Below are positions 1 through 64,000 of a DNA stretch of 64,000 bases, piece by piece. The stretch is from contig NZ_CP061281.1 of the NCBI RefSeq assembly GCF_014621695.1, forward strand, positions 5,642,001 through 5,706,000, given 5' to 3'. Position 1 is the first letter of the stretch; every line of letters begins with the position of its first letter. The DNA is from Streptomyces xanthii (GTDB lineage Bacteria > Actinomycetota > Actinomycetes > Streptomycetales > Streptomycetaceae). The translations under genes were made by a program, and so were the position numbers. Under the pieces are notes generated by a model. It worked only from the letters and a program-made list of their open reading frames with translations, searched no databases and was not told the origin of the DNA.

Positions 1-687
1 GCGGCCGACGCCAACGCCGGGCCCGTCGTGGCCTACACGCTCGCCGCGATCACCTTCGCGGCGAAGGGGGCGCTGGCCACGGCCGCGGCGTACGCGACGG
101 CCTGGCCGGGCTTCACCGAACGGGACGGGGCCGACGGGCGCACCGTCGGCATCATCGGCGCCTCCCGCATCGGACGCCGGGTCATCGAGGCCCTGCGGGC
201 GGACGACGCGGGGTACCGGGTGCTGCTGTGCGACCCGTACGTCGACGCGGGGGAGGCGGCGCGGCTCGGAGCCGAGCGGGTCTCGCTCGCCGAGCTGTGC
301 CGGCGCAGCACGATCGTCAGCGTGCACGCGCCGCTGCTGCCCGAGACGCGGGGCATGCTGAGCGCGGAGATGCTGGCGCTCGTGCCGGACGGGGGGACCG
401 TGATCAACACGGCGCGGGGCGCGCTGGTCGACAACGAGGCGCTGGCCGTGGAGTGTTCCGCCGGGCGGCTGTCGGCCTACCTCGACGTCACGTGGCCCGA
501 GCCCCTGCCCTCCGGGCATCCGCTGCTCGGGCTGCCCAACGTGCTCGTCACTCCGCATGTGGCCGGGGCGCAGGGGAGCGAGGTGCGGCGGCTCGGGGTG
601 TTCGCCGTGGAGGAGGTCGAGCGGGTCGTCTCGGGCCTTGAGCTGCGGGGCGGTACGGGGCGGGGGGACATGGCGCGGGTCGCCTAG
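1..687 (+). CDS. D-2-hydroxyacid dehydrogenase family protein, 5' end cut off
   Basis: The reading frame is open from the first base, so the start lies upstream of the window. The visible part is the NAD-binding and C-terminal portion of a D-isomer-specific 2-hydroxyacid dehydrogenase (SerA/PdxB type). A dinucleotide-binding loop GIIGASRIGRR lies near codons 50-60, where GxGxxG is usual; here the second Gly is replaced (GASRIG). The catalytic Arg is in NTARGALVDNEAL and the catalytic His in VTPHVAGA. The substrate cannot be told from the sequence. It converges on the S53 peptidase gene, with a palindromic repeat between them. Confidence 0.85.
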   Translation, partial: AADANAGPVVAYTLAAITFAAKGALATAAAYATAWPGFTERDGADGRTVGIIGASRIGRRVIEALRADDAGYRVLLCDPYVDAGEAARLGAERVSLAELCRRSTIVSVHAPLLPETRGMLSAEMLALVPDGGTVINTARGALVDNEALAVECSAGRLSAYLDVTWPEPLPSGHPLLGLPNVLVTPHVAGAQGSEVRRLGVFAVEEVERVVSGLELRGGTGRGDMARVA

Positions 688-721
688 CCGTTCGCGGGGT
701 GCCGGTGGTTCGCGCCTGCGG

Positions 722-873
722 GCCGGTGGGGCTTCTCGCGCAGTTCCCCGCGCCCCTGAAATGCAGACCCTTCGGGTCGCATTTCCCCGATGAGCGGGCG
801 CGCCCCTGGAGATGGCGCACGAAGTGCGCATCCCCAGGGGCGCGGGGAACTGCGCGACCAGCCCCCACCGGCC
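722..873. repeat. Branched palindromic intergenic element, copy A (arms 1/1)
   Basis: Two 22-base arms, 737-758 and 835-856, are perfectly complementary, and flanking G/C tracts extend the pairing to about 722-873. Inside the stem are two separate smaller hairpins: 759-784 (GAA-type ATGC...GCAT stem around TTC) and 811-832 (GCGCAC-GAA-GTGCGC). The folded form is therefore a three-way or four-way branched structure. It lies between two convergent genes, filling nearly the whole gap, so a role as bidirectional terminator is plausible. The same arms recur at eight other places in the window. Confidence 0.9.
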
Positions 874-925
874 GGTGGTCGCGACCGATGGGGGCTGGGC
901 AGATGCTGGCGTCGGCGCGTAAGCC

Positions 926-2875
926 TCAGCCGCGGCGGCCGTAGGACGACACGTAACCCGAGGCCGGCGAACCGACACCCGTCACGTCGTCGTAGCCGCG
1001 GACCGCCTTCAGGGACGCGTCCTTACCGAGGCTGCGAACCGAGGTGAGCAGCCCGTCAGCCGCATCGGCCCCGTTCGCGAAGTCGACCCGCGCCACCGCG
1101 AGGCCACCCTTCACCGGCTGGTCGGTGACGTCGTGGTAGACCCGCGACCCGTAGTGCCCGTAGATCACCGGGTTCGCGAACCCGATCGCGTGCCCGCCGC
1201 GCACCTGCTGCGCCAGCGCCTGCACACCCGCGATCACCGGCGCCGCCAGCGACGTACCGCCGATGCGGTACTCGTCGTAGCCGAGCGAACCGTCGGGCAG
1301 GGTCTGCGTCTGCCCCACCAGGAAGCCGGTGTTGGGGTCGGCGACCGCCGCGATGTCCGGCACGACGCGGTTCAGGCCGCCGTTGGCGCGCGCGAGCTCA
1401 CCCGGCACGACACCCTTCTGGTAGAAGGGCTGCGGGACGGTCTTGCTGGTGCCGCCGCCCGCACCGGAGGTGTACGCGCCGGGGAAGTCGGTCCAGCTCT
1501 TGCCGTCGGCCGAGAGGTTGGCCTTGAGCGTGCCCCAGCCGGTCTCCCACTGGTAGGCGTCGCCCTTGCCGACGGCCAGCGAGGTACCGCCGACGGCGGT
1601 CACCCAGGCCGAGTTGGCGGGCGTGTCGACCTGCTTCGTGCCGGTCGACGCGACGTTGTCGCCGTTGTCGCCGGACGAGAAGTAGAAGCCGATGCCCTCG
1701 ACGGCGCCGAGCTGGAACACCTGGTCGTAGGCGGTGGCCAGTTCGGGCGTCTGGTTGGCCTCGATGTCGCCCCAGGAGTTGGAGACGATGTCGGCCAGGT
1801 GCTTGTCGACGATCTTGTGCAGCGAGTCGAGCAGGTCGTCGTCGTAGCAGGATGAGGCGCCCACGTACGTGATGCCCGCCTGCGGCGCCACCGCGTGCAC
1901 GGCCTCGACGTCGAGGGTCTCCTCGCCGTACCAGCCGGCCGCGCCGCACTCCTCGGTCTTCGTGTAGTTCTTCGGCAGGACCTGGTTGAACTGGCCCTTC
2001 GCGTACGGCGCGTCACCGTGCTTGGACGCGTACTCGGCCGCGTCCTTCGCGATGGTCGGCGAGGCGTACGCGTCGGTGATCGCGACCCGCACCCCCTTGC
2101 CGGTGGCCTTGCCGGCGCCGTAGGCGGCACGCAGCTGCTTGCCCGTGTACCCCTTGATCGCGTAGGGCACCTTGCCGCCGTACGCGTCCGGGAGCGTCGT
2201 CGCGATCTTCGAGCCGTAGTACGAGGAGAACGGCCCGGAGTTGCGGAACACGGCGTCCGGCGGCGGCAGCTGGTCCTTCTTCGTCGCCTTGTGCGGGGCG
2301 CTGTCCAGGCCGGTGACCGTGAGCACGGCGCCGTCGAGGGAGGCGGGCACGGAGGCGGCCCTGGACGGGGCCCGGTAGGTGTGACCGCTCTTGGCGAAGT
2401 CGTGCAGCTGGGTGCCGAACGCCTTCTCGGTCGCGGCCACGTCACCCGAAACGGATATGTAGTGCTCCGTGGTGCCGGTGACGGTCAGGCCCGCGGCCTT
2501 CAGCCACGCGGTGACCTCGGCGACCTGCTGCTTCGTCGCGCCGAACCGGTCGCGCGCCTGCTTCGCCGTCAGGTACTTGCCGTACTGCCGCGACTTCGGG
2601 TCGGACACGGCGCGCGCGTACGCGGCCAGGCCCTTCGCGTCGCGTCCCGCGAGGTAGACGCGGGTGTGGACCGTGTTGCCGTCCGGGGTGGCACCGCGGT
2701 CGGCGGAGCCGGTGGCCCACAGCGGCTTGGTGCCCGAGAGCGTGTCCCGGGCACCCGTGTCGGCCTGCGCGGCCGGGGTGGCGAGGGCGAGGGCGCCGGC
2801 CAGCAGCGGCAGTGTCGCCGCGATGCTCAGGCCTGCTCTGGCGCGGGTGCGGCGAGTGCCGCGGATGGATCTCAT
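926..2875 (-). CDS. Secreted S53 family serine-carboxyl peptidase (sedolisin/kumamolisin type)
   Basis: A 649-residue precursor. An N-terminal signal peptide (RTRRTRARAGLS, then a hydrophobic stretch ending TPAAQA) is followed by a Pro-kumamolisin activation domain at about residues 50-190 and a catalytic domain. Visible S53 residues are the Glu and Asp in EETLDVEAV (about 318-322), the oxyanion Asp in SNSWGD (about 368) and the catalytic Ser in GGTSLAAP (about 541). Family members are acid-active extracellular endopeptidases that self-cleave their propeptide. The ATG at 2875 is chosen because a GGGGG ribosome site lies about 8 bases upstream; an ATG at 2902 has none. Three spaced CAAGT repeats lie upstream. 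Confidence 0.93.
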   Translation of the reverse strand: MRSIRGTRRTRARAGLSIAATLPLLAGALALATPAAQADTGARDTLSGTKPLWATGSADRGATPDGNTVHTRVYLAGRDAKGLAAYARAVSDPKSRQYGKYLTAKQARDRFGATKQQVAEVTAWLKAAGLTVTGTTEHYISVSGDVAATEKAFGTQLHDFAKSGHTYRAPSRAASVPASLDGAVLTVTGLDSAPHKATKKDQLPPPDAVFRNSGPFSSYYGSKIATTLPDAYGGKVPYAIKGYTGKQLRAAYGAGKATGKGVRVAITDAYASPTIAKDAAEYASKHGDAPYAKGQFNQVLPKNYTKTEECGAAGWYGEETLDVEAVHAVAPQAGITYVGASSCYDDDLLDSLHKIVDKHLADIVSNSWGDIEANQTPELATAYDQVFQLGAVEGIGFYFSSGDNGDNVASTGTKQVDTPANSAWVTAVGGTSLAVGKGDAYQWETGWGTLKANLSADGKSWTDFPGAYTSGAGGGTSKTVPQPFYQKGVVPGELARANGGLNRVVPDIAAVADPNTGFLVGQTQTLPDGSLGYDEYRIGGTSLAAPVIAGVQALAQQVRGGHAIGFANPVIYGHYGSRVYHDVTDQPVKGGLAVARVDFANGADAADGLLTSVRSLGKDASLKAVRGYDDVTGVGSPASGYVSSYGRRG

Positions 2876-2969
2876 CGTGGAAACCCCCTGGGTGAGGTGC
2901 ACATGTGATGCACACGCAGAGGGCCCCCACTCTCACCACCAACCGTTCACGTGAGGGGAATGGAACGAT

Positions 2970-2995
2970 CAAGTTGGCGTCAAGTCGGGTCAAGT
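2970..2995. promoter_or_regulatory. Three CAAGT iterons upstream of the S53 peptidase
   Basis: CAAGT occurs at 2970-2974, 2981-2985 and 2991-2995, that is at 11- and 10-base intervals, close to one helical turn, about 95-120 bases upstream of the peptidase start. Regularly phased direct repeats of this kind are typical of binding sites for regulators that load as tandem dimers. No regulator is assigned. Confidence 0.35.
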
Positions 2996-2996
2996 A

Positions 2997-3042
2997 CGGT
3001 CAGGGCGAGTCGGTTTGACGCCGTTTTGGCACGCCCTGACCG
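2997..3042 (-). terminator. Inverted repeat, likely terminator of the DUF3105-DUF305 operon
   Basis: The 11-base arms CGGTCAGGGCG (2997-3007) and CGCCCTGACCG (3032-3042) are perfectly complementary around a 24-base loop. The structure begins 17 bases beyond the DUF305 stop codon. There is no clear U tract, which is usual in streptomycetes. Confidence 0.5.
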
Positions 3043-3058
3043 ATCCGGAAGCGCCGGG

Positions 3059-3691
3059 CTACGGCCGGGCGCCGCGCTCCTTCAGCATCCCCGTCATCAG
3101 GTCGATCTCCGACTCCTGAGACTCCACCATGCCGCGCGCAAGGCGCCGTTCGGCCTTCACCTCGCACCGCTTCACACAGCCCTCGGCCATGTGCACCCCG
3201 CCCTTGTGGTGGGCGATCATCAGCCGCAGATAGCCGACCTCGGCGTCCCGGCCGCGCTTCCCGCGCAACGCCTCCAGCTGCGTGTCCGTCGCCATCCCCG
3301 GCATCAGCGCCCCGTCCTCGCCGGCCGGCGCGTCCCCCATCCCCATCCACGTCATCGGCGGATCGGCGGACACCTTGGGCAGCTCCCACAGGTCGAGCCA
3401 GCCGAGCAGCATCCCGCGCTGGTTCGCCTGCGTCTGCGCGATGTCGTAGGCGAGCCGCCGCACGTCCTCGTCGCGCGTCCCGTCCCGCACGATGTACGAC
3501 ATCTCGACGGCCTGCTGATGGTGCACGGCCATGTCCCGGGCGAAGCCCGCGTCAGCGGAGTCCGCGCCCGGCACCGCCACCGAGGCCGGGGCCGGCGGGT
3601 GGTCCCCGTCGGCCACCGCGTACGTGACCGCGCCGGCCGCGACGAGCACCGCCGCCGCGGCCGGGACCAGCCACCGGGTCGCGCTCGTCAC
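3059..3691 (-). CDS. DUF305 domain protein, membrane-anchored, His/Met-rich
   Basis: 210 residues. A single N-terminal hydrophobic segment (WLVPAAAAVLVAAGAVTYAV) suggests export or anchoring. Two copies of the DUF305 signature follow: FARDMAVHHQQAVEMS near residue 50 and RLMIAHHKGGVHMAEGC near residue 170. The His and Met clusters resemble metal-binding sites, and some DUF305 relatives are linked to copper handling, but no substrate can be shown here. The GTG start at 3691 overlaps the stop of the upstream DUF3105 gene (GTGA), so the two are translationally coupled. Streptomycetes commonly keep these two genes together. Confidence 0.88.
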   Translation of the reverse strand: MTSATRWLVPAAAAVLVAAGAVTYAVADGDHPPAPASVAVPGADSADAGFARDMAVHHQQAVEMSYIVRDGTRDEDVRRLAYDIAQTQANQRGMLLGWLDLWELPKVSADPPMTWMGMGDAPAGEDGALMPGMATDTQLEALRGKRGRDAEVGYLRLMIAHHKGGVHMAEGCVKRCEVKAERRLARGMVESQESEIDLMTGMLKERGARP

Positions 3692-4377
3692 CCGCTCAGA
3701 CCACCCGTGCACGCCGCGCCCGGCTCGGGCGTCTGCCGCCCCTGCACGAACCGCTCGAAGAACGCGCCGAGCGCCGGGTCCGAGGCGCTCTTCACCGTCC
3801 GCTGGTGCCCCCAGGCACTGAGCATGATCGGATCCTTCTGGTCCTCGACCGGGCTCATCAGCGAGTACGGGGTCGCCTTCACCTTCTTCTCCAGCGCGGC
3901 GACGTCGGCGTCGGAGGCCTTGCCGTTGTACGTGACCCAGACCGCGCCGTGCTCCAGGGCGTGCACCGCGTTCTCGTTCGGGATCGCCTTGCCGTAGACG
4001 TCGCCGTTGCAGTTCATCCACACCTGGTTGTGGTCCCCGCCGACCGGTGGCTCCATCGGGTACGTGACCTTCTTGGCCACGTGGTTGCGGGCGAGCTTGC
4101 CGCTCCACGTGCCGACGCCGTCCTTGTCGTAGCTGAAGTGCCCGGCGGCCGCCGCGCCCTTCGCGTCGGTCTTCGCGCCTGCCTTCGACGCCGACGCGTC
4201 GTCGTCGCCGCCCTTGCTCACGGCCCAGGCGCCCGCTCCTATCAGGGCGGCCACGACGGCCGTGCTCGCGACGACGACCGAGATCCGGCGGCGCCGCTCG
4301 CGGGCCCGCTCGGCACGCCGCATCTCCTCGATGCGGTCCCGGGCGGACAGAGGGGTCGTGCTCTTGGCGGAACCCAT
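3688..4377 (-). CDS. DUF3105 domain protein with one membrane anchor
   Basis: 229 residues. A charged cytoplasmic N-terminus (DRIEEMRRAERARERRRR) precedes one transmembrane helix at about residues 30-52 and an extracytoplasmic DUF3105 domain. The family signature is visible as YPMEPPVGGDHNQVW, then NAVHALEHGAVWVTYN and LSAWGHQR. The ATG at 4377 has a GAAGGA ribosome site 7 bases upstream, which decides against a longer frame. It is the first gene of a two-gene unit with DUF305. The function is unknown; conserved His residues hint at metal binding. Confidence 0.88.
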   Translation of the reverse strand: MGSAKSTTPLSARDRIEEMRRAERARERRRRISVVVASTAVVAALIGAGAWAVSKGGDDDASASKAGAKTDAKGAAAAGHFSYDKDGVGTWSGKLARNHVAKKVTYPMEPPVGGDHNQVWMNCNGDVYGKAIPNENAVHALEHGAVWVTYNGKASDADVAALEKKVKATPYSLMSPVEDQKDPIMLSAWGHQRTVKSASDPALGAFFERFVQGRQTPEPGAACTGGLSG

Positions 4378-4496
4378 GCAGAGTCCTTCTGTGAAAAGGA
4401 TGAGACGGACGGGTCCGCCGATCGTAGTGGGGAAACAGGGGCCGCGGGAGACGGCTTTTGGCCCAGGTGCGGGCCCCCTGTCGTGGGGCTGTACGG

Positions 4497-4537
4497 CGGC
4501 AGGCACTATGGCCGGAAGGGGACCGGCAGGCACTATG
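4497..4537. repeat. Direct repeat upstream of glnA2
   Basis: The 14-base sequence CGGCAGGCACTATG occurs at 4497-4510 and again at 4524-4537, a period of 27 bases. It sits in the 294-base gap between the divergent DUF3105 and glnA2 genes, so it may be a duplicated promoter element or regulator site. Confidence 0.6.
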
Positions 4538-4573
4538 AGAACCACACCGGCCGATCAGGGACGATCATGGTCG

Positions 4574-4611
4574 GCAACGCGCACGAAACGGGCGTGTGGT
4601 GGGATGGAAGC
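4574..4611 (+). promoter_or_regulatory. Weak GlnR-like half-site array upstream of glnA2
   Basis: GCAAC (4574-4578), GAAAC (4585-4589), GTGGT (4596-4600) and GAAGC (4607-4611) are each separated by exactly six bases, the spacing of GlnR boxes (gTnAc-n6-GaAAc repeated). Only GAAAC matches fully; the others have one or two mismatches. The array ends 60 bases before the glnA2 start. Confidence 0.3.
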
Positions 4612-4671
4612 AGGCCTTTCGACGGCGTTGGAGCAGGCGGCCTGACCAGCAAGGATGGGTGGAAGCGGAAG

Positions 4672-6033
4672 ATGGACAAGCAGCAGGAATTCGTGCTCCG
4701 TACTCTCGAGGAGCGCGACATCCGGTTCGTACGCCTGTGGTTCACGGACGTGCTCGGCTTCCTCAAGTCGGTGGCCGTGGCCCCCGCCGAGCTTGAACAG
4801 GCATTCGACGAGGGAATCGGCTTCGACGGCTCTGCCATCGAGGGCTTCGCCCGCGTCTACGAGTCCGACATGATCGCCAAGCCGGACCCCTCCACCTTCC
4901 AGGTCCTGCCCTGGCGCGCGGAGGCCCCCGGCACGGCCCGCATGTTCTGCGACATCCTCATGCCCGACGGCTCCCCGTCCTTCGCCGACCCGCGCTACGT
5001 CCTCAAGCGCGCCCTCGCCAAGACCTCCGACCTCGGCTTCACCTTCTACACCCACCCCGAGATCGAGTTCTTCCTGCTCAAGCACAAGCCGCTGGACGGC
5101 TCGCGCCCCACGCCCGCCGACAACTCCGGCTACTTCGACCACACCCCGCAGAACGTGGGCATGGACTTCCGCCGCCAGGCCATCACCATGCTCGAGTCGA
5201 TGGGCATCTCGGTCGAGTTCAGCCACCACGAGGGCGCCCCCGGCCAGCAGGAGATCGACCTGCGCTACGCCGACGCCCTCTCCACCGCCGACAACATCAT
5301 GACCTTCCGCCTGGTCATGAAGCAGGTCGCCCTCGAACAGGGTGTGAACGCGACCTTCATGCCCAAGCCGTTCTCCGAATACCCCGGCTCCGGCATGCAC
5401 ACCCACCTCTCCCTCTTCGAGGGCGACCGCAACGCGTTCTACGAGTCCGGCGCCGAGTACCAGCTCTCCAAGGTCGGCCGCTCCTTCATCGCGGGCCTGC
5501 TGCGCCACGCGGCCGAGATCTCCGCGGTCACCAACCAGTGGGTCAACTCCTACAAGCGCATCTGGGGCGGCTCCGAGCGCACGGCGGGTGCCGGCGGCGA
5601 GGCCCCGTCCTACATCTGCTGGGGCCACAACAACCGCTCCGCGCTCATCCGCGTCCCCATGTACAAGCCCGGCAAGACCGGCTCGGCCCGCGTCGAGGTC
5701 CGCTCCCTCGACTCCGGCTGCAACCCCTACCTCGCCTACGCGGTCCTCCTCGCCGCCGGCCTCAAGGGCATCGAGGAGGGCTACGAACTCCCGCCCGGCG
5801 CCGACGACGACGTCTGGGCCCTGCGCGACGCCGAACGCCGCGCCCTCGGCATCGAACCCCTCCCGCAGAACCTCGGCGAGGCGATCGCCCTCATGGAGCG
5901 CTCGGAACTCGTCGCCGAAACCCTCGGCGAACACGTCTACGACTTCTTCCTCCGCAACAAGAAGCAGGAGTGGGAGGAGTACCGCTCCGAGGTGACCGCG
6001 TTCGAGCTGCGGAAGAACTTGCCGGTGCTGTAG
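4672..6033 (+). CDS. glnA2: Glutamine synthetase-like gamma-glutamyl ligase GlnA2
   Basis: 453 residues, the usual length of actinomycete GlnA2. Glutamine synthetase features are visible: the N-terminal beta-grasp with GFDGSAIEGF, the metal ligands in THPEIEFFLL and HHEGAPGQQEID, the ATP loop FSEYPGSGMHTH, and the Arg-rich segment NNRSALIRVP. The segment equivalent to the GlnA adenylylation loop (DDDVWALRDAER) has no Tyr, so GlnE is unlikely to modify it. The S. coelicolor homologue has been reported to be a gamma-glutamylpolyamine synthetase rather than a true glutamine synthetase; I infer the same role here. The ATG at 4672 follows a GGAAGCGGAAG ribosome site. Its 3' end overlaps the convergent ltrA-like gene. 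Confidence 0.9.
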   Translation: MDKQQEFVLRTLEERDIRFVRLWFTDVLGFLKSVAVAPAELEQAFDEGIGFDGSAIEGFARVYESDMIAKPDPSTFQVLPWRAEAPGTARMFCDILMPDGSPSFADPRYVLKRALAKTSDLGFTFYTHPEIEFFLLKHKPLDGSRPTPADNSGYFDHTPQNVGMDFRRQAITMLESMGISVEFSHHEGAPGQQEIDLRYADALSTADNIMTFRLVMKQVALEQGVNATFMPKPFSEYPGSGMHTHLSLFEGDRNAFYESGAEYQLSKVGRSFIAGLLRHAAEISAVTNQWVNSYKRIWGGSERTAGAGGEAPSYICWGHNNRSALIRVPMYKPGKTGSARVEVRSLDSGCNPYLAYAVLLAAGLKGIEEGYELPPGADDDVWALRDAERRALGIEPLPQNLGEAIALMERSELVAETLGEHVYDFFLRNKKQEWEEYRSEVTAFELRKNLPVL

Positions 6034-7268
6034 GGCAGTTCAGAGCGGCTGTCGTGGTGAGCCTTCGGTGGTGGCGGTCGCATGGGTTGCCCCCCGGAGG
6101 CTCGTCTACGTGTGGGGCTCGGTGGTCTCCCCGCGAGGACTCGGCGGTGTACCGCTCTCAGTGCTGTGACCAGGGCGATCAGGATGACGTCGAGGATCAG
6201 GACCGCGATCAGTGGGGGCATGCGCAGGGTGGCGGTGCCTGCCAGGGCGAAGGCCAGGCAGGCGAGGAGGCGGGCGCCCCAGGCCTGGCCCGTGGAGGCG
6301 TGGTACCACCAGGCCTGGGTGATCACGTAGAGGATCGGGCCGCCGAAGAGGAGCAGGCTCAGGGTGGTGCTGCCGTGGCCGGTGGGGTGGGCGATGGCGA
6401 GTTCGGCGCCCACGGCGAGGGCGACCAGGCCGGCCAGGGTCGGGTACTGGCCGCTGACCGCGCGGCGGACCGGCAGGAGTTTGTCGGTGGTGGTGGCGAC
6501 GTGCCGGGCGAGGATGTCCTCGCCGCCCTGGAAGTAGCTGGCGCACAGGCAGACCAGCGCGACGAAGACGCCGAGGCCGGCCGTCACGGTCGCCGCGTCC
6601 ACCGGGGCTCCCGAGATCGCCGTGCCGATGGTCAGGACCGTCTCGCCGAGCTGGATGATGATGAACAGCCGGATCCGCTCCACCATGTGCTCGGCGTCGA
6701 AGACCAGGTCCTGGGAAGAGAGGCGGTCGCGGGGCAGGGGGTGGGCCAGCCAGACGCCCAGCATGTCGACGGCCGCTGCCGCCGCCCACCAGGCGAGCCG
6801 GGGCCCGTGGTCCGTGGCCGCGCCGATCAGCCACAGCGGCACCGAGACGATCGCCCACACCGTCACACGGCGGTAGTGCCGGCGCAGGACGGGGGTCGGG
6901 GCGGTCGCGGCGGCGGCGATGTCGACCAGGAGCAGGATGGCGACCAGCGGGATCGCGAACGCCCACGGGCGGCCGGCGAAGGCGTGCGGGATCTGGGCGT
7001 TCATGAACAGGCCCAGGCCCATCACCACCAAAACCAGCCACCGGGTCCGGGGCCGCTCCACGTCCAGGAAGGTGGCGTCGAAGCTGGTCAGCGCCCAGGT
7101 GCTGAGCACCGCGACGAGCATCACCGCCGTCTCTGCGGCCCCGCGCCAGGACAGTTCGTGGAGCAGGTGCTCCGCCAGCTGCCCGATCGCGAAGACGAAG
7201 ACCAGGTCGAAGAACAGCTCCAGCGGGGCGACGCTGCGGCGTGGCGTTCCCGGGGGCGACGGGCTCAC
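5937..7268 (-). CDS. Low temperature requirement A (LtrA) family membrane protein
   Basis: 443 residues with about a dozen hydrophobic helices. The LtrA N-terminal signature VAPLELFFDLVFVFAIGQL is clear, as is the internal AEHMVERIRLFIIIQLGETV. The family is defined by a Listeria mutant unable to grow in the cold; the biochemical role is unknown. The helices end near residue 385. The remaining basic, Ser/Arg-rich tail of about 60 residues looks unlike the family, and its last 30 or so residues are read antisense to the end of glnA2 (97 bases of tail-to-tail overlap). The GTG at 7268 is the most upstream start in frame. Confidence 0.85.
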   Translation of the reverse strand: MSPSPPGTPRRSVAPLELFFDLVFVFAIGQLAEHLLHELSWRGAAETAVMLVAVLSTWALTSFDATFLDVERPRTRWLVLVVMGLGLFMNAQIPHAFAGRPWAFAIPLVAILLLVDIAAAATAPTPVLRRHYRRVTVWAIVSVPLWLIGAATDHGPRLAWWAAAAAVDMLGVWLAHPLPRDRLSSQDLVFDAEHMVERIRLFIIIQLGETVLTIGTAISGAPVDAATVTAGLGVFVALVCLCASYFQGGEDILARHVATTTDKLLPVRRAVSGQYPTLAGLVALAVGAELAIAHPTGHGSTTLSLLLFGGPILYVITQAWWYHASTGQAWGARLLACLAFALAGTATLRMPPLIAVLILDVILIALVTALRAVHRRVLAGRPPSPTRRRASGGQPMRPPPPKAHHDSRSELPYSTGKFFRSSNAVTSERYSSHSCFLLRRKKS

Positions 7269-7429
7269 CTGACCGCACCGTTCAGGGGGCGGTCGTCGAT
7301 GGTCATGGGTTCACGATCCGACGGGGCGGTGCGGCTCGCAGCGTGTGACGCCCGTACCGCGCACCGCGGCCCGCGCACGCGGGGGCGTGTCCGGGCCGTG
7401 CGGGTGGGGGTGGGGGGTACGGGGATGTG

Positions 7430-7849
7430 TCAGGCGGTGAGGGTCTTGGCGAGGGCGTCGAGGCCGTCGGCGTAGATGCCGGTGAAGAGGTCGACGACTT
7501 CCTGCTCGGTGGCGTTCTTGGGGTTGAAGCGGCCGGACCACTGGACCTCGGCGATGTCGTCGTGGCCGGGGACGGGGTGGACGCGGAGGGTGGACACGTA
7601 GCCGTCGACGGGGAAGGGCGCCTCGAGGATGGCGTAGCTGTAGTGGCGCTCGGCCTCGTTGAAGTCGACGAGGCGCTCGATGATGACGTCGCCGTCGGGG
7701 TTGGTGAGGCGGCGGACGCGGCCGCCTTCGAGCGCGGTGCTCTCGGGGATGTAGGGGAGCCAGTCGGGGAGGGCGTCGAAGCCGCCGATGAGGTTCCAGA
7801 CCTGCTGGGGCGTGGCGGGGACGGTGCGGGAGACGGACGTGGAAGCCAT
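7430..7849 (-). CDS. SRPBCC (polyketide cyclase/dehydrase-like) family protein
   Basis: 139 residues, a complete single START/SRPBCC fold. The N-terminus SVSRTVPATPQQVWNLIGGF and the sequence LPDWLPYIPESTALEGG are typical of the family, which binds small hydrophobic ligands in a helix-grip pocket. It begins 42 bases after the aldo/keto reductase gene, so the two probably form one transcript; an AGGAG ribosome site lies upstream of the ATG. The ligand is unknown. Confidence 0.85.
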   Translation of the reverse strand: MASTSVSRTVPATPQQVWNLIGGFDALPDWLPYIPESTALEGGRVRRLTNPDGDVIIERLVDFNEAERHYSYAILEAPFPVDGYVSTLRVHPVPGHDDIAEVQWSGRFNPKNATEQEVVDLFTGIYADGLDALAKTLTA

Positions 7850-7891
7850 GGGTGCTGCTTCTCCTGGGAGGTGGTTCAGCCGTGAGGTCGG

Positions 7892-8902
7892 TCAGGCGTC
7901 GTGGGGGAGGGGAGCCGCCGGGCTGACAAGGCCGGCTGCGCGCAGGTCGGTCCAGAAGGCGGCCGGGATCTTCTCGTCGAGGGCGGCGGTGTCCTCGGCG
8001 ATGCGGGTCGGCTTGGTGGCGCCCGGGACGACGGCCGCGGAGGCCGGGTGGGCGAGGGAGAACTGGAGGGCGGCGGCCTTGATGGAGACGCCGTGCCGGG
8101 CGGTGAGGTCCTTCAGCCTGGCGACCCGCTCGATGATGTGGGCGGGGGCCTGCTGGTACTCGAAGTGGGTGCCGCCGGCGAGGATGCCGGAGCTGTAGGG
8201 GCCGCCGACGACCATGTCGACGCCCTGCTCCTGGGCCAGGGGGAGCAGACGCTGCAGGGCGTGCTCGTGGTCGAGGAGGGTGTAGCGGCCGGCCAGGAGG
8301 AAACCGTCGGGCTGCGGCTCGTCGAGAGCGAGGGTCATCTCGATGGGCTCGGTCTTGTTGACGCCCAGGCCCCAGGCCTTGATGACGCCCTCGTCGCGCA
8401 GGCGGGACAGGACGCGGAAGGCGCCGGTGCGGGCCTCCTCGAACTTCTGGATCCAGGCGTCGCCGTGGAAGTCCTGGGCGATGTCGTGGACCCAGACGAT
8501 GTCGAGGCGGTCGGTGTTCAGGCGCTTGAGGCTGCCCTCGATGGAGCGCTCGGTGGCCTCGGCGGTCCACTCGTGCAGGAGCTTGTTCGGGTTGCCGTGC
8601 TCGAACAGGCCGCCCTTCTCGCCGAAGTCGGGGACGTCGCTCTCGATCTCGTCCAGGACGACGCGGCCGACCTTGGTGGAGAGGACGTACTCGTCGCGCG
8701 GCTTGGCGGACAGGACCTGGCCCAGGCGCTCCTCGGACAGGCCCGCGCCGTAGAAGGGGGCGGTGTCGAAGTAGCGGACGCCCTGGTCCCAGGCGGCCTC
8801 GACGGTGGCGGCGGCCTCCTCGTCGGGGATGGCGCGGAACATGTTGCCGAGCGGGGCGGTACCGAAGCCGAGACGGCCGGGGAGGATGTTCTTCAGGGAC
8901 AT
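7892..8902 (-). CDS. Aldo/keto reductase
   Basis: 336 residues of TIM-barrel aldo/keto reductase. The catalytic Asp and Tyr are seen in VRYFDTAPFYGAG (about residues 45-57), the Lys in LSTKVGR and the His in VWVHDIA. The C-terminal NADPH site segment VVPGATKPTRIAED is present. Family enzymes reduce sugar or steroid carbonyls; relatives annotated as D-threo-aldose dehydrogenase share this pattern, but the substrate is not evident. The ATG at 8902 starts the conserved core; an in-frame extension to 8989 lacks a ribosome site and is not family-like. It is the first gene of a pair with the SRPBCC gene. Confidence 0.9.
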   Translation of the reverse strand: MSLKNILPGRLGFGTAPLGNMFRAIPDEEAAATVEAAWDQGVRYFDTAPFYGAGLSEERLGQVLSAKPRDEYVLSTKVGRVVLDEIESDVPDFGEKGGLFEHGNPNKLLHEWTAEATERSIEGSLKRLNTDRLDIVWVHDIAQDFHGDAWIQKFEEARTGAFRVLSRLRDEGVIKAWGLGVNKTEPIEMTLALDEPQPDGFLLAGRYTLLDHEHALQRLLPLAQEQGVDMVVGGPYSSGILAGGTHFEYQQAPAHIIERVARLKDLTARHGVSIKAAALQFSLAHPASAAVVPGATKPTRIAEDTAALDEKIPAAFWTDLRAAGLVSPAAPLPHDA

Positions 8903-9011
8903 GAGGTAGTGCCTTTGCGTGTGGGGGTGGGGGAAGGAGAGGGAGGCTGGGGCTGCCTCCCCTTCTCTGAGCGCCGCTTCTGGATACAAGCGCGCCTTAC
9001 ATGTGAAGACA

Positions 9012-9040
9012 ATACTTGCGTACGCGGGCTAATGCAAGAG
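9012..9040. promoter_or_regulatory. Inverted repeat in the reductase/conserved-protein divergent region
   Basis: A CTTGCGT arm and an ATGCAAG arm flank about 12 bases, at roughly 9014-9039, inside an AT-richer patch between the divergent genes starting at 8902 and 9171. It may be an operator for the reductase operon; no regulator gene is adjacent. Confidence 0.25.
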
Positions 9041-9170
9041 CCTTCTTTATGCGTTCGCGCTGTAAATGGGTCGTGTCTGTCCGTGCGCGCCCGCGCCGAC
9101 GCGCAGTGGCCCGGTATCGTCCGGTCCCGATCCGCCGTCCCGGCGGCCCCACGTTCGGAGAGCGATACCC

Positions 9171-9524
9171 ATGACGACCCGGCAAGCGACGACGACGTTG
9201 TGGCGCCCCACCGGCCCCGTGGAGCTGGACCTGGTGCGCGAGTCGGGCTGGCGAGAGTGGCCGCCCCGGCTGCCCGAGCAGCCGATCTTCTACCCGGTCC
9301 TGAACGAGGACTACGCGATCCGGATCGCCCGCGACTGGAACGTGAAGCACGACGGCGCCGGCTTCGTCACCCGGTTCGAGGTCGACTCGGAGTTCCTGAC
9401 CCGGTACCCCGTCCAGCAGGCCGGAGGCCGGACGATCCTCGAACTCTGGGTCCCGGCCGAGGAATTGGACGAGTTCAACGCCCACATCGTGGGCGAGATC
9501 CAGGTCGTCCACCGGTTCGGCTGA
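9171..9524 (+). CDS. Small conserved actinobacterial protein, function unknown
   Basis: 117 residues, soluble, with no signal or membrane segment. The sequence pattern WRPTGPVELDLV ... PPRLPEQPIFYPVLNEDYA ... RDWNVKHDGAGFVTRF recurs in a widespread family of about 120 residues, sometimes labelled 'ADP-ribosylation/crystallin J1' in databases, a name I consider unsupported. The ATG at 9171 has a GGAG ribosome site 9 bases upstream. It is transcribed alone and converges on the VOC gene with a 27-base gap. Confidence 0.75.
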   Translation: MTTRQATTTLWRPTGPVELDLVRESGWREWPPRLPEQPIFYPVLNEDYAIRIARDWNVKHDGAGFVTRFEVDSEFLTRYPVQQAGGRTILELWVPAEELDEFNAHIVGEIQVVHRFG

Positions 9525-9551
9525 CGCCGGTGGTCCGAGTGCGGCGTGGTG

Positions 9552-9974
9552 TCAGGGCCGGAGCGCGTCCCGCAGGGGCACCGTTTCCCTGTGGCGGTAC
9601 TCCTGGATCGCCCAGCCGTTTCCGTCCGGGTCCGTGAAGTGCATGAACGTGCCGCCGTCGGACGGGCCGAACTGGACGGGCTCCGAGACGTCCAGGCCGC
9701 GGGCGAGGAGTTCCTCGCGGGCGGCCTTGATGTCGGTCACCACGAGTTGCAGGCCGTGGTACGTGCCGGGGGCCGGGGTGCCGGTCGGGATCGGGACGTT
9801 CTCGCTGAGGACGATCGAGCAGCCCGAGCCGGGCGGGGTGAGCTGGACGATGCGGCTGCCCGGCATCAGTTCGCGGTCGACGTCGCAGCGGAAGCCGACC
9901 TTGTCGACGTAGAAGGCCTTCGCCCGGTCGAGGTCCGAGACGGGCAGCGGGATCACTTCGAGGGTCATCTCCAT
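9552..9974 (-). CDS. VOC (glyoxalase/bleomycin-resistance fold) protein, paralogue 1
   Basis: 140 residues with two beta-alpha-beta-beta-beta modules of the vicinal oxygen chelate fold: LEVIPLPVSDLDRAKAFY at the start, then GLQLVVTDIKAAREELLARG, and the C-terminal FTDPDGNGWAIQEY carrying a probable metal-ligand region. The substrate is unknown. It starts 3 bases after the beta-propeller gene and closes a four-gene operon. It is clearly paralogous to the VOC gene at 13400-13831. Confidence 0.88.
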   Translation of the reverse strand: MEMTLEVIPLPVSDLDRAKAFYVDKVGFRCDVDRELMPGSRIVQLTPPGSGCSIVLSENVPIPTGTPAPGTYHGLQLVVTDIKAAREELLARGLDVSEPVQFGPSDGGTFMHFTDPDGNGWAIQEYRHRETVPLRDALRP

Positions 9975-9977
9975 GGT

Positions 9978-11054
9978 TCAAAGGTAGGCCGGGGAGACCG
10001 CGGCCGTGGCGAGACGGCGCGGAGTGCCCGAGCCGTCGGCCGGTACGGAGTAGAGGTCGGCGCCGTAGTCGCCGGGGAGCGCGTACGTGACGTGGGCGGC
10101 GTCGCTCCAGACCGCCTGGTCGTCCACGCTGCGCGTCTCGGCGAGCGGGGTCTCGCGGCCCGTGGACAGGTTCAGGACGTACAGGCGCCACGGGGCGTCG
10201 GCGGGGAGGCCGGGGACCCTCTTCTTGTAGGCGACGCGCGTGCCGTCGGGGGACAGGGACGGGCACTCGACGTTGCGGTGGAGCGTGGTGACCGTGCGGC
10301 GGCGCAGGTCGCCGCGGACCAGGTACGTGGCGCCGTGCGTGGCCAGCGTCGCGTAGAAGTGGCGGTCGTCGCGGTCGAACGTGACGCCCCAGAAGTTCGC
10401 GTCCGCCGCCCGGTACGGCTTGGCGTCCTTGACGATCGCGTACGTCTCCAGGGTGGGGGTGAGTTTCCCGGTGGCGGTGTCGAGGATCGCGGCCCGCGTC
10501 GAGAAGTTCGTCCCCGCGTAGCTGTCACCGCCGACGAACGCCGTCCACGCCGCGTACCGGCCGCTCGGCGAGACGCGGGCGCGGGAGGGGACGCCGGGGA
10601 CCGGGTAGTGCGCCTTCTCGTGGAGGCGGGCGTCCAGGACGGTCGCCCGGTAGGTGTCGGCGAGGGTGCCGTGGACGGCCTGGAGGCAGATCCCGGTGCC
10701 CGCGCTCGCGGAGAAGCGCAGACACTTGCGGCCCGTCGAGGTGGCGGTGCGGGGGCCGCCCGGCGCCCCGGCCGGGACCGTGGCGAGCTCGTCGCGGTGC
10801 GGTCCCCAGGCCATGTTGCGGAACACGAGGCGCCGGCCGCCCGGGGTCAGCGAGAGCTGGCCGGAGGTCACCGCGGGGCCGCCGGGGCGGGCCTGGTCCC
10901 TGCGTTCGGCGCGCGCCGAGGCGTGCAGCACGGCGGCCGTCGCGACGGCGGCGAGCGCGAGCACCGCGGCGACCAGGACCGTGAGGCGGGCGCGGGTGCT
11001 GATCAGGCGGGGAGACGGGTCTGCCTGGGGCCCACCCGTCGTACGGGACGTCAT
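9978..11054 (-). CDS. Membrane-anchored TolB-like beta-propeller protein
   Basis: 358 residues. One N-terminal transmembrane helix (LTVLVAAVLALAAVATAAVL, about residues 20-42) is followed by WD40/TolB-like blades, recognised by repeated units such as LTPGGRRLVF, VSPSGRYAAW, FDRDDRHFYATL and LSPDGTRVAYKK. Such propellers usually bind partners rather than catalyse. Its ATG overlaps the MFS stop (ATGA), so translation is probably coupled to the transporter. No specific role is recognised. Confidence 0.75.
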   Translation of the reverse strand: MTSRTTGGPQADPSPRLISTRARLTVLVAAVLALAAVATAAVLHASARAERRDQARPGGPAVTSGQLSLTPGGRRLVFRNMAWGPHRDELATVPAGAPGGPRTATSTGRKCLRFSASAGTGICLQAVHGTLADTYRATVLDARLHEKAHYPVPGVPSRARVSPSGRYAAWTAFVGGDSYAGTNFSTRAAILDTATGKLTPTLETYAIVKDAKPYRAADANFWGVTFDRDDRHFYATLATHGATYLVRGDLRRRTVTTLHRNVECPSLSPDGTRVAYKKRVPGLPADAPWRLYVLNLSTGRETPLAETRSVDDQAVWSDAAHVTYALPGDYGADLYSVPADGSGTPRRLATAAVSPAYL

Positions 11055-12337
11055 GCGGAAGCCGTCGCTTTCGTCGTGCGGGGGCGGAGGATGTACGAGA
11101 CCGTGGCTGCGGCCGCCAGGAGCACCGCGGCCACCGCCAGCGCGCTCCGGTCGCCCCACGCCGTCCACAGCGCCCCGAATCCGAGGGAGCAGGCGAAGCG
11201 GGCGAGGGCCTGGCCCGTCTGGACGACGGCGAGGCCGGTCGAGCGGCGGTCGGCGGGCAGCCCGGTGGAGGCGGCCGCCATCAGGACGCCGTCGGTCGCC
11301 GCGTAGAACGTGCCGTGCAGGAGGAGCACCGCGTAGGGCAGCGCGGGACTGTGCGCGTGGGTGAGCAGCAGGCCGTAGACCGCGAGCAGGGCGCCGTGCC
11401 CGGCGAGGAACACCGGCCAGGCGCCGACCCGGTCGGCCAGCCGGCCCAGCGGCGCGGCGAGCAGCAGGAACGCGGCCGCCGTGCCGAGGGGGAGGAGGGC
11501 GAACCAGCGTTCCGGCACGCCGAGTTGGCGTTGCAGGACGAGGTAGACGAAGGCGTCGCTGACCGTGGCGAGGCCGAGCAGGGCCGCGCAGACGGTGGGG
11601 CGGACGACGGTCGCCGGCAGGCGTAGGCGCGGGCGGTCGGCGGGGCGCGGCTCGGCCGGTGCGGGAGGAGGCGGGGCCGGGTCGGAGCGCGTCCGGCCCG
11701 GCACGAACAGGACCAGGACGACCACGCCGAGAACGGCCACGCAGAAGCTCACCGTGAAGACCGCGTCGTAGCCGTCGACGGTCGCCCGCAGGATGAGGAA
11801 GGCGGCCAGCGGCCCGAGCAGCGCGCCCGCCGTGTCCATGGCCCGGTGCACGCCGAACGCCCGTCCCCGCGCGGCCGGTTCGCTGGACAGGGAGATGAGG
11901 GCGTCGCGGGGTGCCGTGCGCAGGCCCTTGCCGGTGCGGTCGGCGGCGAGCACCGCGCCGATCGCCGGCAGTGAACCGGCGACGAGGAGCAGGGGCTTGC
12001 ACAGGGCCGAGAGGCCGTAGCCGATGACGGCGACGGTCTTGTGCCGGCCGCCGCCCCGGTCGGCGACGTGCCCGCCGAGCAGGCGCACCACGGCCGAGAA
12101 GCCGTTGTAGACGCCGTCGAGGAGGCCGAAGCCGAGGGGGCTCAGGCCGAGGCCCGCCACCAGGTACAGCGGCAGCACCGCCGTCACCATCTCCGACGAG
12201 ACGTCCGTGATCAGACTGACCGTGCCGAGGGCGAGCACGGTCGGGCCCACGGCGCGCCGCCGCCCGGCACCGGGCCGGGCGGCGGGCTCCGCGGACGCCG
12301 GCGCCGAAGGAGTGGCGCGGCTGTCCGCTACGTACAT
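11051..12337 (-). CDS. MFS transporter
   Basis: 428 residues with about twelve transmembrane helices and the long central loop (PGRTRSDPAPPPPAPAEP, about residues 210-240) that divides MFS proteins. The loop motif LLGGHVADRGGGRHK after helix 2 matches the MFS A motif, and DRTGKGLRTAPRDALI resembles the group that includes putative arabinose/drug efflux proteins. The substrate is unknown. The start follows the phosphoesterase stop by one base (TGACATG), and the stop overlaps the next start, so it sits inside a tightly packed operon. Confidence 0.88.
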   Translation of the reverse strand: MYVADSRATPSAPASAEPAARPGAGRRRAVGPTVLALGTVSLITDVSSEMVTAVLPLYLVAGLGLSPLGFGLLDGVYNGFSAVVRLLGGHVADRGGGRHKTVAVIGYGLSALCKPLLLVAGSLPAIGAVLAADRTGKGLRTAPRDALISLSSEPAARGRAFGVHRAMDTAGALLGPLAAFLILRATVDGYDAVFTVSFCVAVLGVVVLVLFVPGRTRSDPAPPPPAPAEPRPADRPRLRLPATVVRPTVCAALLGLATVSDAFVYLVLQRQLGVPERWFALLPLGTAAAFLLLAAPLGRLADRVGAWPVFLAGHGALLAVYGLLLTHAHSPALPYAVLLLHGTFYAATDGVLMAAASTGLPADRRSTGLAVVQTGQALARFACSLGFGALWTAWGDRSALAVAAVLLAAAATVSYILRPRTTKATASA

Positions 12338-12338
12338 G

Positions 12339-13229
12339 TCACGAGGTCCAGACGCCGGTGATGTCCTGCGCCGACGCCGCGTTGCCCGCGTGCGGCAGAC
12401 CGTGCATGTCCTCCAGGGTGCGCAGGAGGTCGTAGTGGTTGTACGTGGTGGACGAGGTGGCGCCCGGGGTCACCTGCTGGCCGTACAGGACGGTCGGGAT
12501 CTTGTTGCCGCTGAGCCGGTTGTCCTCGTCGAAGGTGACGACGAGGAGGCTGTTGTGGGTCTTGGCCCAGGTCGCGTACGCGCCCAGGTTGTTCTTCAGC
12601 CAGGTGTCGCCCGTGGAGACCGAGCAGTCGTGCATGTCGCTGCACAGGTTCGGCACGACGAACGAGACCTGGGGGAGCGTCGCGTAGTCCGTGGGGAACT
12701 GGGCGAGGGTCTTCGCCGACGAGGTCGGTACGTTGCTGAAGCCGAACCACGGGTTGTGCTTGCGGGCGTACTTGCCGGAGGAGCAGGTCGTCGAGCCCTG
12801 GCTGGGCAGGGTCTCGTTGTAGCTGGCCCAGGTCTTGCCCGCGGCGATCAGTTCCGAGGCGAGGTTCGGGGCGGACGAGAAGCCGGGCGTGTAGCAGCTG
12901 TCGTCCGTGATGCCCTGGGTGGAGCCGGAGAACAGGGCGAAGTAGTTGGGCTGGCTGGGGTGCGTCTCGGCGTACGACGCGGTGAGGTTGGCGCCGCCCG
13001 ACTTCAGGCTGTTGATGTAGGGCGCGCTGGAGGAGCCGATGACCTGGCTGTACGCGTGGTTCTCGAAGACCACGACGACGACGTGGTCGGGGGTGGGCAC
13101 GGTCGCCGCGGCGTGCGCGGTGCCGGCGCCGGTGAGGGCGAGCCAGCCGCCGGTGGCGGCCGTGGCCAGGGCGAGGGCCGAGGCGACGGCCTTGCCGCGG
13201 GCGCGGCTGAACAGTGATCTGCCGGACAC
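12339..13229 (-). CDS. Secreted phosphoesterase (acid phosphatase / phospholipase C-like)
   Basis: 296 residues. A signal peptide (basic start, then ALALATAATGGWLALTGAGTAHA) precedes a PF04185-type phosphoesterase domain. Visible motifs are HVVVVVFENHAYSQVIG with the metal/nucleophile region, ETHPSQPNYFALFSG, and the C-terminal VVTFDEDN and YNHYDLLRTLED. Relatives hydrolyse phosphomonoesters or phospholipids outside the cell. The GTG at 13229 has GGAGG 7 bases upstream; the ATG further up has no ribosome site. It leads the operon phosphoesterase-MFS-propeller-VOC, hinting at scavenging followed by transport, which is inference. Confidence 0.88.
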   Translation of the reverse strand: MSGRSLFSRARGKAVASALALATAATGGWLALTGAGTAHAAATVPTPDHVVVVVFENHAYSQVIGSSSAPYINSLKSGGANLTASYAETHPSQPNYFALFSGSTQGITDDSCYTPGFSSAPNLASELIAAGKTWASYNETLPSQGSTTCSSGKYARKHNPWFGFSNVPTSSAKTLAQFPTDYATLPQVSFVVPNLCSDMHDCSVSTGDTWLKNNLGAYATWAKTHNSLLVVTFDEDNRLSGNKIPTVLYGQQVTPGATSSTTYNHYDLLRTLEDMHGLPHAGNAASAQDITGVWTS

Positions 13230-13399
13230 GTGAGCCTCCGTGTGGGGGAGTGACGGGACCTTGGCGGTGCGGACAGAGCATGCACACGCCAAAATACCCG
13301 GGTGTCAGGCCTTCGGACCCCTGCCGGTGAACGATGGATGAACCCTCGGGCCCGTTCCGCCTCGCCCGGGCCCCGCCCCGGCCCCCGCGCGAGCGGCCC

Positions 13400-13831
13400 T
13401 CAGCGCTCCGCGAGCGGCGACGGAGCCTCCTGGACCGTCCAGCCGTTCCCGTCCGGGTCGCGGAAGAACATGAACGAGTTCCACTCGCCGCCCGGGCCGT
13501 CCTCCCAGCCCTGCGGACCCGCGTGCTGCACCGGCGAGACCGCCACGCCGCGCGCCACCAGCTCCTCGCGGGCCGCCGCGATGTCCGTGACGCACACCTG
13601 AAGGCCGGTGAGCGAGCCCGGCGTCATCGTCTGCTGGTCCGGGGCGCCCGGCAGGCCCTCCGCCAGGGTGATCGAGCAGCGCGAGCCCGGCGGCGTCAGC
13701 TGCACGATGCGGACGCCCGGGGCCACCTCGGTGTCCAGGTCGACCTTGAAACCCACCTTCTCCGCGTAGAACTCCTTGGCGCGGTCCACGTCGGAGACGG
13801 GGACGACGACCACTTCGAGGGTCCACTCCAT
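13400..13831 (-). CDS. VOC (glyoxalase fold) protein, paralogue 2
   Basis: 143 residues, two VOC modules: LEVVVVPVSDVDRAKEFY, GLQVCVTDIAAAREELVARG and MFFRDPDGNGWTVQEAP. It shares the run IVQLTPPGS and the surrounding pattern with the VOC gene at 9552-9974, so the two arose by duplication. The gene stands alone. Its ribosome site and start codon are included in a 23-base tandem duplication immediately upstream. Confidence 0.88.
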   Translation of the reverse strand: MEWTLEVVVVPVSDVDRAKEFYAEKVGFKVDLDTEVAPGVRIVQLTPPGSRCSITLAEGLPGAPDQQTMTPGSLTGLQVCVTDIAAAREELVARGVAVSPVQHAGPQGWEDGPGGEWNSFMFFRDPDGNGWTVQEAPSPLAER

Positions 13832-13870
13832 GATCAGAACCTTTCGGGCGACATGATCAGAACCTTTCGG
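13829..13870 (-). repeat. Tandem duplication of ribosome site plus start codon
   Basis: A 19-base unit (13829-13847) is repeated at 13852-13870, a period of 23. On the minus strand each unit reads GAAAGG, a short spacer, then ATG. The downstream unit starts the VOC gene at 13831. The upstream unit opens a six-codon frame (MSPERF) whose TGA lies just before the VOC ATG. This could be a recent slip-strand duplication or a translation-coupling device. Confidence 0.8.
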
Positions 13871-13998
13871 ACGGCCGGGGGTGCGGCTCTCGCATCCTCC
13901 CGCCCCCGTACAGACTCCGCACCCGCGCTCGACTCATCGGTCGCCCGCCGTCCGCAGTAGGCTCAGCACCGGGCTTGTTGATCGAACAGGAGGCCGGG

Positions 13999-16900
13999 AT
14001 GTCGGTGCCGCGAGGCCGCAGGAGCAGTACGTTCACCCGGCTGCTGCGGCATGGATTCACCGACCCGTCCGCAGCCGAGCGGCTGCTCGACGCCGACGCG
14101 CTGTCCGCCGTACGGTCCGATCCGCTGCTGCTCGACGCGCTCGGCGCCACCGCCGACCCCGATCTGGCGCTCCTCGGCCTCGTCCGGCTCGCCGAGGCGC
14201 AGGAGCGGGTCTCCGGCGAGACCGGCCGCCGCGAACTGCTCGACACCCTCATCACCGCCAAGCCGCTGCGCGACCGCCTCCTCGGTGTCCTCGGCGCCTC
14301 CGAGGCCCTCGCCGACCACCTCGCCCGCCACCCCGGCGACTGGCAGGCCCTCGTCACGTACGAACCCCGCGATCTGCACCCGGGCGTCGAGGAGTTCGAA
14401 CGCGGCCTCGCCGAGGCCGACGACCCCGTTTCCCTGCGCGTCGCCTACCGCCGCTGCCTGCTGTCCATCGCCGCCCGCGACGTGTGCGGCACCACCGACA
14501 TCGCGCAGACCGCCGCCGAACTCGCCGACCTCGCCACCGCGACCCTGCGCGCCGCCCTCACCCTGGCCCGCGTCGCCGCGCCCGGCGACGCCGCCCAGTG
14601 CCGGCTCGCCGTCATCGCGATGGGCAAGTGCGGCGGCCACGAGCTCAACTACGTCTCCGACGTCGACGTCATCTTCGTCGGCGAGGCCGCCGAGGGCGCC
14701 GACGAGGGCAAGGCGCTCCAGGCCGCGACCCGGCTCGCCTCGCACATGATGCGGATCTGCTCCGAGACCACCGTCGAGGGCACCATCTGGCCCGTCGACG
14801 CCAACCTCCGCCCCGAGGGCCGCAACGGCCCCCTCGTACGCACCCTCGCCTCCCACCTCGCCTACTACGAACGCTGGGCCAAGACCTGGGAGTTCCAGGC
14901 GCTGCTCAAGGCGCGAGCCGTCGCGGGCGACCCCGAACTCGGCGCCGCCTACGTCGCGGCCGTCTCCCCGCTCGTCTGGCAGGCCGCCGAGCGGGACAAC
15001 TTCGTGCCCGACGTGCAGAAGATGCGCCGCCGCGTCATCGAGAACATCCCGGCGGGCGAGGTCGAGCGCGAGCTCAAACTCGGCCCCGGCGGCCTGCGCG
15101 ACGTCGAGTTCGCCGTCCAGCTCCTCCAGTTGGTGCACGGCCGCTCCGACGCCTCGCTGCGCAGCGGCACCACCCTGGACGCGCTCGCCGCCCTCGCCGA
15201 CGGCGGCTACGTGGGCCGCGTCGACGCCGTCCAGCTCGACGACGCCTACCGCTTCCTGCGCACCCTCGAACACCGCATCCAGCTCTACAAACTGCGCCGC
15301 ACCCACCTCGTCCCCGAGGACGACGCCGACCTGCGCCGCATCGGCCGCTCGATGGGCATGCGCACCGAGCCGATCACCGAGCTCAACCGGGCCTGGAAGC
15401 GGCACACCTCCTCCGTGCGCCGCCTGCACGAGAAGCTGTTCTACCGGCCGCTGCTCGACGCCGTGGCCCAACTCGCCCCCGGCGAGACCCGGTTGAGCAC
15501 CGAGGCCGCGCGCGAACGGCTCGTCGCGCTCGGCTACGCGGACCCGAGCGCCGCCCTGCGCCACCTGGAGGCCCTCGCCTCCGGCGTCTCCCGCAAGGCC
15601 GCCATCCAGCGCACCCTGCTGCCCGTCCTGCTCGGCTGGTTCGCCGACTCCGCCGACCCCGACGCCGGACTGCTCAACTTCCGCAAGGTCTCCGACGCCC
15701 TCGGCAAGACCCCCTGGTACCTGCGGCTCCTGCGGGACGAGGGCGCCGCCGCCGAGAACCTGGCCCGCGTGCTGTCCGCCGGCCGGCTCGCCCCCGACCT
15801 GCTCATGCGCGCCCCCGAGGCGGTCGCCCTGCTCGGCGACCCGCACGGCCTCGACCAGCGCGGCCACGCCCAGCTGGAGCAGGAGGTGCTCGCCGCGGTC
15901 GGCCGCGCCGACGGCGCGGAGCAGGCCGTCGGGGCCGCGCGCGGAGTGCGCAGACGCGAGCTGTTCCGCACCACCGCGGCCGACATCATCGCCTCGTACG
16001 GCACCGAGGACCAGCCCGTCGTCGCCGACCAGGGCGCGCTCGTGGACCGGGTCGGCTCCGCCGTCTCCGACCTGACGGCGGCCACCCTCGCCGGGACCCT
16101 GCGGGCCGTCGTCCGCGCCGGCTGGGGCGACACCCTGCCCACCCGCTTCGCCGTCATCGCCATGGGCCGCTTCGGCGGGCACGAACTCGGCTACGGATCC
16201 GACGCCGACGTCCTGTTCGTGCACGAGCCCCGCGATGGCGTCGACGACCAGGAGGCGGCCCAGGCCGCCAACAAGGTCGTCGCCGAGATGCGCCGGCTGC
16301 TCGCCCTGCCCACCGCCGACCCGCCGCTCCTCATCGACGCGGACCTGCGCCCCGAGGGCAAGTCGGGTCCGCTCGTGCGCACCCTCAAGTCCTACGAGGC
16401 GTACTACCGCCGCTGGTCGCTCGTCTGGGAGGCCCAGGCCCTGCTGCGGGCCGAACCGGTCGCCGGGGACCCTGAGTTGGGCCGCGCCTTCCTCGACCTC
16501 GTCGACCCGCTGCGCTACCCGGCCGAGGGCCTCGGCGACGACGCCGTCCGCGAGATCCGGCGGCTCAAGGCCCGCATGGAGTCCGAGCGGCTGCCGCGCG
16601 GCGCCGATCCGACGCTGCACACCAAGCTCGGGCGGGGCGGGCTGTCCGACGTGGAGTGGACCGTTCAGCTGATGCAGCTTCAGCACGGCTGGGCCGAGCC
16701 GGGGCTGCGGACGACCCGCACGCGCGAGGCGCTGGCGGCGGCGTGCGCGGCCGGTCTCGTCCCGGGCGAGGAGGCGGAGGTCCTCGACGAGGCGTGGGTG
16801 CTGGCCACCCGGGTGCGGAACGCGGTGATGCTGGTGCGGGGGCGGGCCGGGGACACGTTCCCGTCCGACGGGCGCGAACTCGGAGCCGTCGGACGGTACC

Positions 16901-17001
16901 TGGGGTACGACCCCGGGCACGTCGGGGACATGCTGGACGACTACCGGCGGATCACCCGGCGGGCCCGGGCGGTGGTCGAGGAGCGGTTCTACGGGGCGTA
17001 G
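13999..17001 (+). CDS. glnE: Bifunctional glutamine synthetase adenylyltransferase/deadenylyltransferase
   Basis: 1000 residues, the normal GlnE length. Two nucleotidyltransferase halves are visible. The N-terminal (deadenylylating) half has GHELNYVSDVDVIF at about residue 213 and the C-terminal (adenylylating) half has GHELGYGSDADVLF at about 726; each is followed by a DANLRPEGRNGP or DADLRPEGKSGP loop and a GRGGLRDVE-like or GRGGLSDVE segment. GlnE attaches AMP to, and removes it from, a Tyr of GlnA. The ATG at 13999 has AGGAGG 5 bases upstream; the TTG at 13975 does not. Gene order glnE...glnA2 is conserved in Streptomyces. Confidence 0.97.
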   Translation: MSVPRGRRSSTFTRLLRHGFTDPSAAERLLDADALSAVRSDPLLLDALGATADPDLALLGLVRLAEAQERVSGETGRRELLDTLITAKPLRDRLLGVLGASEALADHLARHPGDWQALVTYEPRDLHPGVEEFERGLAEADDPVSLRVAYRRCLLSIAARDVCGTTDIAQTAAELADLATATLRAALTLARVAAPGDAAQCRLAVIAMGKCGGHELNYVSDVDVIFVGEAAEGADEGKALQAATRLASHMMRICSETTVEGTIWPVDANLRPEGRNGPLVRTLASHLAYYERWAKTWEFQALLKARAVAGDPELGAAYVAAVSPLVWQAAERDNFVPDVQKMRRRVIENIPAGEVERELKLGPGGLRDVEFAVQLLQLVHGRSDASLRSGTTLDALAALADGGYVGRVDAVQLDDAYRFLRTLEHRIQLYKLRRTHLVPEDDADLRRIGRSMGMRTEPITELNRAWKRHTSSVRRLHEKLFYRPLLDAVAQLAPGETRLSTEAARERLVALGYADPSAALRHLEALASGVSRKAAIQRTLLPVLLGWFADSADPDAGLLNFRKVSDALGKTPWYLRLLRDEGAAAENLARVLSAGRLAPDLLMRAPEAVALLGDPHGLDQRGHAQLEQEVLAAVGRADGAEQAVGAARGVRRRELFRTTAADIIASYGTEDQPVVADQGALVDRVGSAVSDLTAATLAGTLRAVVRAGWGDTLPTRFAVIAMGRFGGHELGYGSDADVLFVHEPRDGVDDQEAAQAANKVVAEMRRLLALPTADPPLLIDADLRPEGKSGPLVRTLKSYEAYYRRWSLVWEAQALLRAEPVAGDPELGRAFLDLVDPLRYPAEGLGDDAVREIRRLKARMESERLPRGADPTLHTKLGRGGLSDVEWTVQLMQLQHGWAEPGLRTTRTREALAAACAAGLVPGEEAEVLDEAWVLATRVRNAVMLVRGRAGDTFPSDGRELGAVGRYLGYDPGHVGDMLDDYRRITRRARAVVEERFYGA

Positions 17002-17070
17002 GCCTCCGGCGGTTCGGCGGGGGCGCCTGGGCGTCTGCCTGGTTGATCGTGCGTGGGCGGCTGCGGGTCG

Positions 17071-17156
17071 TGGTCCGGCTTCGCGCCCACGCGGCGGAGC
17101 CGCACATCGATACAGCCCCGCGCCCCTGAGACGCGCACTTCGTGCGGCATCTCAAC
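17071..17156. repeat. Branched palindromic element, half copy B (type-2 arm only)
   Basis: It carries the type-2 arm (GCGCCC, a GCGGCGGAGCCGC mini-hairpin, an ATACAG linker, then CCCCGCGCCCCTGA) and one inner hairpin of the GCGCAC-TTC-GTGC type, but no closing arm. It lies between glnE and the convergent TetR gene and runs into the TetR stop codon at 17152-17154. Confidence 0.75.
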
Positions 17157-17763
17157 CGGCCTCCAGCATGGCCCGGCAATGTTCGATGAAAGCGCTCAGC
17201 GCCAGTTCGAACGAAGCGTCCGCGCGGGAGTCCGGGAGGGCCGCCAGGGCCTGTTGCAGGAGCGGGGTCTCCACCTCGTCCGGCAGCTCCCACATCGTCT
17301 CCGGGGCGGCCATGTCCAGGGCCGAGCCGAGCACGATGTTCTCCAGGGCGATGATCAGCGGCATCACGTCCCGCAGCGCGAACCCGGCGTCGAGCAGCAC
17401 CCGTACCGCCAGCTCGTACTGTTCCAGGACCCGTGGCGCCCGCACCGGGTTCGTGGTCAGCAGCGGGATCGCGCGGGGGTGCGCGGCGAACGCGGCGCGG
17501 TAGGCGCGGGCCCAGCCGGCCATCGCCTCGTCCCAGGGCAGCCCCGAGGTGAGCGGCGCCGGGTCGATCGCCCCCGCGACCCGCTCGCGCAGCAACTCCA
17601 CGATGCCGTCCCGCCCGTCCACGTGGTGGTAGACGGAGCCCGTCTGCACCCCGAGCGCCCGCGCGATCTGCGGCACGCTGAACTCGCCCGTCTCGTCGAC
17701 GAGCCGGAGCGCCGTCGTGGTGATGCGCTCCCGGTCCAGGAGTGGCTTGCTCGGCCGTCCCAT
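17152..17763 (-). CDS. TetR family transcriptional regulator
   Basis: 203 residues. The N-terminal helix-turn-helix is seen in LDRERITTTALRLVDET ... SVPQIARALGVQTGSVYHHV (about residues 10-50). The C-terminal part (WARAYRAAFAAHPRAIPLLT) resembles the TetR_C ligand domain of the TetR/GntR-like group. It is divergent from the APC permease gene, with 180 bases between, so it most likely controls that permease and the amidohydrolase behind it, and itself. The inducer is unknown. Confidence 0.92.
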   Translation of the reverse strand: MGRPSKPLLDRERITTTALRLVDETGEFSVPQIARALGVQTGSVYHHVDGRDGIVELLRERVAGAIDPAPLTSGLPWDEAMAGWARAYRAAFAAHPRAIPLLTTNPVRAPRVLEQYELAVRVLLDAGFALRDVMPLIIALENIVLGSALDMAAPETMWELPDEVETPLLQQALAALPDSRADASFELALSAFIEHCRAMLEAG

Positions 17764-17943
17764 CCGTCCTGCTCTCCGCTCTCATCGGTCCCCGTGCGGG
17801 CCCCCTCCGGAAAAACAGGTCTTCCCGTAGGCCCGACGGGGAGGTTACATTGCGGAAACCGAAAGCCTTTAGATTTACGCCCCGCCGTCACCCGGCACGG
17901 CCTTCCGCCGCTCCTGCCTGCCGCCTGAAGGGCCCCTCCCCGC

Positions 17944-19389
17944 ATGTCCGTGACCTCACCGAAGACCGCTCCGCCGAGCGCCGCCCCGGCCGGCCTGCGC
18001 ACCGGCAGCCTCGGCACCTCCGACATCGCCTTCTTCGTCGTCTCCGCAGCCGCCCCGCTCACGGTCATGGCCGGAGTCGCGCCCATCGCCATCGCCCTCG
18101 GCGGCATCGGAGCCCCGGCCGGCTACCTCCTCGCGGGCCTCACGCTCGCCGTCTTCGCCGTCGGCTTCACGACGATGAGCCGGCACGTGAAGGGCGGCGG
18201 CGCCTTCTACTCGTACATCACCCAAGGCCTCGGCCGGCCCGCCGGAATCGGCGCCGCCCTGCTCGCCATGGTCGGCTACAACGGCATGGAGATCGGCGTC
18301 TACGGGCTCCTGGGCAGCGCCACCCAGGACACCGTGCACGCCCTGTTCGGCGCCGACGTCCCCTGGCTGCCCGTGTCCCTCGCCGGGCTCGCCCTCATCT
18401 GGTACGGCGGCTTCCGCTCCATCGACTTCGGCGCGAAACTCCTCGGCGTACTGCTCGTCGCCGAGACCGGCATCCTCGTCCTGCTCGCCGGGGGAGTGCT
18501 CCTCAAGGGCGGCGCCCACGGCCTGTCCGCCGCGTCCTTCGCGCCCGGCAACGTCCTCGTGCCCGGCACCGCCGCCGTGCTGGCCTTCGCGTTCGCCGCG
18601 TTCACCGGCTTCGAGTCGACCGTCATCTACCGCCGCGAGGCCCGCGACCCCGACCGCACCGTGCCGCGCGCCACCTACATCGCCGTCGCCTTCCTCGGCC
18701 TCTTCTACGCCTTCACCGTCTGGATCGCCGTCCAGGCCTTCGGCGACGCCGACGTGGTCAAGGCCGCCGGAAGCGACCCGGCGAACCTCTTCTTCACCGC
18801 CATCACCACCTTCGTCGGAGGCTGGGCGGCCGACCTGATGCACGTCCTCATCGTCACCAGCGTCATCGCCTCCCTCCTCGCCTTCCACAACGCCATCAAC
18901 CGCTACGGCCTGGCCCTGGCCGACGAAGGAGTCCTTCCGCGCTCCTTCGCCCGCGTCCACACCAAGCACCGCTCCCCGTACGTCGCCGGGCTCGCCCAGA
19001 CCGCACTCGGCGCGGTCGTCGTCCTCGCGTTCTGGGCGGCCGGCGCCGACCCGTACAACCAGCTGCTGCTCTGGGTGAACACGCCCGGCATGCTCGGCCT
19101 CATGGCCCTCCAGCTCCTCGCGGCGCTCGCGGTCCCGTTCTTCTTCCGGCGGATCTCCCACAGCGAGGGCCGCGCCCGCACGTTCTGGGCCCCGGCCGTG
19201 GCGACGGTCCTGCTCGGAGCGGCGATCGTCCTGGTCATCGGCCACATCGACCTCTTCACGGGAGCGTCCCCGCTCGCCAACTGGATCATGGTCGCGGTGG
19301 CCCCCGCGGTCTTCCTCCTCGGCTTCCCCCTGGCCCACCGCCTCAAGACCCGCCGCCCCGAGGTCTACGAGGCCTTCGGCAGCAAGTAG
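17944..19389 (+). CDS. APC superfamily amino acid/amine permease
   Basis: 481 residues with about twelve transmembrane helices. The N-terminal segment LGTSDIAFFVVSAAAPLTVM and GGGAFYSYITQGLGRPAG are typical of APC transporters, as is GFESTVIYRREARDPDRTVPRA at the cytoplasmic end of helix 6. It is expected to import an amino acid or related amine by proton or sodium coupling. It is followed after 35 bases by the amidohydrolase gene, suggesting uptake and hydrolysis of one compound, and is divergent from a TetR gene. Confidence 0.9.
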   Translation: MSVTSPKTAPPSAAPAGLRTGSLGTSDIAFFVVSAAAPLTVMAGVAPIAIALGGIGAPAGYLLAGLTLAVFAVGFTTMSRHVKGGGAFYSYITQGLGRPAGIGAALLAMVGYNGMEIGVYGLLGSATQDTVHALFGADVPWLPVSLAGLALIWYGGFRSIDFGAKLLGVLLVAETGILVLLAGGVLLKGGAHGLSAASFAPGNVLVPGTAAVLAFAFAAFTGFESTVIYRREARDPDRTVPRATYIAVAFLGLFYAFTVWIAVQAFGDADVVKAAGSDPANLFFTAITTFVGGWAADLMHVLIVTSVIASLLAFHNAINRYGLALADEGVLPRSFARVHTKHRSPYVAGLAQTALGAVVVLAFWAAGADPYNQLLLWVNTPGMLGLMALQLLAALAVPFFFRRISHSEGRARTFWAPAVATVLLGAAIVLVIGHIDLFTGASPLANWIMVAVAPAVFLLGFPLAHRLKTRRPEVYEAFGSK

Positions 19390-19424
19390 AGCCGCGCCCA
19401 CCCGAACAAGAACGGACCCGCACC

Positions 19425-20999
19425 ATGCCCCAGGCCGACCTCCTGCTCACCGACACCCGCATCCGCACCCTGAACCCGCACCAGCCGGAAGCCACCGCCC
19501 TCGCGGTCAAGGACGGCCGGATCGCGGCACTGGGTGACACCGCCACCCTGACCCGCGACTGGAGCGGCCCGGGGACCGAGCGGCTGAGTCTCGCCGGAGC
19601 CACCGTGACCCCGGGCTTCGTGGACTCCCACAGCCACCCGGTCTGGGGCCTGCAGATGTCCGCCGGCGCCGACCTCACCGGCGTCCAGGACCTCGACGCC
19701 CTCCGCGCGGCGCTGCGCTCGGCGCCCCGGATCGACGGCTGGGTCATCGGCTGGGGCCTGGACCACAACGCCTTCGGCGGCCGCCCCGTCCACCACGGCC
19801 TCATCGAGGACGTCCTGGACGGCGCCCCCGCCTTCCTGCGCCTCTACGACGGCCACTCCGCGCTCGCGAGCACCGCCGCGCTGGCCGCCGCCCAGGTGAC
19901 CGGCCCGCGTGAGTTCGCCCAGCGCGCCGAGATCGTGTGCGACGCCGAGGGCCGCCCGACCGGGCACCTGATCGAGCACGCCGCGATGGACGTCGTCGAC
20001 GCGGTCGTGCCCCGGCTCTCGTACGAGAAGCGCCGCGCGGGCCTCGTCGACCTCCTCAAGGGCATGGCCGCCACCGGACTGACCGGCGCCCACGTCATGG
20101 ACGGCGCCGACCTCGAGCTCCTCGCCGCCGTCGAGCAGGACACCGACCTGCCGCTGCGGCTCACCGTCGCGCCCTGGTGCATGCCCGGCGTGGACCAGGA
20201 CGGCCTCGACGAGCTGATCGCCCTCCAGAAGCGCGGCGGCCGCGACTGGCGGGTCGGCGCGGTCAAGTTCTTCATGGACGGGACCGTCGAGGGCGGCACC
20301 GCCTGGCTGGAGCAGGCCGACTGCCACGGCCGCGGCACGGACGCGTTCTGGCCCGACCCGCAGGCGTACAGCGACGCCGTACGCACCCTGCACGCGGCCG
20401 GAGTCCGCACCGCCACCCACGCCATCGGCGACGCCGCCGTACGGCACGCCCTCGACACGATCGAGGCGCTCGGCGCGAGCGGTCGCGACGCGCACCGCAT
20501 CGAGCACATCGAGACGGTGCCGGACGACACGCTGCCGCGCTTCGCCGCGCTCGGCGTCGCCGCGTCCATGCAGCCGCCGCACACCGCGTACACGAAGGGC
20601 GACCACAGCGACGAGTGGTCGCAGCGGCTGGGCGCGGAGCGGGCCGGGCGGGCCTGGCGCACGCGGGATCTGCGGGACGCGGGGGCGGTGCTCGCGCTCG
20701 GGTCCGACTGGCCGATCGCGCACTTCGACGCGCGGCGGGTGCTGGCCATGGCCCGGGTGCCGGAAGGGGCGGCGGGGGCGGGGCAGGGCCTGTCGGGGCT
20801 CGAGGCGCTCGAAGGGGTCACCTCGCATGCGGCGATCGCCTCCGGCGAGGCGCATCTCGGGGGGCGGATCGAGGTGGGGCTGCGGGCGGATCTGACCGTG
20901 CTGGGGCTCGACCCGGTCCTGGCGCCGGCCGATGAGCTGGCGCAGGCGCCGGTCCGTCTGACGACGGTCGGGGGGCGGATCGTGCATCGCGGGGAGTGA
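19425..20999 (+). CDS. YtcJ-like metal-dependent amidohydrolase
   Basis: 524 residues, full-length for the YtcJ/exoenzyme-regulatory AepA group. Metal-site motifs in order are GFVDSHSHP (His-x-His, about residues 63-71), the Lys region VGAVKFFMDGTVE (about 278-290), THAIGD, HRIEHIE, and ALGSDWPI with the catalytic Asp (about 425). The family hydrolyses amide or ester bonds in diverse, mostly unknown substrates. It is co-directional with the APC permease 35 bases upstream, so it probably acts on the imported compound. The ATG at 19425 is chosen because the family core starts there. Confidence 0.9.
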   Translation: MPQADLLLTDTRIRTLNPHQPEATALAVKDGRIAALGDTATLTRDWSGPGTERLSLAGATVTPGFVDSHSHPVWGLQMSAGADLTGVQDLDALRAALRSAPRIDGWVIGWGLDHNAFGGRPVHHGLIEDVLDGAPAFLRLYDGHSALASTAALAAAQVTGPREFAQRAEIVCDAEGRPTGHLIEHAAMDVVDAVVPRLSYEKRRAGLVDLLKGMAATGLTGAHVMDGADLELLAAVEQDTDLPLRLTVAPWCMPGVDQDGLDELIALQKRGGRDWRVGAVKFFMDGTVEGGTAWLEQADCHGRGTDAFWPDPQAYSDAVRTLHAAGVRTATHAIGDAAVRHALDTIEALGASGRDAHRIEHIETVPDDTLPRFAALGVAASMQPPHTAYTKGDHSDEWSQRLGAERAGRAWRTRDLRDAGAVLALGSDWPIAHFDARRVLAMARVPEGAAGAGQGLSGLEALEGVTSHAAIASGEAHLGGRIEVGLRADLTVLGLDPVLAPADELAQAPVRLTTVGGRIVHRGE

Positions 21000-21039
21000 C
21001 CCCCTGGGAGGGGTGGGACCGGTAGAGACGGGTCTGCGG

Positions 21040-21185
21040 CCGGTGGGGGCTGGTCGCGCAGTTCCCCGCGCCCCTGATGAGGCTGCGCCTCATCGGGGAG
21101 ATGCCACCCGAAGGGTGTGCATCTCAGGGGCGCGGGGCTGTGTCGATGTGCGGCTCCGCCGCGTGGGCGCGAGAAGCCCCACCGG
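21040..21185. repeat. Branched palindromic element, copy C (arms 1/2)
   Basis: A type-1 left arm (GTCGCGCAGTTCCCCGCG) pairs through GGGGCGCGGGG with a type-2 right arm that carries an extra GCGGCTCCGCCGC mini-hairpin. Two inner hairpins are present: ATGAGGCTGCGCCTCAT, and a GATGC...GCATC stem around ACCCGAAGGGT. It fills the gap between the convergent amidohydrolase and PAP2 genes. Confidence 0.88.
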
Positions 21186-21198
21186 GCCGCGGCCGCGA

Positions 21199-22065
21199 CT
21201 ACACCTTCATCGGCAGAACGGGCGCGGATCCCGTCGCCACCGCCCGAGGCAACGCATACGGCAGGGCCCCGTACCAGACCCACGCCACCGCGTAACCGAA
21301 GGCGAGGCACGCCATGCCGCCCACCGCGTCCAGCCAGAAGTGGTTCGCCGTGGCCACGATGACGACCAGCGTGACCGCCGGGTACAGAAGACCCAGCACA
21401 CGGACCCACGGCACCGACGCCAGCGCGAAGATGGTGAGCCCGCACCACAGCGACCAGCCGATATGCATGGACGGCATGGCCGCGTACTGGTTCGACATGT
21501 TCTTGAGGTTGCCGGAGGCCATGGAGCCCCAGGTCTCGTGCACGGCGACCGTGTCGATGAAGTGCCCGCCGGTCATCAGGCGCGGCGGCGCCAGCGGATA
21601 GAAGTAGTAGCCGACCAGCGCGACCGCGGTGGTGGCGAAGAGGACGAGCCGTGTCGCCGCGTACCGGCCCGGATGGCGACGGAACAGCCACACGAGGACA
21701 CCGAGCGTGATGACGAAGTGGAGCGTCGCGTAGTAGTAGTTCATGCCGACGACGAGCCAAGTGACGGCGTTCACGGCATGGTTGACGCTCTGCTCGACGG
21801 CGATGCCTAGATGCTGCTCGGCCTGCCAGATCCAGTCCGCGTTCCGCAGGGCCTGGGGCCGCTGCTCCGGTACCGCGTTGCGCACCAGGGAGTACGTCCA
21901 GTAACTCACCGCGATCAGAAGGATCTCGAACCACAGACGCGGGCGGCGCGGGGCGCGCAGACGACGCAGTCGGCCAGGCTCCCGCTCCCCGGCGCGATCG
22001 TCCGCGATGGGTGAGTTGGTGGGCCCTTGTCGGCCTTCCACAGTCGTCACGGTCTTTTCACCCAT
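21199..22065 (-). CDS. PAP2 superfamily membrane phosphatase (inositol-phosphotransferase-like)
   Basis: 288 residues with about six transmembrane helices. The PAP2 phosphatase motifs are present in the AUR1-like variant: PSMHIGWSLW (about residue 195) and ATANHFWLDAVGG (about 245) with the catalytic His and Asp. Streptomyces carries many such proteins, thought to act on lipid or prenyl phosphates at the outer face of the membrane. It lies downstream of the LacI-type gene with 75 bases between; a common transcript is possible but not shown. Confidence 0.87.
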   Translation of the reverse strand: MGEKTVTTVEGRQGPTNSPIADDRAGEREPGRLRRLRAPRRPRLWFEILLIAVSYWTYSLVRNAVPEQRPQALRNADWIWQAEQHLGIAVEQSVNHAVNAVTWLVVGMNYYYATLHFVITLGVLVWLFRRHPGRYAATRLVLFATTAVALVGYYFYPLAPPRLMTGGHFIDTVAVHETWGSMASGNLKNMSNQYAAMPSMHIGWSLWCGLTIFALASVPWVRVLGLLYPAVTLVVIVATANHFWLDAVGGMACLAFGYAVAWVWYGALPYALPRAVATGSAPVLPMKV

Positions 22066-22140
22066 AGACGCAGAGTCTGCCAGATTCCACCCCCCTGTCC
22101 GATCATCCCTCGGGCGGGTCCTGAACGCACCCCCTACACC

Positions 22141-23175
22141 TCAGGAACGAGCCGGACCCCCAAGGGCCGAGGCAGTGGAGCCCCTGACGACCAGCTCGGG
22201 CATGAAGACGAACTCGCTGTGCGGCGCCGGCGTCCCGGCGACTTCCTCGAGCAGCGTGTTGACGGCGGCCTGACCCATCGCGTGCACGGGCTTGCGGATC
22301 GTGGTCAGCGGCGGGTCCGTGAACGCGATGAGCGGGGAGTCGTCGAAGCCGACCACCGACACGTCCCGCGGCACGTCGAGGCCGCGCTGCCGCACCGCTC
22401 GCACGGCACCCAGTGCCATCATGTCGCTGGCGCAGACGAGCGCCGTGCAGCCCCGGTCGAGCAGCGCCGAGGCCGCCGCCTGACCGCCCTCGAGCGTGTA
22501 CAGGGAGTGCTCGACGAAGTCCCGCTCCACGTCCTCGGGGGACAGTCCGAGCCGCTCGCGCATCGCGCGTACGAAGCCCTCGGTCTTGCGCTGCACCGGC
22601 ACGAACCGCTTCGGGCCGAGCGCCAGTCCGATCCGGGTGTGGCCGAGCGAGACCAGGTGCGTCACGGCGAGCGCCGCCGCGGCCCGGTCGTCGGGGGAGA
22701 TGAACGGCGCCGCGACCGACGCGGAGAAGCCGTCCACGAGCACGAACGGGACGCCCTGGCCGCGCAGTCGCTCGTAGCGCCGGGTGTCCGCCGTCGTGTC
22801 GGCGTGCAGGCCGGACACGTAGATGATGCCGCTCACCCCGCGGTCCACGAGCATCTCGGTCAGCTCGTCCTCGGTCGAGCCGCCCGGTGTCTGCGTCGCC
22901 AGTACGGGGGTGAACCCCTGCCGGGTCAGGGCCTGCACCACGACCTGGGCGAGCGCCGGGAAGATGGGGTTCTCCAGCTCCGGGGTGATCAGGCCGATCA
23001 GGCCCGCGCTGCGCTGTTTCAGCCGCACGGGGCGTTCGTAGCCGAGGACGTCGAGGGCGGCGAGGACGGATTGCCGGGTGGCCGCGGCGACGCCGGGTTT
23101 GCCGTTGAGCACGCGGCTGACCGTCGCTTCGCTGACCCCCGCCTGTGCCGCTATGTCGGCCAATCGCGCTGTCAC
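22141..23175 (-). CDS. malR: LacI family repressor, MalR-like
   Basis: 344 residues, equal to S. coelicolor MalR / S. lividans Reg1. The HTH (RLADIAAQAGVSEATVSRVLNGKPGV, residues 4-29) and hinge lead into a periplasmic-binding-protein-like sugar domain with LIGLITPELENPIFP and VVGFDDSPLIAFTDPPLTT. MalR represses malEFG and affects chitinase and amylase genes in relatives. In S. coelicolor the malE operon is divergent from malR; here the divergent neighbour is an unrelated isomerase and no mal transport genes are in the window. The symbol rests on length, remembered sequence and position near glnE, so it is probable rather than certain. Confidence 0.75.
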   Translation of the reverse strand: MTARLADIAAQAGVSEATVSRVLNGKPGVAAATRQSVLAALDVLGYERPVRLKQRSAGLIGLITPELENPIFPALAQVVVQALTRQGFTPVLATQTPGGSTEDELTEMLVDRGVSGIIYVSGLHADTTADTRRYERLRGQGVPFVLVDGFSASVAAPFISPDDRAAAALAVTHLVSLGHTRIGLALGPKRFVPVQRKTEGFVRAMRERLGLSPEDVERDFVEHSLYTLEGGQAAASALLDRGCTALVCASDMMALGAVRAVRQRGLDVPRDVSVVGFDDSPLIAFTDPPLTTIRKPVHAMGQAAVNTLLEEVAGTPAPHSEFVFMPELVVRGSTASALGGPARS

Positions 23176-23262
23176 GGGCCGACTTTATCGCCCGGTGTGC
23201 GGTTCGTCTGTGGGCCGGTCACGCCCCATGGAGCCGCCTGATGCCACGGTCGCGACCTCCCG

Positions 23263-23409
23263 CCCGGTGGGGGCTGGTCGCGCAGTTCCCCGCGCCCCTG
23301 AAATGCAGACCCTTCGGGTCGCATTTCCCTGATGAGGCGCAGCCTCATCCGGGGCGCGGGGCTGTATCGATCAGCGGCTCCGCCGCGGGGCGCGAGAAGC
23401 CCCACCGGG
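23263..23409. repeat. Branched palindromic element, copy D (arms 1/2), in a divergent region
   Basis: A type-1 left arm and a type-2 right arm (with the CGGCTCCGCCG mini-hairpin) enclose an AAATGC...GCATTT hairpin nearly identical to that of copy A, and a GATGAGGCGCAGCCTCATC hairpin. Unlike the other copies it lies between divergent genes (malR-like and CHMI), about 90 bases from the first start and 120 from the second, and occupies most of the 352-base gap. Apart from it I see no other gene there. Confidence 0.88.
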
Positions 23410-23527
23410 CGGCGGCCGCGAACGTGCCCCTGCCGTCCACCCCGTGGGCGCGATTTGTGCGGCCCCGCGGCACCGACAAGGCTGTGCGAGGACCTGCCCA
23501 GAAACACACGTAACCGGAGCCGAGAAC

Positions 23528-23878
23528 ATGCCGCTGATCACCGTCGACCACTCCGCCGGCCTCGACGAACGGCTGGACCACGACGGGCTCGCCGGCGCCG
23601 TCCACCAGGCCTGCGTCGACAAGGTCGCCGCCCGGATCCCGGCCTGCAAGACGACGTTCCGCAGCGCCGGGGAGAACGTGGTCGGCGACGGCGCCGAGCC
23701 GGTCCAGGTGCTGCACGTCGAGATCGCGCTGCTCGCGGGCCGCACCGAAGAGGCCAAGGCGGCGCTCGCCGAGACCGTGCTCGGGCTGCTGCCCGCGCAC
23801 ATCCAGGACCCGGCGGGGGTCCACCTGTCGGTCGAGGTGCGGGACCTCGACCCGGCGTACCGCTCCGCGATCGCCTGA
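23528..23878 (+). CDS. 5-carboxymethyl-2-hydroxymuconate delta-isomerase family protein
   Basis: 116 residues. The tautomerase-superfamily CHMI fold is suggested by the N-terminal Pro after Met (MPLITVDHSAGLD), which would be the catalytic base, and by FRSAGENVVGDG and VHLSVEVRDLDPAYR. In homoprotocatechuate degradation this enzyme isomerises the ring-cleavage product, but no other gene of that pathway is nearby, so the natural substrate is uncertain. The ATG at 23528 has GGAG 9 bases upstream. It converges on the TetR gene with a 4-base gap. Confidence 0.78.
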   Translation: MPLITVDHSAGLDERLDHDGLAGAVHQACVDKVAARIPACKTTFRSAGENVVGDGAEPVQVLHVEIALLAGRTEEAKAALAETVLGLLPAHIQDPAGVHLSVEVRDLDPAYRSAIA

Positions 23879-23882
23879 GCGG

Positions 23883-24575
23883 CTACACGGGGGCCAGCAG
23901 CGCGAGCCGTTCGACCAGGTCCGTGAAGGGCCCGTCGGCCGGCTCGGCGGCGAGGATGCGGCGCAGCAGCGCCGCCATCTCCTCGTCGTAGGCGGCGCTC
24001 ACGGCGGCCAGCGCCGCGAAGTCGTGCACCAGTTGCCGCTCGAGCTCCTCGCGGGGGATGCGGCGCCCGTCCAGCCAGATCAGCGCCGTCGACTCGGCGA
24101 GCGAGACCCACGAGCGGACCACGAGGTCCAGGCGCGGGCTCGGCCGGGTCACCTGCAGATGCGCCAGGATCTGGACGTACGCGGCCTGCCGGACGGAGTC
24201 GATCAGCGCGTTCGTCGTCGAGGAGCCGACGGCCGGGCCGCCGCGCATCAGCGCCGAGAAACCGGGCCCGTGCTCGTCCACGAAGTCGAAGAAGCGGCTC
24301 ATCACGCGCAGCAGCCGCGCCCCGAGCGGCCCGTCCTGCGGCTCCTCGAAGCGCTCCGCGAGATCCTGCGCGGCCCGCTGCAACGCGGCCTCGTACAGGC
24401 TGAGTTTGCCCGGGAAGTAGTGGTAGACGAGCGGCCGCGAGATGCCCGCGGCGGCCGCTATCTCGTCGATGGAGACCTCGTCGGGGGAGCGGTTGCTGAA
24501 CAGTTCGAGGGCGACCTCGATCAACTGCCGCCGCCGCTCCTCGACTCCCAATCTGCGCCGCACCCCGGTAGTCAT
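23883..24575 (-). CDS. TetR family regulator of the diiron/ferredoxin-reductase operon
   Basis: 230 residues from the ATG at 24575; an upstream GTG at 24584 is equally possible. The HTH is clear: RRRQLIEVALELF ... VSIDEIAAAAGISRPLVYHYFPGKLSLYEAAL (residues 15-62). The C-terminal domain (LVVRSWVSLAESTALIWL) is typical of regulators of lipid-related genes in actinomycetes. Its promoter carries the box TACCGAGCGGAT, and the operon at 26596 carries TACTGAGCGGTA, so it probably represses itself and that operon. The effector is unknown. Confidence 0.9.
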   Translation of the reverse strand: MTTGVRRRLGVEERRRQLIEVALELFSNRSPDEVSIDEIAAAAGISRPLVYHYFPGKLSLYEAALQRAAQDLAERFEEPQDGPLGARLLRVMSRFFDFVDEHGPGFSALMRGGPAVGSSTTNALIDSVRQAAYVQILAHLQVTRPSPRLDLVVRSWVSLAESTALIWLDGRRIPREELERQLVHDFAALAAVSAAYDEEMAALLRRILAAEPADGPFTDLVERLALLAPV

Positions 24576-24586
24576 ACCGAACACTC

Positions 24587-24598
24587 TACCGAGCGGAT
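24587..24598. promoter_or_regulatory. Putative TetR operator at its own start
   Basis: TACCGAGCGGAT lies 11 bases upstream of the TetR ATG (3 from the alternative GTG). It shares the 10-base core TAC(C/T)GAGCGG with the site upstream of the diiron gene at 26607-26618, which supports autoregulation. Confidence 0.5.
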
Positions 24599-24641
24599 CA
24601 GGCCGTCGAGATCACTGGGAGACACTGGCGGGCGCCTCGCC

Positions 24642-25718
24642 TCAGAGATCGAGAACCAGGCGCTCGCCGCGGCAGCGGGAGACACAGATCAGCATCGAGT
24701 CGTCGCGCTCCGCGTCCGTGAGCAGCTCGTCGCGGTGGTCGATCTCGCCCTCGACCACCCGCTGTTGGCAGGTCCCGCAGAACCCCTGCTCGCACGAGTA
24801 GGCCAGACCCGGCACCTCGGGGCGCAGCGCCGCGAGCACCGTGGTGTCCGCCGCCACCTGGACGACCTTGCCGCTGCGCCGCAGCTCGACCTCGAACGGC
24901 CCGTTCCCGCCGGCCGAATTGCGCGGGGCGAAGCGCTCCAGGTGGAGTTCGCGGCCCTCGGGCAGCAGGTCCTCGACCGCCGCCATCAGGCCCTCGGGGC
25001 CGCAGCAGTACACGGCGGTGCCGGGCGCGGTGGCCCCGAGCGCGGCCGCGAGGTCGGGCCGCCCGTCCTCGTCCTCGGCGACGGCGGTGACCCGCCCCCG
25101 CTGCCCGTCGAGCTTGAGGACGTCCTCCAGGAACGGCATGGAGGACCGGGTCCGGCCCGCGTAGAGCAGCCGCCACTCGGCGCCGCGGGCCTCGACGGCG
25201 CGCAGCATCGGCAGGACCGGCGTGATGCCGATGCCGCCCGCGACGAACAGGTACGCCGGCGCGCCCTCCTGGAGCGGGAACCGGTTGCGCGGGCCGCGGA
25301 TCTCGATCTCGGCGCCCTGCGCGAGCTGCTCGTGCACCTCGCGCGAGCCGCCCCGCCCGCCCTCCTCGGCCGGTATCAGCCGGGTCGCGACCGTGTACGA
25401 GGACGTGTCCTCGGGGTCGCCGCACAGCGAGTACTGCCGGATCAGGCCGGAGGGCAGGACGAGGTCGAGGTGGGCGCCGGGCTGCCACGCGGGCAGGTTC
25501 GTGCCTTCCAGGCGGAGCTGGACGACGCCGTCGGCCACCTGCTCGTGCCCGGCGACGAGCAGCCGCAGTGCGCGGGCGCGCGGACGCCCGGACGTCGGCT
25601 CCTCCAGGGCCGGCAGCGGCCACAGCGGGGAGTCCTTGATGCGGCGGCGCAGGGCGCGGCGCACGACGAGCGCGGCGCCGGCGACGAGGACGGCCTTGCG
25701 CAGCGTGCGGGCCTTCAT
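24642..25718 (-). CDS. Ferredoxin-reductase-like protein with C-terminal [2Fe-2S] domain
   Basis: 358 residues. A short N-terminal hydrophobic/basic segment (VLVAGAALVVRRALRRR) is followed by an FAD/FMN-binding barrel (RQYSLCGDP, about residue 95), an NAD-binding domain (FVAGGIGITPVLPMLRA) and a plant-type ferredoxin domain with CEQGFCGTC plus a downstream Cys in LICVSRC. The layout is that of phthalate-dioxygenase-type (PDR/VanB) reductases, which pass electrons from NAD(P)H to an oxygenase. Its ATG overlaps the stop of the upstream diiron-like gene (ATGA), so that protein is the likely electron acceptor. Confidence 0.9.
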   Translation of the reverse strand: MKARTLRKAVLVAGAALVVRRALRRRIKDSPLWPLPALEEPTSGRPRARALRLLVAGHEQVADGVVQLRLEGTNLPAWQPGAHLDLVLPSGLIRQYSLCGDPEDTSSYTVATRLIPAEEGGRGGSREVHEQLAQGAEIEIRGPRNRFPLQEGAPAYLFVAGGIGITPVLPMLRAVEARGAEWRLLYAGRTRSSMPFLEDVLKLDGQRGRVTAVAEDEDGRPDLAAALGATAPGTAVYCCGPEGLMAAVEDLLPEGRELHLERFAPRNSAGGNGPFEVELRRSGKVVQVAADTTVLAALRPEVPGLAYSCEQGFCGTCQQRVVEGEIDHRDELLTDAERDDSMLICVSRCRGERLVLDL

Positions 25719-26596
25719 CGGGCGGCTCCTTCGCGGGCCTCGGCGGCGCGGGCGGCGGGCGAGGACGCGAGGTAGGCGACGGCCTGGTCGGTGTCGCCCT
25801 CCTGCTCGGGGTGGTAGTCGCGGCTCAGGTAGCGCGGGATGGACCGCAGCATGTCGGGCGTCGACGGCAGCACGCCCTTCTTGCCGCCCTGGTAGAAGGC
25901 CTTGAACGAGGCCTTGCCGTCCAGGAGCGTCGGGTCGTTCTCCATGAAGAAGCGCGCGCCGCGCTGCCACAGGAACATCAGGGCGGCGAACGCGGTGGCC
26001 CAGGTGCGGGCCCGGCGCCGGTAGCTGCCGTCGAGGTGCATGAACAGCTCGAAGGCCACCGAGCGGTGCTCGACCTCCTCCGCGCCGTGCCAGCGCAGCA
26101 GGTCCAGCATCATCGGGTCGGCGCCGCGCCGGTCCAGCTCCTCGGCGTTCAGCACCCAGTTGCCGAGGAACGCGGTGTAGTGCTCGATCGCCGCGATCAG
26201 CGCGACCCGCTCCATCAGCCACCACTGGCGGGCCTTGCCCGGCGGCAGCGTCCGGTCGGCGAGCAGCTTCTCGAAGAACCAGTCCACCTGCGCGGTGTAC
26301 GGCGTCGGGTCCAGGCCCTGCTCGCGCAGGTGCGGCAGCACCTCGTCGTGGGCCTGCGCGTGCATGGCCTCCTGGCCGATGAAGCCGATGACGTCCTCGC
26401 GGAGCCGGTCGTCACGGATGAAGGGCAGCACCTGCTTGTACACGTGCACGAACCAGCGTTCACCCGCGGGCAGCAGGAGATGCAGCACATTGATGGTGTG
26501 CGTGGTGAACGGGTCGTCGGGCAGCCAGTGCAGGGGAGTCTTGTCCCAGGCGAAGGACACCTGGCGTGCCTTCAGCGTGACGCGCTTATTAGACAT
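25715..26596 (-). CDS. PF10118 'metal-dependent hydrolase', probable diiron protein
   Basis: 293 residues, all-helical. Two E-x-x-H pairs, in IGQEAMHAQAHDEV (about residue 79) and HGAEEVEHRSVAFE (about 160), together with Glu and His residues in ERVALIAAIEHYTAF, form the pattern of a ferritin-like diiron site. Databases call the family a predicted metal-dependent hydrolase. Coupling by overlapping stop/start codons to a PDR-type reductase suggests instead an oxygenase or desaturase-like redox enzyme; that is inference. The ATG at 26596 begins the family core. Confidence 0.85.
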   Translation of the reverse strand: MSNKRVTLKARQVSFAWDKTPLHWLPDDPFTTHTINVLHLLLPAGERWFVHVYKQVLPFIRDDRLREDVIGFIGQEAMHAQAHDEVLPHLREQGLDPTPYTAQVDWFFEKLLADRTLPPGKARQWWLMERVALIAAIEHYTAFLGNWVLNAEELDRRGADPMMLDLLRWHGAEEVEHRSVAFELFMHLDGSYRRRARTWATAFAALMFLWQRGARFFMENDPTLLDGKASFKAFYQGGKKGVLPSTPDMLRSIPRYLSRDYHPEQEGDTDQAVAYLASSPAARAAEAREGAAR

Positions 26597-26606
26597 GCCG
26601 TCAATG

Positions 26607-26618
26607 TACTGAGCGGTA
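26607..26618. promoter_or_regulatory. Putative TetR operator over the diiron operon promoter
   Basis: TACTGAGCGGTA, a near palindrome (TAC...GTA), lies 11 bases upstream of the diiron gene start and abuts a TACATT hexamer on the minus strand that could be the -10 element. The core is shared with 24587-24598. Confidence 0.5.
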
Positions 26619-26719
26619 GAGCGCCTGGACACCCCCCGGAACCGACTTTCTTTACGTGATCGTCAGCAAGATGCCGGCCCGGGAGCAGTCCGGATGCCCG
26701 CCCGGGACCGGCCCTCGGA

Positions 26720-28663
26720 TCAGCCCAGCGGGTCGATCCGCACCCCGTCCCGGGTCCGCCCCGACAGGCTCGCCTTCGTGCCCCGCGCCACCCGCACCGC
26801 CAGCGTCGGCCCGCTCCCCGTCGTGCCCGCCGCCGTCACCGAGCCCAGGCCCGGACTGCCCGCCGCGACCAGATACCAGGTCCCGGCCCGCGACTTCCAG
26901 CGCACCCCGGCGAGCACCCGAGGGTCCCGGCCGCCGCACGCCGGGGCGTTCTGCGAGCGGGCCGCCACCACCGCCCCGGCCACGCCCGGCGCCCGGAACA
27001 GGGCCAGGATGCGCGGACCGCCGCCGCGCCAGGTCTCGGCCCGGGTGCACACCCAGCGGGCCTCGCCGCCCGCCTCGGGCAGCGGCTGGCGCGCGTACGC
27101 CCACGCGTTCACGGAGCGGACCCCGTGCGAGCGGGCCGCGGCGAGGGAGCAGGCCGTCGCCGACCAGTCGCCGGGCCGGGACTCGCGCGGCGCGTCCGGG
27201 CGCCCCGCCGTCAGATGCGCGGGCACCAGCTCGCCGAGGTCGGTGGCGAGCCGGGTGCCGTCGGCGTCGGTGAGCGCCAGTGCGTTCCACCCCGTGCAGG
27301 ACGCCGAGACGGCCGGGCTCGGGAACGGGGCCGTGACCCCGTCCTTCGTCCGGGCCAGCCGGCGCGGCGCCGCGTCCGGCGCCAGCAGGTCCCGCACGGC
27401 CGCGCCGGTCACCCAGGGGGCCGTGAGGTAGCGGACGTTCCCGTCGGTGCGGTCGACGATCACCGCGCCGGACTCCGGGGCCGCCGCTCCGTCCACCCGC
27501 GCGAAGTCGAGCGCGGCGCCGCTCGTCCCGTGCTGCGGCTCCGCGTACCGCACCAGCCGCAGCCCGTCGTGGAACAGCACGATCCGCGCCCCGTCCACCG
27601 AGCCCGCGTACAGCAGCTGCGGCGGGCCGGGCGGCGCGCCCGCCGGGGTGCCGGGCGTCGCCGACACCTGGACCGTGCCGCCCGGCCGCGCCCACACCGC
27701 GAGCGCCCGGCGCAGCAGCTCCCGGTCGCCGGTCAGCGAGCCCCGCGCCGGCCACACCGAGAAGTCCGTCCGCGCCGAGCCCTGCCACGCCGTCGCCGCG
27801 ACCCGTGTCAGCTTCCCCGGGTCCAGCGCCGCCTGCGCCGCCGGATTGCGCGCGTACGAGGGCGCCGCCGCACCCTCGGGGCCCCAGCTGTCGCCGGGCA
27901 GCCCGAGCAGCGCCCCGCACACCAGGACCGCCGCGAGCCCCGCGACGACCGCCTTCACATGCTGGCGCCGCCGCATCAGGTCCGGCGGCCGTGCGTGCAG
28001 CGAGCAGGGGTCGAACTCGGGGGAGGCCAGCAGGGCGGCCGCCTCCGAGCCGTCCTCCGCGCGCAGCCCGCCTGCCTCGGCGAGCGCGGCCGTCACCTCC
28101 TCCACGTCGCAGCCCGCCGCCCCGAGCACGGACCGCAGGGCCGCGTCGTCGAGCCGCTCCAGACCGTGCAGCACGTACGCGGCCCGGCCGGGCCCGGTGA
28201 GCGCCGACAGCCGCTGGTCCAGGGCCAGTTCGTCGGCGCCGCCCGACTTCGGGAACAGGCGCAGTCCCCACACCTGCGGCAGCAGCGGCGGCAGTTGGGC
28301 CCGGCGCGGCCACGCCGCCCGCAGCAGCGGCCGCCCCGCGTCCAGCGCCGCCCGCAGCACCCGCGCCCGCACGTACGCGTACGCGGGATCGGCGGCGCGC
28401 CGGGCGCCGCCGCGCTGCGCCGGGATCGACGGGGGCGCCGTCCCCGTACGGCCGCGCGGCAGGGCGCGCTGGGTCACCGCGTGGGCCGTGAGCACCCGGC
28501 GGTTGCGGCCGAGCGTCGGCGGCAGCACCAGGTACGCGAGCCGCACGAGCCGCGGGTAGTGCTCGACGAGAGAGGCCTCGGCCTGCTCGACATCGACGAC
28601 GGTGGCCGCGCCCGGGGGCGGAGCCGGGGACTGCACCTTGGACTGCGACGTCTGCGACTGCAC
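26720..28663 (-). CDS. Membrane protein with degenerate sigma-factor-like N-terminus
   Basis: 647 residues. Residues about 28-75 (EASLVEHYPRLVRLAYLVLP ... VLTAHAVTQRALPR) resemble sigma-70 region 2 of SigE-type ECF factors. Residues about 150-195 (LSALTGPGRAAYVLHGLERL, then LRSVLGAAG) resemble region 4. One transmembrane helix follows (VKAVVAGLAAVLVCGALLGL, about 235-255), then a roughly 390-residue extracytoplasmic part rich in beta structure with paired Cys residues (SASCTGW, SATACSL, ARWVCTR, APACGGR). I do not recognise the outer domain. It may be a membrane-tethered regulator or a decayed sigma factor. The gene stands alone. Confidence 0.75.
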   Translation of the reverse strand: MQSQTSQSKVQSPAPPPGAATVVDVEQAEASLVEHYPRLVRLAYLVLPPTLGRNRRVLTAHAVTQRALPRGRTGTAPPSIPAQRGGARRAADPAYAYVRARVLRAALDAGRPLLRAAWPRRAQLPPLLPQVWGLRLFPKSGGADELALDQRLSALTGPGRAAYVLHGLERLDDAALRSVLGAAGCDVEEVTAALAEAGGLRAEDGSEAAALLASPEFDPCSLHARPPDLMRRRQHVKAVVAGLAAVLVCGALLGLPGDSWGPEGAAAPSYARNPAAQAALDPGKLTRVAATAWQGSARTDFSVWPARGSLTGDRELLRRALAVWARPGGTVQVSATPGTPAGAPPGPPQLLYAGSVDGARIVLFHDGLRLVRYAEPQHGTSGAALDFARVDGAAAPESGAVIVDRTDGNVRYLTAPWVTGAAVRDLLAPDAAPRRLARTKDGVTAPFPSPAVSASCTGWNALALTDADGTRLATDLGELVPAHLTAGRPDAPRESRPGDWSATACSLAAARSHGVRSVNAWAYARQPLPEAGGEARWVCTRAETWRGGGPRILALFRAPGVAGAVVAARSQNAPACGGRDPRVLAGVRWKSRAGTWYLVAAGSPGLGSVTAAGTTGSGPTLAVRVARGTKASLSGRTRDGVRIDPLG

Positions 28664-28714
28664 GTTCAGCAGAACGAGTGACTCGTGCGATGGTCACAGT
28701 TTCCGCGACGTGAT

Positions 28715-31700
28715 CTACGTCAACCGCCAGCCGCTGAACTCCACTGTTCCGCGCGCCCCGTTGCCCCCGTTCGTCGCGCTCATGAACAGGCCCGCGTCCT
28801 GCACCGCCGCCGCACCGGGCACCGTCACGGTCGCCACCGTCCGCCAGGTCGTCCCGCCGTCCGTCGAGCACGCCCCGGTGTACGAGCCGCCCGACCGGGA
28901 CAGCCGCAGCAGCACCGGCGCCTTGATCCCGGTGATCCGCCTGTACGTGTCCAGCGTCCCGTCGCCGTTGGAGTCGTAGGACAGCACGACACCGTTGGAC
29001 GGGGTCACCGACAGGTTCAGGAAGCCCTGCGCGCCGGGCGTGGCGAGGGAGTTGCGCACGATGATCCCGGCCCGCGCCCAGGCACCGGTCACCGCCTGCG
29101 TGTCCACCCGCAGCTCGGCCGCCGAGCCGTCCGTGAACGCCGCCGCCCGGTACGCCGTGCCGAACTCCGCTGTGCCCTTCCACAGGTCCGCGCCGCCGCC
29201 GTCGATCGCGAACCGGTCGTCCAACTGCCCGAACACAGCGGCGTTGCCGGAGTACGTCCGCCAGCCCGCCTCCAGCGGTCCCGCCTCGAAGAGCGTGCCC
29301 CGGTGCGCGTACGTGACCCGGTCCTCGCCCAGCGGCCCGTACTCCACGTCGATCGTGTAAGGCAGCGGGCGCAGCGGCCGGTCCAGCGGGGTGCCCGGCG
29401 CGCTCGCCCGCCAGGCCACCGTGCCCTCGCCCGCCGGCTCCACCCGCTCCAGCGAGGTGGCGCCCTCGGGCTCGGCGTCGAGCCCGGACAGCGCGAAGTC
29501 GACGCGGCCCGTCGCCCGCAGCCCGTTGACGTTGCGGAACGTGGCCGCCACGCGCGCGTGCCCGCCCGGCGGGAAGGCGGCGGGGTCCGCCGACACCTTC
29601 AGGGTGCCCTGGTAGGGGGCCCGCGCGAGCACGTCCCGCACCCGGTCGGCCGTTTTGTACGCGTCCCCGTACGGCCGCAGCGGATAGTCCTTGCGCTCCC
29701 GCGTCCACGGCTCCTCGAACGCGAACCAGTCGACGGCCGCCGGGGCCTCGCCGCGCGCCAGCGCGTCCTCGAGCGTGTCCAGCCACTTCTGCCAGCGCGG
29801 CAGGTAGAAGTCGGCCGTCAGGCCCTGCCATTCGCGGTTCGCGTACTCGTGCAGATGGCCCGGGTCCGAGGTGGCCCGGTCGCCCCACACCGTGATCAGC
29901 ACCTTCGCGCAGCGCTCGAACTCGGCCCGCTCCGCCTCGCTCGTCGCCATCGCCCGCGCGTCCTGGATCCACGGGCCCAGCAGGAACGCAGGATCGGTGC
30001 CGGTCACGTCGTCCGAGAGCCGCATCAGCTTCAGCCACAGCGTGGACAGCGCCTTGAACGCGGCCGCGTCCTTCGCCCCGTACGCCGCCTTCAGCTGCGG
30101 CAGCAACTGGCGGCTGCGGTGCGCGAGCGCCTGCCGGGCCACGTCCACCAGGTCGTAGCGGTAGGCGGCGCTGCCCCGCAGGCTCCCCGCCACGCCCAGG
30201 AGCCCGGCGAGCGCGGCGTCGAAGCGGGCCGGATCGTAGGAGAGGGCGTTCGGCGCGTAGTAGGCGGCGCTGTCCGCCGCCAGGTCCGGGCGCGCCGCGA
30301 ACAGCGAGTCGTGCGGGTCGGACCGCTCGCGCGCCGTGTGCCGGTACGCCGTCTCCTGAAGTGCCCGCCACGCGGCGCGGGCGTCCTTGTCGTCCTTCCC
30401 GTACCGGAAGCCCGCGTACCCGTCGAACCAGGCGGGCAGGTCCAACGGGCCCTCGGTCCACGCCAGTTCGGACCACAGCTCGAACGCGGCCGGATCGCGG
30501 TCGGTGCCCTCCGGCATGTACGCCGTGCCCGTGAGCGCGCTGCCCGGCTTGTCGCGCCAGGCGAAGAACTTCTCGTTCCAGATGTGTGCGCGGGCCCCGA
30601 TCGTCGTACGCCCGCCGAAGTTGGGGATCGTGCCGAACGTGTACGGGGTGCCGCCCCAGTCCTCCTCCCGGTCCGTCACCGACGTGAACCGGTCCGAGAC
30701 CCCGTCGACGATCAGCATCCGCCGCTTGTCCACGGCGTCCAGGAGCGCGGGGAGCGGATTCGCCTCCCAGCCCAGGATCACCCAGACGGCCCCCGGCCGG
30801 TTCCGCTGCAACGCCCGCTCGACGCCCCGCGCCGCGTCCCCGACCGGCACGTCACCGGCCGTGCCGCCCTCGTGCAGCAGGTCCATCTTGAACGCGTCGA
30901 CCGCCCCGAACACGTCCCGCTGGTGCCCGTAGAAGGACCCGGCGACCCGTGTGAACGCGTCCGTGCGCGGATCCAGCCAGTCCGGCCGCTCGAAGCCGTG
31001 CCACACGCCCTGCGGCACCACGTGCGCGTCGCCGCCGTTCCGCTCGACGAACCCCTTCGGCACGTGCCCGTAGTAGCCCGGCAGCACCGGCCGCATCCCC
31101 AGCTCGCGCAGCCGGTCCGCGATCCGGCGGCCCAGCGCGGCGCGCTCCGCGATCAGCTCCGGTGAGAGCGGGCCGCCGTACCCGGAGAGGTTCTGCAGCA
31201 GCCACCACGGCTGGTGCGAGGGCGCCGGCAGCCAGGCCCGCGCCTCCGCGTCGCTGTACCCGAAGTCCTTCAGGACCCGGTGGTAGACGGCCTCCATGCC
31301 CGCGACGACCAGCACCTCGTTGCAGCCGTGCAGCGCCAGGACGTCGATCATCCGCTCCCAGTACGCCCACCCGGCGAACGGCGCCGTGTAGCCGTCGTTC
31401 GTGTCGTTCAGGGCGAACCGGTGGGGCAGCGCCGTCGAGCGCTCCAGCGGCCGGTCCGGCGCGGGCAGCCGGTCCGGCAGGTCCAGCTGGTCGCCGTTCC
31501 AGGCGATGTGCGCCCCGCACGTGTACTTCAGATACCAGTGGACCCCGGCCAGCAGCACGGCCGGGGTCGTCCCCTCCACCTCGACGCGGCCCGTCTCCCC
31601 GGTCACCCGGAACCGGTCGCCGCCGCCCTGACCGGGCGTCAGTCTCAGCCGGAACTGGTCCGCGTGCCGCGGCAGCCGGCGGTTGAGCGCGGCACGCGCC

Positions 31701-31822
31701 GCGTCCGTATCAAGCGCCGGAGCCGCGTGTGCGGGCGCCGGCAGGACGAGGCCGCCGAGGGCCGTCCCGAGTCCGATGGCACCCGCCGTGCCGAGGACCG
31801 TGCGTCGCGTCGGTGCGGACAT
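28715..31822 (-). CDS. Secreted GH89 alpha-N-acetylglucosaminidase
   Basis: 1035 residues. A Tat-type signal peptide (TRRTVLGTAGAIGLGTALG...PAHA) is followed by the NAGLU N-terminal domain, the TIM-barrel catalytic domain (HRFALNDTNDGYTAPFAGW, NEVLVVAGMEAVYHRVL, MDLLHEGGT, LGWEANPLPALL) and the helical C-terminal domain. After that come a NEW3-like segment (SADPAAFPPGGHARVAATFRN) and a terminal beta-sandwich (DGTLDTYRRITG ... GTVEFSGWRL). It should release alpha-linked GlcNAc from glycans outside the cell. The ATG at 31822 is the only start giving a signal peptide. It is divergent from a small lipoprotein gene. Confidence 0.93.
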   Translation of the reverse strand: MSAPTRRTVLGTAGAIGLGTALGGLVLPAPAHAAPALDTDAARAALNRRLPRHADQFRLRLTPGQGGGDRFRVTGETGRVEVEGTTPAVLLAGVHWYLKYTCGAHIAWNGDQLDLPDRLPAPDRPLERSTALPHRFALNDTNDGYTAPFAGWAYWERMIDVLALHGCNEVLVVAGMEAVYHRVLKDFGYSDAEARAWLPAPSHQPWWLLQNLSGYGGPLSPELIAERAALGRRIADRLRELGMRPVLPGYYGHVPKGFVERNGGDAHVVPQGVWHGFERPDWLDPRTDAFTRVAGSFYGHQRDVFGAVDAFKMDLLHEGGTAGDVPVGDAARGVERALQRNRPGAVWVILGWEANPLPALLDAVDKRRMLIVDGVSDRFTSVTDREEDWGGTPYTFGTIPNFGGRTTIGARAHIWNEKFFAWRDKPGSALTGTAYMPEGTDRDPAAFELWSELAWTEGPLDLPAWFDGYAGFRYGKDDKDARAAWRALQETAYRHTARERSDPHDSLFAARPDLAADSAAYYAPNALSYDPARFDAALAGLLGVAGSLRGSAAYRYDLVDVARQALAHRSRQLLPQLKAAYGAKDAAAFKALSTLWLKLMRLSDDVTGTDPAFLLGPWIQDARAMATSEAERAEFERCAKVLITVWGDRATSDPGHLHEYANREWQGLTADFYLPRWQKWLDTLEDALARGEAPAAVDWFAFEEPWTRERKDYPLRPYGDAYKTADRVRDVLARAPYQGTLKVSADPAAFPPGGHARVAATFRNVNGLRATGRVDFALSGLDAEPEGATSLERVEPAGEGTVAWRASAPGTPLDRPLRPLPYTIDVEYGPLGEDRVTYAHRGTLFEAGPLEAGWRTYSGNAAVFGQLDDRFAIDGGGADLWKGTAEFGTAYRAAAFTDGSAAELRVDTQAVTGAWARAGIIVRNSLATPGAQGFLNLSVTPSNGVVLSYDSNGDGTLDTYRRITGIKAPVLLRLSRSGGSYTGACSTDGGTTWRTVATVTVPGAAAVQDAGLFMSATNGGNGARGTVEFSGWRLT

Positions 31823-31951
31823 GCGTGGATTACCCCCTGCGTCGCGAATGGTGCGGCGCACGTTAACCGCAGGCACGCGGGTGCTCAACGGTGTGCGCGG
31901 AGTCGGCGAGAACGTGTCGCAGTCCCGGGCACCACGAGACAGGAGGGCCGG

Positions 31952-32356
31952 ATGAGGTACGGGACGAGGACGGGCTTGCTGGGGATCGCGGTCGCCGGGG
32001 CGCTCGCCGTCGCCGGATGCGCGGCGGGCCAGGCGGAGCGGCCGCAGGCCCCCCGCACGGCGACCGGCACCCTCGAACAGCTCGCCCGCCGCGCCGGCTG
32101 CACACCCGACGTGCAGACCGACGCGGCGGATCTGCGCCAGGCCAACTGCGGCTCGGGGAGCAGCCGTTACGTCCTGGCCACCTTCGCCACCGACCGCGGC
32201 CGCGCCGAGTGGCTGGACGCCGCCGACGACTACGGCGGCACCTATCTCGTCGGCCGCCGCTGGGTCGCCGCCGGCCCCGAGCGGGTCGTGACAGCGCTGC
32301 GGGACCGGCTCGGCGGGGTCGTGGAGCGCTCCTCGGCGCACCACGGCCACCACTGA
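31952..32356 (+). CDS. Small lipoprotein, unknown function
   Basis: 134 residues. A signal peptide ends in the lipobox AVAGC (residues about 18-22), so the mature protein would be lipid-anchored. The rest holds two Cys (RAGCTPD, QANCGSG) likely to form a disulfide, and a short alpha/beta domain ending in a His-rich tail (SSAHHGHH). No family is recognised. The ATG has AGGAGG 6 bases upstream. It is divergent from GH89 (129 bases) and ends 7 bases before the convergent DUF1996 gene. Confidence 0.82.
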   Translation: MRYGTRTGLLGIAVAGALAVAGCAAGQAERPQAPRTATGTLEQLARRAGCTPDVQTDAADLRQANCGSGSSRYVLATFATDRGRAEWLDAADDYGGTYLVGRRWVAAGPERVVTALRDRLGGVVERSSAHHGHH

Positions 32357-32363
32357 CAGGGCG

Positions 32364-33767
32364 TCACCGGCAGCGGTCGCCCCGGTTGATGCAGGCGGCC
32401 ACCCGCCGCATCAGCCGCTCGTCGAAGACGTTGATGAAGTCGCCGTGGTCGGTCACCGGCTTGTGCAGCTGCTCGGGGAACGAGTCGACCGCGAAGCCGG
32501 GCCCCGGCGGCACGTCGTACACGATCCGCTGCACGAGCTGCGGGATCGCCTTGAACCCCTCGGGGCAGGCGCCCGTGCGCGGGTCCTCGAACGCCACGTG
32601 CGTACGGTGGTTGGCGCTGTCCGTGTTCACTCCGTCCCAGCAGCTCTGGAAGCGGAAGGTGCGCACGACCCGCGAACCGTCCGGGCAGATCGGGTACTTG
32701 TCCTTCAGCTGCCGGTCCTCGAAGCCGGTGCAGCTCCACGACGCGTTGGCGTTCGCGTCACCGTTGGTGAAGGCCTTCGCGTCGCCGGTGATGATCCGCA
32801 GGAAGCGCGGCATCGGCACGACCTTGGAGACCGGACTCCCGTCGAACCTCAGCGTCACCGACGCGGGCGTCTGGATCTCGCCCACGTTCTGGTCCTTGCC
32901 GCCGCCGTCCGCGCCCGCGTCGTTCTCGTCCTCGCCGTTCTGCAGCCGCAGCACCGGCCAGTAGTACGTGGACCGGTCGCCCTGGTTGCGGCAGCTGGTG
33001 TCACCGGCCGCGAGGTCGTCGTCGCTCGAGAACGCGTCGGTGGCCTGGTTGCCGACGTAGTCGTGCATGTGGTGGGCGCCGTTGCTCACGCCGGGCGCGA
33101 CGATCACGTTGTCCGGGTTGAACTTGCCGTTCTCGTTGCGCCCGCACTTGGTGGTGAAGCTGCCGCGGGAGGCGCCGCGGCGGTTGCGCGGGGCCTGCGC
33201 GTTCGGCTGCACGGACTCGATGTCGACGAAGTCGCTCGCCTCGGGCCCGTTGCCCCCGCCCGGCGGCCCCGGGCTCGCGGAGGGCGCGGGCGCGTCCGAC
33301 GCCCGCCCCGTGCACGCGGCCATCGCGTCCAGCCCGTCCGGCGGCTGTCCGCCCGCCCGCCGGATGTCCTCGGCGATCCGGCCGAGGACGGCGGTGCGCT
33401 GGTCCTCGAGCGGGCCCAGAATGCTGTTGTCGACGAACTGCGGGTCCCGCGCGGCCGCGTCCTGGTTGTCCGCGAGCCGCTGATAGGCCTCGGTGATCTG
33501 CCGGTCGAGCGCGGCGAGTTCACCGTCGACCTCGCCGCGTGCCGCCTCCGGCACGTCGGCCAGCGCGGTCCCGACGTCCGGACAGTCGATCGTGGCCACC
33601 ACCTGGCCCACCTGCTCCGTCTCCTGCGGGTCCTCTTCATGGGCCGACGCGTACACGTTGACCGCGGCCAGCCCACCCCCGCCCAGGAGCAGCGCGGCCG
33701 ACGCGACGGTCATGCGCGTCGCCAGCGAAGAGCGCCTTTTCCTTGAGGTCCTTGAGGTGCGTCCCAT
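32364..33767 (-). CDS. Secreted DUF1996 domain protein
   Basis: 467 residues. After a basic N-terminus comes one hydrophobic segment ([22 protein letters not shown]), a helical stretch with about 100 charged residues, a Pro/Gly linker, and the DUF1996 domain (about residue 205 to the end). The latter shows [39 protein letters not shown], and WSCTGF...[14 protein letters not shown]1996 proteins are secreted and of unknown activity, common in fungi and streptomycetes. The ATG at 33767 has no strong ribosome site; a TTG at 33803 is an alternative. Confidence 0.85.
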
Positions 33768-33825
33768 GGGACTACGTACGTGAGAAGGGGCCCCTGCGTT
33801 CAACCGGCCCTGAACCGTGGTGCGT

Positions 33826-34473
33826 TCAGCGGCTGTCGAGGTACCGGAGCACGGCCAGCACCCGCCGGTTGTCGTCGTCGGACACGGGCAGGCCGAGCTT
33901 GAGGAAGATGTTGGAGGTGTGCTTGGCGATGGCGCGCTCGGTGACCACGAGCTGCCCCGCGATCGCCGCGTTCGAGCGGCCCTGCGCCATCAGCTCCAGC
34001 ACCTCCAGCTCCCGCGGGGTCAGCCCGCCGAGCGGCTCCTCCACGCCCCGCCGCGCCAGGAGCTGCTGGATCACCGTCGGGTCCATCGCCGTGCCGCCCG
34101 CCGCGACCCGGCGCACCGCGTCGACGAACTGCTCCGCGTCGAACACCCGGTCCTTCAGCAGATAGCCGACCCCGCCGTTCCCGTCGGCCAGCAGTTCACG
34201 GGCGTACAGCTGCTCCACGTGCTGCGAGAGCACCAGGACCGGCAGGCCGGGCCGTGCCCGGCGCGCCGCGAGCGCGCACTGCAGGCCCTCGTCCGTGTGC
34301 GAGGGCGGCAGCCGTACGTCGACGACGGCGACGTCGGGCGCCAACTCGGCGAGGGCCTTGGTGAGTTCGGGCCCGCTCTCGACGGCGGCCGCGATCTCGA
34401 AGTCGAACGCCTCCAGCATCCGCACCAGGCCGTCCCGCAGCAGGAACAGGTCTTCGGCTAGGACAACACGCAA
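33826..34473 (-). CDS. NarL/LuxR-type response regulator
   Basis: 215 residues. The receiver domain has the acidic pair in [13 protein letters not shown], the phospho-acceptor Asp52 in VAVVDVRLP and the Lys in YLLKDRVFD. The C-terminal LuxR HTH reads [40 protein letters not shown]. It pairs with the kinase gene just upstream, whose stop it overlaps. The TTG start at 34473 is supported by GGAG 5 bases before it. The target genes are unknown; the DUF1996 gene downstream is a candidate. Confidence 0.93.
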
Positions 34474-35723
34474 GGGATCTCCATGGTCACCATGGTCGGA
34501 CCGCCCGCGGGGGAGCTGACGGCGAGGACACCGTCGAATGTACCGAGCCGGCGCTCGATCCCGGCGAGTCCGCCGCCCGCCTCGACCGCCGCACCGCCCC
34601 TGCCGTCGTCGGTGACCGCGATCCGCAGCCGGCCGTCCTCGTGCCGGATGTCGACCCAGACCCGGTCCGCGCCCGCGTGCTTGACCACGTTCGCCAGCGC
34701 CTCGCTCACCGCGAAGTAGGCCGCCGACTCGACCGGGGCGTCCGCCCGCCCCGCCGTCTCGACGCCGACCTCGGCGCTCACCGGCAGCCGCAGCGCGAGG
34801 GCCCGTACCGCGTCGCCGAGACCGCGCTCGGCGAGCACCGGCGGATGGATCCCGCGCACCAGGTCGCGCAGTTCGGTCAGCGCGTCGGCGGAGGACCGGC
34901 GGGCCCGCGCCACCATCTCCTTCGCCTTCGCGGGGTCCTTCTCGATGAGCGCCTCGATCGTGCCGAGGTCCATGCCCATCGCGACGAGCCGGGCCTGCGC
35001 CCCGTCGTGCAGATCCCGCTCGATGCGCCGCAGTTCGGCCGCCGACGTGTCCACCGCGTCCTTGCGGGTGTCCGTCAACACCCTTACCCGCTCGGCGAGT
35101 TCGCCGTCGGCGGGCACGAGCACGGCCCGGGTCAGCTGGAAGTGCGCCTTGAGCAGCGCCGGCGCCACGAACAGCGCGACGCCGAGGAACACCGTGGCGA
35201 GGAGCGCGGCGAGCAGCGCGGTGCCCTGCCCGGAGACCGGCACGAACGCGTACCACCAGCCGATGTGCGTGCCGTCCGTGAAGACCCGCCACAGCCCGGC
35301 CGCGAGCGCGTACCCCTCGACGGGGTAGAGGACGAGCGCGGCGGGCAGCAGCGCCGTCGCGAACCCGGCCGTCATGTCGACGGGCAGCCAGCGCAGGTCC
35401 CGCCAGGTCGCCGGGTCCCCGAGCATCAGCCGGCAGCGCGTCACCTGCCCGAGCACCCCGCCGGGCAGATCGGCCGGAAACGGCCGGTACGCCGCCGGGA
35501 TCCGCACCCCGCACCACTCGGCGGCGACGGCCCGCCGCCAGTTCGCCCAGTGCCGTACGAGGTCCAGGATCCAGGGGGTGGTCAGCGCGCCGACGCCGAG
35601 CAGGACGAAGGCCAGTGACAGGACGGTCAGCACGAACAGGGTGACCGACCCGGCGAACCCGACCACGGCCAGGGCCAGCCCCCGCAGTCCCGCCACCACG
35701 GCGCTCCGCGCCCTCGTACCCAT
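34458..35723 (-). CDS. Sensor histidine kinase (HisKA_3 type)
   Basis: 421 residues. Four to five transmembrane helices in the first 200 residues form the 'Sensor' (PF13796-like) domain common in Streptomyces. A dimerisation/phospho-acceptor segment RRIERDLHDGAQARLVAMGM follows, with His about 239, and then an HATPase domain with the N box SEALANVVKHAGA and the G boxes VTDDGRGG and GGGLAGIERRLG. It autophosphorylates and passes phosphate to the response regulator encoded immediately downstream with a 16-base overlap. The short external loops suggest a membrane stress or lipid-state signal, which is inference. Confidence 0.93.
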   Translation of the reverse strand: MGTRARSAVVAGLRGLALAVVGFAGSVTLFVLTVLSLAFVLLGVGALTTPWILDLVRHWANWRRAVAAEWCGVRIPAAYRPFPADLPGGVLGQVTRCRLMLGDPATWRDLRWLPVDMTAGFATALLPAALVLYPVEGYALAAGLWRVFTDGTHIGWWYAFVPVSGQGTALLAALLATVFLGVALFVAPALLKAHFQLTRAVLVPADGELAERVRVLTDTRKDAVDTSAAELRRIERDLHDGAQARLVAMGMDLGTIEALIEKDPAKAKEMVARARRSSADALTELRDLVRGIHPPVLAERGLGDAVRALALRLPVSAEVGVETAGRADAPVESAAYFAVSEALANVVKHAGADRVWVDIRHEDGRLRIAVTDDGRGGAAVEAGGGLAGIERRLGTFDGVLAVSSPAGGPTMVTMEIPCVLS

Positions 35724-35849
35724 TCCGCTGCTCCGTCCACCGGCCCGACCGTTCCCCCACAGTGTCGCGGGCGTGGCGCCGCCGCGTCAGGGGGAACGGC
35801 ACCCGGCCCGGGGTGTCACTGGGTACACCCCCGGGCCGGTCCGTGCGGA

Positions 35850-36425
35850 TCAGCGGCCGGCGGGCGGCGCGTACTTGTAGCCGACGCGGCGGACGGTCTG
35901 GATCGTCCGGCGGTGCTCGGCGCCCAGCTTGCGGCGCAGCCGGGCCACGTGGACGTCCACGGTGCGGCCGTCCCCGACGTGCCCGTAGCCCCACACGGTG
36001 GTGACGAGCTGGTCGCGGGTGTGCACCCGGTGCGGATGCGCGACGAGGTGGGCGAGCAGCTCGAACTCGAGGTAGGTCAGATCGAGCGGGCGTCCGTCGA
36101 CGGCGGCGGTGCGCTCCCCGCCGTCGATCGTGATGAGCGTGTCACTGGAGGTGGCGGGCGGCGCGGGCTCCTCGGCCGGGGGCGCGGTGAGCAGCGTCTG
36201 CTGGTCGGCCGGGACGAGCACCAGGTAGCCGATCATCGGCGGCCGGCCGGGCAGTGCGGGCAGCGTGTGCGGCGGGGCCGGCAGCAGGGTGGCGCCCGGC
36301 GGCAGGAACGCGGAGACGTCGAGCTGCGGTGCGGGCGGGGCGACCTCGTCCCGCTCGACGGCGCGCAGCCGGTGCCGGGCGGGAGCGGGGGAGTGGGCAA
36401 CGGGGAGCGGGCGGGCGTGTGCCAT
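35850..36425 (-). CDS. Orphan winged-helix (OmpR/PhoB-type) DNA-binding protein
   Basis: 191 residues. The C-terminal 95 residues are a Trans_reg_C winged helix: LDLTYLEFELLAHLVAHPHRVHTRDQLVTTVWG, then GDGRTVDVHVARLRRKLG and VRRVGYKYAPP. The N-terminal 95 residues are Pro/Ala-rich, with a short MIGYLVLVPADQQTLL segment, and contain no receiver domain or phosphorylatable Asp. It therefore is not a conventional response regulator. It lies downstream of glnII on the same strand, behind a terminator hairpin, and may be preceded by a leader peptide. Confidence 0.85.
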   Translation of the reverse strand: MAHARPLPVAHSPAPARHRLRAVERDEVAPPAPQLDVSAFLPPGATLLPAPPHTLPALPGRPPMIGYLVLVPADQQTLLTAPPAEEPAPPATSSDTLITIDGGERTAAVDGRPLDLTYLEFELLAHLVAHPHRVHTRDQLVTTVWGYGHVGDGRTVDVHVARLRRKLGAEHRRTIQTVRRVGYKYAPPAGR

Positions 36426-36524
36426 GGAAGGTCAACTCTTTCGCGCGAGAGGCCGTCTGGGAGAGGACGTACGTCATGCGCGCCGACCGAAGGCCGTGCG
36501 ACCCGTGCGGGACGGGGAACGGCG

Positions 36525-36647
36525 TTAGAGGGCCTGCGCGTTCGTCGCGCGGCAACACACACGGTCGAAGTCGTGGTGCTGGCGGGAAGGCCAGAACGGC
36601 TCAAGGTCGTGACGACCTTGAGCGCGGGTGTTCTGGAAGTCGGCCAT
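36525..36647 (-). CDS. Possible 40-residue leader peptide before the winged-helix gene
   Basis: A short frame on the minus strand beginning MADFQNTRAQ and ending HHDFDRVCCRATNAQAL. The segment HHDFDRVCCR resembles the H-x-D-L-x-R-V...C signature of Streptomyces putative leader peptides found upstream of sulfur and amino-acid genes. AAGG lies a few bases before the ATG. It sits after the glnII terminator and 100 bases before the winged-helix start. A perfect palindrome lies within it. Translation is unproven; it could also be fortuitous. Confidence 0.45.
   Translation of the reverse strand: MADFQNTRAQGRHDLEPFWPSRQHHDFDRVCCRATNAQAL
36599..36623. promoter_or_regulatory. Perfect 12-bp palindrome between glnII and the winged-helix gene
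   Basis: GCTCAAGGTCGT and ACGACCTTGAGC are perfect complements around a single G. The arms are long and the spacer one base, which suits a dimeric protein's operator better than an RNA hairpin loop. It overlaps the putative leader peptide. Confidence 0.6.
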
Positions 36648-36682
36648 GCCCTTATTGAAGCAGATGGAGTACGGGAACAAGA

Positions 36683-36709
36683 GGGCGCCCGCTGACGAAG
36701 CGGGCGCCC
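36683..36709 (-). terminator. glnII terminator hairpin
   Basis: GGGCGCCCGC (36683-36692) and GCGGGCGCCC (36700-36709) form a perfect 10-bp stem with a 7-base loop, 22 bases past the glnII stop codon. Confidence 0.75.
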
Positions 36710-36730
36710 AGGTGCTGCTCATGGCCGGAA

Positions 36731-37762
36731 TCAGACCTGGCCGGCCTTCTCCAGGGCGGCGCAGCAGGTGTCGACGAGGAGCCGGGTCACGACGTACGGG
36801 TCGACGTTGGCGTTCGGACGGCGGTCCTCGATGTAGCCCTTGCCGTCCCGCTCGACCTGCCACGGGATGCGCACGGAGGCACCGCGGTTCGAGACGCCGT
36901 ACGAGTACTCGTTCCACGGTGCGGTCTCGTGCAGGCCGGTGAGGCGGTCGTCGATGCCGGCGCCGTAGTTCTTGACGTGGTCCATCGGCTTGGAGCCCTC
37001 GCCGAGGGACTCGCAGGCGGTGATGATCGCGTCGTAGCCCTCGCGCATCGCCTTGGTGGAGAAGTTGGTGTGCGCGCCCGCGCCGTTCCAGTCGCCCTTG
37101 ACCGGCTTCGGGTCGAGGGTCGCGGAGACCTTGAAGTCCTCGGCGGTGCGGTACAGCAGCCAACGGGCCACCCACAGCTGGTCGGAGACCTCCAGCGGGG
37201 CGAGCGGGCCGACCTGGAACTCCCACTGGCCGGGCATGACCTCGGCGTTGATGCCGGAGATGCCGAGACCGGCCTTCAGGCAGTTCTCCAGGTGGGCCTC
37301 GACGACGTCACGGCCGTGGATCTCGTCGGTGCCGACGCCGCAGTAGTAGCCGCCCTGCGCGGCGGGGAAGCCGCCCACGGGGAAGCCGAGCGGGCGGTCG
37401 CCCTCGAAGAAGGTGTACTCCTGCTCGATGCCGAAGATCGGCTCCTGGGCGCCGAAGCGCTCCTCGATCTCGGCGAGCGCGGCACGCGTGTTGGAGGCGT
37501 GCGGCGTCATGTCGATGTTCAGGACCTCGCACATGACGAGGACGTCGTCGCCGCCGCGTATCGGGTCCGGGTACACGGCGACGGGCTTGAGCACGAGGTC
37601 GGAGGCGTGGCCCTCGGCCTGGTTGGTCGACGAACCGTCGAAGCCCCACAGCGGCAGCGTGTCCAGGCCGCCCGGCGTACCGGCCATGACCTTCGTCTTG
37701 GAACGAAGCTTGGCCGTCGGCTCGGTGCCGTCGATCCAGATGTACTCAGCCTTGAACGTCAC
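36731..37762 (-). CDS. glnII: Glutamine synthetase II (eukaryote-type)
   Basis: 343 residues, the normal length of GSII. Diagnostic segments are KAEYIWIDGTEPTAKLRSKT at the start, LPLWGFDGSSTNQAEG, FGIEQEYTFFEG with metal ligands, PGQWEFQVGP, and KGDWNGAGAHTNFSTK for ATP binding. It makes glutamine from glutamate, ammonia and ATP. GSII is not regulated by adenylylation. A GlnR-type operator lies 57-94 bases upstream of the ATG, consistent with induction under nitrogen limitation. Confidence 0.97.
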   Translation of the reverse strand: MTFKAEYIWIDGTEPTAKLRSKTKVMAGTPGGLDTLPLWGFDGSSTNQAEGHASDLVLKPVAVYPDPIRGGDDVLVMCEVLNIDMTPHASNTRAALAEIEERFGAQEPIFGIEQEYTFFEGDRPLGFPVGGFPAAQGGYYCGVGTDEIHGRDVVEAHLENCLKAGLGISGINAEVMPGQWEFQVGPLAPLEVSDQLWVARWLLYRTAEDFKVSATLDPKPVKGDWNGAGAHTNFSTKAMREGYDAIITACESLGEGSKPMDHVKNYGAGIDDRLTGLHETAPWNEYSYGVSNRGASVRIPWQVERDGKGYIEDRRPNANVDPYVVTRLLVDTCCAALEKAGQV

Positions 37763-37818
37763 GGGGCCACTTCCTCGAGGAGCAGGTCGCTTGCTGCTCC
37801 GCAGACTGTCAACAGGCG

Positions 37819-37856
37819 ATTTCCCGGCCGTTGCCCGTTTGTGAACCCCGTGTTAC
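37819..37856 (-). promoter_or_regulatory. GlnR-type operator of glnII
   Basis: On the minus strand the sequence reads GTAAC-n6-TTCAC-n6-GCAAC-n6-GAAAT, four half-sites with exact six-base spacers (gTnAc-n6-GaAAc consensus; two half-sites match well, two poorly). The layout equals that upstream of glnA at 43623-43660. Confidence 0.8.
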
Positions 37857-37867
37857 CGACCGCGCGC

Positions 37868-38233
37868 CTACTTCTCGCGGCTGAGGGCGTCCCGTACGGC
37901 CTCCTCGGTGCGGGCCACCACGGCGGTGCCGTCCTCGGCGGTGATGATCGGGCGCTGGATGAGCTTGGGGTGCGCGGCGAGGGCCTCGATCCAGCGGTCC
38001 CGGCTGCCGGCCTCCTTCGGCCAGTCCTTGAGCCCGAGCTCCTTGGCGTCGGCCTCGCCGGTGCGGGTGATGTCCCAGGGTTCCAGGCCGAGCCGGTCGA
38101 GGACGGCGCGGATCTCGTCGGGCGTGGGGACGTCCTCCAGGTAGCGGCGGACGGTGTAGTCGGCGCCCTCCGCGTCGAGCAGGGTGAGTGCGCTGCGGCA
38201 CTTCGAGCAGGCCGGGTTGATCCAGATCTCCAT
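37868..38233 (-). CDS. ArsC/Spx-like thioredoxin-fold reductase
   Basis: 121 residues. The arsenate reductase (ArsC) family fold is recognised by INPACSKCRSALTLLDAEG at the N-terminus, with two Cys in C-x-x-C, and by YLEDVPTPDEI and HPKLIQRPII, which carries the conserved Arg and Pro. Relatives reduce arsenate using glutathione- or thioredoxin-type donors; many members have unknown substrates. It is just upstream of glnII on the same strand, but the GlnR operator between them implies separate control. Confidence 0.87.
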   Translation of the reverse strand: MEIWINPACSKCRSALTLLDAEGADYTVRRYLEDVPTPDEIRAVLDRLGLEPWDITRTGEADAKELGLKDWPKEAGSRDRWIEALAAHPKLIQRPIITAEDGTAVVARTEEAVRDALSREK

Positions 38234-38363
38234 CGCTCCACCCTAGCTTCGAATCGGCCCTCAAATGCCGTCTGGCCAGCGGCTATTGTCAGTGGTCGGC
38301 AGTAGAATAGAAGCAGTGTTCGAGAGCTTCGGGGGCTCTCGACTCCGCGACAGGAGGATGCCT

Positions 38364-38636
38364 GTGACCGCCACTGCCGCACCGCTGTTCGATCTGCCGT
38401 ACGCACCGCTCGCCAAGAGGCCGCTCCCCGCGGGGCGCCCTCGTGACTGGTACATCACCCACAACCGCCGCCTCAAGGCCATGCGTCTGGCGATCGCCCT
38501 GCTGGACTCGGGCATCTACCTTCCGCAGAACGCCCACAACCGGAGGATCCGGGCGACGGCCGAGCTCATCGGCATCCGGCCGCCGTCCGACACGACGTGC
38601 CACATGGTGCGCACGCTGATGCGGTACGCCCGCTGA
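38364..38636 (+). CDS. Small conserved Streptomyces protein, unknown function
   Basis: 90 residues, basic and mostly helical (HNRRLKAMRLAIALLDSGIY ... NRRIRATAELIGI). No family is recognised; the Arg/His-rich helices could bind nucleic acid, which is speculation. A perfect AGGAGG at 38352-38357 abuts the ATG at 38358, leaving no spacer, but is 6 bases from the GTG at 38364, so the GTG is the better start. A strong terminator hairpin follows. Confidence 0.75.
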   Translation: MTATAAPLFDLPYAPLAKRPLPAGRPRDWYITHNRRLKAMRLAIALLDSGIYLPQNAHNRRIRATAELIGIRPPSDTTCHMVRTLMRYAR

Positions 38637-38651
38637 TCCGTGCCCTCCCTG

Positions 38652-38681
38652 ACCGGCGCCGAGTTCCGACTCGGCGCCGGT
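38652..38681 (+). terminator. Terminator of the small conserved gene
   Basis: ACCGGCGCCGAG and CTCGGCGCCGGT form a perfect 12-bp stem with a 6-base loop, 15 bases after the stop codon and followed by TTCTTCG. Confidence 0.8.
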
Positions 38682-38701
38682 TCTTCGTATGCCGGGTGCG
38701 G

Positions 38702-38887
38702 GCCGGTGGGGGCTGGTCGCGCCCCGCGGCGGAGCCGCTGATGGACACAGCCCCGCGCCCCTGAAGGCATGCGGCTTCGCCGGGCCTTCCCCGACAGCAG
38801 GCGCCCCGCGTCTTGATCGGGGAAATGCGGCGCGTAGCGCCATGCATTTCAGGGGCGCGGGGAACTGCGCGACCGGCCCCCACCGGC
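38702..38887. repeat. Branched palindromic element, copy E (arms 2/1)
   Basis: A type-2 left arm (with the GCGGCGGAGCCGC mini-hairpin) and a type-1 right arm (GCGCGGGGAACTGCGCG) enclose two inner hairpins: AAGGC...GCCTT, and AAATGC...GCATTT around GCGCGTAGCGC. It lies between convergent genes, immediately after an ordinary terminator, so it is not needed for termination on that side. Confidence 0.88.
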
Positions 38888-38912
38888 CCGCAGACGCAGC
38901 ACCCGCCACCCC

Positions 38913-40097
38913 CTAGGCCGCCCCCAGCTCCCGCTCCAACGGAGTGCGAAAGCGCGGCGTCACCCGGACCCCGCCCAACCAGGACCCGAGCCGCCCCGCC
39001 TCCGAGGCGACAGCCTCCCGCGCCTCCCGCCCCCCGAAGCCATCGAGCAGCCGCCACACCACCTCGCCCCCGTCCCGCTGCCCCCAACCCCCCACGATCC
39101 GCCCGCCCCACCACACCGTCGGCCCGATGTTCCCGCTCCGGTCGAACAAGGCCCCCCGCACCTCGTCCGGGCAGTACCACTCCCGCTCCTGCCACCCCAT
39201 GGCCGTAGGATCCAGCCCCGGCAGGAACGCGGCGCAGGGCGCGACCTCCCCCGGCCCCTCCACCGCCTCCGGCATGACGAAACCGGCCCCGCCCCCGTCC
39301 AGGGACACGGCCACCGCCCCGACGGCCGCGAGGGCCCGCCGCACCTCCGTCACCTTCCACCCCGTCCACCACTTGAGGTCCGCCTCCGTCGCCGGCCCGC
39401 ACACCGCCAGCCAGCGCCCCAGCAACTCCGCCTGCGCCCCGGCGACCGGCAGCTCCGCGTGCGGCGGCGCCACCTCCCAGCGGAACTGCGAGGACGTCCA
39501 GGACCCGAGCGGCCGCCCCCGCACGACCCGCCCCTCGACCCCGAGCACCCGCATCAACCGCGACGACACGGTCTGCAGCGCCTCGTAGCTCTTGCCGCGC
39601 CCGTACGTGAACTGCTCCCTCAGGCGCGGCTCGTCCTCGCAGAGCTCGTTCACCGTCGCCTGCCCGCGCCGCGCGAGCGCGGCCAGCGCCGACTCCTCGA
39701 CCCCCTCCAGCCACCCCGGGGTGAGCCGCCCGTCGCTGCCCGCCGCCATCTCCTTGAGCAGCCCCGCCCGCGCCTTCGCCGCGACGGCCAGCCCGGTCGA
39801 CGCGTGCACCGTCGCGGCCAGCTCCGTGGGAAACACGAACACCGTGTGCCGCATCCCGTGCATCCGCACCAGCGTCCGGTCCTCGTAGAGGGCCCGCTCC
39901 ACGTCCGCGACCGTCCCGCCCGGATCCGCGAGCCGCGCCCCGACCGCCAGATACACCGTCGCCGGATCCGTCCCGTGCAGCGCCACGAGCGACCGCGCGA
40001 CGTCCTCGGCGCGCTCCGCCCGCGCGGCGGGGGACAGGCGATGGGCGAGCACGAGCCGGGCCCGCCGCTCCTCGGTACCGATGTGCCGTGTCGTCAT
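38913..40097 (-). CDS. Winged-helix DNA-binding protein, HTH_42 (AlkX/YcaQ-like)
   Basis: 394 residues, full-length for the HTH_42 (PF06224) family. Characteristic stretches are RLVLAHRLSP at the start, RSLVALHGTDPATVYL, VRMHGMRHTVFVFP, and AFLPGLDPTAMGWQEREWY near the C-terminus. Two characterised branches of the superfamily are DNA glycosylases that unhook inter-strand crosslinks; streptomycetes keep several, some guarding against self-made alkylators. Whether this one is a glycosylase cannot be told. The ATG at 40097 has AGGA 9 bases upstream. Confidence 0.87.
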   Translation of the reverse strand: MTTRHIGTEERRARLVLAHRLSPAARAERAEDVARSLVALHGTDPATVYLAVGARLADPGGTVADVERALYEDRTLVRMHGMRHTVFVFPTELAATVHASTGLAVAAKARAGLLKEMAAGSDGRLTPGWLEGVEESALAALARRGQATVNELCEDEPRLREQFTYGRGKSYEALQTVSSRLMRVLGVEGRVVRGRPLGSWTSSQFRWEVAPPHAELPVAGAQAELLGRWLAVCGPATEADLKWWTGWKVTEVRRALAAVGAVAVSLDGGGAGFVMPEAVEGPGEVAPCAAFLPGLDPTAMGWQEREWYCPDEVRGALFDRSGNIGPTVWWGGRIVGGWGQRDGGEVVWRLLDGFGGREAREAVASEAGRLGSWLGGVRVTPRFRTPLERELGAA

Positions 40098-40217
40098 GGG
40101 GCCATCCTGCCCGCACGTCACCTGTTCGGCCCCCATGGCATGCGGGTACCCGCCGTCCGGCCGTTGACTGGGTCCGAGCCGTACCGGCGGGCGGACGAGC
40201 AGAGGTGGGTGGTCGGC

Positions 40218-40673
40218 ATGACGGCGACACGATGCGCGGCGCGGGCCACGGGCGCGGCCCTGCTCGCGGCGGCCCTGGCCGTCGGCGCGACGGCCTGCTC
40301 GGACAACGACACCAGCCCCTCCGACGTCGCCTCCAAGGGCGCCGACATCCTGGCGTCCGCGACCGCCGAGGCCCAGAAGAAGCTCGACGAGTTCAAGAAC
40401 GGCGTCGACGCGAAGAAGGACGTGGAACTCGGCGACGTGTCCAAGAAGGACGGCCGCGCCACGGTCCCCGTGACCGTGAAGAACACCGCCGACGCCAAGA
40501 AGTCGTACCTCGTCCTCGTCACCTTCCGGGACTCCGGCGGCAACCGCCTCGACGCCGTCGCCGTCCAGGTGAACGACGTCGGCGCCGGCGCGTCGAAGAA
40601 GGCGACCGCCCGCAGCCACCGCTCCCTCGGCGGCGACGTCACCGCCGAACTCGACCGCGCCCTGAGCCACTGA
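40218..40673 (+). CDS. Lipoprotein with FxLYD-like domain
   Basis: 151 residues. A signal peptide ends in the lipobox GATAC (about residues 24-28). A helical, Lys-rich segment (ILASATAEAQKKLDEFKNGV) precedes a small beta-sandwich (RATVPVTVKNTADAKKSYLVLVTF ... VAVQVNDVGAGASKKATARS) like the FxLYD domains of other actinobacterial lipoproteins. The function is unknown. It is followed after 12 bases by the DUF2252 gene, probably in one transcript. Confidence 0.82.
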   Translation: MTATRCAARATGAALLAAALAVGATACSDNDTSPSDVASKGADILASATAEAQKKLDEFKNGVDAKKDVELGDVSKKDGRATVPVTVKNTADAKKSYLVLVTFRDSGGNRLDAVAVQVNDVGAGASKKATARSHRSLGGDVTAELDRALSH

Positions 40674-40685
40674 CCCCCGGCGGCC

Positions 40686-42032
40686 ATGACCAGTCCCGCC
40701 GAACGCGCAGCCCAGGGCAAGCGCGCCCGCAAACACCTCGCCCGCTCCGCGCACGGCCCCTGGATCCCCGCCGCGGACCGCCCCGACCCGGTCGTCGTCC
40801 TCGAACGGCAGGGCGCCGACCGCCTCCCCGACCTGCTCCCCATCCGCTACGGCCGGATGTCCGCGAGCCCCTTCGCCTTCTATCGCGGCGCCGCAGCCGT
40901 CATGGCCGGCGACCTCGCCGCGATACCCCACACCGGCCTCAGCGTCCAACTCTGCGGCGACGCCCACCTGCTGAACTTCGGCCTGTTCGCCTCACCCGAG
41001 CGCGCCCTGCTCTTCGACCTCAACGACTTCGACGAGACGTACCCCGGCCCCTTCGAATGGGACGTCAAACGCCTCGCCGCCTCCGTCGTCGTCGCCGCCC
41101 GCGACAACGGCCACTCGGACAAACAGGCCCACCGCGCCGCCCTCGCCGGCACCCAGGCCTACCGCACCAACCTGCGCCGCCTCGCGGGCCTCGGCGAACT
41201 CGCCGTCTGGTACGAGCGGATCGACGCGCAGGACCTGCTCCCGCTGATCCGCTCCGCCCGCGACCGGCGCCGCGTCGAGCACACCCTCGCCCAGGCCACC
41301 CGCCGCACCAGCCTCCACGCCCTCGGCAAGCTCACCGAGACCACCCCCGACGGCCGCCGCCGCATCGTCCACGACCCGCCGCTGCTCCAGCCGGCGGGCG
41401 TCACCGACGCCGCCGCGATCCGCAAGATGTTCGGCGACTACCGCTCCACGCTCACCGAGGACCGGCGCCGCCTCCTGGACCGCTACCGCTTCGTGGACGC
41501 CGCCCGCAAGGTCGTCGGCATCGGCAGCGTCGGCACCCGCTGCTTCATCGTGCTCCTCGCGGGCCGCGACGCCGATGACCCGCTCTTCCTCCAGATCAAG
41601 GAGGCGACCCGCTCCGTCGTCGAGGAGCACACCCCGTACCACGGCCCCTATCTCCACCCGGGCCACCGCGTCGTCGCAGGCCAGCGCCTGCTCCAGGCGG
41701 CGAGCGACATCTTCCTCGGCTGGATGACCGGCCCCCAGGGCCGCTCCTTCTACTGGCGCCAGCTGCGCGACATGAAGGGCTCCGCGGACGTCGGCGTCAT
41801 GCGCCCCGAGGACCTGCTCGCCTACGCCCGCCTGTGCGGCACCGCCCTCTCCCGCGCCCACGCCCGCTCCGGCGACCGCATCGCCATCGCCGCGTACCTC
41901 GGCGGCTCCGACACCTTCGACCGCGCCGTGGCCGCCTTCGCCCTCCACTACGCCGACCAGACCCTCCGTGACCACGCCACCCTCCTGGACGCGATCTCCT
42001 CCGGAGTCCTCACCGCCGCCCCCGGCATCTGA
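40686..42032 (+). CDS. DUF2252 family, kinase-like protein
   Basis: 448 residues, full-length DUF2252. The segments SVQLCGDAHLLNFGLF and LLFDLNDFDETYPGPFEWD resemble the catalytic loop (HGD-x-H-x-x-N) and metal-binding Asp of aminoglycoside-phosphotransferase-like kinases, and MSASPFAFYRGAA matches the family N-terminus. The substrate is unknown. It follows a small lipoprotein gene by 12 bases and converges on glnA across a bidirectional terminator. Confidence 0.88.
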   Translation: MTSPAERAAQGKRARKHLARSAHGPWIPAADRPDPVVVLERQGADRLPDLLPIRYGRMSASPFAFYRGAAAVMAGDLAAIPHTGLSVQLCGDAHLLNFGLFASPERALLFDLNDFDETYPGPFEWDVKRLAASVVVAARDNGHSDKQAHRAALAGTQAYRTNLRRLAGLGELAVWYERIDAQDLLPLIRSARDRRRVEHTLAQATRRTSLHALGKLTETTPDGRRRIVHDPPLLQPAGVTDAAAIRKMFGDYRSTLTEDRRRLLDRYRFVDAARKVVGIGSVGTRCFIVLLAGRDADDPLFLQIKEATRSVVEEHTPYHGPYLHPGHRVVAGQRLLQAASDIFLGWMTGPQGRSFYWRQLRDMKGSADVGVMRPEDLLAYARLCGTALSRAHARSGDRIAIAAYLGGSDTFDRAVAAFALHYADQTLRDHATLLDAISSGVLTAAPGI

Positions 42033-42040
42033 CAGCACGA

Positions 42041-42073
42041 AGGCCGCCGCTCCCCGAAGGGAAGCGGCGGCCT
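42041..42073. terminator. Bidirectional terminator between DUF2252 and glnA
   Basis: AGGCCGCCGCT (42041-42051) and AGCGGCGGCCT (42063-42073) form an 11-bp perfect stem with a loop that itself contains CCC...GGG. It lies 8 bases after the DUF2252 stop and 24 bases beyond the glnA stop. Confidence 0.8.
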
Positions 42074-42097
42074 CTCGGCTCAGGACCTCGGTACGGC

Positions 42098-43522
42098 CTA
42101 GAGGTCGAAGTAGAGCTCGAACTCGTGCGGGTGCGGGCGCAGCTGGATCGGGGCGATCTCCTGCGTGCGCTTGTAGTCGATCCACGTCTCGATCAGGTCG
42201 GACGTGAAGACGCCGCCGGCCTGCAGGTACTCGTTGTCGTCCTCCAGGGCGGTCAGGACGGCCTCGAGGTTGGTCGGGACCTGGGCGACGCCCGCGTGCT
42301 CCTCGGGAGCCAGCTCGTAGAGGTCCTTGTCGATCGGCTCGGCCGGCTCGATCTTGTTCTTGACGCCGTCGAGACCCGCGAGGAGCAGAGCCGAGAACGC
42401 CAGGTACGGGTTCGAGGACGGGTCCGGGGCGCGGAACTCGACGCGCTTGGCCTTCGGGTTCGAGCCCGTGATCGGGATACGCATGGCCGCGGAGCGGTTG
42501 CGCTGCGAGTAGACCAGGTTGATCGGGGCCTCGAAGCCCGGGACCAGGCGGTGGTACGAGTTCACCGTCGGGTTCGTGAAGGCGAGCAGCGACGGGGCGT
42601 GCTTGAGGATGCCGCCGATGTAGTAGCGGGCGGTGTCCGACAGGCCGGCGTAGCCCTGCTCGTCGTAGAACAGCGGGTCGCCGTTCGACCACAGCGACTG
42701 GTGGACGTGCATGCCCGAGCCGTTGTCACCGAAGATCGGCTTCGGCATGAAGGTCGCGGTCTTGCCGTTGCGCCAGGCGACGTTCTTCACGATGTACTTG
42801 AAGAGCATCAGGTCGTCGGCCGCGGCGAGCAGCGTGTTGAACTTGTAGTTGATCTCGGCCTGGCCGGCGGTGCCGACCTCGTGGTGCTGGCGCTCGACCT
42901 GCAGGCCGACGTTCTCCAGCTCCAGGGAGATCTCCGAGCGCAGGTCGGCGAAGTGGTCGACCGGCGGGGCCGGGAAGTAACCACCCTTGTAGCGGACCTT
43001 GTAGCCGCGGTTGTTCTCCTCCTTGCCGGTGTTCCAGGCGCCGGCCTCGGAGTCGATGTGGTAGAAGCCCTGGTTCGCGGAGGTCTCGAAGCGGACCGAG
43101 TCGAACACGTAGAACTCGGCCTCGGGGCCGAAGTACGCGGTGTCGGCGATCCCGGTGGAGGCCAGGTACGCCTCGGCCTTCTTCGCGATGTTGCGCGGGT
43201 CACGGCTGTACTGCTCGCCCGTGATCGGGTCGTGGATGAAGAAGTTGATGTTGAGCGTCTTGTCGCGGCGGAAGGGGTCCACGCGGGCCGTCGACAGGTC
43301 GGCGCGCAGCGCCATGTCGGACTCGTGGATGGCCTGGAAGCCGCGGATCGACGAACCGTCGAAGGCCAGCTCCTCGGACGGGTCGAACGCCGTCGCAGGG
43401 ATCGTGAAGTGCTGCATCACGCCCGGAAGGTCACAGAACCGGACGTCGACCATCTTGACGTCCTGGTCCTTGATGAACTTCTGGACCTCGTCGGCGTTCT
43501 GGAACCCGTGCTTCTCGGACAT
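42098..43522 (-). CDS. glnA: Glutamine synthetase I
   Basis: 474 residues. All GSI signatures are visible: [17 protein letters not shown], the metal ligands in [11 protein letters not shown] and [12 protein letters not shown], the ATP loop [25 protein letters not shown], and the adenylylation loop [12 protein letters not shown] with the modified Tyr at about 402. It makes glutamine as a dodecamer and is the substrate of GlnE. AGGAGG lies 6 bases before the ATG. A GlnR-type operator lies 101-138 bases upstream. Confidence 0.98.
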
Positions 43523-43622
43523 CCAACTCCTCCTACTCCCGGCCCGGGGAGGGGCGGGGTTGCAGCTCGGTCGTCCGGCCAGTGCGGTGGCCGACGCTCG
43601 GACCCGACCATAGGCAGACGGG

Positions 43623-43660
43623 ATTTCTCAAGCATGACCCATTTGTTTCGCCGAAGTTAA
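43623..43660 (-). promoter_or_regulatory. GlnR-type operator of glnA
   Basis: On the minus strand the order is TTAAC-n6-GAAAC-n6-GTCAT-n6-GAAAT, four half-sites with exact six-base spacers, matching the known GlnR-box layout of Streptomyces glnA promoters. Confidence 0.88.
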
Positions 43661-43712
43661 CCGGAGCGGGGGCACCGGACCCCTTCCGCAGCGCTGCCAG
43701 TACCGTGGATGC

Positions 43713-44180
43713 GTGGACAAGAGGGAAGCAATGGGATCGTGGCTGTCCGGGCCCCGCGAGGCCCTGGAGCAGTCGGGCGCGGACTTCGGTCACCGGGGTG
43801 AGCAGCTCGGGCTGCCCGAGCACGGACCCGGCTCCATCGCCCGTCCCGGGCGGCGCATCGGGGCGCTCGCCGTGGACTGGGCGCTGTGTCTGCTGATCGC
43901 ATACGGCCTGGTCACGCACGGCTATGACCAGGCTACGAGCAACTGGGCGCTGCTCATCTTCTTCGTGCTCAGCGTGCTCACCGTGGGGACGATCGGTTGC
44001 ACCCCCGGGAAGCGGCTGTTCGGGTTGCGGGTCGTCTCCGAGACGGGCGGCCGCCTCGGTCCCGGCCGGGTCCTGGCCCGCTCCGTACTGCTGTGCCTGG
44101 CGGTCCCGGCCCTCGTCTGGGACCGGGACGGCCGGGGCCTGCACGACCGGATGGCCAAGTCCGTAGAGGTCCGCATCTGA
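43713..44180 (+). CDS. RDD family membrane protein
   Basis: 155 residues. The RDD domain has ARPGRRIGALAVDWALCLLIAYG (helix 1 with Arg-x-x-x-Asp), a second helix (WALLIFFVLSVLTVG), the loop TPGKRLFGLRVVSETGG and a third helix, ending DGRGLHDRMAKS. The family function is unclear; the gene is a constant neighbour of glnA in Streptomyces. The GTG at 43713 lies 6 bases after TACCGT, a plausible -10, so the mRNA may be leaderless; an ATG at 43731 with AGGGA upstream is the alternative. Confidence 0.87.
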   Translation: MDKREAMGSWLSGPREALEQSGADFGHRGEQLGLPEHGPGSIARPGRRIGALAVDWALCLLIAYGLVTHGYDQATSNWALLIFFVLSVLTVGTIGCTPGKRLFGLRVVSETGGRLGPGRVLARSVLLCLAVPALVWDRDGRGLHDRMAKSVEVRI

Positions 44181-44196
44181 GCGTCGTCGGCTGACG

Positions 44197-44350
44197 GCCG
44201 GTGGGGCTTCTCGCGCAGTTCCCCGCGCCCCTGGAAGGCATGCGGCTTCGCCGCGCCTTCCCCAGATGAACGGCGCCCTGCACCTCGATCGGGGAAATGC
44301 GCCCGAAGGGCATGCATTTCAGGGGCGCGGGGAACTGCGCGACCAGCCAC
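44197..44350. repeat. Branched palindromic element, copy F (arms 1/1)
   Basis: Type-1 arms on both sides (CGCGCAGTTCCCCGCG and its complement) enclose a GAAGGC...GCCTTC hairpin (loop region GCGGCTTCGCCGC) and an AAATGC...GCATTT hairpin around GCCCGAAGGGC. It lies between convergent RDD and DUF4191 genes. The remaining bases to 44448 show nothing. Confidence 0.88.
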
Positions 44351-44448
44351 GACGAGACCCGCACTCGCGAACGCAACCGCCCCCGGCACACGAATAGGCG
44401 CCCCGAGCCGACTGGCTCAGGGCGCCATGAGTTCGGGTAGGACAGCGG

Positions 44449-45150
44449 CTAGCGCCCCCGTCCGCCCCCCTTGGGCATCCGCATACCCTTCGGCATCGGC
44501 CCCTTGGGCAACGGCATGTTCGACATCAGGTCACCCATGGCCCGCAGCCGGTCATTGGTCGCGGTCACCTGCGGCCCGGTGAGCACCCGGGGCAGCTTCA
44601 GCATGGTGGTGCGGAGCTTCTTCAGCGGGGTCTGGCCCTCGCCGTCGCCCACGATGATGTCGTGCACGGGGACGTCCGACACGATCCGCGCCATCTTCTT
44701 CTTCTCGGCCGCGAGCAGCGACTTCACCCGGTTCGGGTTGCCCTCCGCGACGAGCACGATGCCGGCCTTGCCGACGGCGCGGTGCACGACGTCCTGGCTC
44801 CGGTTCATCGCGATCGCCGGGGTCGTGGTCCAGCCGCGCCCGACGTTGTCGAGCACCGCGGCCGCCGCACCCGGCTGGCCCTCCATCTGCCCGAAGGCCG
44901 CCCGCTCGGCCCGGCGTCCGAAGACGATCGCCATCGCGAGGAAGGCCAGCAGGAAGCCGAGAATCCCGAGATAGATGGGGTGACCGATCAGGAAGCCGAT
45001 CGCGAGGAAGACACCGAAGGTGACGATTCCCACAGCCGCGAGTACAAGACCGATCTTCGGATCGGCCTTGCGGGTCATCTTGTAGGTCAGGGCGATCTGC
45101 TTGAGTCGCCCGGGGTTCGCAGCGTCCGCTGCGGTTTCCTTCCTCGCCAT
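44449..45150 (-). CDS. DUF4191 membrane protein
   Basis: 233 residues. Two transmembrane helices (IGLVLAAVGIVTFGVFLAIGF and IYLGILGFLLAFLAMAIVFG, about residues 33-80) are followed by a cytoplasmic alpha/beta domain (GRGWTTTPAIAMNRSQDVVHRAVGKAG) and a Met/Pro/Lys/Gly-rich tail (MPLPKGPMPKGMRMPKGG). The family is restricted to actinobacteria and is conserved beside lipA. No function is known. Confidence 0.87.
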   Translation of the reverse strand: MARKETAADAANPGRLKQIALTYKMTRKADPKIGLVLAAVGIVTFGVFLAIGFLIGHPIYLGILGFLLAFLAMAIVFGRRAERAAFGQMEGQPGAAAAVLDNVGRGWTTTPAIAMNRSQDVVHRAVGKAGIVLVAEGNPNRVKSLLAAEKKKMARIVSDVPVHDIIVGDGEGQTPLKKLRTTMLKLPRVLTGPQVTATNDRLRAMGDLMSNMPLPKGPMPKGMRMPKGGGRGR

Positions 45151-45211
45151 GCCTGAAGTCTACGTGGCCGGGAAGCATCGTCGAGGTTCGGGGCACCGGC
45201 CCCGGGCTCGC

Positions 45212-45409
45212 TCAGCCCTCGGCGACGGCGGAGTCGAGCACCCGCTGGGCCTCGACGCGGTCCTTGGCGCGGCGGCGGTCCTCCAGGACGGAGGTCCAGG
45301 CGTTGCGCCGGGCGGTGCGCTGGCCGCCGCTCATGAGGAGCGACTCCACGGCCCGCAGGGCGTCGGTGAAGGTCGGGATGGCGGTGGCGCGAACGGGCGC
45401 GGCCTGCAT
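45212..45409 (-). CDS. Small conserved protein between DUF4191 and lipA
   Basis: 65 residues, Arg-rich and helical (FTDALRAVESLLMSGGQRTARRNAWTSVLEDRRRAKDRVEAQ). A gene of this kind occupies the same place in S. coelicolor. The function is unknown. The ATG at 45409 has a G-rich ribosome site (GAGGGGGGA) about 10 bases before it; a GTG at 45493 would add 28 unconserved-looking residues. Confidence 0.72.
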   Translation of the reverse strand: MQAAPVRATAIPTFTDALRAVESLLMSGGQRTARRNAWTSVLEDRRRAKDRVEAQRVLDSAVAEG

Positions 45410-45576
45410 GGTCGAGGTCCCCCCTCGGGAGCGGTTCACGGTGTGGGCCCCTGTCGGCACGGGTGCACGAGCGGTGATTTCAGGGTCACTCACTGGTGTT
45501 ACCAGGCCGTGTCCGGACGGTCAAACACCTATGAAGCCTTGATGTGCGTGCCCCCAACGCATACGCGGCCCCGACG

Positions 45577-45596
45577 GTCCCCTCAACTGCGGGGAC
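45577..45596 (-). terminator. Possible lipA terminator hairpin
   Basis: GTCCCC and GGGGAC pair around an 8-base loop, about 80 bases past the lipA stop. The rest of the 266-base gap (45410-45675) holds only GC-rich short inverted repeats and no gene. Confidence 0.35.
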
Positions 45597-45675
45597 GGCC
45601 AGGGCCGCGCCGATCCGGCCGCTACCGGCCGGTAATGCTTTGTGCGTGAATTCACACGCGTGGTGTCCGGACGGT

Positions 45676-46641
45676 TCAGACGGCCTGCGAGGCCACGTAC
45701 GCGCCGCGCTTCTCGATGGCCATCTGGTACAGGCGGCCGGCCCGGTACGAGGAGCGGACCAGCGGGCCCGACATGACGCCCGAGAAGCCGATCTGCTCGG
45801 CCTCGTCCTTGAGCTCCACGAACTCCTGCGGCTTCACCCAGCGCTCCACGGGGTGGTGGCGCACCGACGGACGCAGGTACTGCGTGATGGTGATGAGCTC
45901 GCAGCCGGCCTCGTGCAGCTGGCGCAGCGCCTCGGAGACCTCTTCACGGGTCTCGCCCATGCCGAGGATCAGGTTCGACTTCGTCACCAGGCCGTACTCG
46001 CGGGCCTCGGTGATGACCTTGAGCGAACGCTCGTAGCGGAAGCCGGGGCGGATGCGCTTGAAGATCCGCGGGACCGTCTCGACGTTGTGCGCGAAGACCT
46101 CGGGGCGGGACGAGAAGACCTCGGCCAGCTGCTCGGGGACCGCGTTGAAGTCCGGGGCGAGGAGCTCGACCTTGGTGCGGCCGTCGGCGCGCTCGGCGGT
46201 CTGGGCGTGGATCTGGCGGACCGTCTCCGCGTACAGCCAGGCGCCGCCGTCCTCCAGGTCGTCGCGGGCGACGCCGGTGATCGTGGCGTAGTTCAGGTCC
46301 ATCGTGACGACGGACTCGCCGACGCGGCGCGGCTCGTCGCGGTCGAGGGCCTCGGGCTTGCCGGTGTCGATCTGGCAGAAGTCACAGCGCCGCGTGCACT
46401 GGTCGCCGCCGATGAGGAACGTGGCCTCGCGGTCCTCCCAGCACTCGTAGATGTTGGGACAGCCCGCCTCCTGGCAGACCGTGTGCAGGCCCTCGGACTT
46501 CACGAGGTTCTGCATCTTGGTGTACTCGGGGCCCATTTTCGCCCGGGTCTTGATCCACTCGGGCTTGCGCTCGATGGGGGTCTGAGCGTTACGGACCTCC
46601 AGGCGCAGCATCTTGCGTCCGTCGGGTGCGACTGCGGACAC
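45676..46641 (-). CDS. lipA: Lipoyl synthase
   Basis: 321 residues, standard length. The auxiliary cluster Cys motif [12 protein letters not shown] (about residues 54-65), the radical-SAM motif CTRRCDFC (about 80-87) and the conserved VRSSYRAG near the C-terminus, which supplies the Ser ligand, are all present. It inserts two sulfur atoms into octanoyl chains on carrier domains of pyruvate and 2-oxoglutarate dehydrogenases and the glycine cleavage H protein. It follows lipB on the same strand. Confidence 0.98.
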
Positions 46642-46687
46642 GACCGGCTCCCTAAAGCTTTGATTCCTCGGCGTACATCAGGGTACG

Positions 46688-46713
46688 CCCGTGACATTCA
46701 TGGCCCTCACGGG
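46688..46713. promoter_or_regulatory. Inverted repeat between lipB and lipA
   Basis: CCCGTGA (46688-46694) and TCACGGG (46707-46713) are perfect complements separated by 12 bases, 47 bases upstream of lipA and 43 beyond the lipB stop. It may be a terminator/attenuator or an operator. Confidence 0.35.
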
Positions 46714-46755
46714 TGGCCAACCTGTGGCCCCGGGGCCCTATTCCGGCCGGACCGG

Positions 46756-47571
46756 TCAGGCGGCGGTGCCGGCTGCGTCCCGCTCGACGACCCGCGGCTT
46801 CAAGTCGGCGTTCCCGAGCACGTCCTGCAGGTGCTTCTCCGCGATCGGCAGCACCTCGTCCATGGTGACCTCACGGCCCAGCTCGTACGAGAGCGAGGTC
46901 ACACCCGCGTCGCGGATGCCGCACGGGATGATCTTGTCGAAGTTCGAGGTGTCCGGGTTCACGTTGAGCGCGAAGCCGTGCATCGTGACGCCCTTGGCGA
47001 CGCGGATGCCCATGGCGCAGATCTTGCGGTCCTCGTGGCGCTGCCCCGCGTTCGACGGCGCGTACTCGGGGCCGACCAGGCGGTGGTCGAACTCCTCGTC
47101 CTCGCTGCTCAGCCGCGGGTCGAAGTCCAGCGAGAGGCCGCCGAGGCCCGTCCGCTCCTCGATCGGGTCGCCCAGGACCCACACGCCGGCCCGGCCCTCG
47201 ACGCGGGCCGCCGTCACGCCGAACTCGGCGCAGACCGCGATCATCGCGTCCTCCAGGCGGCGCAGGTGCGCGACCACGTCCACCGGGCGCGGCAGCTTCT
47301 GGATCGGGTAGCCGACGAGCTGGCCCGGGCCGTGCCAGGTGATCTTGCCGCCGCGGTCCACGTCGATCACCGGGGTGCCGTCCAGCGGACGCTCCTCCGG
47401 GGCCGTGCGGCGGCCCGCCGTGTAGACGGGCGGATGCTCCAGGAGCAGACAGGTGTCGGGCACCTCGTCGGCGAAACGGGCGGCGTGCACACGGCGCTGC
47501 TCGTCCCAGGCGACCTGGTACTCGACCATGTCCGCACCGAACCCCATGCGGACGAACCGGAACTCACTCAC
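46756..47571 (-). CDS. lipB: Octanoyltransferase
   Basis: 271 residues. The biotin/lipoate transferase fold is seen in [33 protein letters not shown] (the RGG-x-x-T-x-H-GPGQ signature), [18 protein letters not shown] [12 protein letters not shown], and [15 protein letters not shown] with the catalytic Cys at about 217 and its partner Lys further upstream in the pocket. It moves octanoate from acyl carrier protein to lipoyl domains, the step before LipA. The two genes are 114 bases apart. Confidence 0.97.
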
Positions 47572-47793
47572 GGCAAGTGCCTCCCTTAAAAACCTTCACC
47601 GTGCACATATCGCGCCCCGAGCCACTGTACGTCCGCCCGGATCGCGGGCCGCTGCGTCAGTGACTCCGTCCCATCGTCACACGATCGGATGAAGGCCTGG
47701 CCAGAACCCCGCCCAGACCTGGTATCGCCGCTAAATTCACGCCGTTCCAAGGGGGCTGCAGCGCGGCCCGGAAGGCAGGAGACCGCACAGCTG

Positions 47794-49230
47794 ATGACGG
47801 AACGACCTCCGCAGCGCACACCGAACCGCCAGCTCGCCGCGCTCATCGCGGAGGCGGGTTTCTCCAACGCGGGGCTCGCCCGCCGCGTCGACCAGCTCGG
47901 TCTGGAACACGGTCTCGACCTGCGCTACGACAAGACTTCGGTGACCCGGTGGCTGCGCGGGCAGCAGCCCCGCGGCACCACCCCCGCGCTCATCGCCGAG
48001 GTGTTCACCCGGCGCCTGGGCCGCCGCCTGTCCGCCCAGGACCTCGGCCTCGACGCCTGCGCGCCCGTCTACGCGGGCCTGGAGTTCGCCGCGTCGCCCG
48101 AGGAGGCCGTGGACATCGTCAGCGGCCTGTGGCGCAAGGACTCCGGCAGCCACGCCGAGCTCCGCAAGATCGCCTTCACCCCCGCCGGGCTCGTCGTGCC
48201 CAGCCGGGACTGGCTGATCGGCCGCCCCGACGAGCGCGTCTCCCGCGGCGAGCCCCCGCACCGCGTCCCGACCCAGGGCCGCTCCGCCGTGCCCCGTCAG
48301 CGCGTGCAGACCGAGCGCGGCGCCGGACAGAAGGTCTCCGGCGGCGACATCGCGGCCCTGCGCTCGGTCGGCGAGCTGTTCCGCGCCCTCGACCACGCCT
48401 ACGGCGGCGGCCACGCCCGCCAGGCCCTGGTGCGCTACCTGGAGCACGAGGCCGAGCCCATGCTGCGCGGCACGTACGGGGAGCAGACCGGGCGCAGGCT
48501 GTTCGGCGCCGTCGCCGATCTGACCCGGCTGGCCGGCTGGACCTCGTACGACATCGCGGCGCACGGGCTCGCGCAGCGGTACTTCGTGCAGGCGCTGCGG
48601 CTCTCGCAGGCGGCCGGGGACCGGGGCTACGGGTCCTACGTGCTGGTCACCATGAGCCGGCAGGCCGTCTACCTCGGGCACGGCCGGGAGGCGGTGCAGC
48701 TGGCGCGGGTCGCGCAGCAGGGCGTCGGGGCGGCTGCGCCGCCCGTGGTGCAGGCGCTGCTGCACTCGGTGGAGGCGCGCGGGCACGGGGTGCTCGGCGA
48801 GGTGCGGGCCTGCACGGCGTCGCTGGTGCGGGCCGAGCGGGCCCTGGAGGCGGCGCGGCCGGGGGACGAGGTGCCGCCGTGGGCGCGGTTCTTCGACGAG
48901 GCCCAGCTCGCCGACGAGTTCGGGCACTGCCACCGGGACCTCCAGCAGTACCGGGCCGCCGCGCAGCACGCCGAGCGGTCGCTCCAGCTGAGGGCGCCCG
49001 GGTTCGCGCGCAGCCGGCTGTTCTGCCGCGTCGTCCTCGCCTCCGCCCGCCTCGGCCTCGGCGAGCTGGACTCGGCGTGCGCCCTGGGCGCCGAGGCGGC
49101 CACCGCGGCGGCCGACATGCGTTCGGTGCGGGCGCACGAGTACGTCCGGGAGTTCGAGCGGCGGCTCGAGCCGTACCGCGACGCGGGGCCGGTGCGGGGG
49201 TACCGGGAGCGGGTCGCCGCGCTGGGGTGA
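47794..49230 (+). CDS. NsdA-like regulator with HTH and TPR-like repeats
   Basis: 478 residues. The N-terminal part (NRQLAALIAEAGFSNAGLARRVDQLG ... YDKTSVTRWLRGQQPRGTTPALIAEVFTRRLG, residues 10-75) is an HTH-like domain shared with Streptomyces NsdA and its many paralogues. The C-terminal 250 residues are TPR-like helical pairs (GRRLFGAVADLTRLAGWTSYD, AAGDRGYGSYVLVTMSRQAVYLG). NsdA itself represses sporulation and antibiotic production; the role of this paralogue is not known. An AGGAG is 13 bases before the ATG, rather far. The gene is divergent from lipB. Confidence 0.8.
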   Translation: MTERPPQRTPNRQLAALIAEAGFSNAGLARRVDQLGLEHGLDLRYDKTSVTRWLRGQQPRGTTPALIAEVFTRRLGRRLSAQDLGLDACAPVYAGLEFAASPEEAVDIVSGLWRKDSGSHAELRKIAFTPAGLVVPSRDWLIGRPDERVSRGEPPHRVPTQGRSAVPRQRVQTERGAGQKVSGGDIAALRSVGELFRALDHAYGGGHARQALVRYLEHEAEPMLRGTYGEQTGRRLFGAVADLTRLAGWTSYDIAAHGLAQRYFVQALRLSQAAGDRGYGSYVLVTMSRQAVYLGHGREAVQLARVAQQGVGAAAPPVVQALLHSVEARGHGVLGEVRACTASLVRAERALEAARPGDEVPPWARFFDEAQLADEFGHCHRDLQQYRAAAQHAERSLQLRAPGFARSRLFCRVVLASARLGLGELDSACALGAEAATAAADMRSVRAHEYVREFERRLEPYRDAGPVRGYRERVAALG

Positions 49231-49235
49231 GCGCG

Positions 49236-49267
49236 GGCGGTGCGGAGGGCCGGTCCTCCGCACCGCC
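49236..49267. terminator. Bidirectional terminator after the NsdA-like and GH20 genes
   Basis: GGCGGTGCGGAGG (49236-49248) and CCTCCGCACCGCC (49255-49267) form a perfect 13-bp stem with a 6-base loop, filling the 43-base gap between the two convergent genes. Confidence 0.85.
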
Positions 49268-49273
49268 AGGCCG

Positions 49274-51490
49274 TCAGTCGAGGCCGGCGACCTCCTCCGC
49301 GCTCAGCGCCTCGTCCCAGGTCCTCAGGTCGTCCAGGTCGCCGTGCAGGGACGCCTTCTCGGTGCCGACCGAACGCATCGGCAGCGGGATCGAGGCGTCG
49401 ACCGCGCCGACCCGCTCCCCGTCCGCGTACAGGACGGTGCGACCCGGTGTCGCCACCCAGGTCAGTTGTGTCCAGGTGCCGAGCGGCAGCGTGTAGTCGA
49501 AGGAGTGGTCGGCCTTGCCGTACGCGGTCAGGCCGACCCGGCCGGTGCCGTACTGCTGGAGCTTGAGGGCGCCGGCCGAGGAGCTGAGCAGCACCTGGTC
49601 GGCGGTGCGGGCCGAGGGGCGCACCCACACCGAGACCGTCCACGGCTCCGCCACGTCGAGCCCGCCGAAGCCGACCCCGTCCCGGTCCGAGTCGAAGCGC
49701 CAGGCCTGCCCGTGCACCCCGTCGGCCACCGGCATCGGGTTGTTGATGATGTACGAGGATCCGGCCAGGTCACCGGCCGCGTCCTCGGCGTACAGCGTGT
49801 TGCCGGGGGAGCCCGCGTAGGTCCAGCCGGACGGGTACGGGGCCGGGTCGAAGGTCCAGTGGTGGCTCGGGCGGCCGTCGTCGACGCGGGGGCGCTCCGG
49901 CTGCGCGGTGATGCCGGGCGGGTCACCGATCAGGGCGGCGCGGGTGCGGAAGCCGGCGAGGGTGTCCGGGGTCGCGGTGCCGTTCCAGGCGCGGTCGGCG
50001 AGGACCGCGCGGGCGCCCGCCATCTGCTGCTCGAAGTACCCGTCCTCGGCCCAGAAGTTGTAGTCCGCCCAGTTGGTGAGACCCGAGCCGAGCATGTCGG
50101 CCGCCGTGCTGGGCTGCCAACTGTCGTACATCCACGGCTGGTTCGGATACAGGTGGTGGTAGTTGTTCGGCGTGACGTAGAACGGGCCGATGGCGATCTC
50201 GTCGTGGCCGGGGATGACCGGCTCGGAACCGGTGCCCTCCCAGGTGAGGAAGACGACCGGGCCGCGGACCTTCTGCTGCGGGGCCGTCATGTGCTCCGAA
50301 CCGTTGTAGACGGCGGTGCGGCTGCCGTGCGCGGTGACGACGTCGTCCAGGGTGTTGATGTACCGGTTGAGCAGGTCGCCGAGCGTGGTGACGTCCGGGT
50401 CCTTCGCCAGATAGTCCTGGACCCGCGGGCAGTTCGCGAGCTGGCCCGGCACCTCCTCGGCGCCGATCGAGAAGAGCGGCGCGTCGAACCAGCCGGCGAA
50501 CTCGTCGACGATCTCCTTCGTCTTCTCGACCGCCTTCTCACTGGTCATGTCGATGATCCAGTCGGGCGTGAGGTGCGAGTGGGTGTGCGCGGCCGTGCAC
50601 GCGCCGGGGCCGTCGCCGAAGCCGATGCCGAAGGTGTCGCTGATCGCGGTCGCGTGCCCGGGTATCTCCAGGCCGGGCGTCAACTGGACGTGGTGGCGGG
50701 CCGCGAAGGCCTTCAGCTCCTCGATGTCGGCGCGGCTGTAGCTGTGCGCCGGGTCGGCGAGCCCCGGGAACTTCGGGCTGTAGAGCCGGAATCCCTCCGC
50801 CTCCGACAGATGCATCAGCAGCGTGTTGAGCTTCTGGTCGCCCATCCTGCGGATCAGGTTCTTCAGGTAGGGCATCGACCAGTACTTGCGGGCGGCGTCG
50901 ATGTGCACCATGCGGACCGGCTGCGTGGGCACGTCCGTGGCGCGGGCCCGGGGGAGCGCGCGGTGCCCGTCCGGGTCGGTGGCGCGCAGGAGTTGGAGCA
51001 GGGTGCGGGTGCCGTAGTACAGGCCGTGCGTGGACGCGGCGTCGATGCGGACCGGGCCGTCCGCGCTGTCGAACGCGTAGCCCTCCGCGCCGAGCCGGTC
51101 CGCGTCGCGCAGCGCGAGCACGATGTCGCCGGGGCCCGCGTGCGCGGTGTCGCTCCCGATGCTCGGGGCGAGTCCGGTGACCGCCTCGATCTCGGTACGG
51201 AGCCGCTCCGCGAGGTCCTCGGTGTCCTGGCGCGCGGGGCCGGGGAACTCGGCGCGGCCCGCGGACAGGGCCCGCGCGTCACGGCTGCGCGGGTCTACCA
51301 GGATCCGGGACTTCTCGCTCAGCCGCACCGTGCCGTCGAGCGGGGTCCAGTCGGTGGGCCGGGGCACCACCGCCGGCGGACCGCCCCCCGGATCGTCCGC
51401 CGCGGCGGGGAGCACCGGCAGTACAGCTCCGATGAATCCGGCTACCAGGGCGAGGGTGGTGAGGAGCGGACCCGGGACACGTCTGCGCAC
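49274..51490 (-). CDS. Secreted GH20 beta-N-acetylhexosaminidase with LamG domain
   Basis: 738 residues. A signal peptide (VRRRVPGPLLTTLALVAGF...PAAA) is followed by the GH20b domain (about 40-180), the catalytic barrel (PVRMVHIDAARKYWSMPYLK, HLSEAEGFRLYSPKFPGL, PGLEIPGHATAIS) and a C-terminal LamG/concanavalin-like sandwich (PWTVSVWVRP ... GDLDDLRTWDEAL). It should remove terminal beta-GlcNAc/GalNAc from chitin or glycans. The usual catalytic Asp-Glu pair (GG/GADE) reads SIGAEEVPG here, Glu345-Glu346, so the assisting Asp is replaced by Glu. GTG at 51490 has AGGAGG 8 bases upstream. Confidence 0.9.
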   Translation of the reverse strand: MRRRVPGPLLTTLALVAGFIGAVLPVLPAAADDPGGGPPAVVPRPTDWTPLDGTVRLSEKSRILVDPRSRDARALSAGRAEFPGPARQDTEDLAERLRTEIEAVTGLAPSIGSDTAHAGPGDIVLALRDADRLGAEGYAFDSADGPVRIDAASTHGLYYGTRTLLQLLRATDPDGHRALPRARATDVPTQPVRMVHIDAARKYWSMPYLKNLIRRMGDQKLNTLLMHLSEAEGFRLYSPKFPGLADPAHSYSRADIEELKAFAARHHVQLTPGLEIPGHATAISDTFGIGFGDGPGACTAAHTHSHLTPDWIIDMTSEKAVEKTKEIVDEFAGWFDAPLFSIGAEEVPGQLANCPRVQDYLAKDPDVTTLGDLLNRYINTLDDVVTAHGSRTAVYNGSEHMTAPQQKVRGPVVFLTWEGTGSEPVIPGHDEIAIGPFYVTPNNYHHLYPNQPWMYDSWQPSTAADMLGSGLTNWADYNFWAEDGYFEQQMAGARAVLADRAWNGTATPDTLAGFRTRAALIGDPPGITAQPERPRVDDGRPSHHWTFDPAPYPSGWTYAGSPGNTLYAEDAAGDLAGSSYIINNPMPVADGVHGQAWRFDSDRDGVGFGGLDVAEPWTVSVWVRPSARTADQVLLSSSAGALKLQQYGTGRVGLTAYGKADHSFDYTLPLGTWTQLTWVATPGRTVLYADGERVGAVDASIPLPMRSVGTEKASLHGDLDDLRTWDEALSAEEVAGLD

Positions 51491-51610
51491 GACTGCGACC
51501 TCCTGGACGGCTGATGGAGCCGACCGTAGAGGCGAGTTGAGGCGGTGACAAGAGATGCGACAGGGGTGCGGGGCCGGGAGGGAAGGCGGGGGAGCGGTGC
51601 GAGCCTGAAG

Positions 51611-51682
51611 GCGCCCGCCCCCGGTTCGTTCCACGGGGACGGGCGCGTCTTGGGGATGATAGGTCCGAGGGGTGACGGACCT
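51611..51682 (-). terminator. Two hairpins downstream of the FAD oxidoreductase gene
   Basis: GCGCCCG-CCCCG pairs with CGGGG-CGGGCGC (51611-51646, one mismatch bulge), and AGGTCCG (51661-51667) pairs with CGGACCT (51676-51682). Both lie past the stop of the oxidoreductase gene and upstream of GH20, so they may separate the two units. Confidence 0.5.
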
Positions 51683-51717
51683 TCAGGAGGGGTACGGAGA
51701 CGGGGACGCGTAGGGGT

Positions 51718-53094
51718 TCAGGCCGCCGCCTCGCCCAGGGGCGGGGCCGTCGCCGGGTGTTCCGCGGGCGGTTCGGCGGACACGGGGACGGGGACGCCCA
51801 GATCGGCGAGGACCGCGTGCGCCGCGCGGCGGCCCGAGTGGAGGGCGCCCTGCACCGTGCTCGTCTCGCGGTGGTCCCCGCACACGTACAGGCCGTCGAG
51901 CAGCCGCACCGGACGGCGCGGGTCGTGCGGTGCGGGCATCGTGGGCACGGCCCGGGGCGTGTGGTGCACGGCGAGGGTCTCCCAGCCGGTCGTCGACGTG
52001 GCGTAGAGGACCGCGAGCCGCGCGCGCAGCGACGCGGGGTCGGGCGGCGGCCCGAGGACCACCGAGGAGACCAGGCAGCGGCCCGCCGGGGCGCGCGTCG
52101 GGTCGACCTGGCTGATCACGGAGGTGTGCGCGAGCGGCCCCGGACGGTCGGCGTCGAGCAGCAACACCGGCTCGGCGAGCGGCGGTTCGGGCACCGCGTG
52201 GTGCACGACGGTCACCTCGTGGAAGTCCGGCACGCGCAGCCCCGGCAGCAACTCGGCGGCGGCGACCGCGTCCGTGGCGACGACCACCGTGCGGCAGCGG
52301 ACCCGGCCGTGCCCGGCGGTCGTCACGGAGTTGGTCGCGACGGAGGTGACGCGGACCCCGGTGTGCACGGTGCCCGGCGGCAGCCCGGCCGCGAGCCGCT
52401 CCGGCAGCGCGTCCGCTCCGCCCTCGGGCACGGCGAGCCCGCCGACGGCGTACGCGTGCAGGGCGAGATCGGCGGCCCGGCTCGACGTCGTCAGCTCCGG
52501 ATCGCACAGCAGGGCCGAGAGCAGGGGCCGTACGAAGGTGTGGAGGGTCCGGGACGGCATGCCCCGCTCCGGCAGCGTCGCGCCGACGGGCCGCTCGGGC
52601 CGGGCGAGCAGATGCTCGGCCGGGGTCGCCGCGAGACGGGCCAGCGCCGTGCCCAGCCGGGCGTGGTCCAACTGGCCGCCGAGCGGGGGCCGGGGACCCC
52701 GCGCGGGCCGGGGGGCGCTCGCCAGGGCGCGCGCCGCGCTGAGTGCGCCCCTCGCGCGCCGGGGCCGGTGCGTGGGTTCCCCCGTGCGGTGTCGGCGGCC
52801 CTCGCCGTGCACGAGGACCCCGGGCGCGAAGGGACGCAGCGCGAGGCCCGCGAGTCCGTCGGTGCCGGGCAGGCCGGGGCAGGACGGGCACGGGCGGTGC
52901 GCGGGCGTCAGCAGCTGCCCGGTCCGGTCCAGCCGGAACCCGTCGATCTTCTCGGTGGACATGCGGCCGCCGACGCCGGCGGCGGCCTCCAGGACCAGGA
53001 CGCTCACACCCGCCCTGGTCAGCTGCTGGGCCGCGGCCAGTCCGGCGACTCCGGCCCCCACGATGACGACGTCCGCGTGCGCGGGCTCAAGCAC
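51718..53094 (-). CDS. FAD-dependent amine oxidase/desaturase-type oxidoreductase
   Basis: 458 residues. The FAD-binding Rossmann motif VVIVGAGVAGLAAAQQL (residues 9-25) continues with VLEAAAGVGGRMST, characteristic of the flavin amine oxidase and phytoene-desaturase-like group. The C-terminal FAD contact GLYVCGDHRETSTVQGALHSGRRAA is present. Substrate-binding parts are not diagnostic. It is not next to carotenoid or amine genes. The GTG at 53094 follows a GGGGAGGGG ribosome site. Confidence 0.85.
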   Translation of the reverse strand: MLEPAHADVVIVGAGVAGLAAAQQLTRAGVSVLVLEAAAGVGGRMSTEKIDGFRLDRTGQLLTPAHRPCPSCPGLPGTDGLAGLALRPFAPGVLVHGEGRRHRTGEPTHRPRRARGALSAARALASAPRPARGPRPPLGGQLDHARLGTALARLAATPAEHLLARPERPVGATLPERGMPSRTLHTFVRPLLSALLCDPELTTSSRAADLALHAYAVGGLAVPEGGADALPERLAAGLPPGTVHTGVRVTSVATNSVTTAGHGRVRCRTVVVATDAVAAAELLPGLRVPDFHEVTVVHHAVPEPPLAEPVLLLDADRPGPLAHTSVISQVDPTRAPAGRCLVSSVVLGPPPDPASLRARLAVLYATSTTGWETLAVHHTPRAVPTMPAPHDPRRPVRLLDGLYVCGDHRETSTVQGALHSGRRAAHAVLADLGVPVPVSAEPPAEHPATAPPLGEAAA

Positions 53095-53290
53095 GTGCCC
53101 CTCCCCGAGGTTGCGCGGCTGATGTCTGGGGGCCTCATGCCCCTCGGCGCGGCCCGGTAACAGTCGAGTCCGCGTCGAGCTCGGTCCGCGTGCGTTTCGA
53201 GTTCGGATCGAGGTTAGGCGGAGCGCCGCGCGCGGGGAGTCGCGCGTCGGGGCGGCACGGATGCACCGGGCCGCCCGGGAGTGCGCCCCG

Positions 53291-53908
53291 TCACGCCCGG
53301 GGGCGCGTGAGGAGGTGCAGACAGCGGACGACGAGATCCGCGGGGGAGCCGGGTCCGGCGGTGTCGGCGTCGGTCGTCGACCAGGTCTCCAGGGAGATCC
53401 GGATCGCGTCCGTCGCGGCGGCCGCCAGCAGCGTGTTCTCCAGCGGGTCGGAGCCGGGCCCGGCCAGCGCGGCCACGACGGGGACCAGCTTCTCCTCCGA
53501 CTCCTGGTTGACCCGGTACCAGACGGCGCGCAGCGCGGGGTCGTCCGCCGCCGCCCGCAGCAGCGCCCGGGTCCGCTCGAGGCCCTCGCGCGCGGCCTCG
53601 CCCGGCTCGGACAGGGCCGCGACGGCCGCCGCCTCCAGCGCCTGGAGCAGCGGGGTGCCCGCGGGGGTCGCCGCGAGCAGCTCGCGCCAGCGGTCGCCGC
53701 CCGCCGACAGGACCGGGCCGACGGCGTCCTGCTTGCCGCGGAAGTACCGGTAGAAGGTGCGCAGCGAGACCCCGGCGCGCTGTGCGATCGCCTCCGCCGT
53801 CGTCTCGTGGGGGCCCTGTTCCGTGAACAGGTGGACCGCCGAGCGGGCGATCTCCAGCTCGGTCGCGGCCTTGCGGCGTTCGGTCAGGGTACGGCGCTCG
53901 ATGTTCAC
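53291..53908 (-). CDS. TetR family regulator divergent from two SDR genes
   Basis: 205 residues. The HTH is seen in RRKAATELEIARSAVHLFTEQGPHETTAEAIAQRAGVSLRTFYRYFRGK (residues 9-58). The ligand domain has no diagnostic feature. It is divergent from an SDR pair, so it likely represses those genes and itself through sites in the 141-base gap. The GTG at 53908 begins the conserved region; no strong ribosome site is seen. Confidence 0.9.
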   Translation of the reverse strand: MNIERRTLTERRKAATELEIARSAVHLFTEQGPHETTAEAIAQRAGVSLRTFYRYFRGKQDAVGPVLSAGGDRWRELLAATPAGTPLLQALEAAAVAALSEPGEAAREGLERTRALLRAAADDPALRAVWYRVNQESEEKLVPVVAALAGPGSDPLENTLLAAAATDAIRISLETWSTTDADTAGPGSPADLVVRCLHLLTRPRA

Positions 53909-53934
53909 CGGACGTAGCCTAACCGGTCCACTGC

Positions 53935-53985
53935 CAGTACGGCGTGAAATGTCACTATGGCAAAACGTGTCACAAAGTCGTACTG
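53935..53985. promoter_or_regulatory. Inverted and direct repeats in the TetR/SDR divergent promoter
   Basis: CAGTACG (53935-53941) and CGTACTG (53979-53985) are complementary ends of a segment that also contains TGTCAC twice (53950-53955 and 53968-53973, period 18). The segment is AT-richer than its surroundings and is the best candidate for the TetR operators. Confidence 0.4.
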
Positions 53986-54049
53986 TGCAAGTGAAGGAAA
54001 AACAGCGGACCGCCATCCACGGCCCGCGGACAGGAACGAGAGGCGCGCC

Positions 54050-54853
54050 ATGACGAACACGAAGATCCTGAACCGCTACGAGGGACGCCGCGCCCTGGTC
54101 ACCGGCGGCGGCTCGGGCATCGGCCAGGCCACCGTCCTGCGCATGCTCGCCGAGGGCGGCCGGGTCGTCGCGGCGGACATCAGCGAGGACGGTCTCAAGG
54201 ACACCGTCGCCAAGGCCGGCGACAACGCCGAGCGCCTCACCACCCTCGTGGTGAACATCGGCGACGAGACCTCCGTACGCGAAGGCGTCGCGGCCGCCGT
54301 CGAGACCCTCGGCGGCCTGGACGTGCTGGTCAACGCGGCCGGCATCCTGCGCTCCTCGCACACCCACGAGACCAGCCTCGACGCCTTCGAGTCGGTGATC
54401 CGGGTCAACCTCACCGGCACCTTCCTCATGATCCGCGAGTCGATCCCGGCGCTCCTCGAGGGCAACGACTCGGCGGTCGTGAACTTCTCCTCCACCTCCG
54501 CGATGTTCGCCCACCCGTACATGTCCGCCTACGCGGCCAGCAAGGGCGGCATCCAGTCCATGACGCACGCGCTCGCCGCCGAGTACGCGAAGCAGGGCAT
54601 CCGCTTCACCGCCGTCCAGCCCGGCTCCATCTCCTCCGGCATGACCGACGGCTCCGGCGCCAGCAAGCAGTCCGCGGGCCCCGGCCTGCCCGAGGACACC
54701 GACTGGTCGCTCTTCGCCAAGCTCGCGCCCGCCCTCGGCCAGGGCTTCGCCGGCCCCGAGACCGTCGCCGGCGTCGTCGCGATGCTCGCCTCCGAGGACG
54801 GCCGGTTCATCACCGGCACCGAGGTCCGCATCGACGGCGGGACGCACTTCTGA
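54050..54853 (+). CDS. Short-chain dehydrogenase/reductase (classical)
   Basis: 267 residues. Classical SDR motifs: NAD(P) loop VTGGGSGIGQA (residues about 17-27), an Asp in VVAADIS that favours NAD, LVNAAGILRSSH, catalytic Ser in NFSSTSAMF and Tyr/Lys in YAASKGG, and C-terminal FITGTEVRIDGG. Likely oxidises or reduces a hydroxyl/carbonyl of unknown substrate. It overlaps the next SDR gene by one base (TGATG), so they form a coupled pair controlled by the divergent TetR. Confidence 0.92.
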   Translation: MTNTKILNRYEGRRALVTGGGSGIGQATVLRMLAEGGRVVAADISEDGLKDTVAKAGDNAERLTTLVVNIGDETSVREGVAAAVETLGGLDVLVNAAGILRSSHTHETSLDAFESVIRVNLTGTFLMIRESIPALLEGNDSAVVNFSSTSAMFAHPYMSAYAASKGGIQSMTHALAAEYAKQGIRFTAVQPGSISSGMTDGSGASKQSAGPGLPEDTDWSLFAKLAPALGQGFAGPETVAGVVAMLASEDGRFITGTEVRIDGGTHF

Positions 54854-55689
54854 TGACCCCCGCCGAGGTGTTCGGCGGGCGCACCGCCGTCATCACCGGG
54901 GCGTCCGCCGGGATCGGCGCCGGGTTCGCCCGGCACGCCGCCTCGCTCGGCATGAAGCTCGTCCTCGCCGACATCGCGGCGGACCGGCTCGCCGCCTTCG
55001 CCGACGAACTGCGGGCCGGCGGCGCCGAGGTCGAGGACGTCGTCACCGACGTCTGCGACCCGGCCTCCGTCGAGGCGCTCGCCGAGCGGGCCTACGCGCG
55101 CTTCGGCACCGTCGACCTGCTGCTCAACAACGCCGGGATCATGGCCATGGGGTACTCCTGGGAGATCCCGGCCGAGCGGTGGGACGCGGCGCTGCGGGTC
55201 AATGTGGGCGGATACGTCAACGGGATCCGGGCGTTCGTGCCGCGGCTGCTCGCGCAGGGCGGCAAGGCGTGGGTCGTCAACGTGTCGTCGGTCGGCGGAT
55301 TCCTGCCCAGTCCGCTCATGGCGCCGTACAGCGTCACCAAGTTCGGGGCGCTGGCGCTCAGCGAGTCCCTCGCGTACGAGCTCCAGATGAAGGGCTCCGA
55401 GATCCAGGTCTCGGTCGTCTTCCCCGACTCCGTGCGGAGCGAGATATTCCGGGCGGCCGGGCCGGACGCGGAGACGCGGCCCGAAGTCGCCGGGTTCAAC
55501 GCGCAGTTGCAGGCGCGGGCCGACACGGAGGGGATCTCTCCGGAGGAGCATGCGCGGCGGTGCTTCGAGCAGATCGCCGCGGGGCGGTACTGGGTGCTGC
55601 CGCAGCCCGAGATGGTCGAGGCGGCGCTTCAGCCCCGCACGGACATGATCCTCGGCCGCGTCAATCCGACCCTGCGGGTCGAGGTCTGA
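54853..55689 (+). CDS. Short-chain dehydrogenase/reductase, second of the pair
   Basis: 278 residues. SDR motifs: ITGASAGIGAGFA near the start, LLLNNAGIMAMGYSW, Ser in NVSSVGGFLPS and YSVTKFGALAL with the Tyr/Lys pair. The longer C-terminus (EGISPEEHARRCFEQIAAGRYWVLPQPEM) is typical of SDRs acting on larger, lipid- or steroid-like substrates. It starts within the stop of the preceding SDR, and a duplicated 19-base stretch includes its own stop codon. Confidence 0.92.
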   Translation: MTPAEVFGGRTAVITGASAGIGAGFARHAASLGMKLVLADIAADRLAAFADELRAGGAEVEDVVTDVCDPASVEALAERAYARFGTVDLLLNNAGIMAMGYSWEIPAERWDAALRVNVGGYVNGIRAFVPRLLAQGGKAWVVNVSSVGGFLPSPLMAPYSVTKFGALALSESLAYELQMKGSEIQVSVVFPDSVRSEIFRAAGPDAETRPEVAGFNAQLQARADTEGISPEEHARRCFEQIAAGRYWVLPQPEMVEAALQPRTDMILGRVNPTLRVEV

Positions 55690-55730
55690 CCCGGAGCGGG
55701 TTCGGGTTTCCAGGTCTGACCCGGAGCGGG
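55682..55730. repeat. Short direct repeat spanning the SDR stop codon
   Basis: The 19-base sequence AGGTCTGACCCGGAGCGGG occurs at 55682-55700 and 55712-55730. The first copy contains the TGA of the second SDR gene, so the second copy is a spare 3' end, a likely local duplication. Confidence 0.8.
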
Positions 55731-55820
55731 GCGCCGCGGCCGGCCACGGGAGTGTGGTCGGGCGCGGCGCCCCGCCGTAGGGGCCGAGCATTGCCGCCGA
55801 CCGCTGCGCCGTCGTGGTTG

Positions 55821-55868
55821 CTCGCGCAGTTCCCCGCGCCCCTGAAGGGCGCACTCCGTGCGCGCCGG
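55821..55868. repeat. Branched palindromic element, half copy G (type-1 arm)
   Basis: One type-1 arm (CTCGCGCAGTTCCCCGCGCC) followed by a single GGGCGCAC-TCC-GTGCGC hairpin; no closing arm is seen before the MarP stop at 55905. It lies between the convergent SDR and MarP-like genes. Confidence 0.75.
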
Positions 55869-55904
55869 GGGTGTGTCGGTCGTGGTCCGGAGTTGGTGGT
55901 GGGG

Positions 55905-57107
55905 TTATGGGGCGGTCGGGGATCCTGTGTTCACCGGCCTTGTCGCCGTCGAGGCTCGGTCGGCGTCCGGGGCTACCTCGGCGGCCGTCAGTACGTAACC
56001 CGTGCCGTCGTCCGTCGTGGAGCGGGCGAACACCACCCCGTAGACCCGGCCGTCGGTCGTCAGGAGCGGGCCGCCCGAGTTGCCGGGACGGACCGTGGAG
56101 CGGATCGAGTAGATCTCGCGCGTGACGCTGCCCGAGCCGTAGATGTCCTGGCCGCCGGCCCGGATCGTGTCCGCGACCGTCGCCGCCTGCAGATCCAGGC
56201 CGCCGTCCTGCGGATAGCCCGCCACGACCGCCGCGTCCCCGCGCGCCGCCGAACCGTCGAAGGGCAGCACGGGCGCCTTCAGATCCGGCACGTACAGCAC
56301 CGCGACGTCCTTGTCCGGGTCGAACAGCACCACCTTCGCGGCCAGCGGCCGGCCGACGCCGCCCACCCGCACCGTCGGGTGGTCGATGCCCGCCACCACG
56401 TGCGCGTTCGTCATCACGTGCTCCCGCGCGTACACGAAACCGCTGCCCTCGCGGCCCTGGGTGCCCGACGCGCCCTCCACCTTCACCGTGCTCGCCGTCG
56501 CCGCCCGCGTCGCCGCGCGTGTCACGCTGTCCCCGGACGGCTTCGCGACCTCGGCCGACGGCTCCTGCGCGAAAGGGTCGAAGACCTGCGGGAACCCCGC
56601 CGAGGTCAGCGCCCCCGACGCCCGCGCGAACCACGCCGGAGTCGACGACGGCATCGCGTCCTGGACCGTCCCGAGCACCGCCGAACCCCGGATCGCCTGG
56701 TTCAGCGCCGTCGACGACGACGCCACGAGCACACTGCCCGCCACCCACGCCACGACCAGCATCGCCACGACGCCCGCCGCGGCCCCGCCGACCCCGTCCG
56801 CGACCCGCAGCGGCCCCGGCGCCCGGTCCATCTCCCCGCGCACCCGCACCGCGAGCCGTCCCGCGAGCGCGTGCCCCGCGACCGCCGGGAGCAGCACCCC
56901 GAGCACCGCCACCACCGTGGCCGTCGACGTCTCCGCCGTCACCGTCCGCATCACGAGCGGCAGCAGCCACACCCCCACCGCGGCCCCGCCCACGAACCCG
57001 GCCAGCGACACACAGCCCGCCAGCAGCCCCCGCCGGTAGCCGGACGCGGCGTACACGAGCGCCAGCACGAGCAGCACCGCGTCGAGTACGGAGAAGTGCA
57101 GGTTCAT
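55905..57107 (-). CDS. MarP family membrane serine protease
   Basis: 400 residues. Four transmembrane helices in the first 160 residues (CvpA-like: LDAVLLVLALVYAASGYRRG, and others) precede a trypsin-like protease domain. The triad is visible as His in MTNAHVVAG (about 236), Asp in DPDKDVAVLYV (about 268) and Ser in VRPGNSGGPLL (about 344). In mycobacteria MarP is a periplasmic protease needed for acid resistance; it cleaves a peptidoglycan hydrolase. Here a peptidoglycan amidase gene is the divergent neighbour, which fits. No clear ribosome site precedes the ATG. Confidence 0.9.
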   Translation of the reverse strand: MNLHFSVLDAVLLVLALVYAASGYRRGLLAGCVSLAGFVGGAAVGVWLLPLVMRTVTAETSTATVVAVLGVLLPAVAGHALAGRLAVRVRGEMDRAPGPLRVADGVGGAAAGVVAMLVVAWVAGSVLVASSSTALNQAIRGSAVLGTVQDAMPSSTPAWFARASGALTSAGFPQVFDPFAQEPSAEVAKPSGDSVTRAATRAATASTVKVEGASGTQGREGSGFVYAREHVMTNAHVVAGIDHPTVRVGGVGRPLAAKVVLFDPDKDVAVLYVPDLKAPVLPFDGSAARGDAAVVAGYPQDGGLDLQAATVADTIRAGGQDIYGSGSVTREIYSIRSTVRPGNSGGPLLTTDGRVYGVVFARSTTDDGTGYVLTAAEVAPDADRASTATRPVNTGSPTAP

Positions 57108-57210
57108 ATCGGTGATAAACGCCCGGAGCGGCGGGGGCGGTTCCTCCGTTCGGCCCACGTGTGGCCGACCGCACAGGCCGGAACACCGGAACGGGCCGAG
57201 AGTGGAAGAC

Positions 57211-57969
57211 GTGCGTGTCCTACGAGTGGTGCTCAGCTGTGTGCCCGGGGCGCTGGCCCTCGGCGCGCTCGTGCTGTGCGCGGTCACGATCCGCCCCGAC
57301 GGGGCCCGTGAGCCCGGCGCGTCCTCCACCGAACAGGCCGCGGCCCGGCACTACGCCGCCCGGCCGCACATCGTGCCGCGCCGCGTCTGGCTCGCCGGCA
57401 CCGAGACCTACCACCGCGATCCCGTCCGGTACGCCGACCGCGTCGAGGCCGTCTTCCTCCACCACACCGACACCCCGAACCGCTACGACTGCGCCGACGC
57501 GCCCCGCATCATCCGCACCCTGTACGCCGGGCAGGCCGGGGCCAAGGAGTGGGACGACATCGGCTACAACTTCCTCGTCGACCGCTGCGGGAACGTGTAC
57601 GAGGGGCGGGCCGGCGGGGTCGACCGGCCCGTCATCGGCGCGCACACGCAGGGGTTCAACAAGAACACGACCGGGATCGCGGCCATCGGCACCTTCACCG
57701 AGGGCACGCCGGTGCCGCGGGCCATGACGGAGGCGATCGCCTCCGTCGCCGCGTGGAAGCTCGGGCCGGCCGGAGTGGATCCGCGCGGGCACGTCCGCCT
57801 GGTCTCCAGCAACAGTCTCAGCCGGTTCCCCGCCGGTACGGAGGCGTCGTTCTCGGCGATCTCCGGGCACCGGGACGGGTACGAGACCTATTGCCCTGGG
57901 CTTGCCCTGATGTCCCAGCTTCCCTGGATCCGCGATCGGGCGGCGGAACTCCAGGGGCGCTCCCGGTAG
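57211..57969 (+). CDS. Peptidoglycan-recognition N-acetylmuramoyl-L-alanine amidase
   Basis: 252 residues. A signal anchor (LSCVPGALALGALVLCAV) precedes a PGRP/amidase_2 domain: PRRVWLAGTE, AVFLHHTDTPNRYDC with the first zinc His, DIGYNFLVDRCGNVYEGRAGG, GAHTQGFN with the second His, and ISGHRDGYETYCPG with the third zinc ligand. It should cleave the amide bond between muramic acid and the stem peptide. The GTG at 57211 has GGAAGAC upstream. It is divergent from the MarP-like protease gene (103 bases), a possible regulator or processor of it. Confidence 0.88.
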   Translation: MRVLRVVLSCVPGALALGALVLCAVTIRPDGAREPGASSTEQAAARHYAARPHIVPRRVWLAGTETYHRDPVRYADRVEAVFLHHTDTPNRYDCADAPRIIRTLYAGQAGAKEWDDIGYNFLVDRCGNVYEGRAGGVDRPVIGAHTQGFNKNTTGIAAIGTFTEGTPVPRAMTEAIASVAAWKLGPAGVDPRGHVRLVSSNSLSRFPAGTEASFSAISGHRDGYETYCPGLALMSQLPWIRDRAAELQGRSR

Positions 57970-57983
57970 TCGGCCGACCGCGG

Positions 57984-58211
57984 CCCGGTGGGGGCTGGTC
58001 GCGCAGTTCCCCGCGCCCCTGAGATGCGCACTTCGTGCGCCCCAGGGGCCCGGTGGTCGCGCCCCGCGGCGGAGTCGCTGATCGGGCACAGCCCCGCGCC
58101 CCTGAGATGCGCACTTCGTGCGCGATCTCCATAGGGGCGGTGCCTCATCGGGGAAATGCGACGCGAAGCGTCTGCATTTCAGGGGCGCGGGGAACTGCGC
58201 GACCAGCCCCC
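57984..58211. repeat. Branched palindromic element, compound copy H (arms 1, 2 / 1)
   Basis: Two left arms occur in series, type 1 (57990-58021 region) then type 2 (58053-58105 region), each followed by the same GATGCGCAC-TTC-GTGCGC hairpin, and one type-1 right arm closes the structure at 58181-58211 after an AAATGC...GCATTT hairpin. The copy looks like a partial duplication or recombination of two elements. It fills the 291-base gap between the convergent amidase and beta-helix lipoprotein genes. Confidence 0.85.
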
Positions 58212-58260
58212 ACAAACCCGCAGCCGCCCGACGAGGGCACCCCGCAGACGAACCGGCGGA

Positions 58261-59583
58261 TCAAGCCGGCCGGAGCGTTCCGCCCCCGGGGAGGCGGAAC
58301 TTGCGGCCGCCGAGATCGGGACTGGCCGCACGGTCGTACGTGACGTCCGACCCGTTCCCGACCAGCACGTCGGACACCTTCACCCCGTCCCGCAGCTCCA
58401 GCTCCTCCACCTTGGAGTCCCCGTCCACGGACCACTTCGTGCCGCGCCCGAGCGACAGGGACGCCCCCGAGACCCGCCCCGTCAGCTTCGACGCCCCTTC
58501 CAGCCGCACCGACGCCGACCCGTCGGGCACGAGCACGTCCCCGCGCAGCTTCTCGTCCCGCGCCGAGAACGTCACGGACCCGCCGTCCTTCACCCGCAGC
58601 AGCGCCCCGTCGTCCGTCGTCAGATGCGCCCGACCGCGCAGCCGCACGTCCGCGACGCTCTCCCGCACGGTGAACAGGTCACCCTCGGCCGCCTCGATCG
58701 ACCCGCCGGTCATCTCGAACGAGGTCTCGCCCGAGCCCCGCAGCAGCACCCCGCCCGCGGCCGCCGAAGAGCGCACGTTCTTCAGGGTCAGCACCCCGCC
58801 CGGCTCCAGCGTGAACGCCTCCGAGTTCGCCACGGTGAACAGCGTGCCCGACAGCGCCACCGTGCCCGCCGTCTGCACGCCCGGCGACCCGCAGCCCGCC
58901 GACGTCATCGTGCCACCGGACACCGTGACCTCCCCGCCGCCCGGCCCCGCCACGACCGGCGCCGACTGCGAGCCCGCCGTCCGCAGCTCCGTGTACCGCA
59001 GTTCGAGCCGGCCCCCGTGCGCGGCCGTGACGCCGCGCGCGGACCCGCCCGTCGCCGTGATCCGGTTGGCGCTCATGGTGGCCGAGCTGTCCTCGCCCGT
59101 CACGAACACGCCGGTCGACCCGCGCCCCGCCGTGTTCATCTCCCCGCCGGACAGCGTCAGCCCGCTCCCGTCGCGCACCAGCACCGCCGCGTTGAGCCCC
59201 CGGTCGCCCGAGGCCGCCGCCGAGGTCGTCGCGCCGCTCTTGCGGACCCCGGAGTCCCGCGTCTTCAGCGTCCCCCCGCCGGACACCAGCACGGCGGACC
59301 GGTCCGCGGTCCGCGCCCCGAACGGCTTGCCGCGCGGCGCCGTCGCCATCTCGCTGTCCACCGTGTAGACGGAGGTCCCCGCCGTGCCCGTACCGGCGTC
59401 CACGCCCGAGGGCAGCGGATCCGTCGCGCACCGCGCCCCGCTCGCCGTGGCCGCGGGAGTGGCCGCGGGCGGCGGCGTCGCCGTGCCGTCGTCGGAGCAC
59501 GCGGCCAGCGCGAACGGCAGCAGCAGCACGGAAGCGGTGACCGCGACGCGCCGCGGTCGAGGCGCGAGTCCCTGGTAAGTCAT
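58261..59583 (-). CDS. Lipoprotein with right-handed beta-helix repeats
   Basis: 440 residues. A signal peptide ends in the lipobox LAAC (about residue 30), followed by a Thr/Pro/Ala linker and a long series of 20-24-residue turns rich in Gly, Ser and Val (LLVSGGGTLKTRDSGVRKSG-like, VTVSGGTMTSAG, GVLTLKNVRSSAA), characteristic of parallel beta-helices such as adhesins or polysaccharide-binding proteins. No catalytic residue is recognised. It starts 18 bases after the SpoIIE-type phosphatase gene and is probably co-transcribed with it. Confidence 0.82.
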   Translation of the reverse strand: MTYQGLAPRPRRVAVTASVLLLPFALAACSDDGTATPPPAATPAATASGARCATDPLPSGVDAGTGTAGTSVYTVDSEMATAPRGKPFGARTADRSAVLVSGGGTLKTRDSGVRKSGATTSAAASGDRGLNAAVLVRDGSGLTLSGGEMNTAGRGSTGVFVTGEDSSATMSANRITATGGSARGVTAAHGGRLELRYTELRTAGSQSAPVVAGPGGGEVTVSGGTMTSAGCGSPGVQTAGTVALSGTLFTVANSEAFTLEPGGVLTLKNVRSSAAAGGVLLRGSGETSFEMTGGSIEAAEGDLFTVRESVADVRLRGRAHLTTDDGALLRVKDGGSVTFSARDEKLRGDVLVPDGSASVRLEGASKLTGRVSGASLSLGRGTKWSVDGDSKVEELELRDGVKVSDVLVGNGSDVTYDRAASPDLGGRKFRLPGGGTLRPA

Positions 59584-59601
59584 GGGCCCTACGTTCACAT
59601 T

Positions 59602-60723
59602 TCACGCCGCGTCCGGCACATCCGGGTCCTCCGGAGCGAACACCAACAGCGTCAGATCGTCCCGCACCGTCCCCGCGAACCGCACCACGTCCCGCCACAC
59701 CGCGTCCGTCAGCTCGCCCGGATCCTCGTGGTCCGCGTCCATCAGCCCCGGCAGCCGGGCGGCCAGCGGATAGAACTCGCCCGCCCCGTTGCGCGCCTCC
59801 GTCACCCCGTCGGTCAGCGCCACCAGCCGGTCACCGGCCTCCAGCGGCACCGTCAGCACCTCCGGCGGCGCGACGCCCGCGACCCCGAGACCCAGCGGCG
59901 CCCCGGCCGGCACCGGCAGCTCCGTCACCCGCCCCTTCCGCAGCAGCAGCGGCGGCGGATGGCCGCAGCTGATCACCCGTACGAAGGAGGAGTCGTCCGG
60001 GAACTCGAAGAGGACCGCCGTCGCGAACAGCTCCGTGTGCTCATCCGGCCCCGCGTCCACCACGAGCCGCCGGTCGAGCCGCGCCGCGACCCCCACCAGC
60101 TCCCGCCGGTCCAGCACCGCCTCCCGGAACGCGCCGAGCAGCCCCGCCACCGTGCCCACCGCCGACAGACCGTGCCCCTGCACATCGCCGACCACCGCCC
60201 GCACCCCGCTCGGCCCGCGCCGCACGTCGAAGAAGTCCCCGCCCACCAGCGCCCCGCGCTGCGCCGCTCGGTACAGACCCGCGCAGCGCACCGAACCGAC
60301 CTTCTCCGGCAGCGGCGGAAGGACCGCGAACTGGGCCGCCTCCGCCACCGTACGGACCGTCACCAGCTGCTCGTCGCGCCGGCTGCGCACCCAGGAGATG
60401 ACCACGCTCAGCAGCGCCACGAACAGCACTGTCACCACGTCGCTGTTGCCGGGCCGCCCGAGATTCGACGCCGGCACCGCCAGCAGCAGCACCACGAGCC
60501 CGCCGATCAACGCCGTCGCGGCCGACCCGTAGGAGAGCGAGGCCAGCGGAGGGATCGCCGCCAGCAGGAAACCCAGCTCGATGCGGTCTTCCGTGAACAG
60601 CTGCACCAGACAGAGGAGCAGCAGGAGCACCCACGGCAGCACCCGCACCCAGCGCGGCGGCGGCGCCCCGCGCAGCCACGTGCGCTCCTGCCGGTCCCGG
60701 CGGCGCGCGACGGGCCAGTCCAT
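59602..60723 (-). CDS. PP2C/SpoIIE-type serine/threonine phosphatase, membrane-bound
   Basis: 373 residues. Three to four transmembrane helices (VLPWVLLLLLCLVQLF and following, residues 28-110) precede a SpoIIE-like PP2C domain with the metal-binding Asp motifs GGDFFDV, VVGDVQGHG, ALTDGVTEAR and DDLTLLVF. Such phosphatases act on anti-anti-sigma factors or other phosphoserine proteins; streptomycetes have dozens. No kinase or antisigma partner gene is near. AAGGGAG is 9 bases before the ATG. Confidence 0.92.
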   Translation of the reverse strand: MDWPVARRRDRQERTWLRGAPPPRWVRVLPWVLLLLLCLVQLFTEDRIELGFLLAAIPPLASLSYGSAATALIGGLVVLLLAVPASNLGRPGNSDVVTVLFVALLSVVISWVRSRRDEQLVTVRTVAEAAQFAVLPPLPEKVGSVRCAGLYRAAQRGALVGGDFFDVRRGPSGVRAVVGDVQGHGLSAVGTVAGLLGAFREAVLDRRELVGVAARLDRRLVVDAGPDEHTELFATAVLFEFPDDSSFVRVISCGHPPPLLLRKGRVTELPVPAGAPLGLGVAGVAPPEVLTVPLEAGDRLVALTDGVTEARNGAGEFYPLAARLPGLMDADHEDPGELTDAVWRDVVRFAGTVRDDLTLLVFAPEDPDVPDAA

Positions 60724-60811
60724 ACCGGGGCTCCCTTCGCGGCGGACGGGCGGCGCGTGGACCCGACGCCCTGCTACGAGCCTGCTACGAGTCGGGCACC
60801 GCCGCACGCCG

Positions 60812-61312
60812 TCACGGCAGCAGCGAGCGTCCCATCAGCACGTCGTCCACGTACTCCCCGGCCAGCAGGAACTCCTCCGGCAGCACCCCTTCGACGACGA
60901 AGCCCTCCGCCTCGTACAGCTTCCGGGCCGGGGTGTTGTGCCCCAGCACCCGCAGGGTGAGCCGGCGGGCTCCCTGCCGCCGCGCCTCCCCGACCGCCGC
61001 CCGCAGCAGCAGCCGGCCGACGCCCCGGCCGCGCGCCGACTCGTCGACGGCGAGGCCCTGGATCTGGCGGACGTGCGCGTTCGCGTCCAGCGGCGTCGGA
61101 AAACCGACCCGGACGTACCCGACGAGCCGGCCGCCGAGCTCGGCCACCAGGTGGTCGCGCGGCCCGAAACGCTCGGTGAAGAAGGGCTGGTACGGGGGCT
61201 GGTCGCGTGGCTTGACCGCGTGCAAGGTCGACCACGTCGCCCGGTCGAGGCGCCCCAGCGCCTCCTCGTCCTCGGGCGCGGCGACACGTATGTGGGGCCC
61301 TGGATCTGACAT
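60812..61312 (-). CDS. GNAT family N-acetyltransferase
   Basis: 166 residues from the ATG at 61312. The acetyl-CoA binding motif A is seen in QIQGLAVDESARGRGVGRLLLRAAVGEARRQG (R/Q-x-x-G-x-G/A), followed by LRVLGHNTPARKLYEAEGFVVEG. The substrate is not predictable. It is divergent from the epimerase gene, with only 32 bases between the starts, so the two promoters overlap or one messenger is leaderless. Confidence 0.9.
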   Translation of the reverse strand: MSDPGPHIRVAAPEDEEALGRLDRATWSTLHAVKPRDQPPYQPFFTERFGPRDHLVAELGGRLVGYVRVGFPTPLDANAHVRQIQGLAVDESARGRGVGRLLLRAAVGEARRQGARRLTLRVLGHNTPARKLYEAEGFVVEGVLPEEFLLAGEYVDDVLMGRSLLP

Positions 61313-61344
61313 GCGGCTCACTGTACGACCGGCAGGATGGAGCC

Positions 61345-62232
61345 ATGACACGAATTGCGGTGGCGGGCGCCTCCGGGCTCATCGGCTCGGCCCTCGTCCG
61401 CTCCCTGACCGCCGACGGACACGACGTGGTGCGGCTGGTGCGGCGCGCCCCGCGCGCGGACGGCGAGGTGCGCTGGGACCCCCGCCGCATGCGCGTCGAC
61501 ACGGCGGGCCTCGAAGGCTGCGAGGCGATCGCGAACTTCGCGGCGGCCGGGGTCGGCGACCGGCGCTGGACCGCCGCGTACAAGCGCGAGCTGCACGACA
61601 GCCGGGTCCTCGGCACGACCGCGCTCGCCGAGGCCGCGGCCTCGCTCACGACGCCGCCGCGCGTGTTCCTCAACGGCAGCGCCGTCGGCTACTACGGCGA
61701 CACCGGCAGCCGCGTCGTCGACGAGTCCGCGCCCGCGGGGGAGGGGTTCCTGCCGTCCCTGTGCGTCGAGTGGGAGGCGGCCACGGCGGCCGCGCACCAG
61801 GCCGGGATCCGTACGGTGCTCGCGCGGACGGGGCTCGTCGTGGCCCGGCGCGGGGGTGCGTGGGGGAGGCTCTTCCCGCTGTTCCGGGCGGGGCTCGGCG
61901 GGCGGCTCGGGGACGGCCGGCAGTACTGGTCGTTCATCGCACTCGACGACCACGTCGCGGCCTTGCGGTTCCTCTTGGAGCAGGAGTCCTTGTCCGGGCC
62001 GGTGAATCTCACGGCTCCGGACCCGGCGACGAACCGGGAGGTGACGTCCACGATGGCCCGCGTCCTGCACCGGCCCGCCGTCCTCAACGTCCCCGAGTTC
62101 GCGCTCCGCGCGGTGCTCGGCGAAATGGCGGGCGATGTCCTCGGCTCCACCCGCGCGGTCCCGACGCGGCTCCTGGAGTCGGGCTTCACCTTCAAGCACC
62201 CGACGCTGCAGTCGGCCATCGAGGCTGCCTGA
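61345..62232 (+). CDS. TIGR01777 family NAD-dependent epimerase-like protein
   Basis: 295 residues. An extended-SDR N-terminus VAGASGLIGSALVRSL (residues 6-21) is followed by the TIGR01777/SDR39U1 signatures AAAGVGDRRWTAAYKRELHDSRV, FLNGSAVGYYGDTG, TVLARTGLVV, and the C-terminal DUF1731 segment (PEFALRAVLGEMAGDVLGSTRAVPTRLLESGF). The reaction is unknown; the E. coli homologue is YfcH. It is transcribed alone and converges on DUF4240 across a palindromic repeat. Confidence 0.92.
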   Translation: MTRIAVAGASGLIGSALVRSLTADGHDVVRLVRRAPRADGEVRWDPRRMRVDTAGLEGCEAIANFAAAGVGDRRWTAAYKRELHDSRVLGTTALAEAAASLTTPPRVFLNGSAVGYYGDTGSRVVDESAPAGEGFLPSLCVEWEAATAAAHQAGIRTVLARTGLVVARRGGAWGRLFPLFRAGLGGRLGDGRQYWSFIALDDHVAALRFLLEQESLSGPVNLTAPDPATNREVTSTMARVLHRPAVLNVPEFALRAVLGEMAGDVLGSTRAVPTRLLESGFTFKHPTLQSAIEAA

Positions 62233-62262
62233 ACACGTCTCGTCGCCGGGTGCGAGTGCGTC

Positions 62263-62441
62263 GTGGCTGGTCGCGCCCCGCGGCGGAGCCGCTGATGGAC
62301 ACAGTCCCGCGCCCCTGGAAGGCAGCGGCTTCGCCGCGCCTTCCCCAGATGAAAGGCCCCCCGCGTCTTGATCGGGGAAATGCGGCGCGAAGCGCCTGCA
62401 TTTCAGGGGCGCGGGGAACTGCGCGAGAAGCCCCACCGGCC
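62263..62441. repeat. Branched palindromic element, copy I (arms 2/1)
   Basis: A type-2 left arm (CGCCCCGCGGCGGAGCCGC) and a type-1 right arm (GGGGAACTGCGCG) enclose an AAGGC...GCCTT hairpin and an AAATGC...GCATTT hairpin around GGCGCGAAGCGCC. The order and sequence of parts match copy E at 38702-38887. It lies between convergent genes. Confidence 0.88.
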
Positions 62442-62467
62442 CGCACCCGGCGACGAAAGAGACGAAG

Positions 62468-62992
62468 CTACGGCGCCACGCCGAACCGCTCGGCCAAGCG
62501 CGGGTACAACTGCGTCAGCAAACCCGCGTCCTCAAAATTCACCGGCGCCCCCTCAGGCTCGGCCGGCGCCGGCGGAATCCCCAGATCCGCGGCGACCGCC
62601 CCGGTCAGCTCCTCGTACGCCTCGTCCGCCGCGTACCCGAGCTCCTCCCCGTCCCCGTCCACCTCCTCGTCGAACTCGCGGAGCGACTCCGCCAGGGAGT
62701 CCGGATCGTGCAGCGCCCCCTCGAAGACCTCCCGCCCCTGCCCGATCAGCCAGCACCGGAAGAAGTCGAAGGCGTCGTCACTGGCCCCGCCCAGCAGCAC
62801 GTACGCCGCACCCCACAGGTCCCACCGGTACGCCCGGTTGTACCGGGACTCGAAGTGCCGGGCGAAGTCGAGCACCGCGTCGGGATCCAGCTGGAGCAGC
62901 CGGTCGACGAGCAGCTCGGCGTGGTCCTCGGGGTCGCCCTCGGCGGCCTCGCGGGTGCTGTCCACGATCTCCCAGAACTCCGTCTCGTCCAT
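62468..62992 (-). CDS. DUF4240 domain protein
   Basis: 174 residues, acidic. DUF4240 is recognised from MDETEFWEIVDSTREA at the N-terminus, RYNRAYRWDLWGAAYVLLGG and SDDAFDFFRCWLIGQGREVFEGAL. The family, found in actinomycetes, has no known activity. The start (ATG at 62992) has a GTG immediately before it as an alternative. It lies just downstream of a WYL-domain regulator on the same strand. Confidence 0.88.
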   Translation of the reverse strand: MDETEFWEIVDSTREAAEGDPEDHAELLVDRLLQLDPDAVLDFARHFESRYNRAYRWDLWGAAYVLLGGASDDAFDFFRCWLIGQGREVFEGALHDPDSLAESLREFDEEVDGDGEELGYAADEAYEELTGAVAADLGIPPAPAEPEGAPVNFEDAGLLTQLYPRLAERFGVAP

Positions 62993-63071
62993 CACGGGAC
63001 AAGCATCTGCCCTGCGCCGCACGGACGCACGCCGAGTGCGCGAACTCGCCGGAGCAGCACATGCCACCGGC

Positions 63072-64000
63072 TCACGCGTACCGCGCCGCCATGGCCCGCG
63101 CCGCCTGTCCGAGCCGCTCCCGCAGCCCCGCCGGCGCCACCACCTCCGCGTCCGGCCCCAGCGCGAGCAGCTGCGTGAACGCGACCTCCTCCGACTCCAC
63201 CGCCAGCGTCACGGTGACGAGCCCCGCCCCGTCCGCCGGCCCCGCCGCGGCCACCGCCTCCCGCGCCGCCGCCCCGTCCGTGACCTGCGGCAGCCGCCGC
63301 ACCCCGGCCTCCGTCAGCCGCACCACGACCTCGGCCCGCAGCAGGGCCCGAGCGAACTGCTCCGCCCGCTCCGCCCAGAACGCGGGCAGATCGAACTCCT
63401 CGTCCCGTACGAACGACTCCCCGCCCCCTGAACCCGCCTCCACCGGCTCCACCGCGTCGATCCGGTCCAGCCGGTACACCCGGAACCCGCCGCCGGAACC
63501 ACCCCGCACCCGCGCCGCCAGATACCAGACCCCCGCCTTCAGCACGAGCCCGTAGGGCTCCAACTCCCGCTCCACGAGCGCCGGTCCGCAATCCGCGGAG
63601 CCGCGCCGGTAGGCGACCCGCAGCACCCGGTCGCCCCACACCGCCTCCGCGACCGCGGGCAGCAGCTCGGGCGTGCGCGGCTCGTGGAACCAGTTTGGCG
63701 CGTCCAGATGGAACCGCTGCGCCGCCGTCCGCGAGGCGTCCCGCAGCGACGGAAGGAGCGCAGCCGACACCTTGAGCCGCGCCGCCGACGCCGCGTCCTC
63801 CAGTCCCATGTCGCGCAGCGCGCCCGGCACCCCGGACAGGAACAGCGCCTCCGCCTCCCCGCGCGCGAGCCCGGTCAGCCGGGTCCGGTAGCCGCCGATC
63901 AGCCGGTAGCCGCCCGCCCGGCCCCGGTCCGCGTACACCGGGACGCCGGCCTCCGACAGGGCCTGCGCGTCCCGCGTCACGGTCCGCTCCGACACCTCCA
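63072..64000 (-). CDS. YafY/WYL-domain transcriptional regulator, 5' end cut off
   Basis: The frame is open at the right edge, so the N-terminus lies beyond the window. The visible 309 residues hold the end of an HTH_11 winged helix (SERTVTRDAQALSEAGVPVYADRGRAGGY), then a WYL domain (YRRGSADCGPALVERELEPYGLVLKAGVWYLAARV) with the ligand-binding Arg/Tyr residues, and the WCX C-terminal domain (RAEVVVRLTEAGVRRLP). Such proteins sense nucleotides or other small ligands and often control DNA-damage or defence genes; no such genes are seen in the window. Confidence 0.9.
   Translation of the reverse strand, partial: EVSERTVTRDAQALSEAGVPVYADRGRAGGYRLIGGYRTRLTGLARGEAEALFLSGVPGALRDMGLEDAASAARLKVSAALLPSLRDASRTAAQRFHLDAPNWFHEPRTPELLPAVAEAVWGDRVLRVAYRRGSADCGPALVERELEPYGLVLKAGVWYLAARVRGGSGGGFRVYRLDRIDAVEPVEAGSGGGESFVRDEEFDLPAFWAERAEQFARALLRAEVVVRLTEAGVRRLPQVTDGAAAREAVAAAGPADGAGLVTVTLAVESEEVAFTQLLALGPDAEVVAPAGLRERLGQAARAMAARYA

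Follow-up and report, generated by a model that had tools for sequence, protein, structure and literature searches.

The genome of Streptomyces xanthii carries a family of branched palindromic repeats that is probably (we put it at roughly 55%) a Streptomyces REPIN/BIME-like non-coding element working at the DNA level. A sequence-only reading of the window (the whole stretch of DNA analysed, 64,000 nucleotides) had described nine copies of a dispersed REP/MITE-like palindromic family. That description was right, and genome-wide the family is much larger than the window showed: a 17-nt core, allowed one mismatch at most, has 418 matches in the genome compared with one for a reversed control. 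Among mostly top-ranked results in the open-access literature, no prior description of the family was found.

Architecture and fold of the elements

The half-unit has three parts: the outer arm, a core of ~21 nt that hardly changes between copies, and a small variable hairpin. Two half-units, inverted and facing inward, make a full element, which according to fold prediction can form a cloverleaf of outer stem, two side hairpins and apical stem; lone half-units and multi-unit arrays also occur. In a 2.46 Mb sample the inverted aA pair is the most frequent arrangement, and one outward-facing pair was seen.

All nine copies are present in the window. Copy A (722..873, arms aA), between convergent genes, has its left core, GCAGTTCCCCGCGCCCC, at 740..756 on the plus strand, followed at 759..784 (plus) by the left hairpin AAATGC-A-GACCC(TTC)GGGTC-GCATTT with a bulged A and triloop TTC (GAA on the other strand); the right hairpin, with core stem GCGCAC(GAA)GTGCGC and triloop GAA, lies at 811..832 (plus) and the inverted right core at 837..853 (minus). 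Arms aA recur in copy F (44197..44350), arms a + B in copies C (21040..21185) and D (23263..23409) and arms b + A in copies E (38702..38887) and I (62263..62441), the last in the convergent gap between epimerase and DUF4240 genes; copy H (57984..58211) is a composite a-b-A element. Two copies are half-units, both on the plus strand: copy B (17071..17156), downstream of a glnE-like gene, whose type b arm holds the extra hairpin GCGGC(GGA)GCCGC, and copy G (55821..55868), a single half-unit a whose core is preceded, 52 nt upstream, by a GCCGTAG end motif. Under DNA parameters, compared with 100 dinucleotide shuffles per copy, each of the seven near-complete copies has a minimum energy 5.0 to 11.1 SD lower (z −11.1 for A, −7.7 for C, −7.0 for D, −7.7 for E, −8.8 for F, −11.0 for H and −5.0 for I), and neither half copy is exceptional in the same test (z −0.9 for B, −2.1 for G). 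No Rfam family matched the window above its gathering threshold; for copy I the best of six weak matches reached 25.1 bits, where the gathering score is 100.

Eight of the nine copies lie between converging genes, as first described; the exception is copy D, the sole copy in a divergent gap, flanked by a LacI-type gene (minus) and a CHMI-like gene (plus). Gene calling had made the gap around copy E (38637-38943) tandem, an assignment overruled by Pfam, which places an AlkZ-like glycosylase gene on the minus strand at 38913-40967, so that this gap is convergent. A terminator-like hairpin can be read in the sequence just upstream of copy E.

Within the genome the core is near-constant, while hairpins and arms vary. 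Among 150 intergenic matches to a 25-mer core consensus, searched up to a ceiling of five mismatches, 139 carry 0–2 mismatches and, within that range, 11 are decayed relics with 3–5. The mismatches concentrate at the edges: no column among the inner 21 has more than three. Such a scarcity of relics would be surprising if the repeat were purely selfish. Of these 150 halves, 84 form doublets and 66 are singlets, the doublet halves being slightly better conserved (P=0.036; P=0.069 with matches of at most three mismatches). Bertels and Rainey (2011, PMC3116915) likewise report REPIN doublets to be better conserved than singlets.

Left and right hairpins of one element never belong to the same class (0 of 39 full elements, compared with 12.0 expected from shuffled partners; 39 of 59 pairs were used and 20 with short interiors excluded), and exactly one hairpin is of the AAATGC type in 35 of the 39. 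We use this result solely to conclude that the fold is branched, as had been proposed; simple descent from one asymmetric ancestor may account for the mismatch in class. Compensatory change, the other structural expectation, is strong in the hairpin stems, with 81 double changes versus 31.4 after shuffling, but the outer arms gave no evidence of it. Among 38 aA elements, the arm type of the left half does not match that of the right (for example, TGGT/TGGT 12, TTCT/TGGT 8 and TTCT/TTCT 1); the types combine as if at random, and thus the outer stem beyond the core shows no compensation. The core part of the arms hardly varies.

The hairpin loops follow a rule. Loops of the C(GNA)G or C(TNC)G type make up 110 of 174 in the elements, as against 12/259 and 10/702 in controls. 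TTC is commonest (95); 24 loops differ from it by the middle base alone (TGC 13, TCC 8, TAC 3) and none by the first or third base alone. Read on one of the two strands, most are C(GNA)G triloops, a class whose DNA hairpins are described as exceptionally stable. When the rule was checked in a second genome, 17 of 18 hairpins fitted it (8 of 9 if each distinct hairpin is counted once), with 0/20 in controls; in named relatives it fits all seven hairpins from five full-pair elements, and 11 of 62 loops when single halves are included (controls, 14/211). An RNA UNCG tetraloop was rejected as the cause of the rule, since 91 of the 137 C-G-closed hairpins cannot form one; the remaining 46 could.

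Placement behind gene 3′ ends

Core matches are overwhelmingly intergenic (173 of 177 in the 2.46 Mb sample); the random genome-wide location that the sequence-only reading had named as counting against a structured functional element did not occur. Its observation that convergent gaps of at least 150 nt are filled holds for every credible one in the window, since the sole empty gap, 7273-7429, depends on a doubtful ORF, but genome-wide only 45 of 85 such gaps in the sample are filled. Nor is placement exclusively convergent: elements occupy 49/395 convergent, 41/1386 tandem and 8/388 divergent gaps, or 42/382, 40/1354 and 7/376 once the window, selected because it holds copies, is left out. 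Per gap, tandem and divergent occupancies do not differ significantly (P=0.39). Because most tandem gaps are short, we counted per gene 3′ end, and the supposed preference for convergent gaps was gone: 49/790 ends in convergent gaps versus 40/631 in tandem gaps of at least 80 nt, a cut chosen by the analyst (all tandem gaps give 41/1386). Placement thus tracks gene 3′ ends, not convergent gaps as such. Median distances from the stop codon are 37 nt in convergent and 44 nt in tandem gaps.

Along the chromosome, the arms are poor in cores (5 in 420 kb versus 172 in 2,044 kb of the sample, with arm limits fixed after the counts were seen). Mobile DNA of Streptomyces usually gathers in the arms, and the rarity in the sampled arms counts against a mobile-element reading. 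An apparent plus-strand-only polarity at 2.05 to 3.26 Mb among the matches listed was discarded, as sampled chunks there show both strands.

Such elements, close behind stop codons and with very stable folds, had been proposed as terminators or 3′-end stabilisers, and an RNA-level bidirectional terminator or stabiliser between convergent genes would fit both features; Streptomyces clavuligerus has many structured transcript ends free of U tracts (PMC8269248). However, half-units in tandem gaps show no orientation preference (37 sense, 32 antisense; 17 to 13 in relatives), and element-bearing ends, far from lacking other hairpins, are slightly richer in other structure (P=0.056 and 0.044). These two results together make an RNA terminator unlikely as the main role, and they lend no support to 3′-end stabilisation. 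A U tract is absent as well: in the 25 nt beyond an element, TTTT occurs at 2 of 196 ends, compared with 3 of 268 control positions, and TTTT or AAAA lies inside 3 of 98 elements. Moreover, the loop rule fits DNA triloops, and termination does not need an invariant 21-nt core. As described in PMC8269248, the intrinsic and I-shaped terminators of Streptomyces share with the family stable hairpins behind stop codons; unlike them, the family is much longer, branched and repeated, with a nearly invariant core and no strand preference.

Spread among genomes and the search for a mobiliser

Across 150 Streptomyces genomes, core matches (at most one mismatch) range from none to 1133; 28 genomes have no match and 44 have 1–3, near the control level. 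In other species the core recurs exactly or with one change, but in the richest genome only 385 of the 1133 matches are exact, indicating that the core has shifted there. The epimerase/DUF4240 convergent gap holds an element in three species, in different forms, and is 12-93 nt long and empty in five others; elements have thus been gained or lost, on a comparison between species. Inspection of the gaps by eye revealed no target-site duplication, but their divergence would probably hide one. Tandem arrays with 57-bp steps occur in one relative. Phages gave no element match, and plasmids gave 16 places in 12 Streptomyces records.

The family resembles REPINs, as described in PMC3116915, in its short conserved word arranged as an extragenic inverted doublet, its hundreds of copies, its singlets and ordered tandem clusters and a predicted hairpin or clover fold in single-stranded DNA. 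It differs in its two additional side hairpins, which carry GNA triloops, in the small number of decayed copies up to the ceiling of five mismatches, in a core not headed by GTAG or GTGG as the imperfect palindrome of a REP is, and in a genome where no Y1 transposase was found. The RAYT-like gene suggested earlier did not turn up: Y1_Tnp (PF01797) was not found in this genome, and the same profile gave matches in five of the 14 control genomes. Were the elements genuine REPs or REPINs mobilised by a RAYT or another Y1 transposase, this would agree with the architecture and copy number, with the GCCGTAG or GCCGCAG (GCCGYAG) motif that only 18 of 151 element ends carry at 51–53 nt from the core, and with the raw association, 20 or more copies being commoner in Y1-bearing genomes (27/47 versus 30/103, P=0.001). 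But this association disappears when genome size is taken into account (P=0.30), which explains it and led us to reject RAYT as mobiliser, and 8 of the 14 genomes with at least 200 copies, the two richest among them, are without Y1. We consider such an origin extremely improbable. The family is REPIN-like in its working and yet, with no RAYT found, it falls outside the REPINs.

Bacterial MITEs are similarly short, non-coding and intergenic with terminal inverted repeats. The family may differ from them in target-site duplication, of which the diverged gaps gave no sign by eye, and in its lack of an autonomous parent transposon, none being recognised by position among 13 element pairs within 4 kb, which enclose 1–4 genes each (listed by number, not by identity). 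The BIME-1 and BIME-2 elements of Escherichia coli, as described in PMC2817692, share inverted palindromic units in a mosaic between genes and a candidacy as protein-binding sites. There the units alternate, whereas those of the family face inward around a hairpin centre (a..A), and the family has a different sequence and no known binder.

Origin and possible use

Hairpin-driven slippage, together with template switching and gene conversion, might also multiply palindromes and make them more perfect, without any enzyme devoted to the task and without the copies having a use. Template switching can create paired changes without selection, and the 57-bp-step arrays would suit such a process, but hundreds of dispersed sites, a sharply bounded core and its near-identity in other species all suggest a specific agent; a neutral by-product is very unlikely. 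A stronger, though still doubtful, candidate is a stable binding site at operon ends, recognised by some conserved protein of Streptomyces such as a nucleoid protein or a topoisomerase, in which per-copy selection, not mobility, maintains the core. The near-invariance of the core beside variable hairpins and arms, its recurrence in other species and the irrelevance of element orientation all speak for it, as does the reported binding of IHF and gyrase by E. coli BIMEs (PMC2817692). The genomes with no match or 1–3 only, the varying gap occupancy among species and the shifted core of the richest genome speak against it.

In the REPIN/BIME-like reading that we prefer, a trans-acting enzyme would copy or grow the element, reading the core together with folded single-stranded or cruciform hairpins. 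Copies would survive chiefly behind stop codons, where insertion harms least, and a DNA-binding protein may use them at gene ends; the nearly invariant core would favour a protein-binding site. A more speculative reading, which we offer tentatively, is dispersal free of Y1: a genus-wide Streptomyces protein would read the 21-nt core and the GNA mini-hairpins, copy the cloverleaf and give it a role in operon-end punctuation. Such a system would act on folded single-stranded or cruciform DNA and place hundreds of copies at gene ends, and protein binding would make these copies chromosomal punctuation.

Streptomyces are among the most studied bacteria. The family amounts to a population of REPIN type in which the enzyme held responsible for REPINs was not found; other means of spreading and maintaining elements of this sort thereby become directly testable, and the family can serve at once as a probe for a DNA-binding protein that may be common to the whole genus.

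Anatomy and abundance of the elements

All nine copies that the sequence-only reading had claimed for the window (5,642,001–5,706,000 on the main contig; genome size 8.35 Mb) were confirmed as present. Across the whole genome, a 17-nt core with at most one mismatch occurs 219 times on the forward and 199 times on the reverse strand, compared with 1 and 0 for a reversed-pattern control. The own-genome sample comprised the window and 120 chromosome-wide stretches of 20 kb, 2.46 Mb altogether. Cores are sparse in the sampled chromosome arms: 420 kb of arm contain 5 and the other 2,044 kb contain 172, for arm limits chosen after the core counts were known; per-base density in these arms (stretches L031–L043 and L143–L150) is about sevenfold lower than in the rest of the genome.

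Each half-unit consists, from the outside inwards, of an optional GCCGTAG-like motif, a variable arm, the core and a hairpin. Half-units are written a or b by arm type, with letter case giving the strand; in arm type b, AGTT is replaced by an additional GGA-loop hairpin. Both halves of a full element (a..A) face inwards, and aA is the commonest arrangement (21 in convergent and 17 in tandem gaps of the sample). An outward-facing pair was seen once in the sample: at about 18733 of stretch L125, A followed by a brackets a long palindrome, the opposite of the normal inward arrangement. Of 151 own-genome element ends, 18 have the motif (GCCGYAG) 51–53 nt outside the core. One end that carries it is the right end of the window element at 62263–62441; in 4 of the 28 ends having the motif within 110 nt, it coincides with the flanking gene's stop codon. 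The seven near-complete window copies gave fold z-scores of −5.0 to −11.1 with DNA parameters and −4.7 to −10.8 with RNA parameters; folding of the two half copies does not exceed background.

In another Streptomyces genome, G059, eight stretches (L261–L268) hold tandem arrays of half-units, all inward-facing and often stepped by 57 nt, that flank a hairpin-rich centre on one side or both. Between the two hairpins of some elements, the centre carries a GC-rich motif as short tandem repeats. A second GC-rich repeat, around GCCGGGCGCCGGGCCGACGCCCCCGGAGGGGGCGGG, was observed in long intergenic stretches adjoining half-unit arrays (AA or AAA) of the own genome (L044, L057, L060 and L100).

A nearly invariant core beside covarying hairpins

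Scanning with a 25-mer core consensus at up to 5 mismatches, which covers copies to that divergence only, returned 155 matches, 150 of them intergenic; the latter are distributed over 0 to 5 mismatches as 40, 68, 31, 3, 4 and 4. Mismatches concentrate at the edges, with 64 and 14 in the two opening columns and 12 and 52 in the two closing ones, and with 3 at most in any column between them. Five shuffled-consensus controls gave 0–3 matches each, every one at 4–5 mismatches. The core is kept less strictly in other species, being exact in 641 of 794 matches in genome G127, in 751 of 882 in G059 and in just 385 of 1133 in G108, for which reason the commonest core of G108 is probably one base different.

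The hairpins beside the core vary widely among copies. Among 52 distinct hairpin tips, selected by a CTNCG loop, pairing holds in 90% of cells, and 81 double changes were counted, where shuffling gives 31.4 and sliding the sequences no more than 22. Compensatory change, whose absence from the arms the sequence-only reading had named as a refutation, is strong in the hairpin stems; the outer arms beyond the core show none, their types being unmatched between halves (38 elements). The covariation and the near-invariant core together make it unlikely that the family is merely a recent burst of copying; something keeps the core sequence constant.

A stem of at least 4 bp carrying a triloop is present in 142 of 182 half-units. 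With its closing pair the loop reads C(TNC)G in 119 of these and the complementary C(GNA)G in 7, 126 altogether; the other 16 fit neither. Relative to the commonest loop, TTC, 24 loops differ in the middle base alone and none in the first or third alone. With DNA parameters, 110 of 174 predicted loops in elements were of this kind, versus 12/259 loops in element-free convergent gaps and 10/702 in tandem gaps, the latter control drawing on 400 of 739 tandem regions; with RNA parameters, the figures were 101/178 versus 10/260 and 8/718. The same rule is followed by 17 of 18 G059 hairpins (9 distinct; controls 0/20) and by all seven hairpins from full pairs (five elements) in named relatives, where all regions, single halves included, gave 11/62 against 14/211 controls. 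GNA triloops are unusually stable in DNA, according to excerpts of PMC6479982 (citing Yoshizawa 1997 and Hirao 1994). An RNA UNCG tetraloop closed by C-G requires a second C-G pair adjacent to the first; 91 of the 137 C-G-closed hairpins do not have one. On both counts the loop rule suggests a DNA-level signature.

Placement and turnover in intergenic gaps

Elements occupy 49/395 convergent, 41/1386 tandem and 8/388 divergent gaps of the own-genome sample, classes that carry some noise because our codon-score gene caller misplaced at least one gene pair; without the window the counts are 42/382, 40/1354 and 7/376. At the loci of 80 named relatives, the best for one window protein and all Streptomyces, the corresponding counts are 14/240, 25/661 and 0/229. 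Occupancy of convergent gaps significantly exceeds that of divergent ones (odds ratio 6.7); tandem and divergent gaps do not differ significantly in the own genome (p 0.39). Per gene 3' end, the rate is 49/790 in convergent gaps and 41/1386 in all tandem gaps, or 40/777 and 40/631 in tandem gaps of at least 50 and 80 nt. When gaps of equal length are compared, far more of the convergent ones are occupied: at 200–300 nt, elements fill 20/33 convergent versus 15/126 tandem gaps. The reason is that convergent gaps lacking an element are short, with a median of 30.5 nt.

The median distance from stop codon to element is 37 nt in convergent and 44 nt in tandem gaps, with 83 nt from element to next start. 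In tandem gaps, neither orientation of the halves is favoured (37 vs 32 in the own genome, 17 vs 13 in relatives). No structure deficit was found in the first 45 nt behind stops where an element follows, a region to which element arms may contribute, and T tracts at element ends show no excess over control. Excerpts of PMC1590033 and PMC6060812 report that stem-loops or inverted repeats generally favour gene 3' ends, and those of PMC3765725 describe overlapping convergent transcripts in Streptomyces.

Orthologous gaps differ in occupancy and form. The convergent epimerase/DUF4240 gap is empty in L183 (12 nt), L184 (18 nt), L185 (42 nt), L190 (49 nt) and L191 (93 nt); a sixth pair, in L228, is not convergent and is also empty (138 nt), and comparing any match, not the best alone, adds three empty cases (L196, L208 and L220). 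Read from the DUF4240 side, the same gap holds aA in S. longispororuber (L182; 254 nt), aaaA in PsTaAH-137 (L181; 386 nt) and aB in S. xanthii (235 nt). In the amidase gap, S. xanthii has aBA in the same reading direction, L182 has a, and L181 has nothing (14 nt); in a third gap, S. xanthii has A and L182 has B. One tandem site, identified across species by the sequence of the ordinary terminator immediately before it, seems to be shared: L203, L221 and L257 have arm type b there, and L233 has type a. Elements have therefore been acquired, lost or remodelled in situ.

Range and relation to known repeats

With at most one mismatch, the core was matched in 122 of 150 Streptomyces genomes, 44 of them with 1–3 matches, near control level; 57 of the 150 have at least 20 matches, with a maximum of 1133. 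Other genera of the same order, represented by 15 genomes, gave no match. Outside the genus, a class-wide sample gave 11 scattered matches in 10 of 268 genomes versus 5 control matches, the six listed having 2 mismatches each. Since Streptomyces was the sole genus of its family in both the order and the class sample, the edge of the range is only loosely defined.

The sequence-only reading had pointed to a RAYT-like (TnpA-REP) gene as something to look for; no Y1_Tnp domain (PF01797) was found in the S. xanthii genome. The domain is present in 47 of 150 Streptomyces genomes, and at least 20 copies occur in 27/47 genomes with it versus 30/103 without (raw p 0.001). Copy number climbs with genome size (Spearman 0.44), and Y1 as a driver of copy number adds nothing once genome size is in the model (p 0.30).

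The nearest known kind is the REPIN. According to excerpts of PMC3116915, REPINs are inverted doublets with a clover fold, accompanied by singlets that have decayed and by clusters with an ordered layout; BIMEs, RAYTs and the GTAG head are treated in excerpts of PMC2817692. The Streptomyces family differs in lacking two defining features of REPINs and REPs. No description of it was found in the open-access literature, going by the top of most result lists, and a term search of the available RepRanger text (PMC12306157) did not return the word Streptomyces. Excerpts of PMC4681348, which name no Streptomyces family, report that short RNAs are abundant at palindromes in S. coelicolor and E. coli and that many of these lie in 3' UTRs. 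As far as could be searched, the elements form a new, REPIN-like family of DNA elements; the case is strongest in its hairpins, which covary and follow the loop rule, and in its core, which hardly varies.
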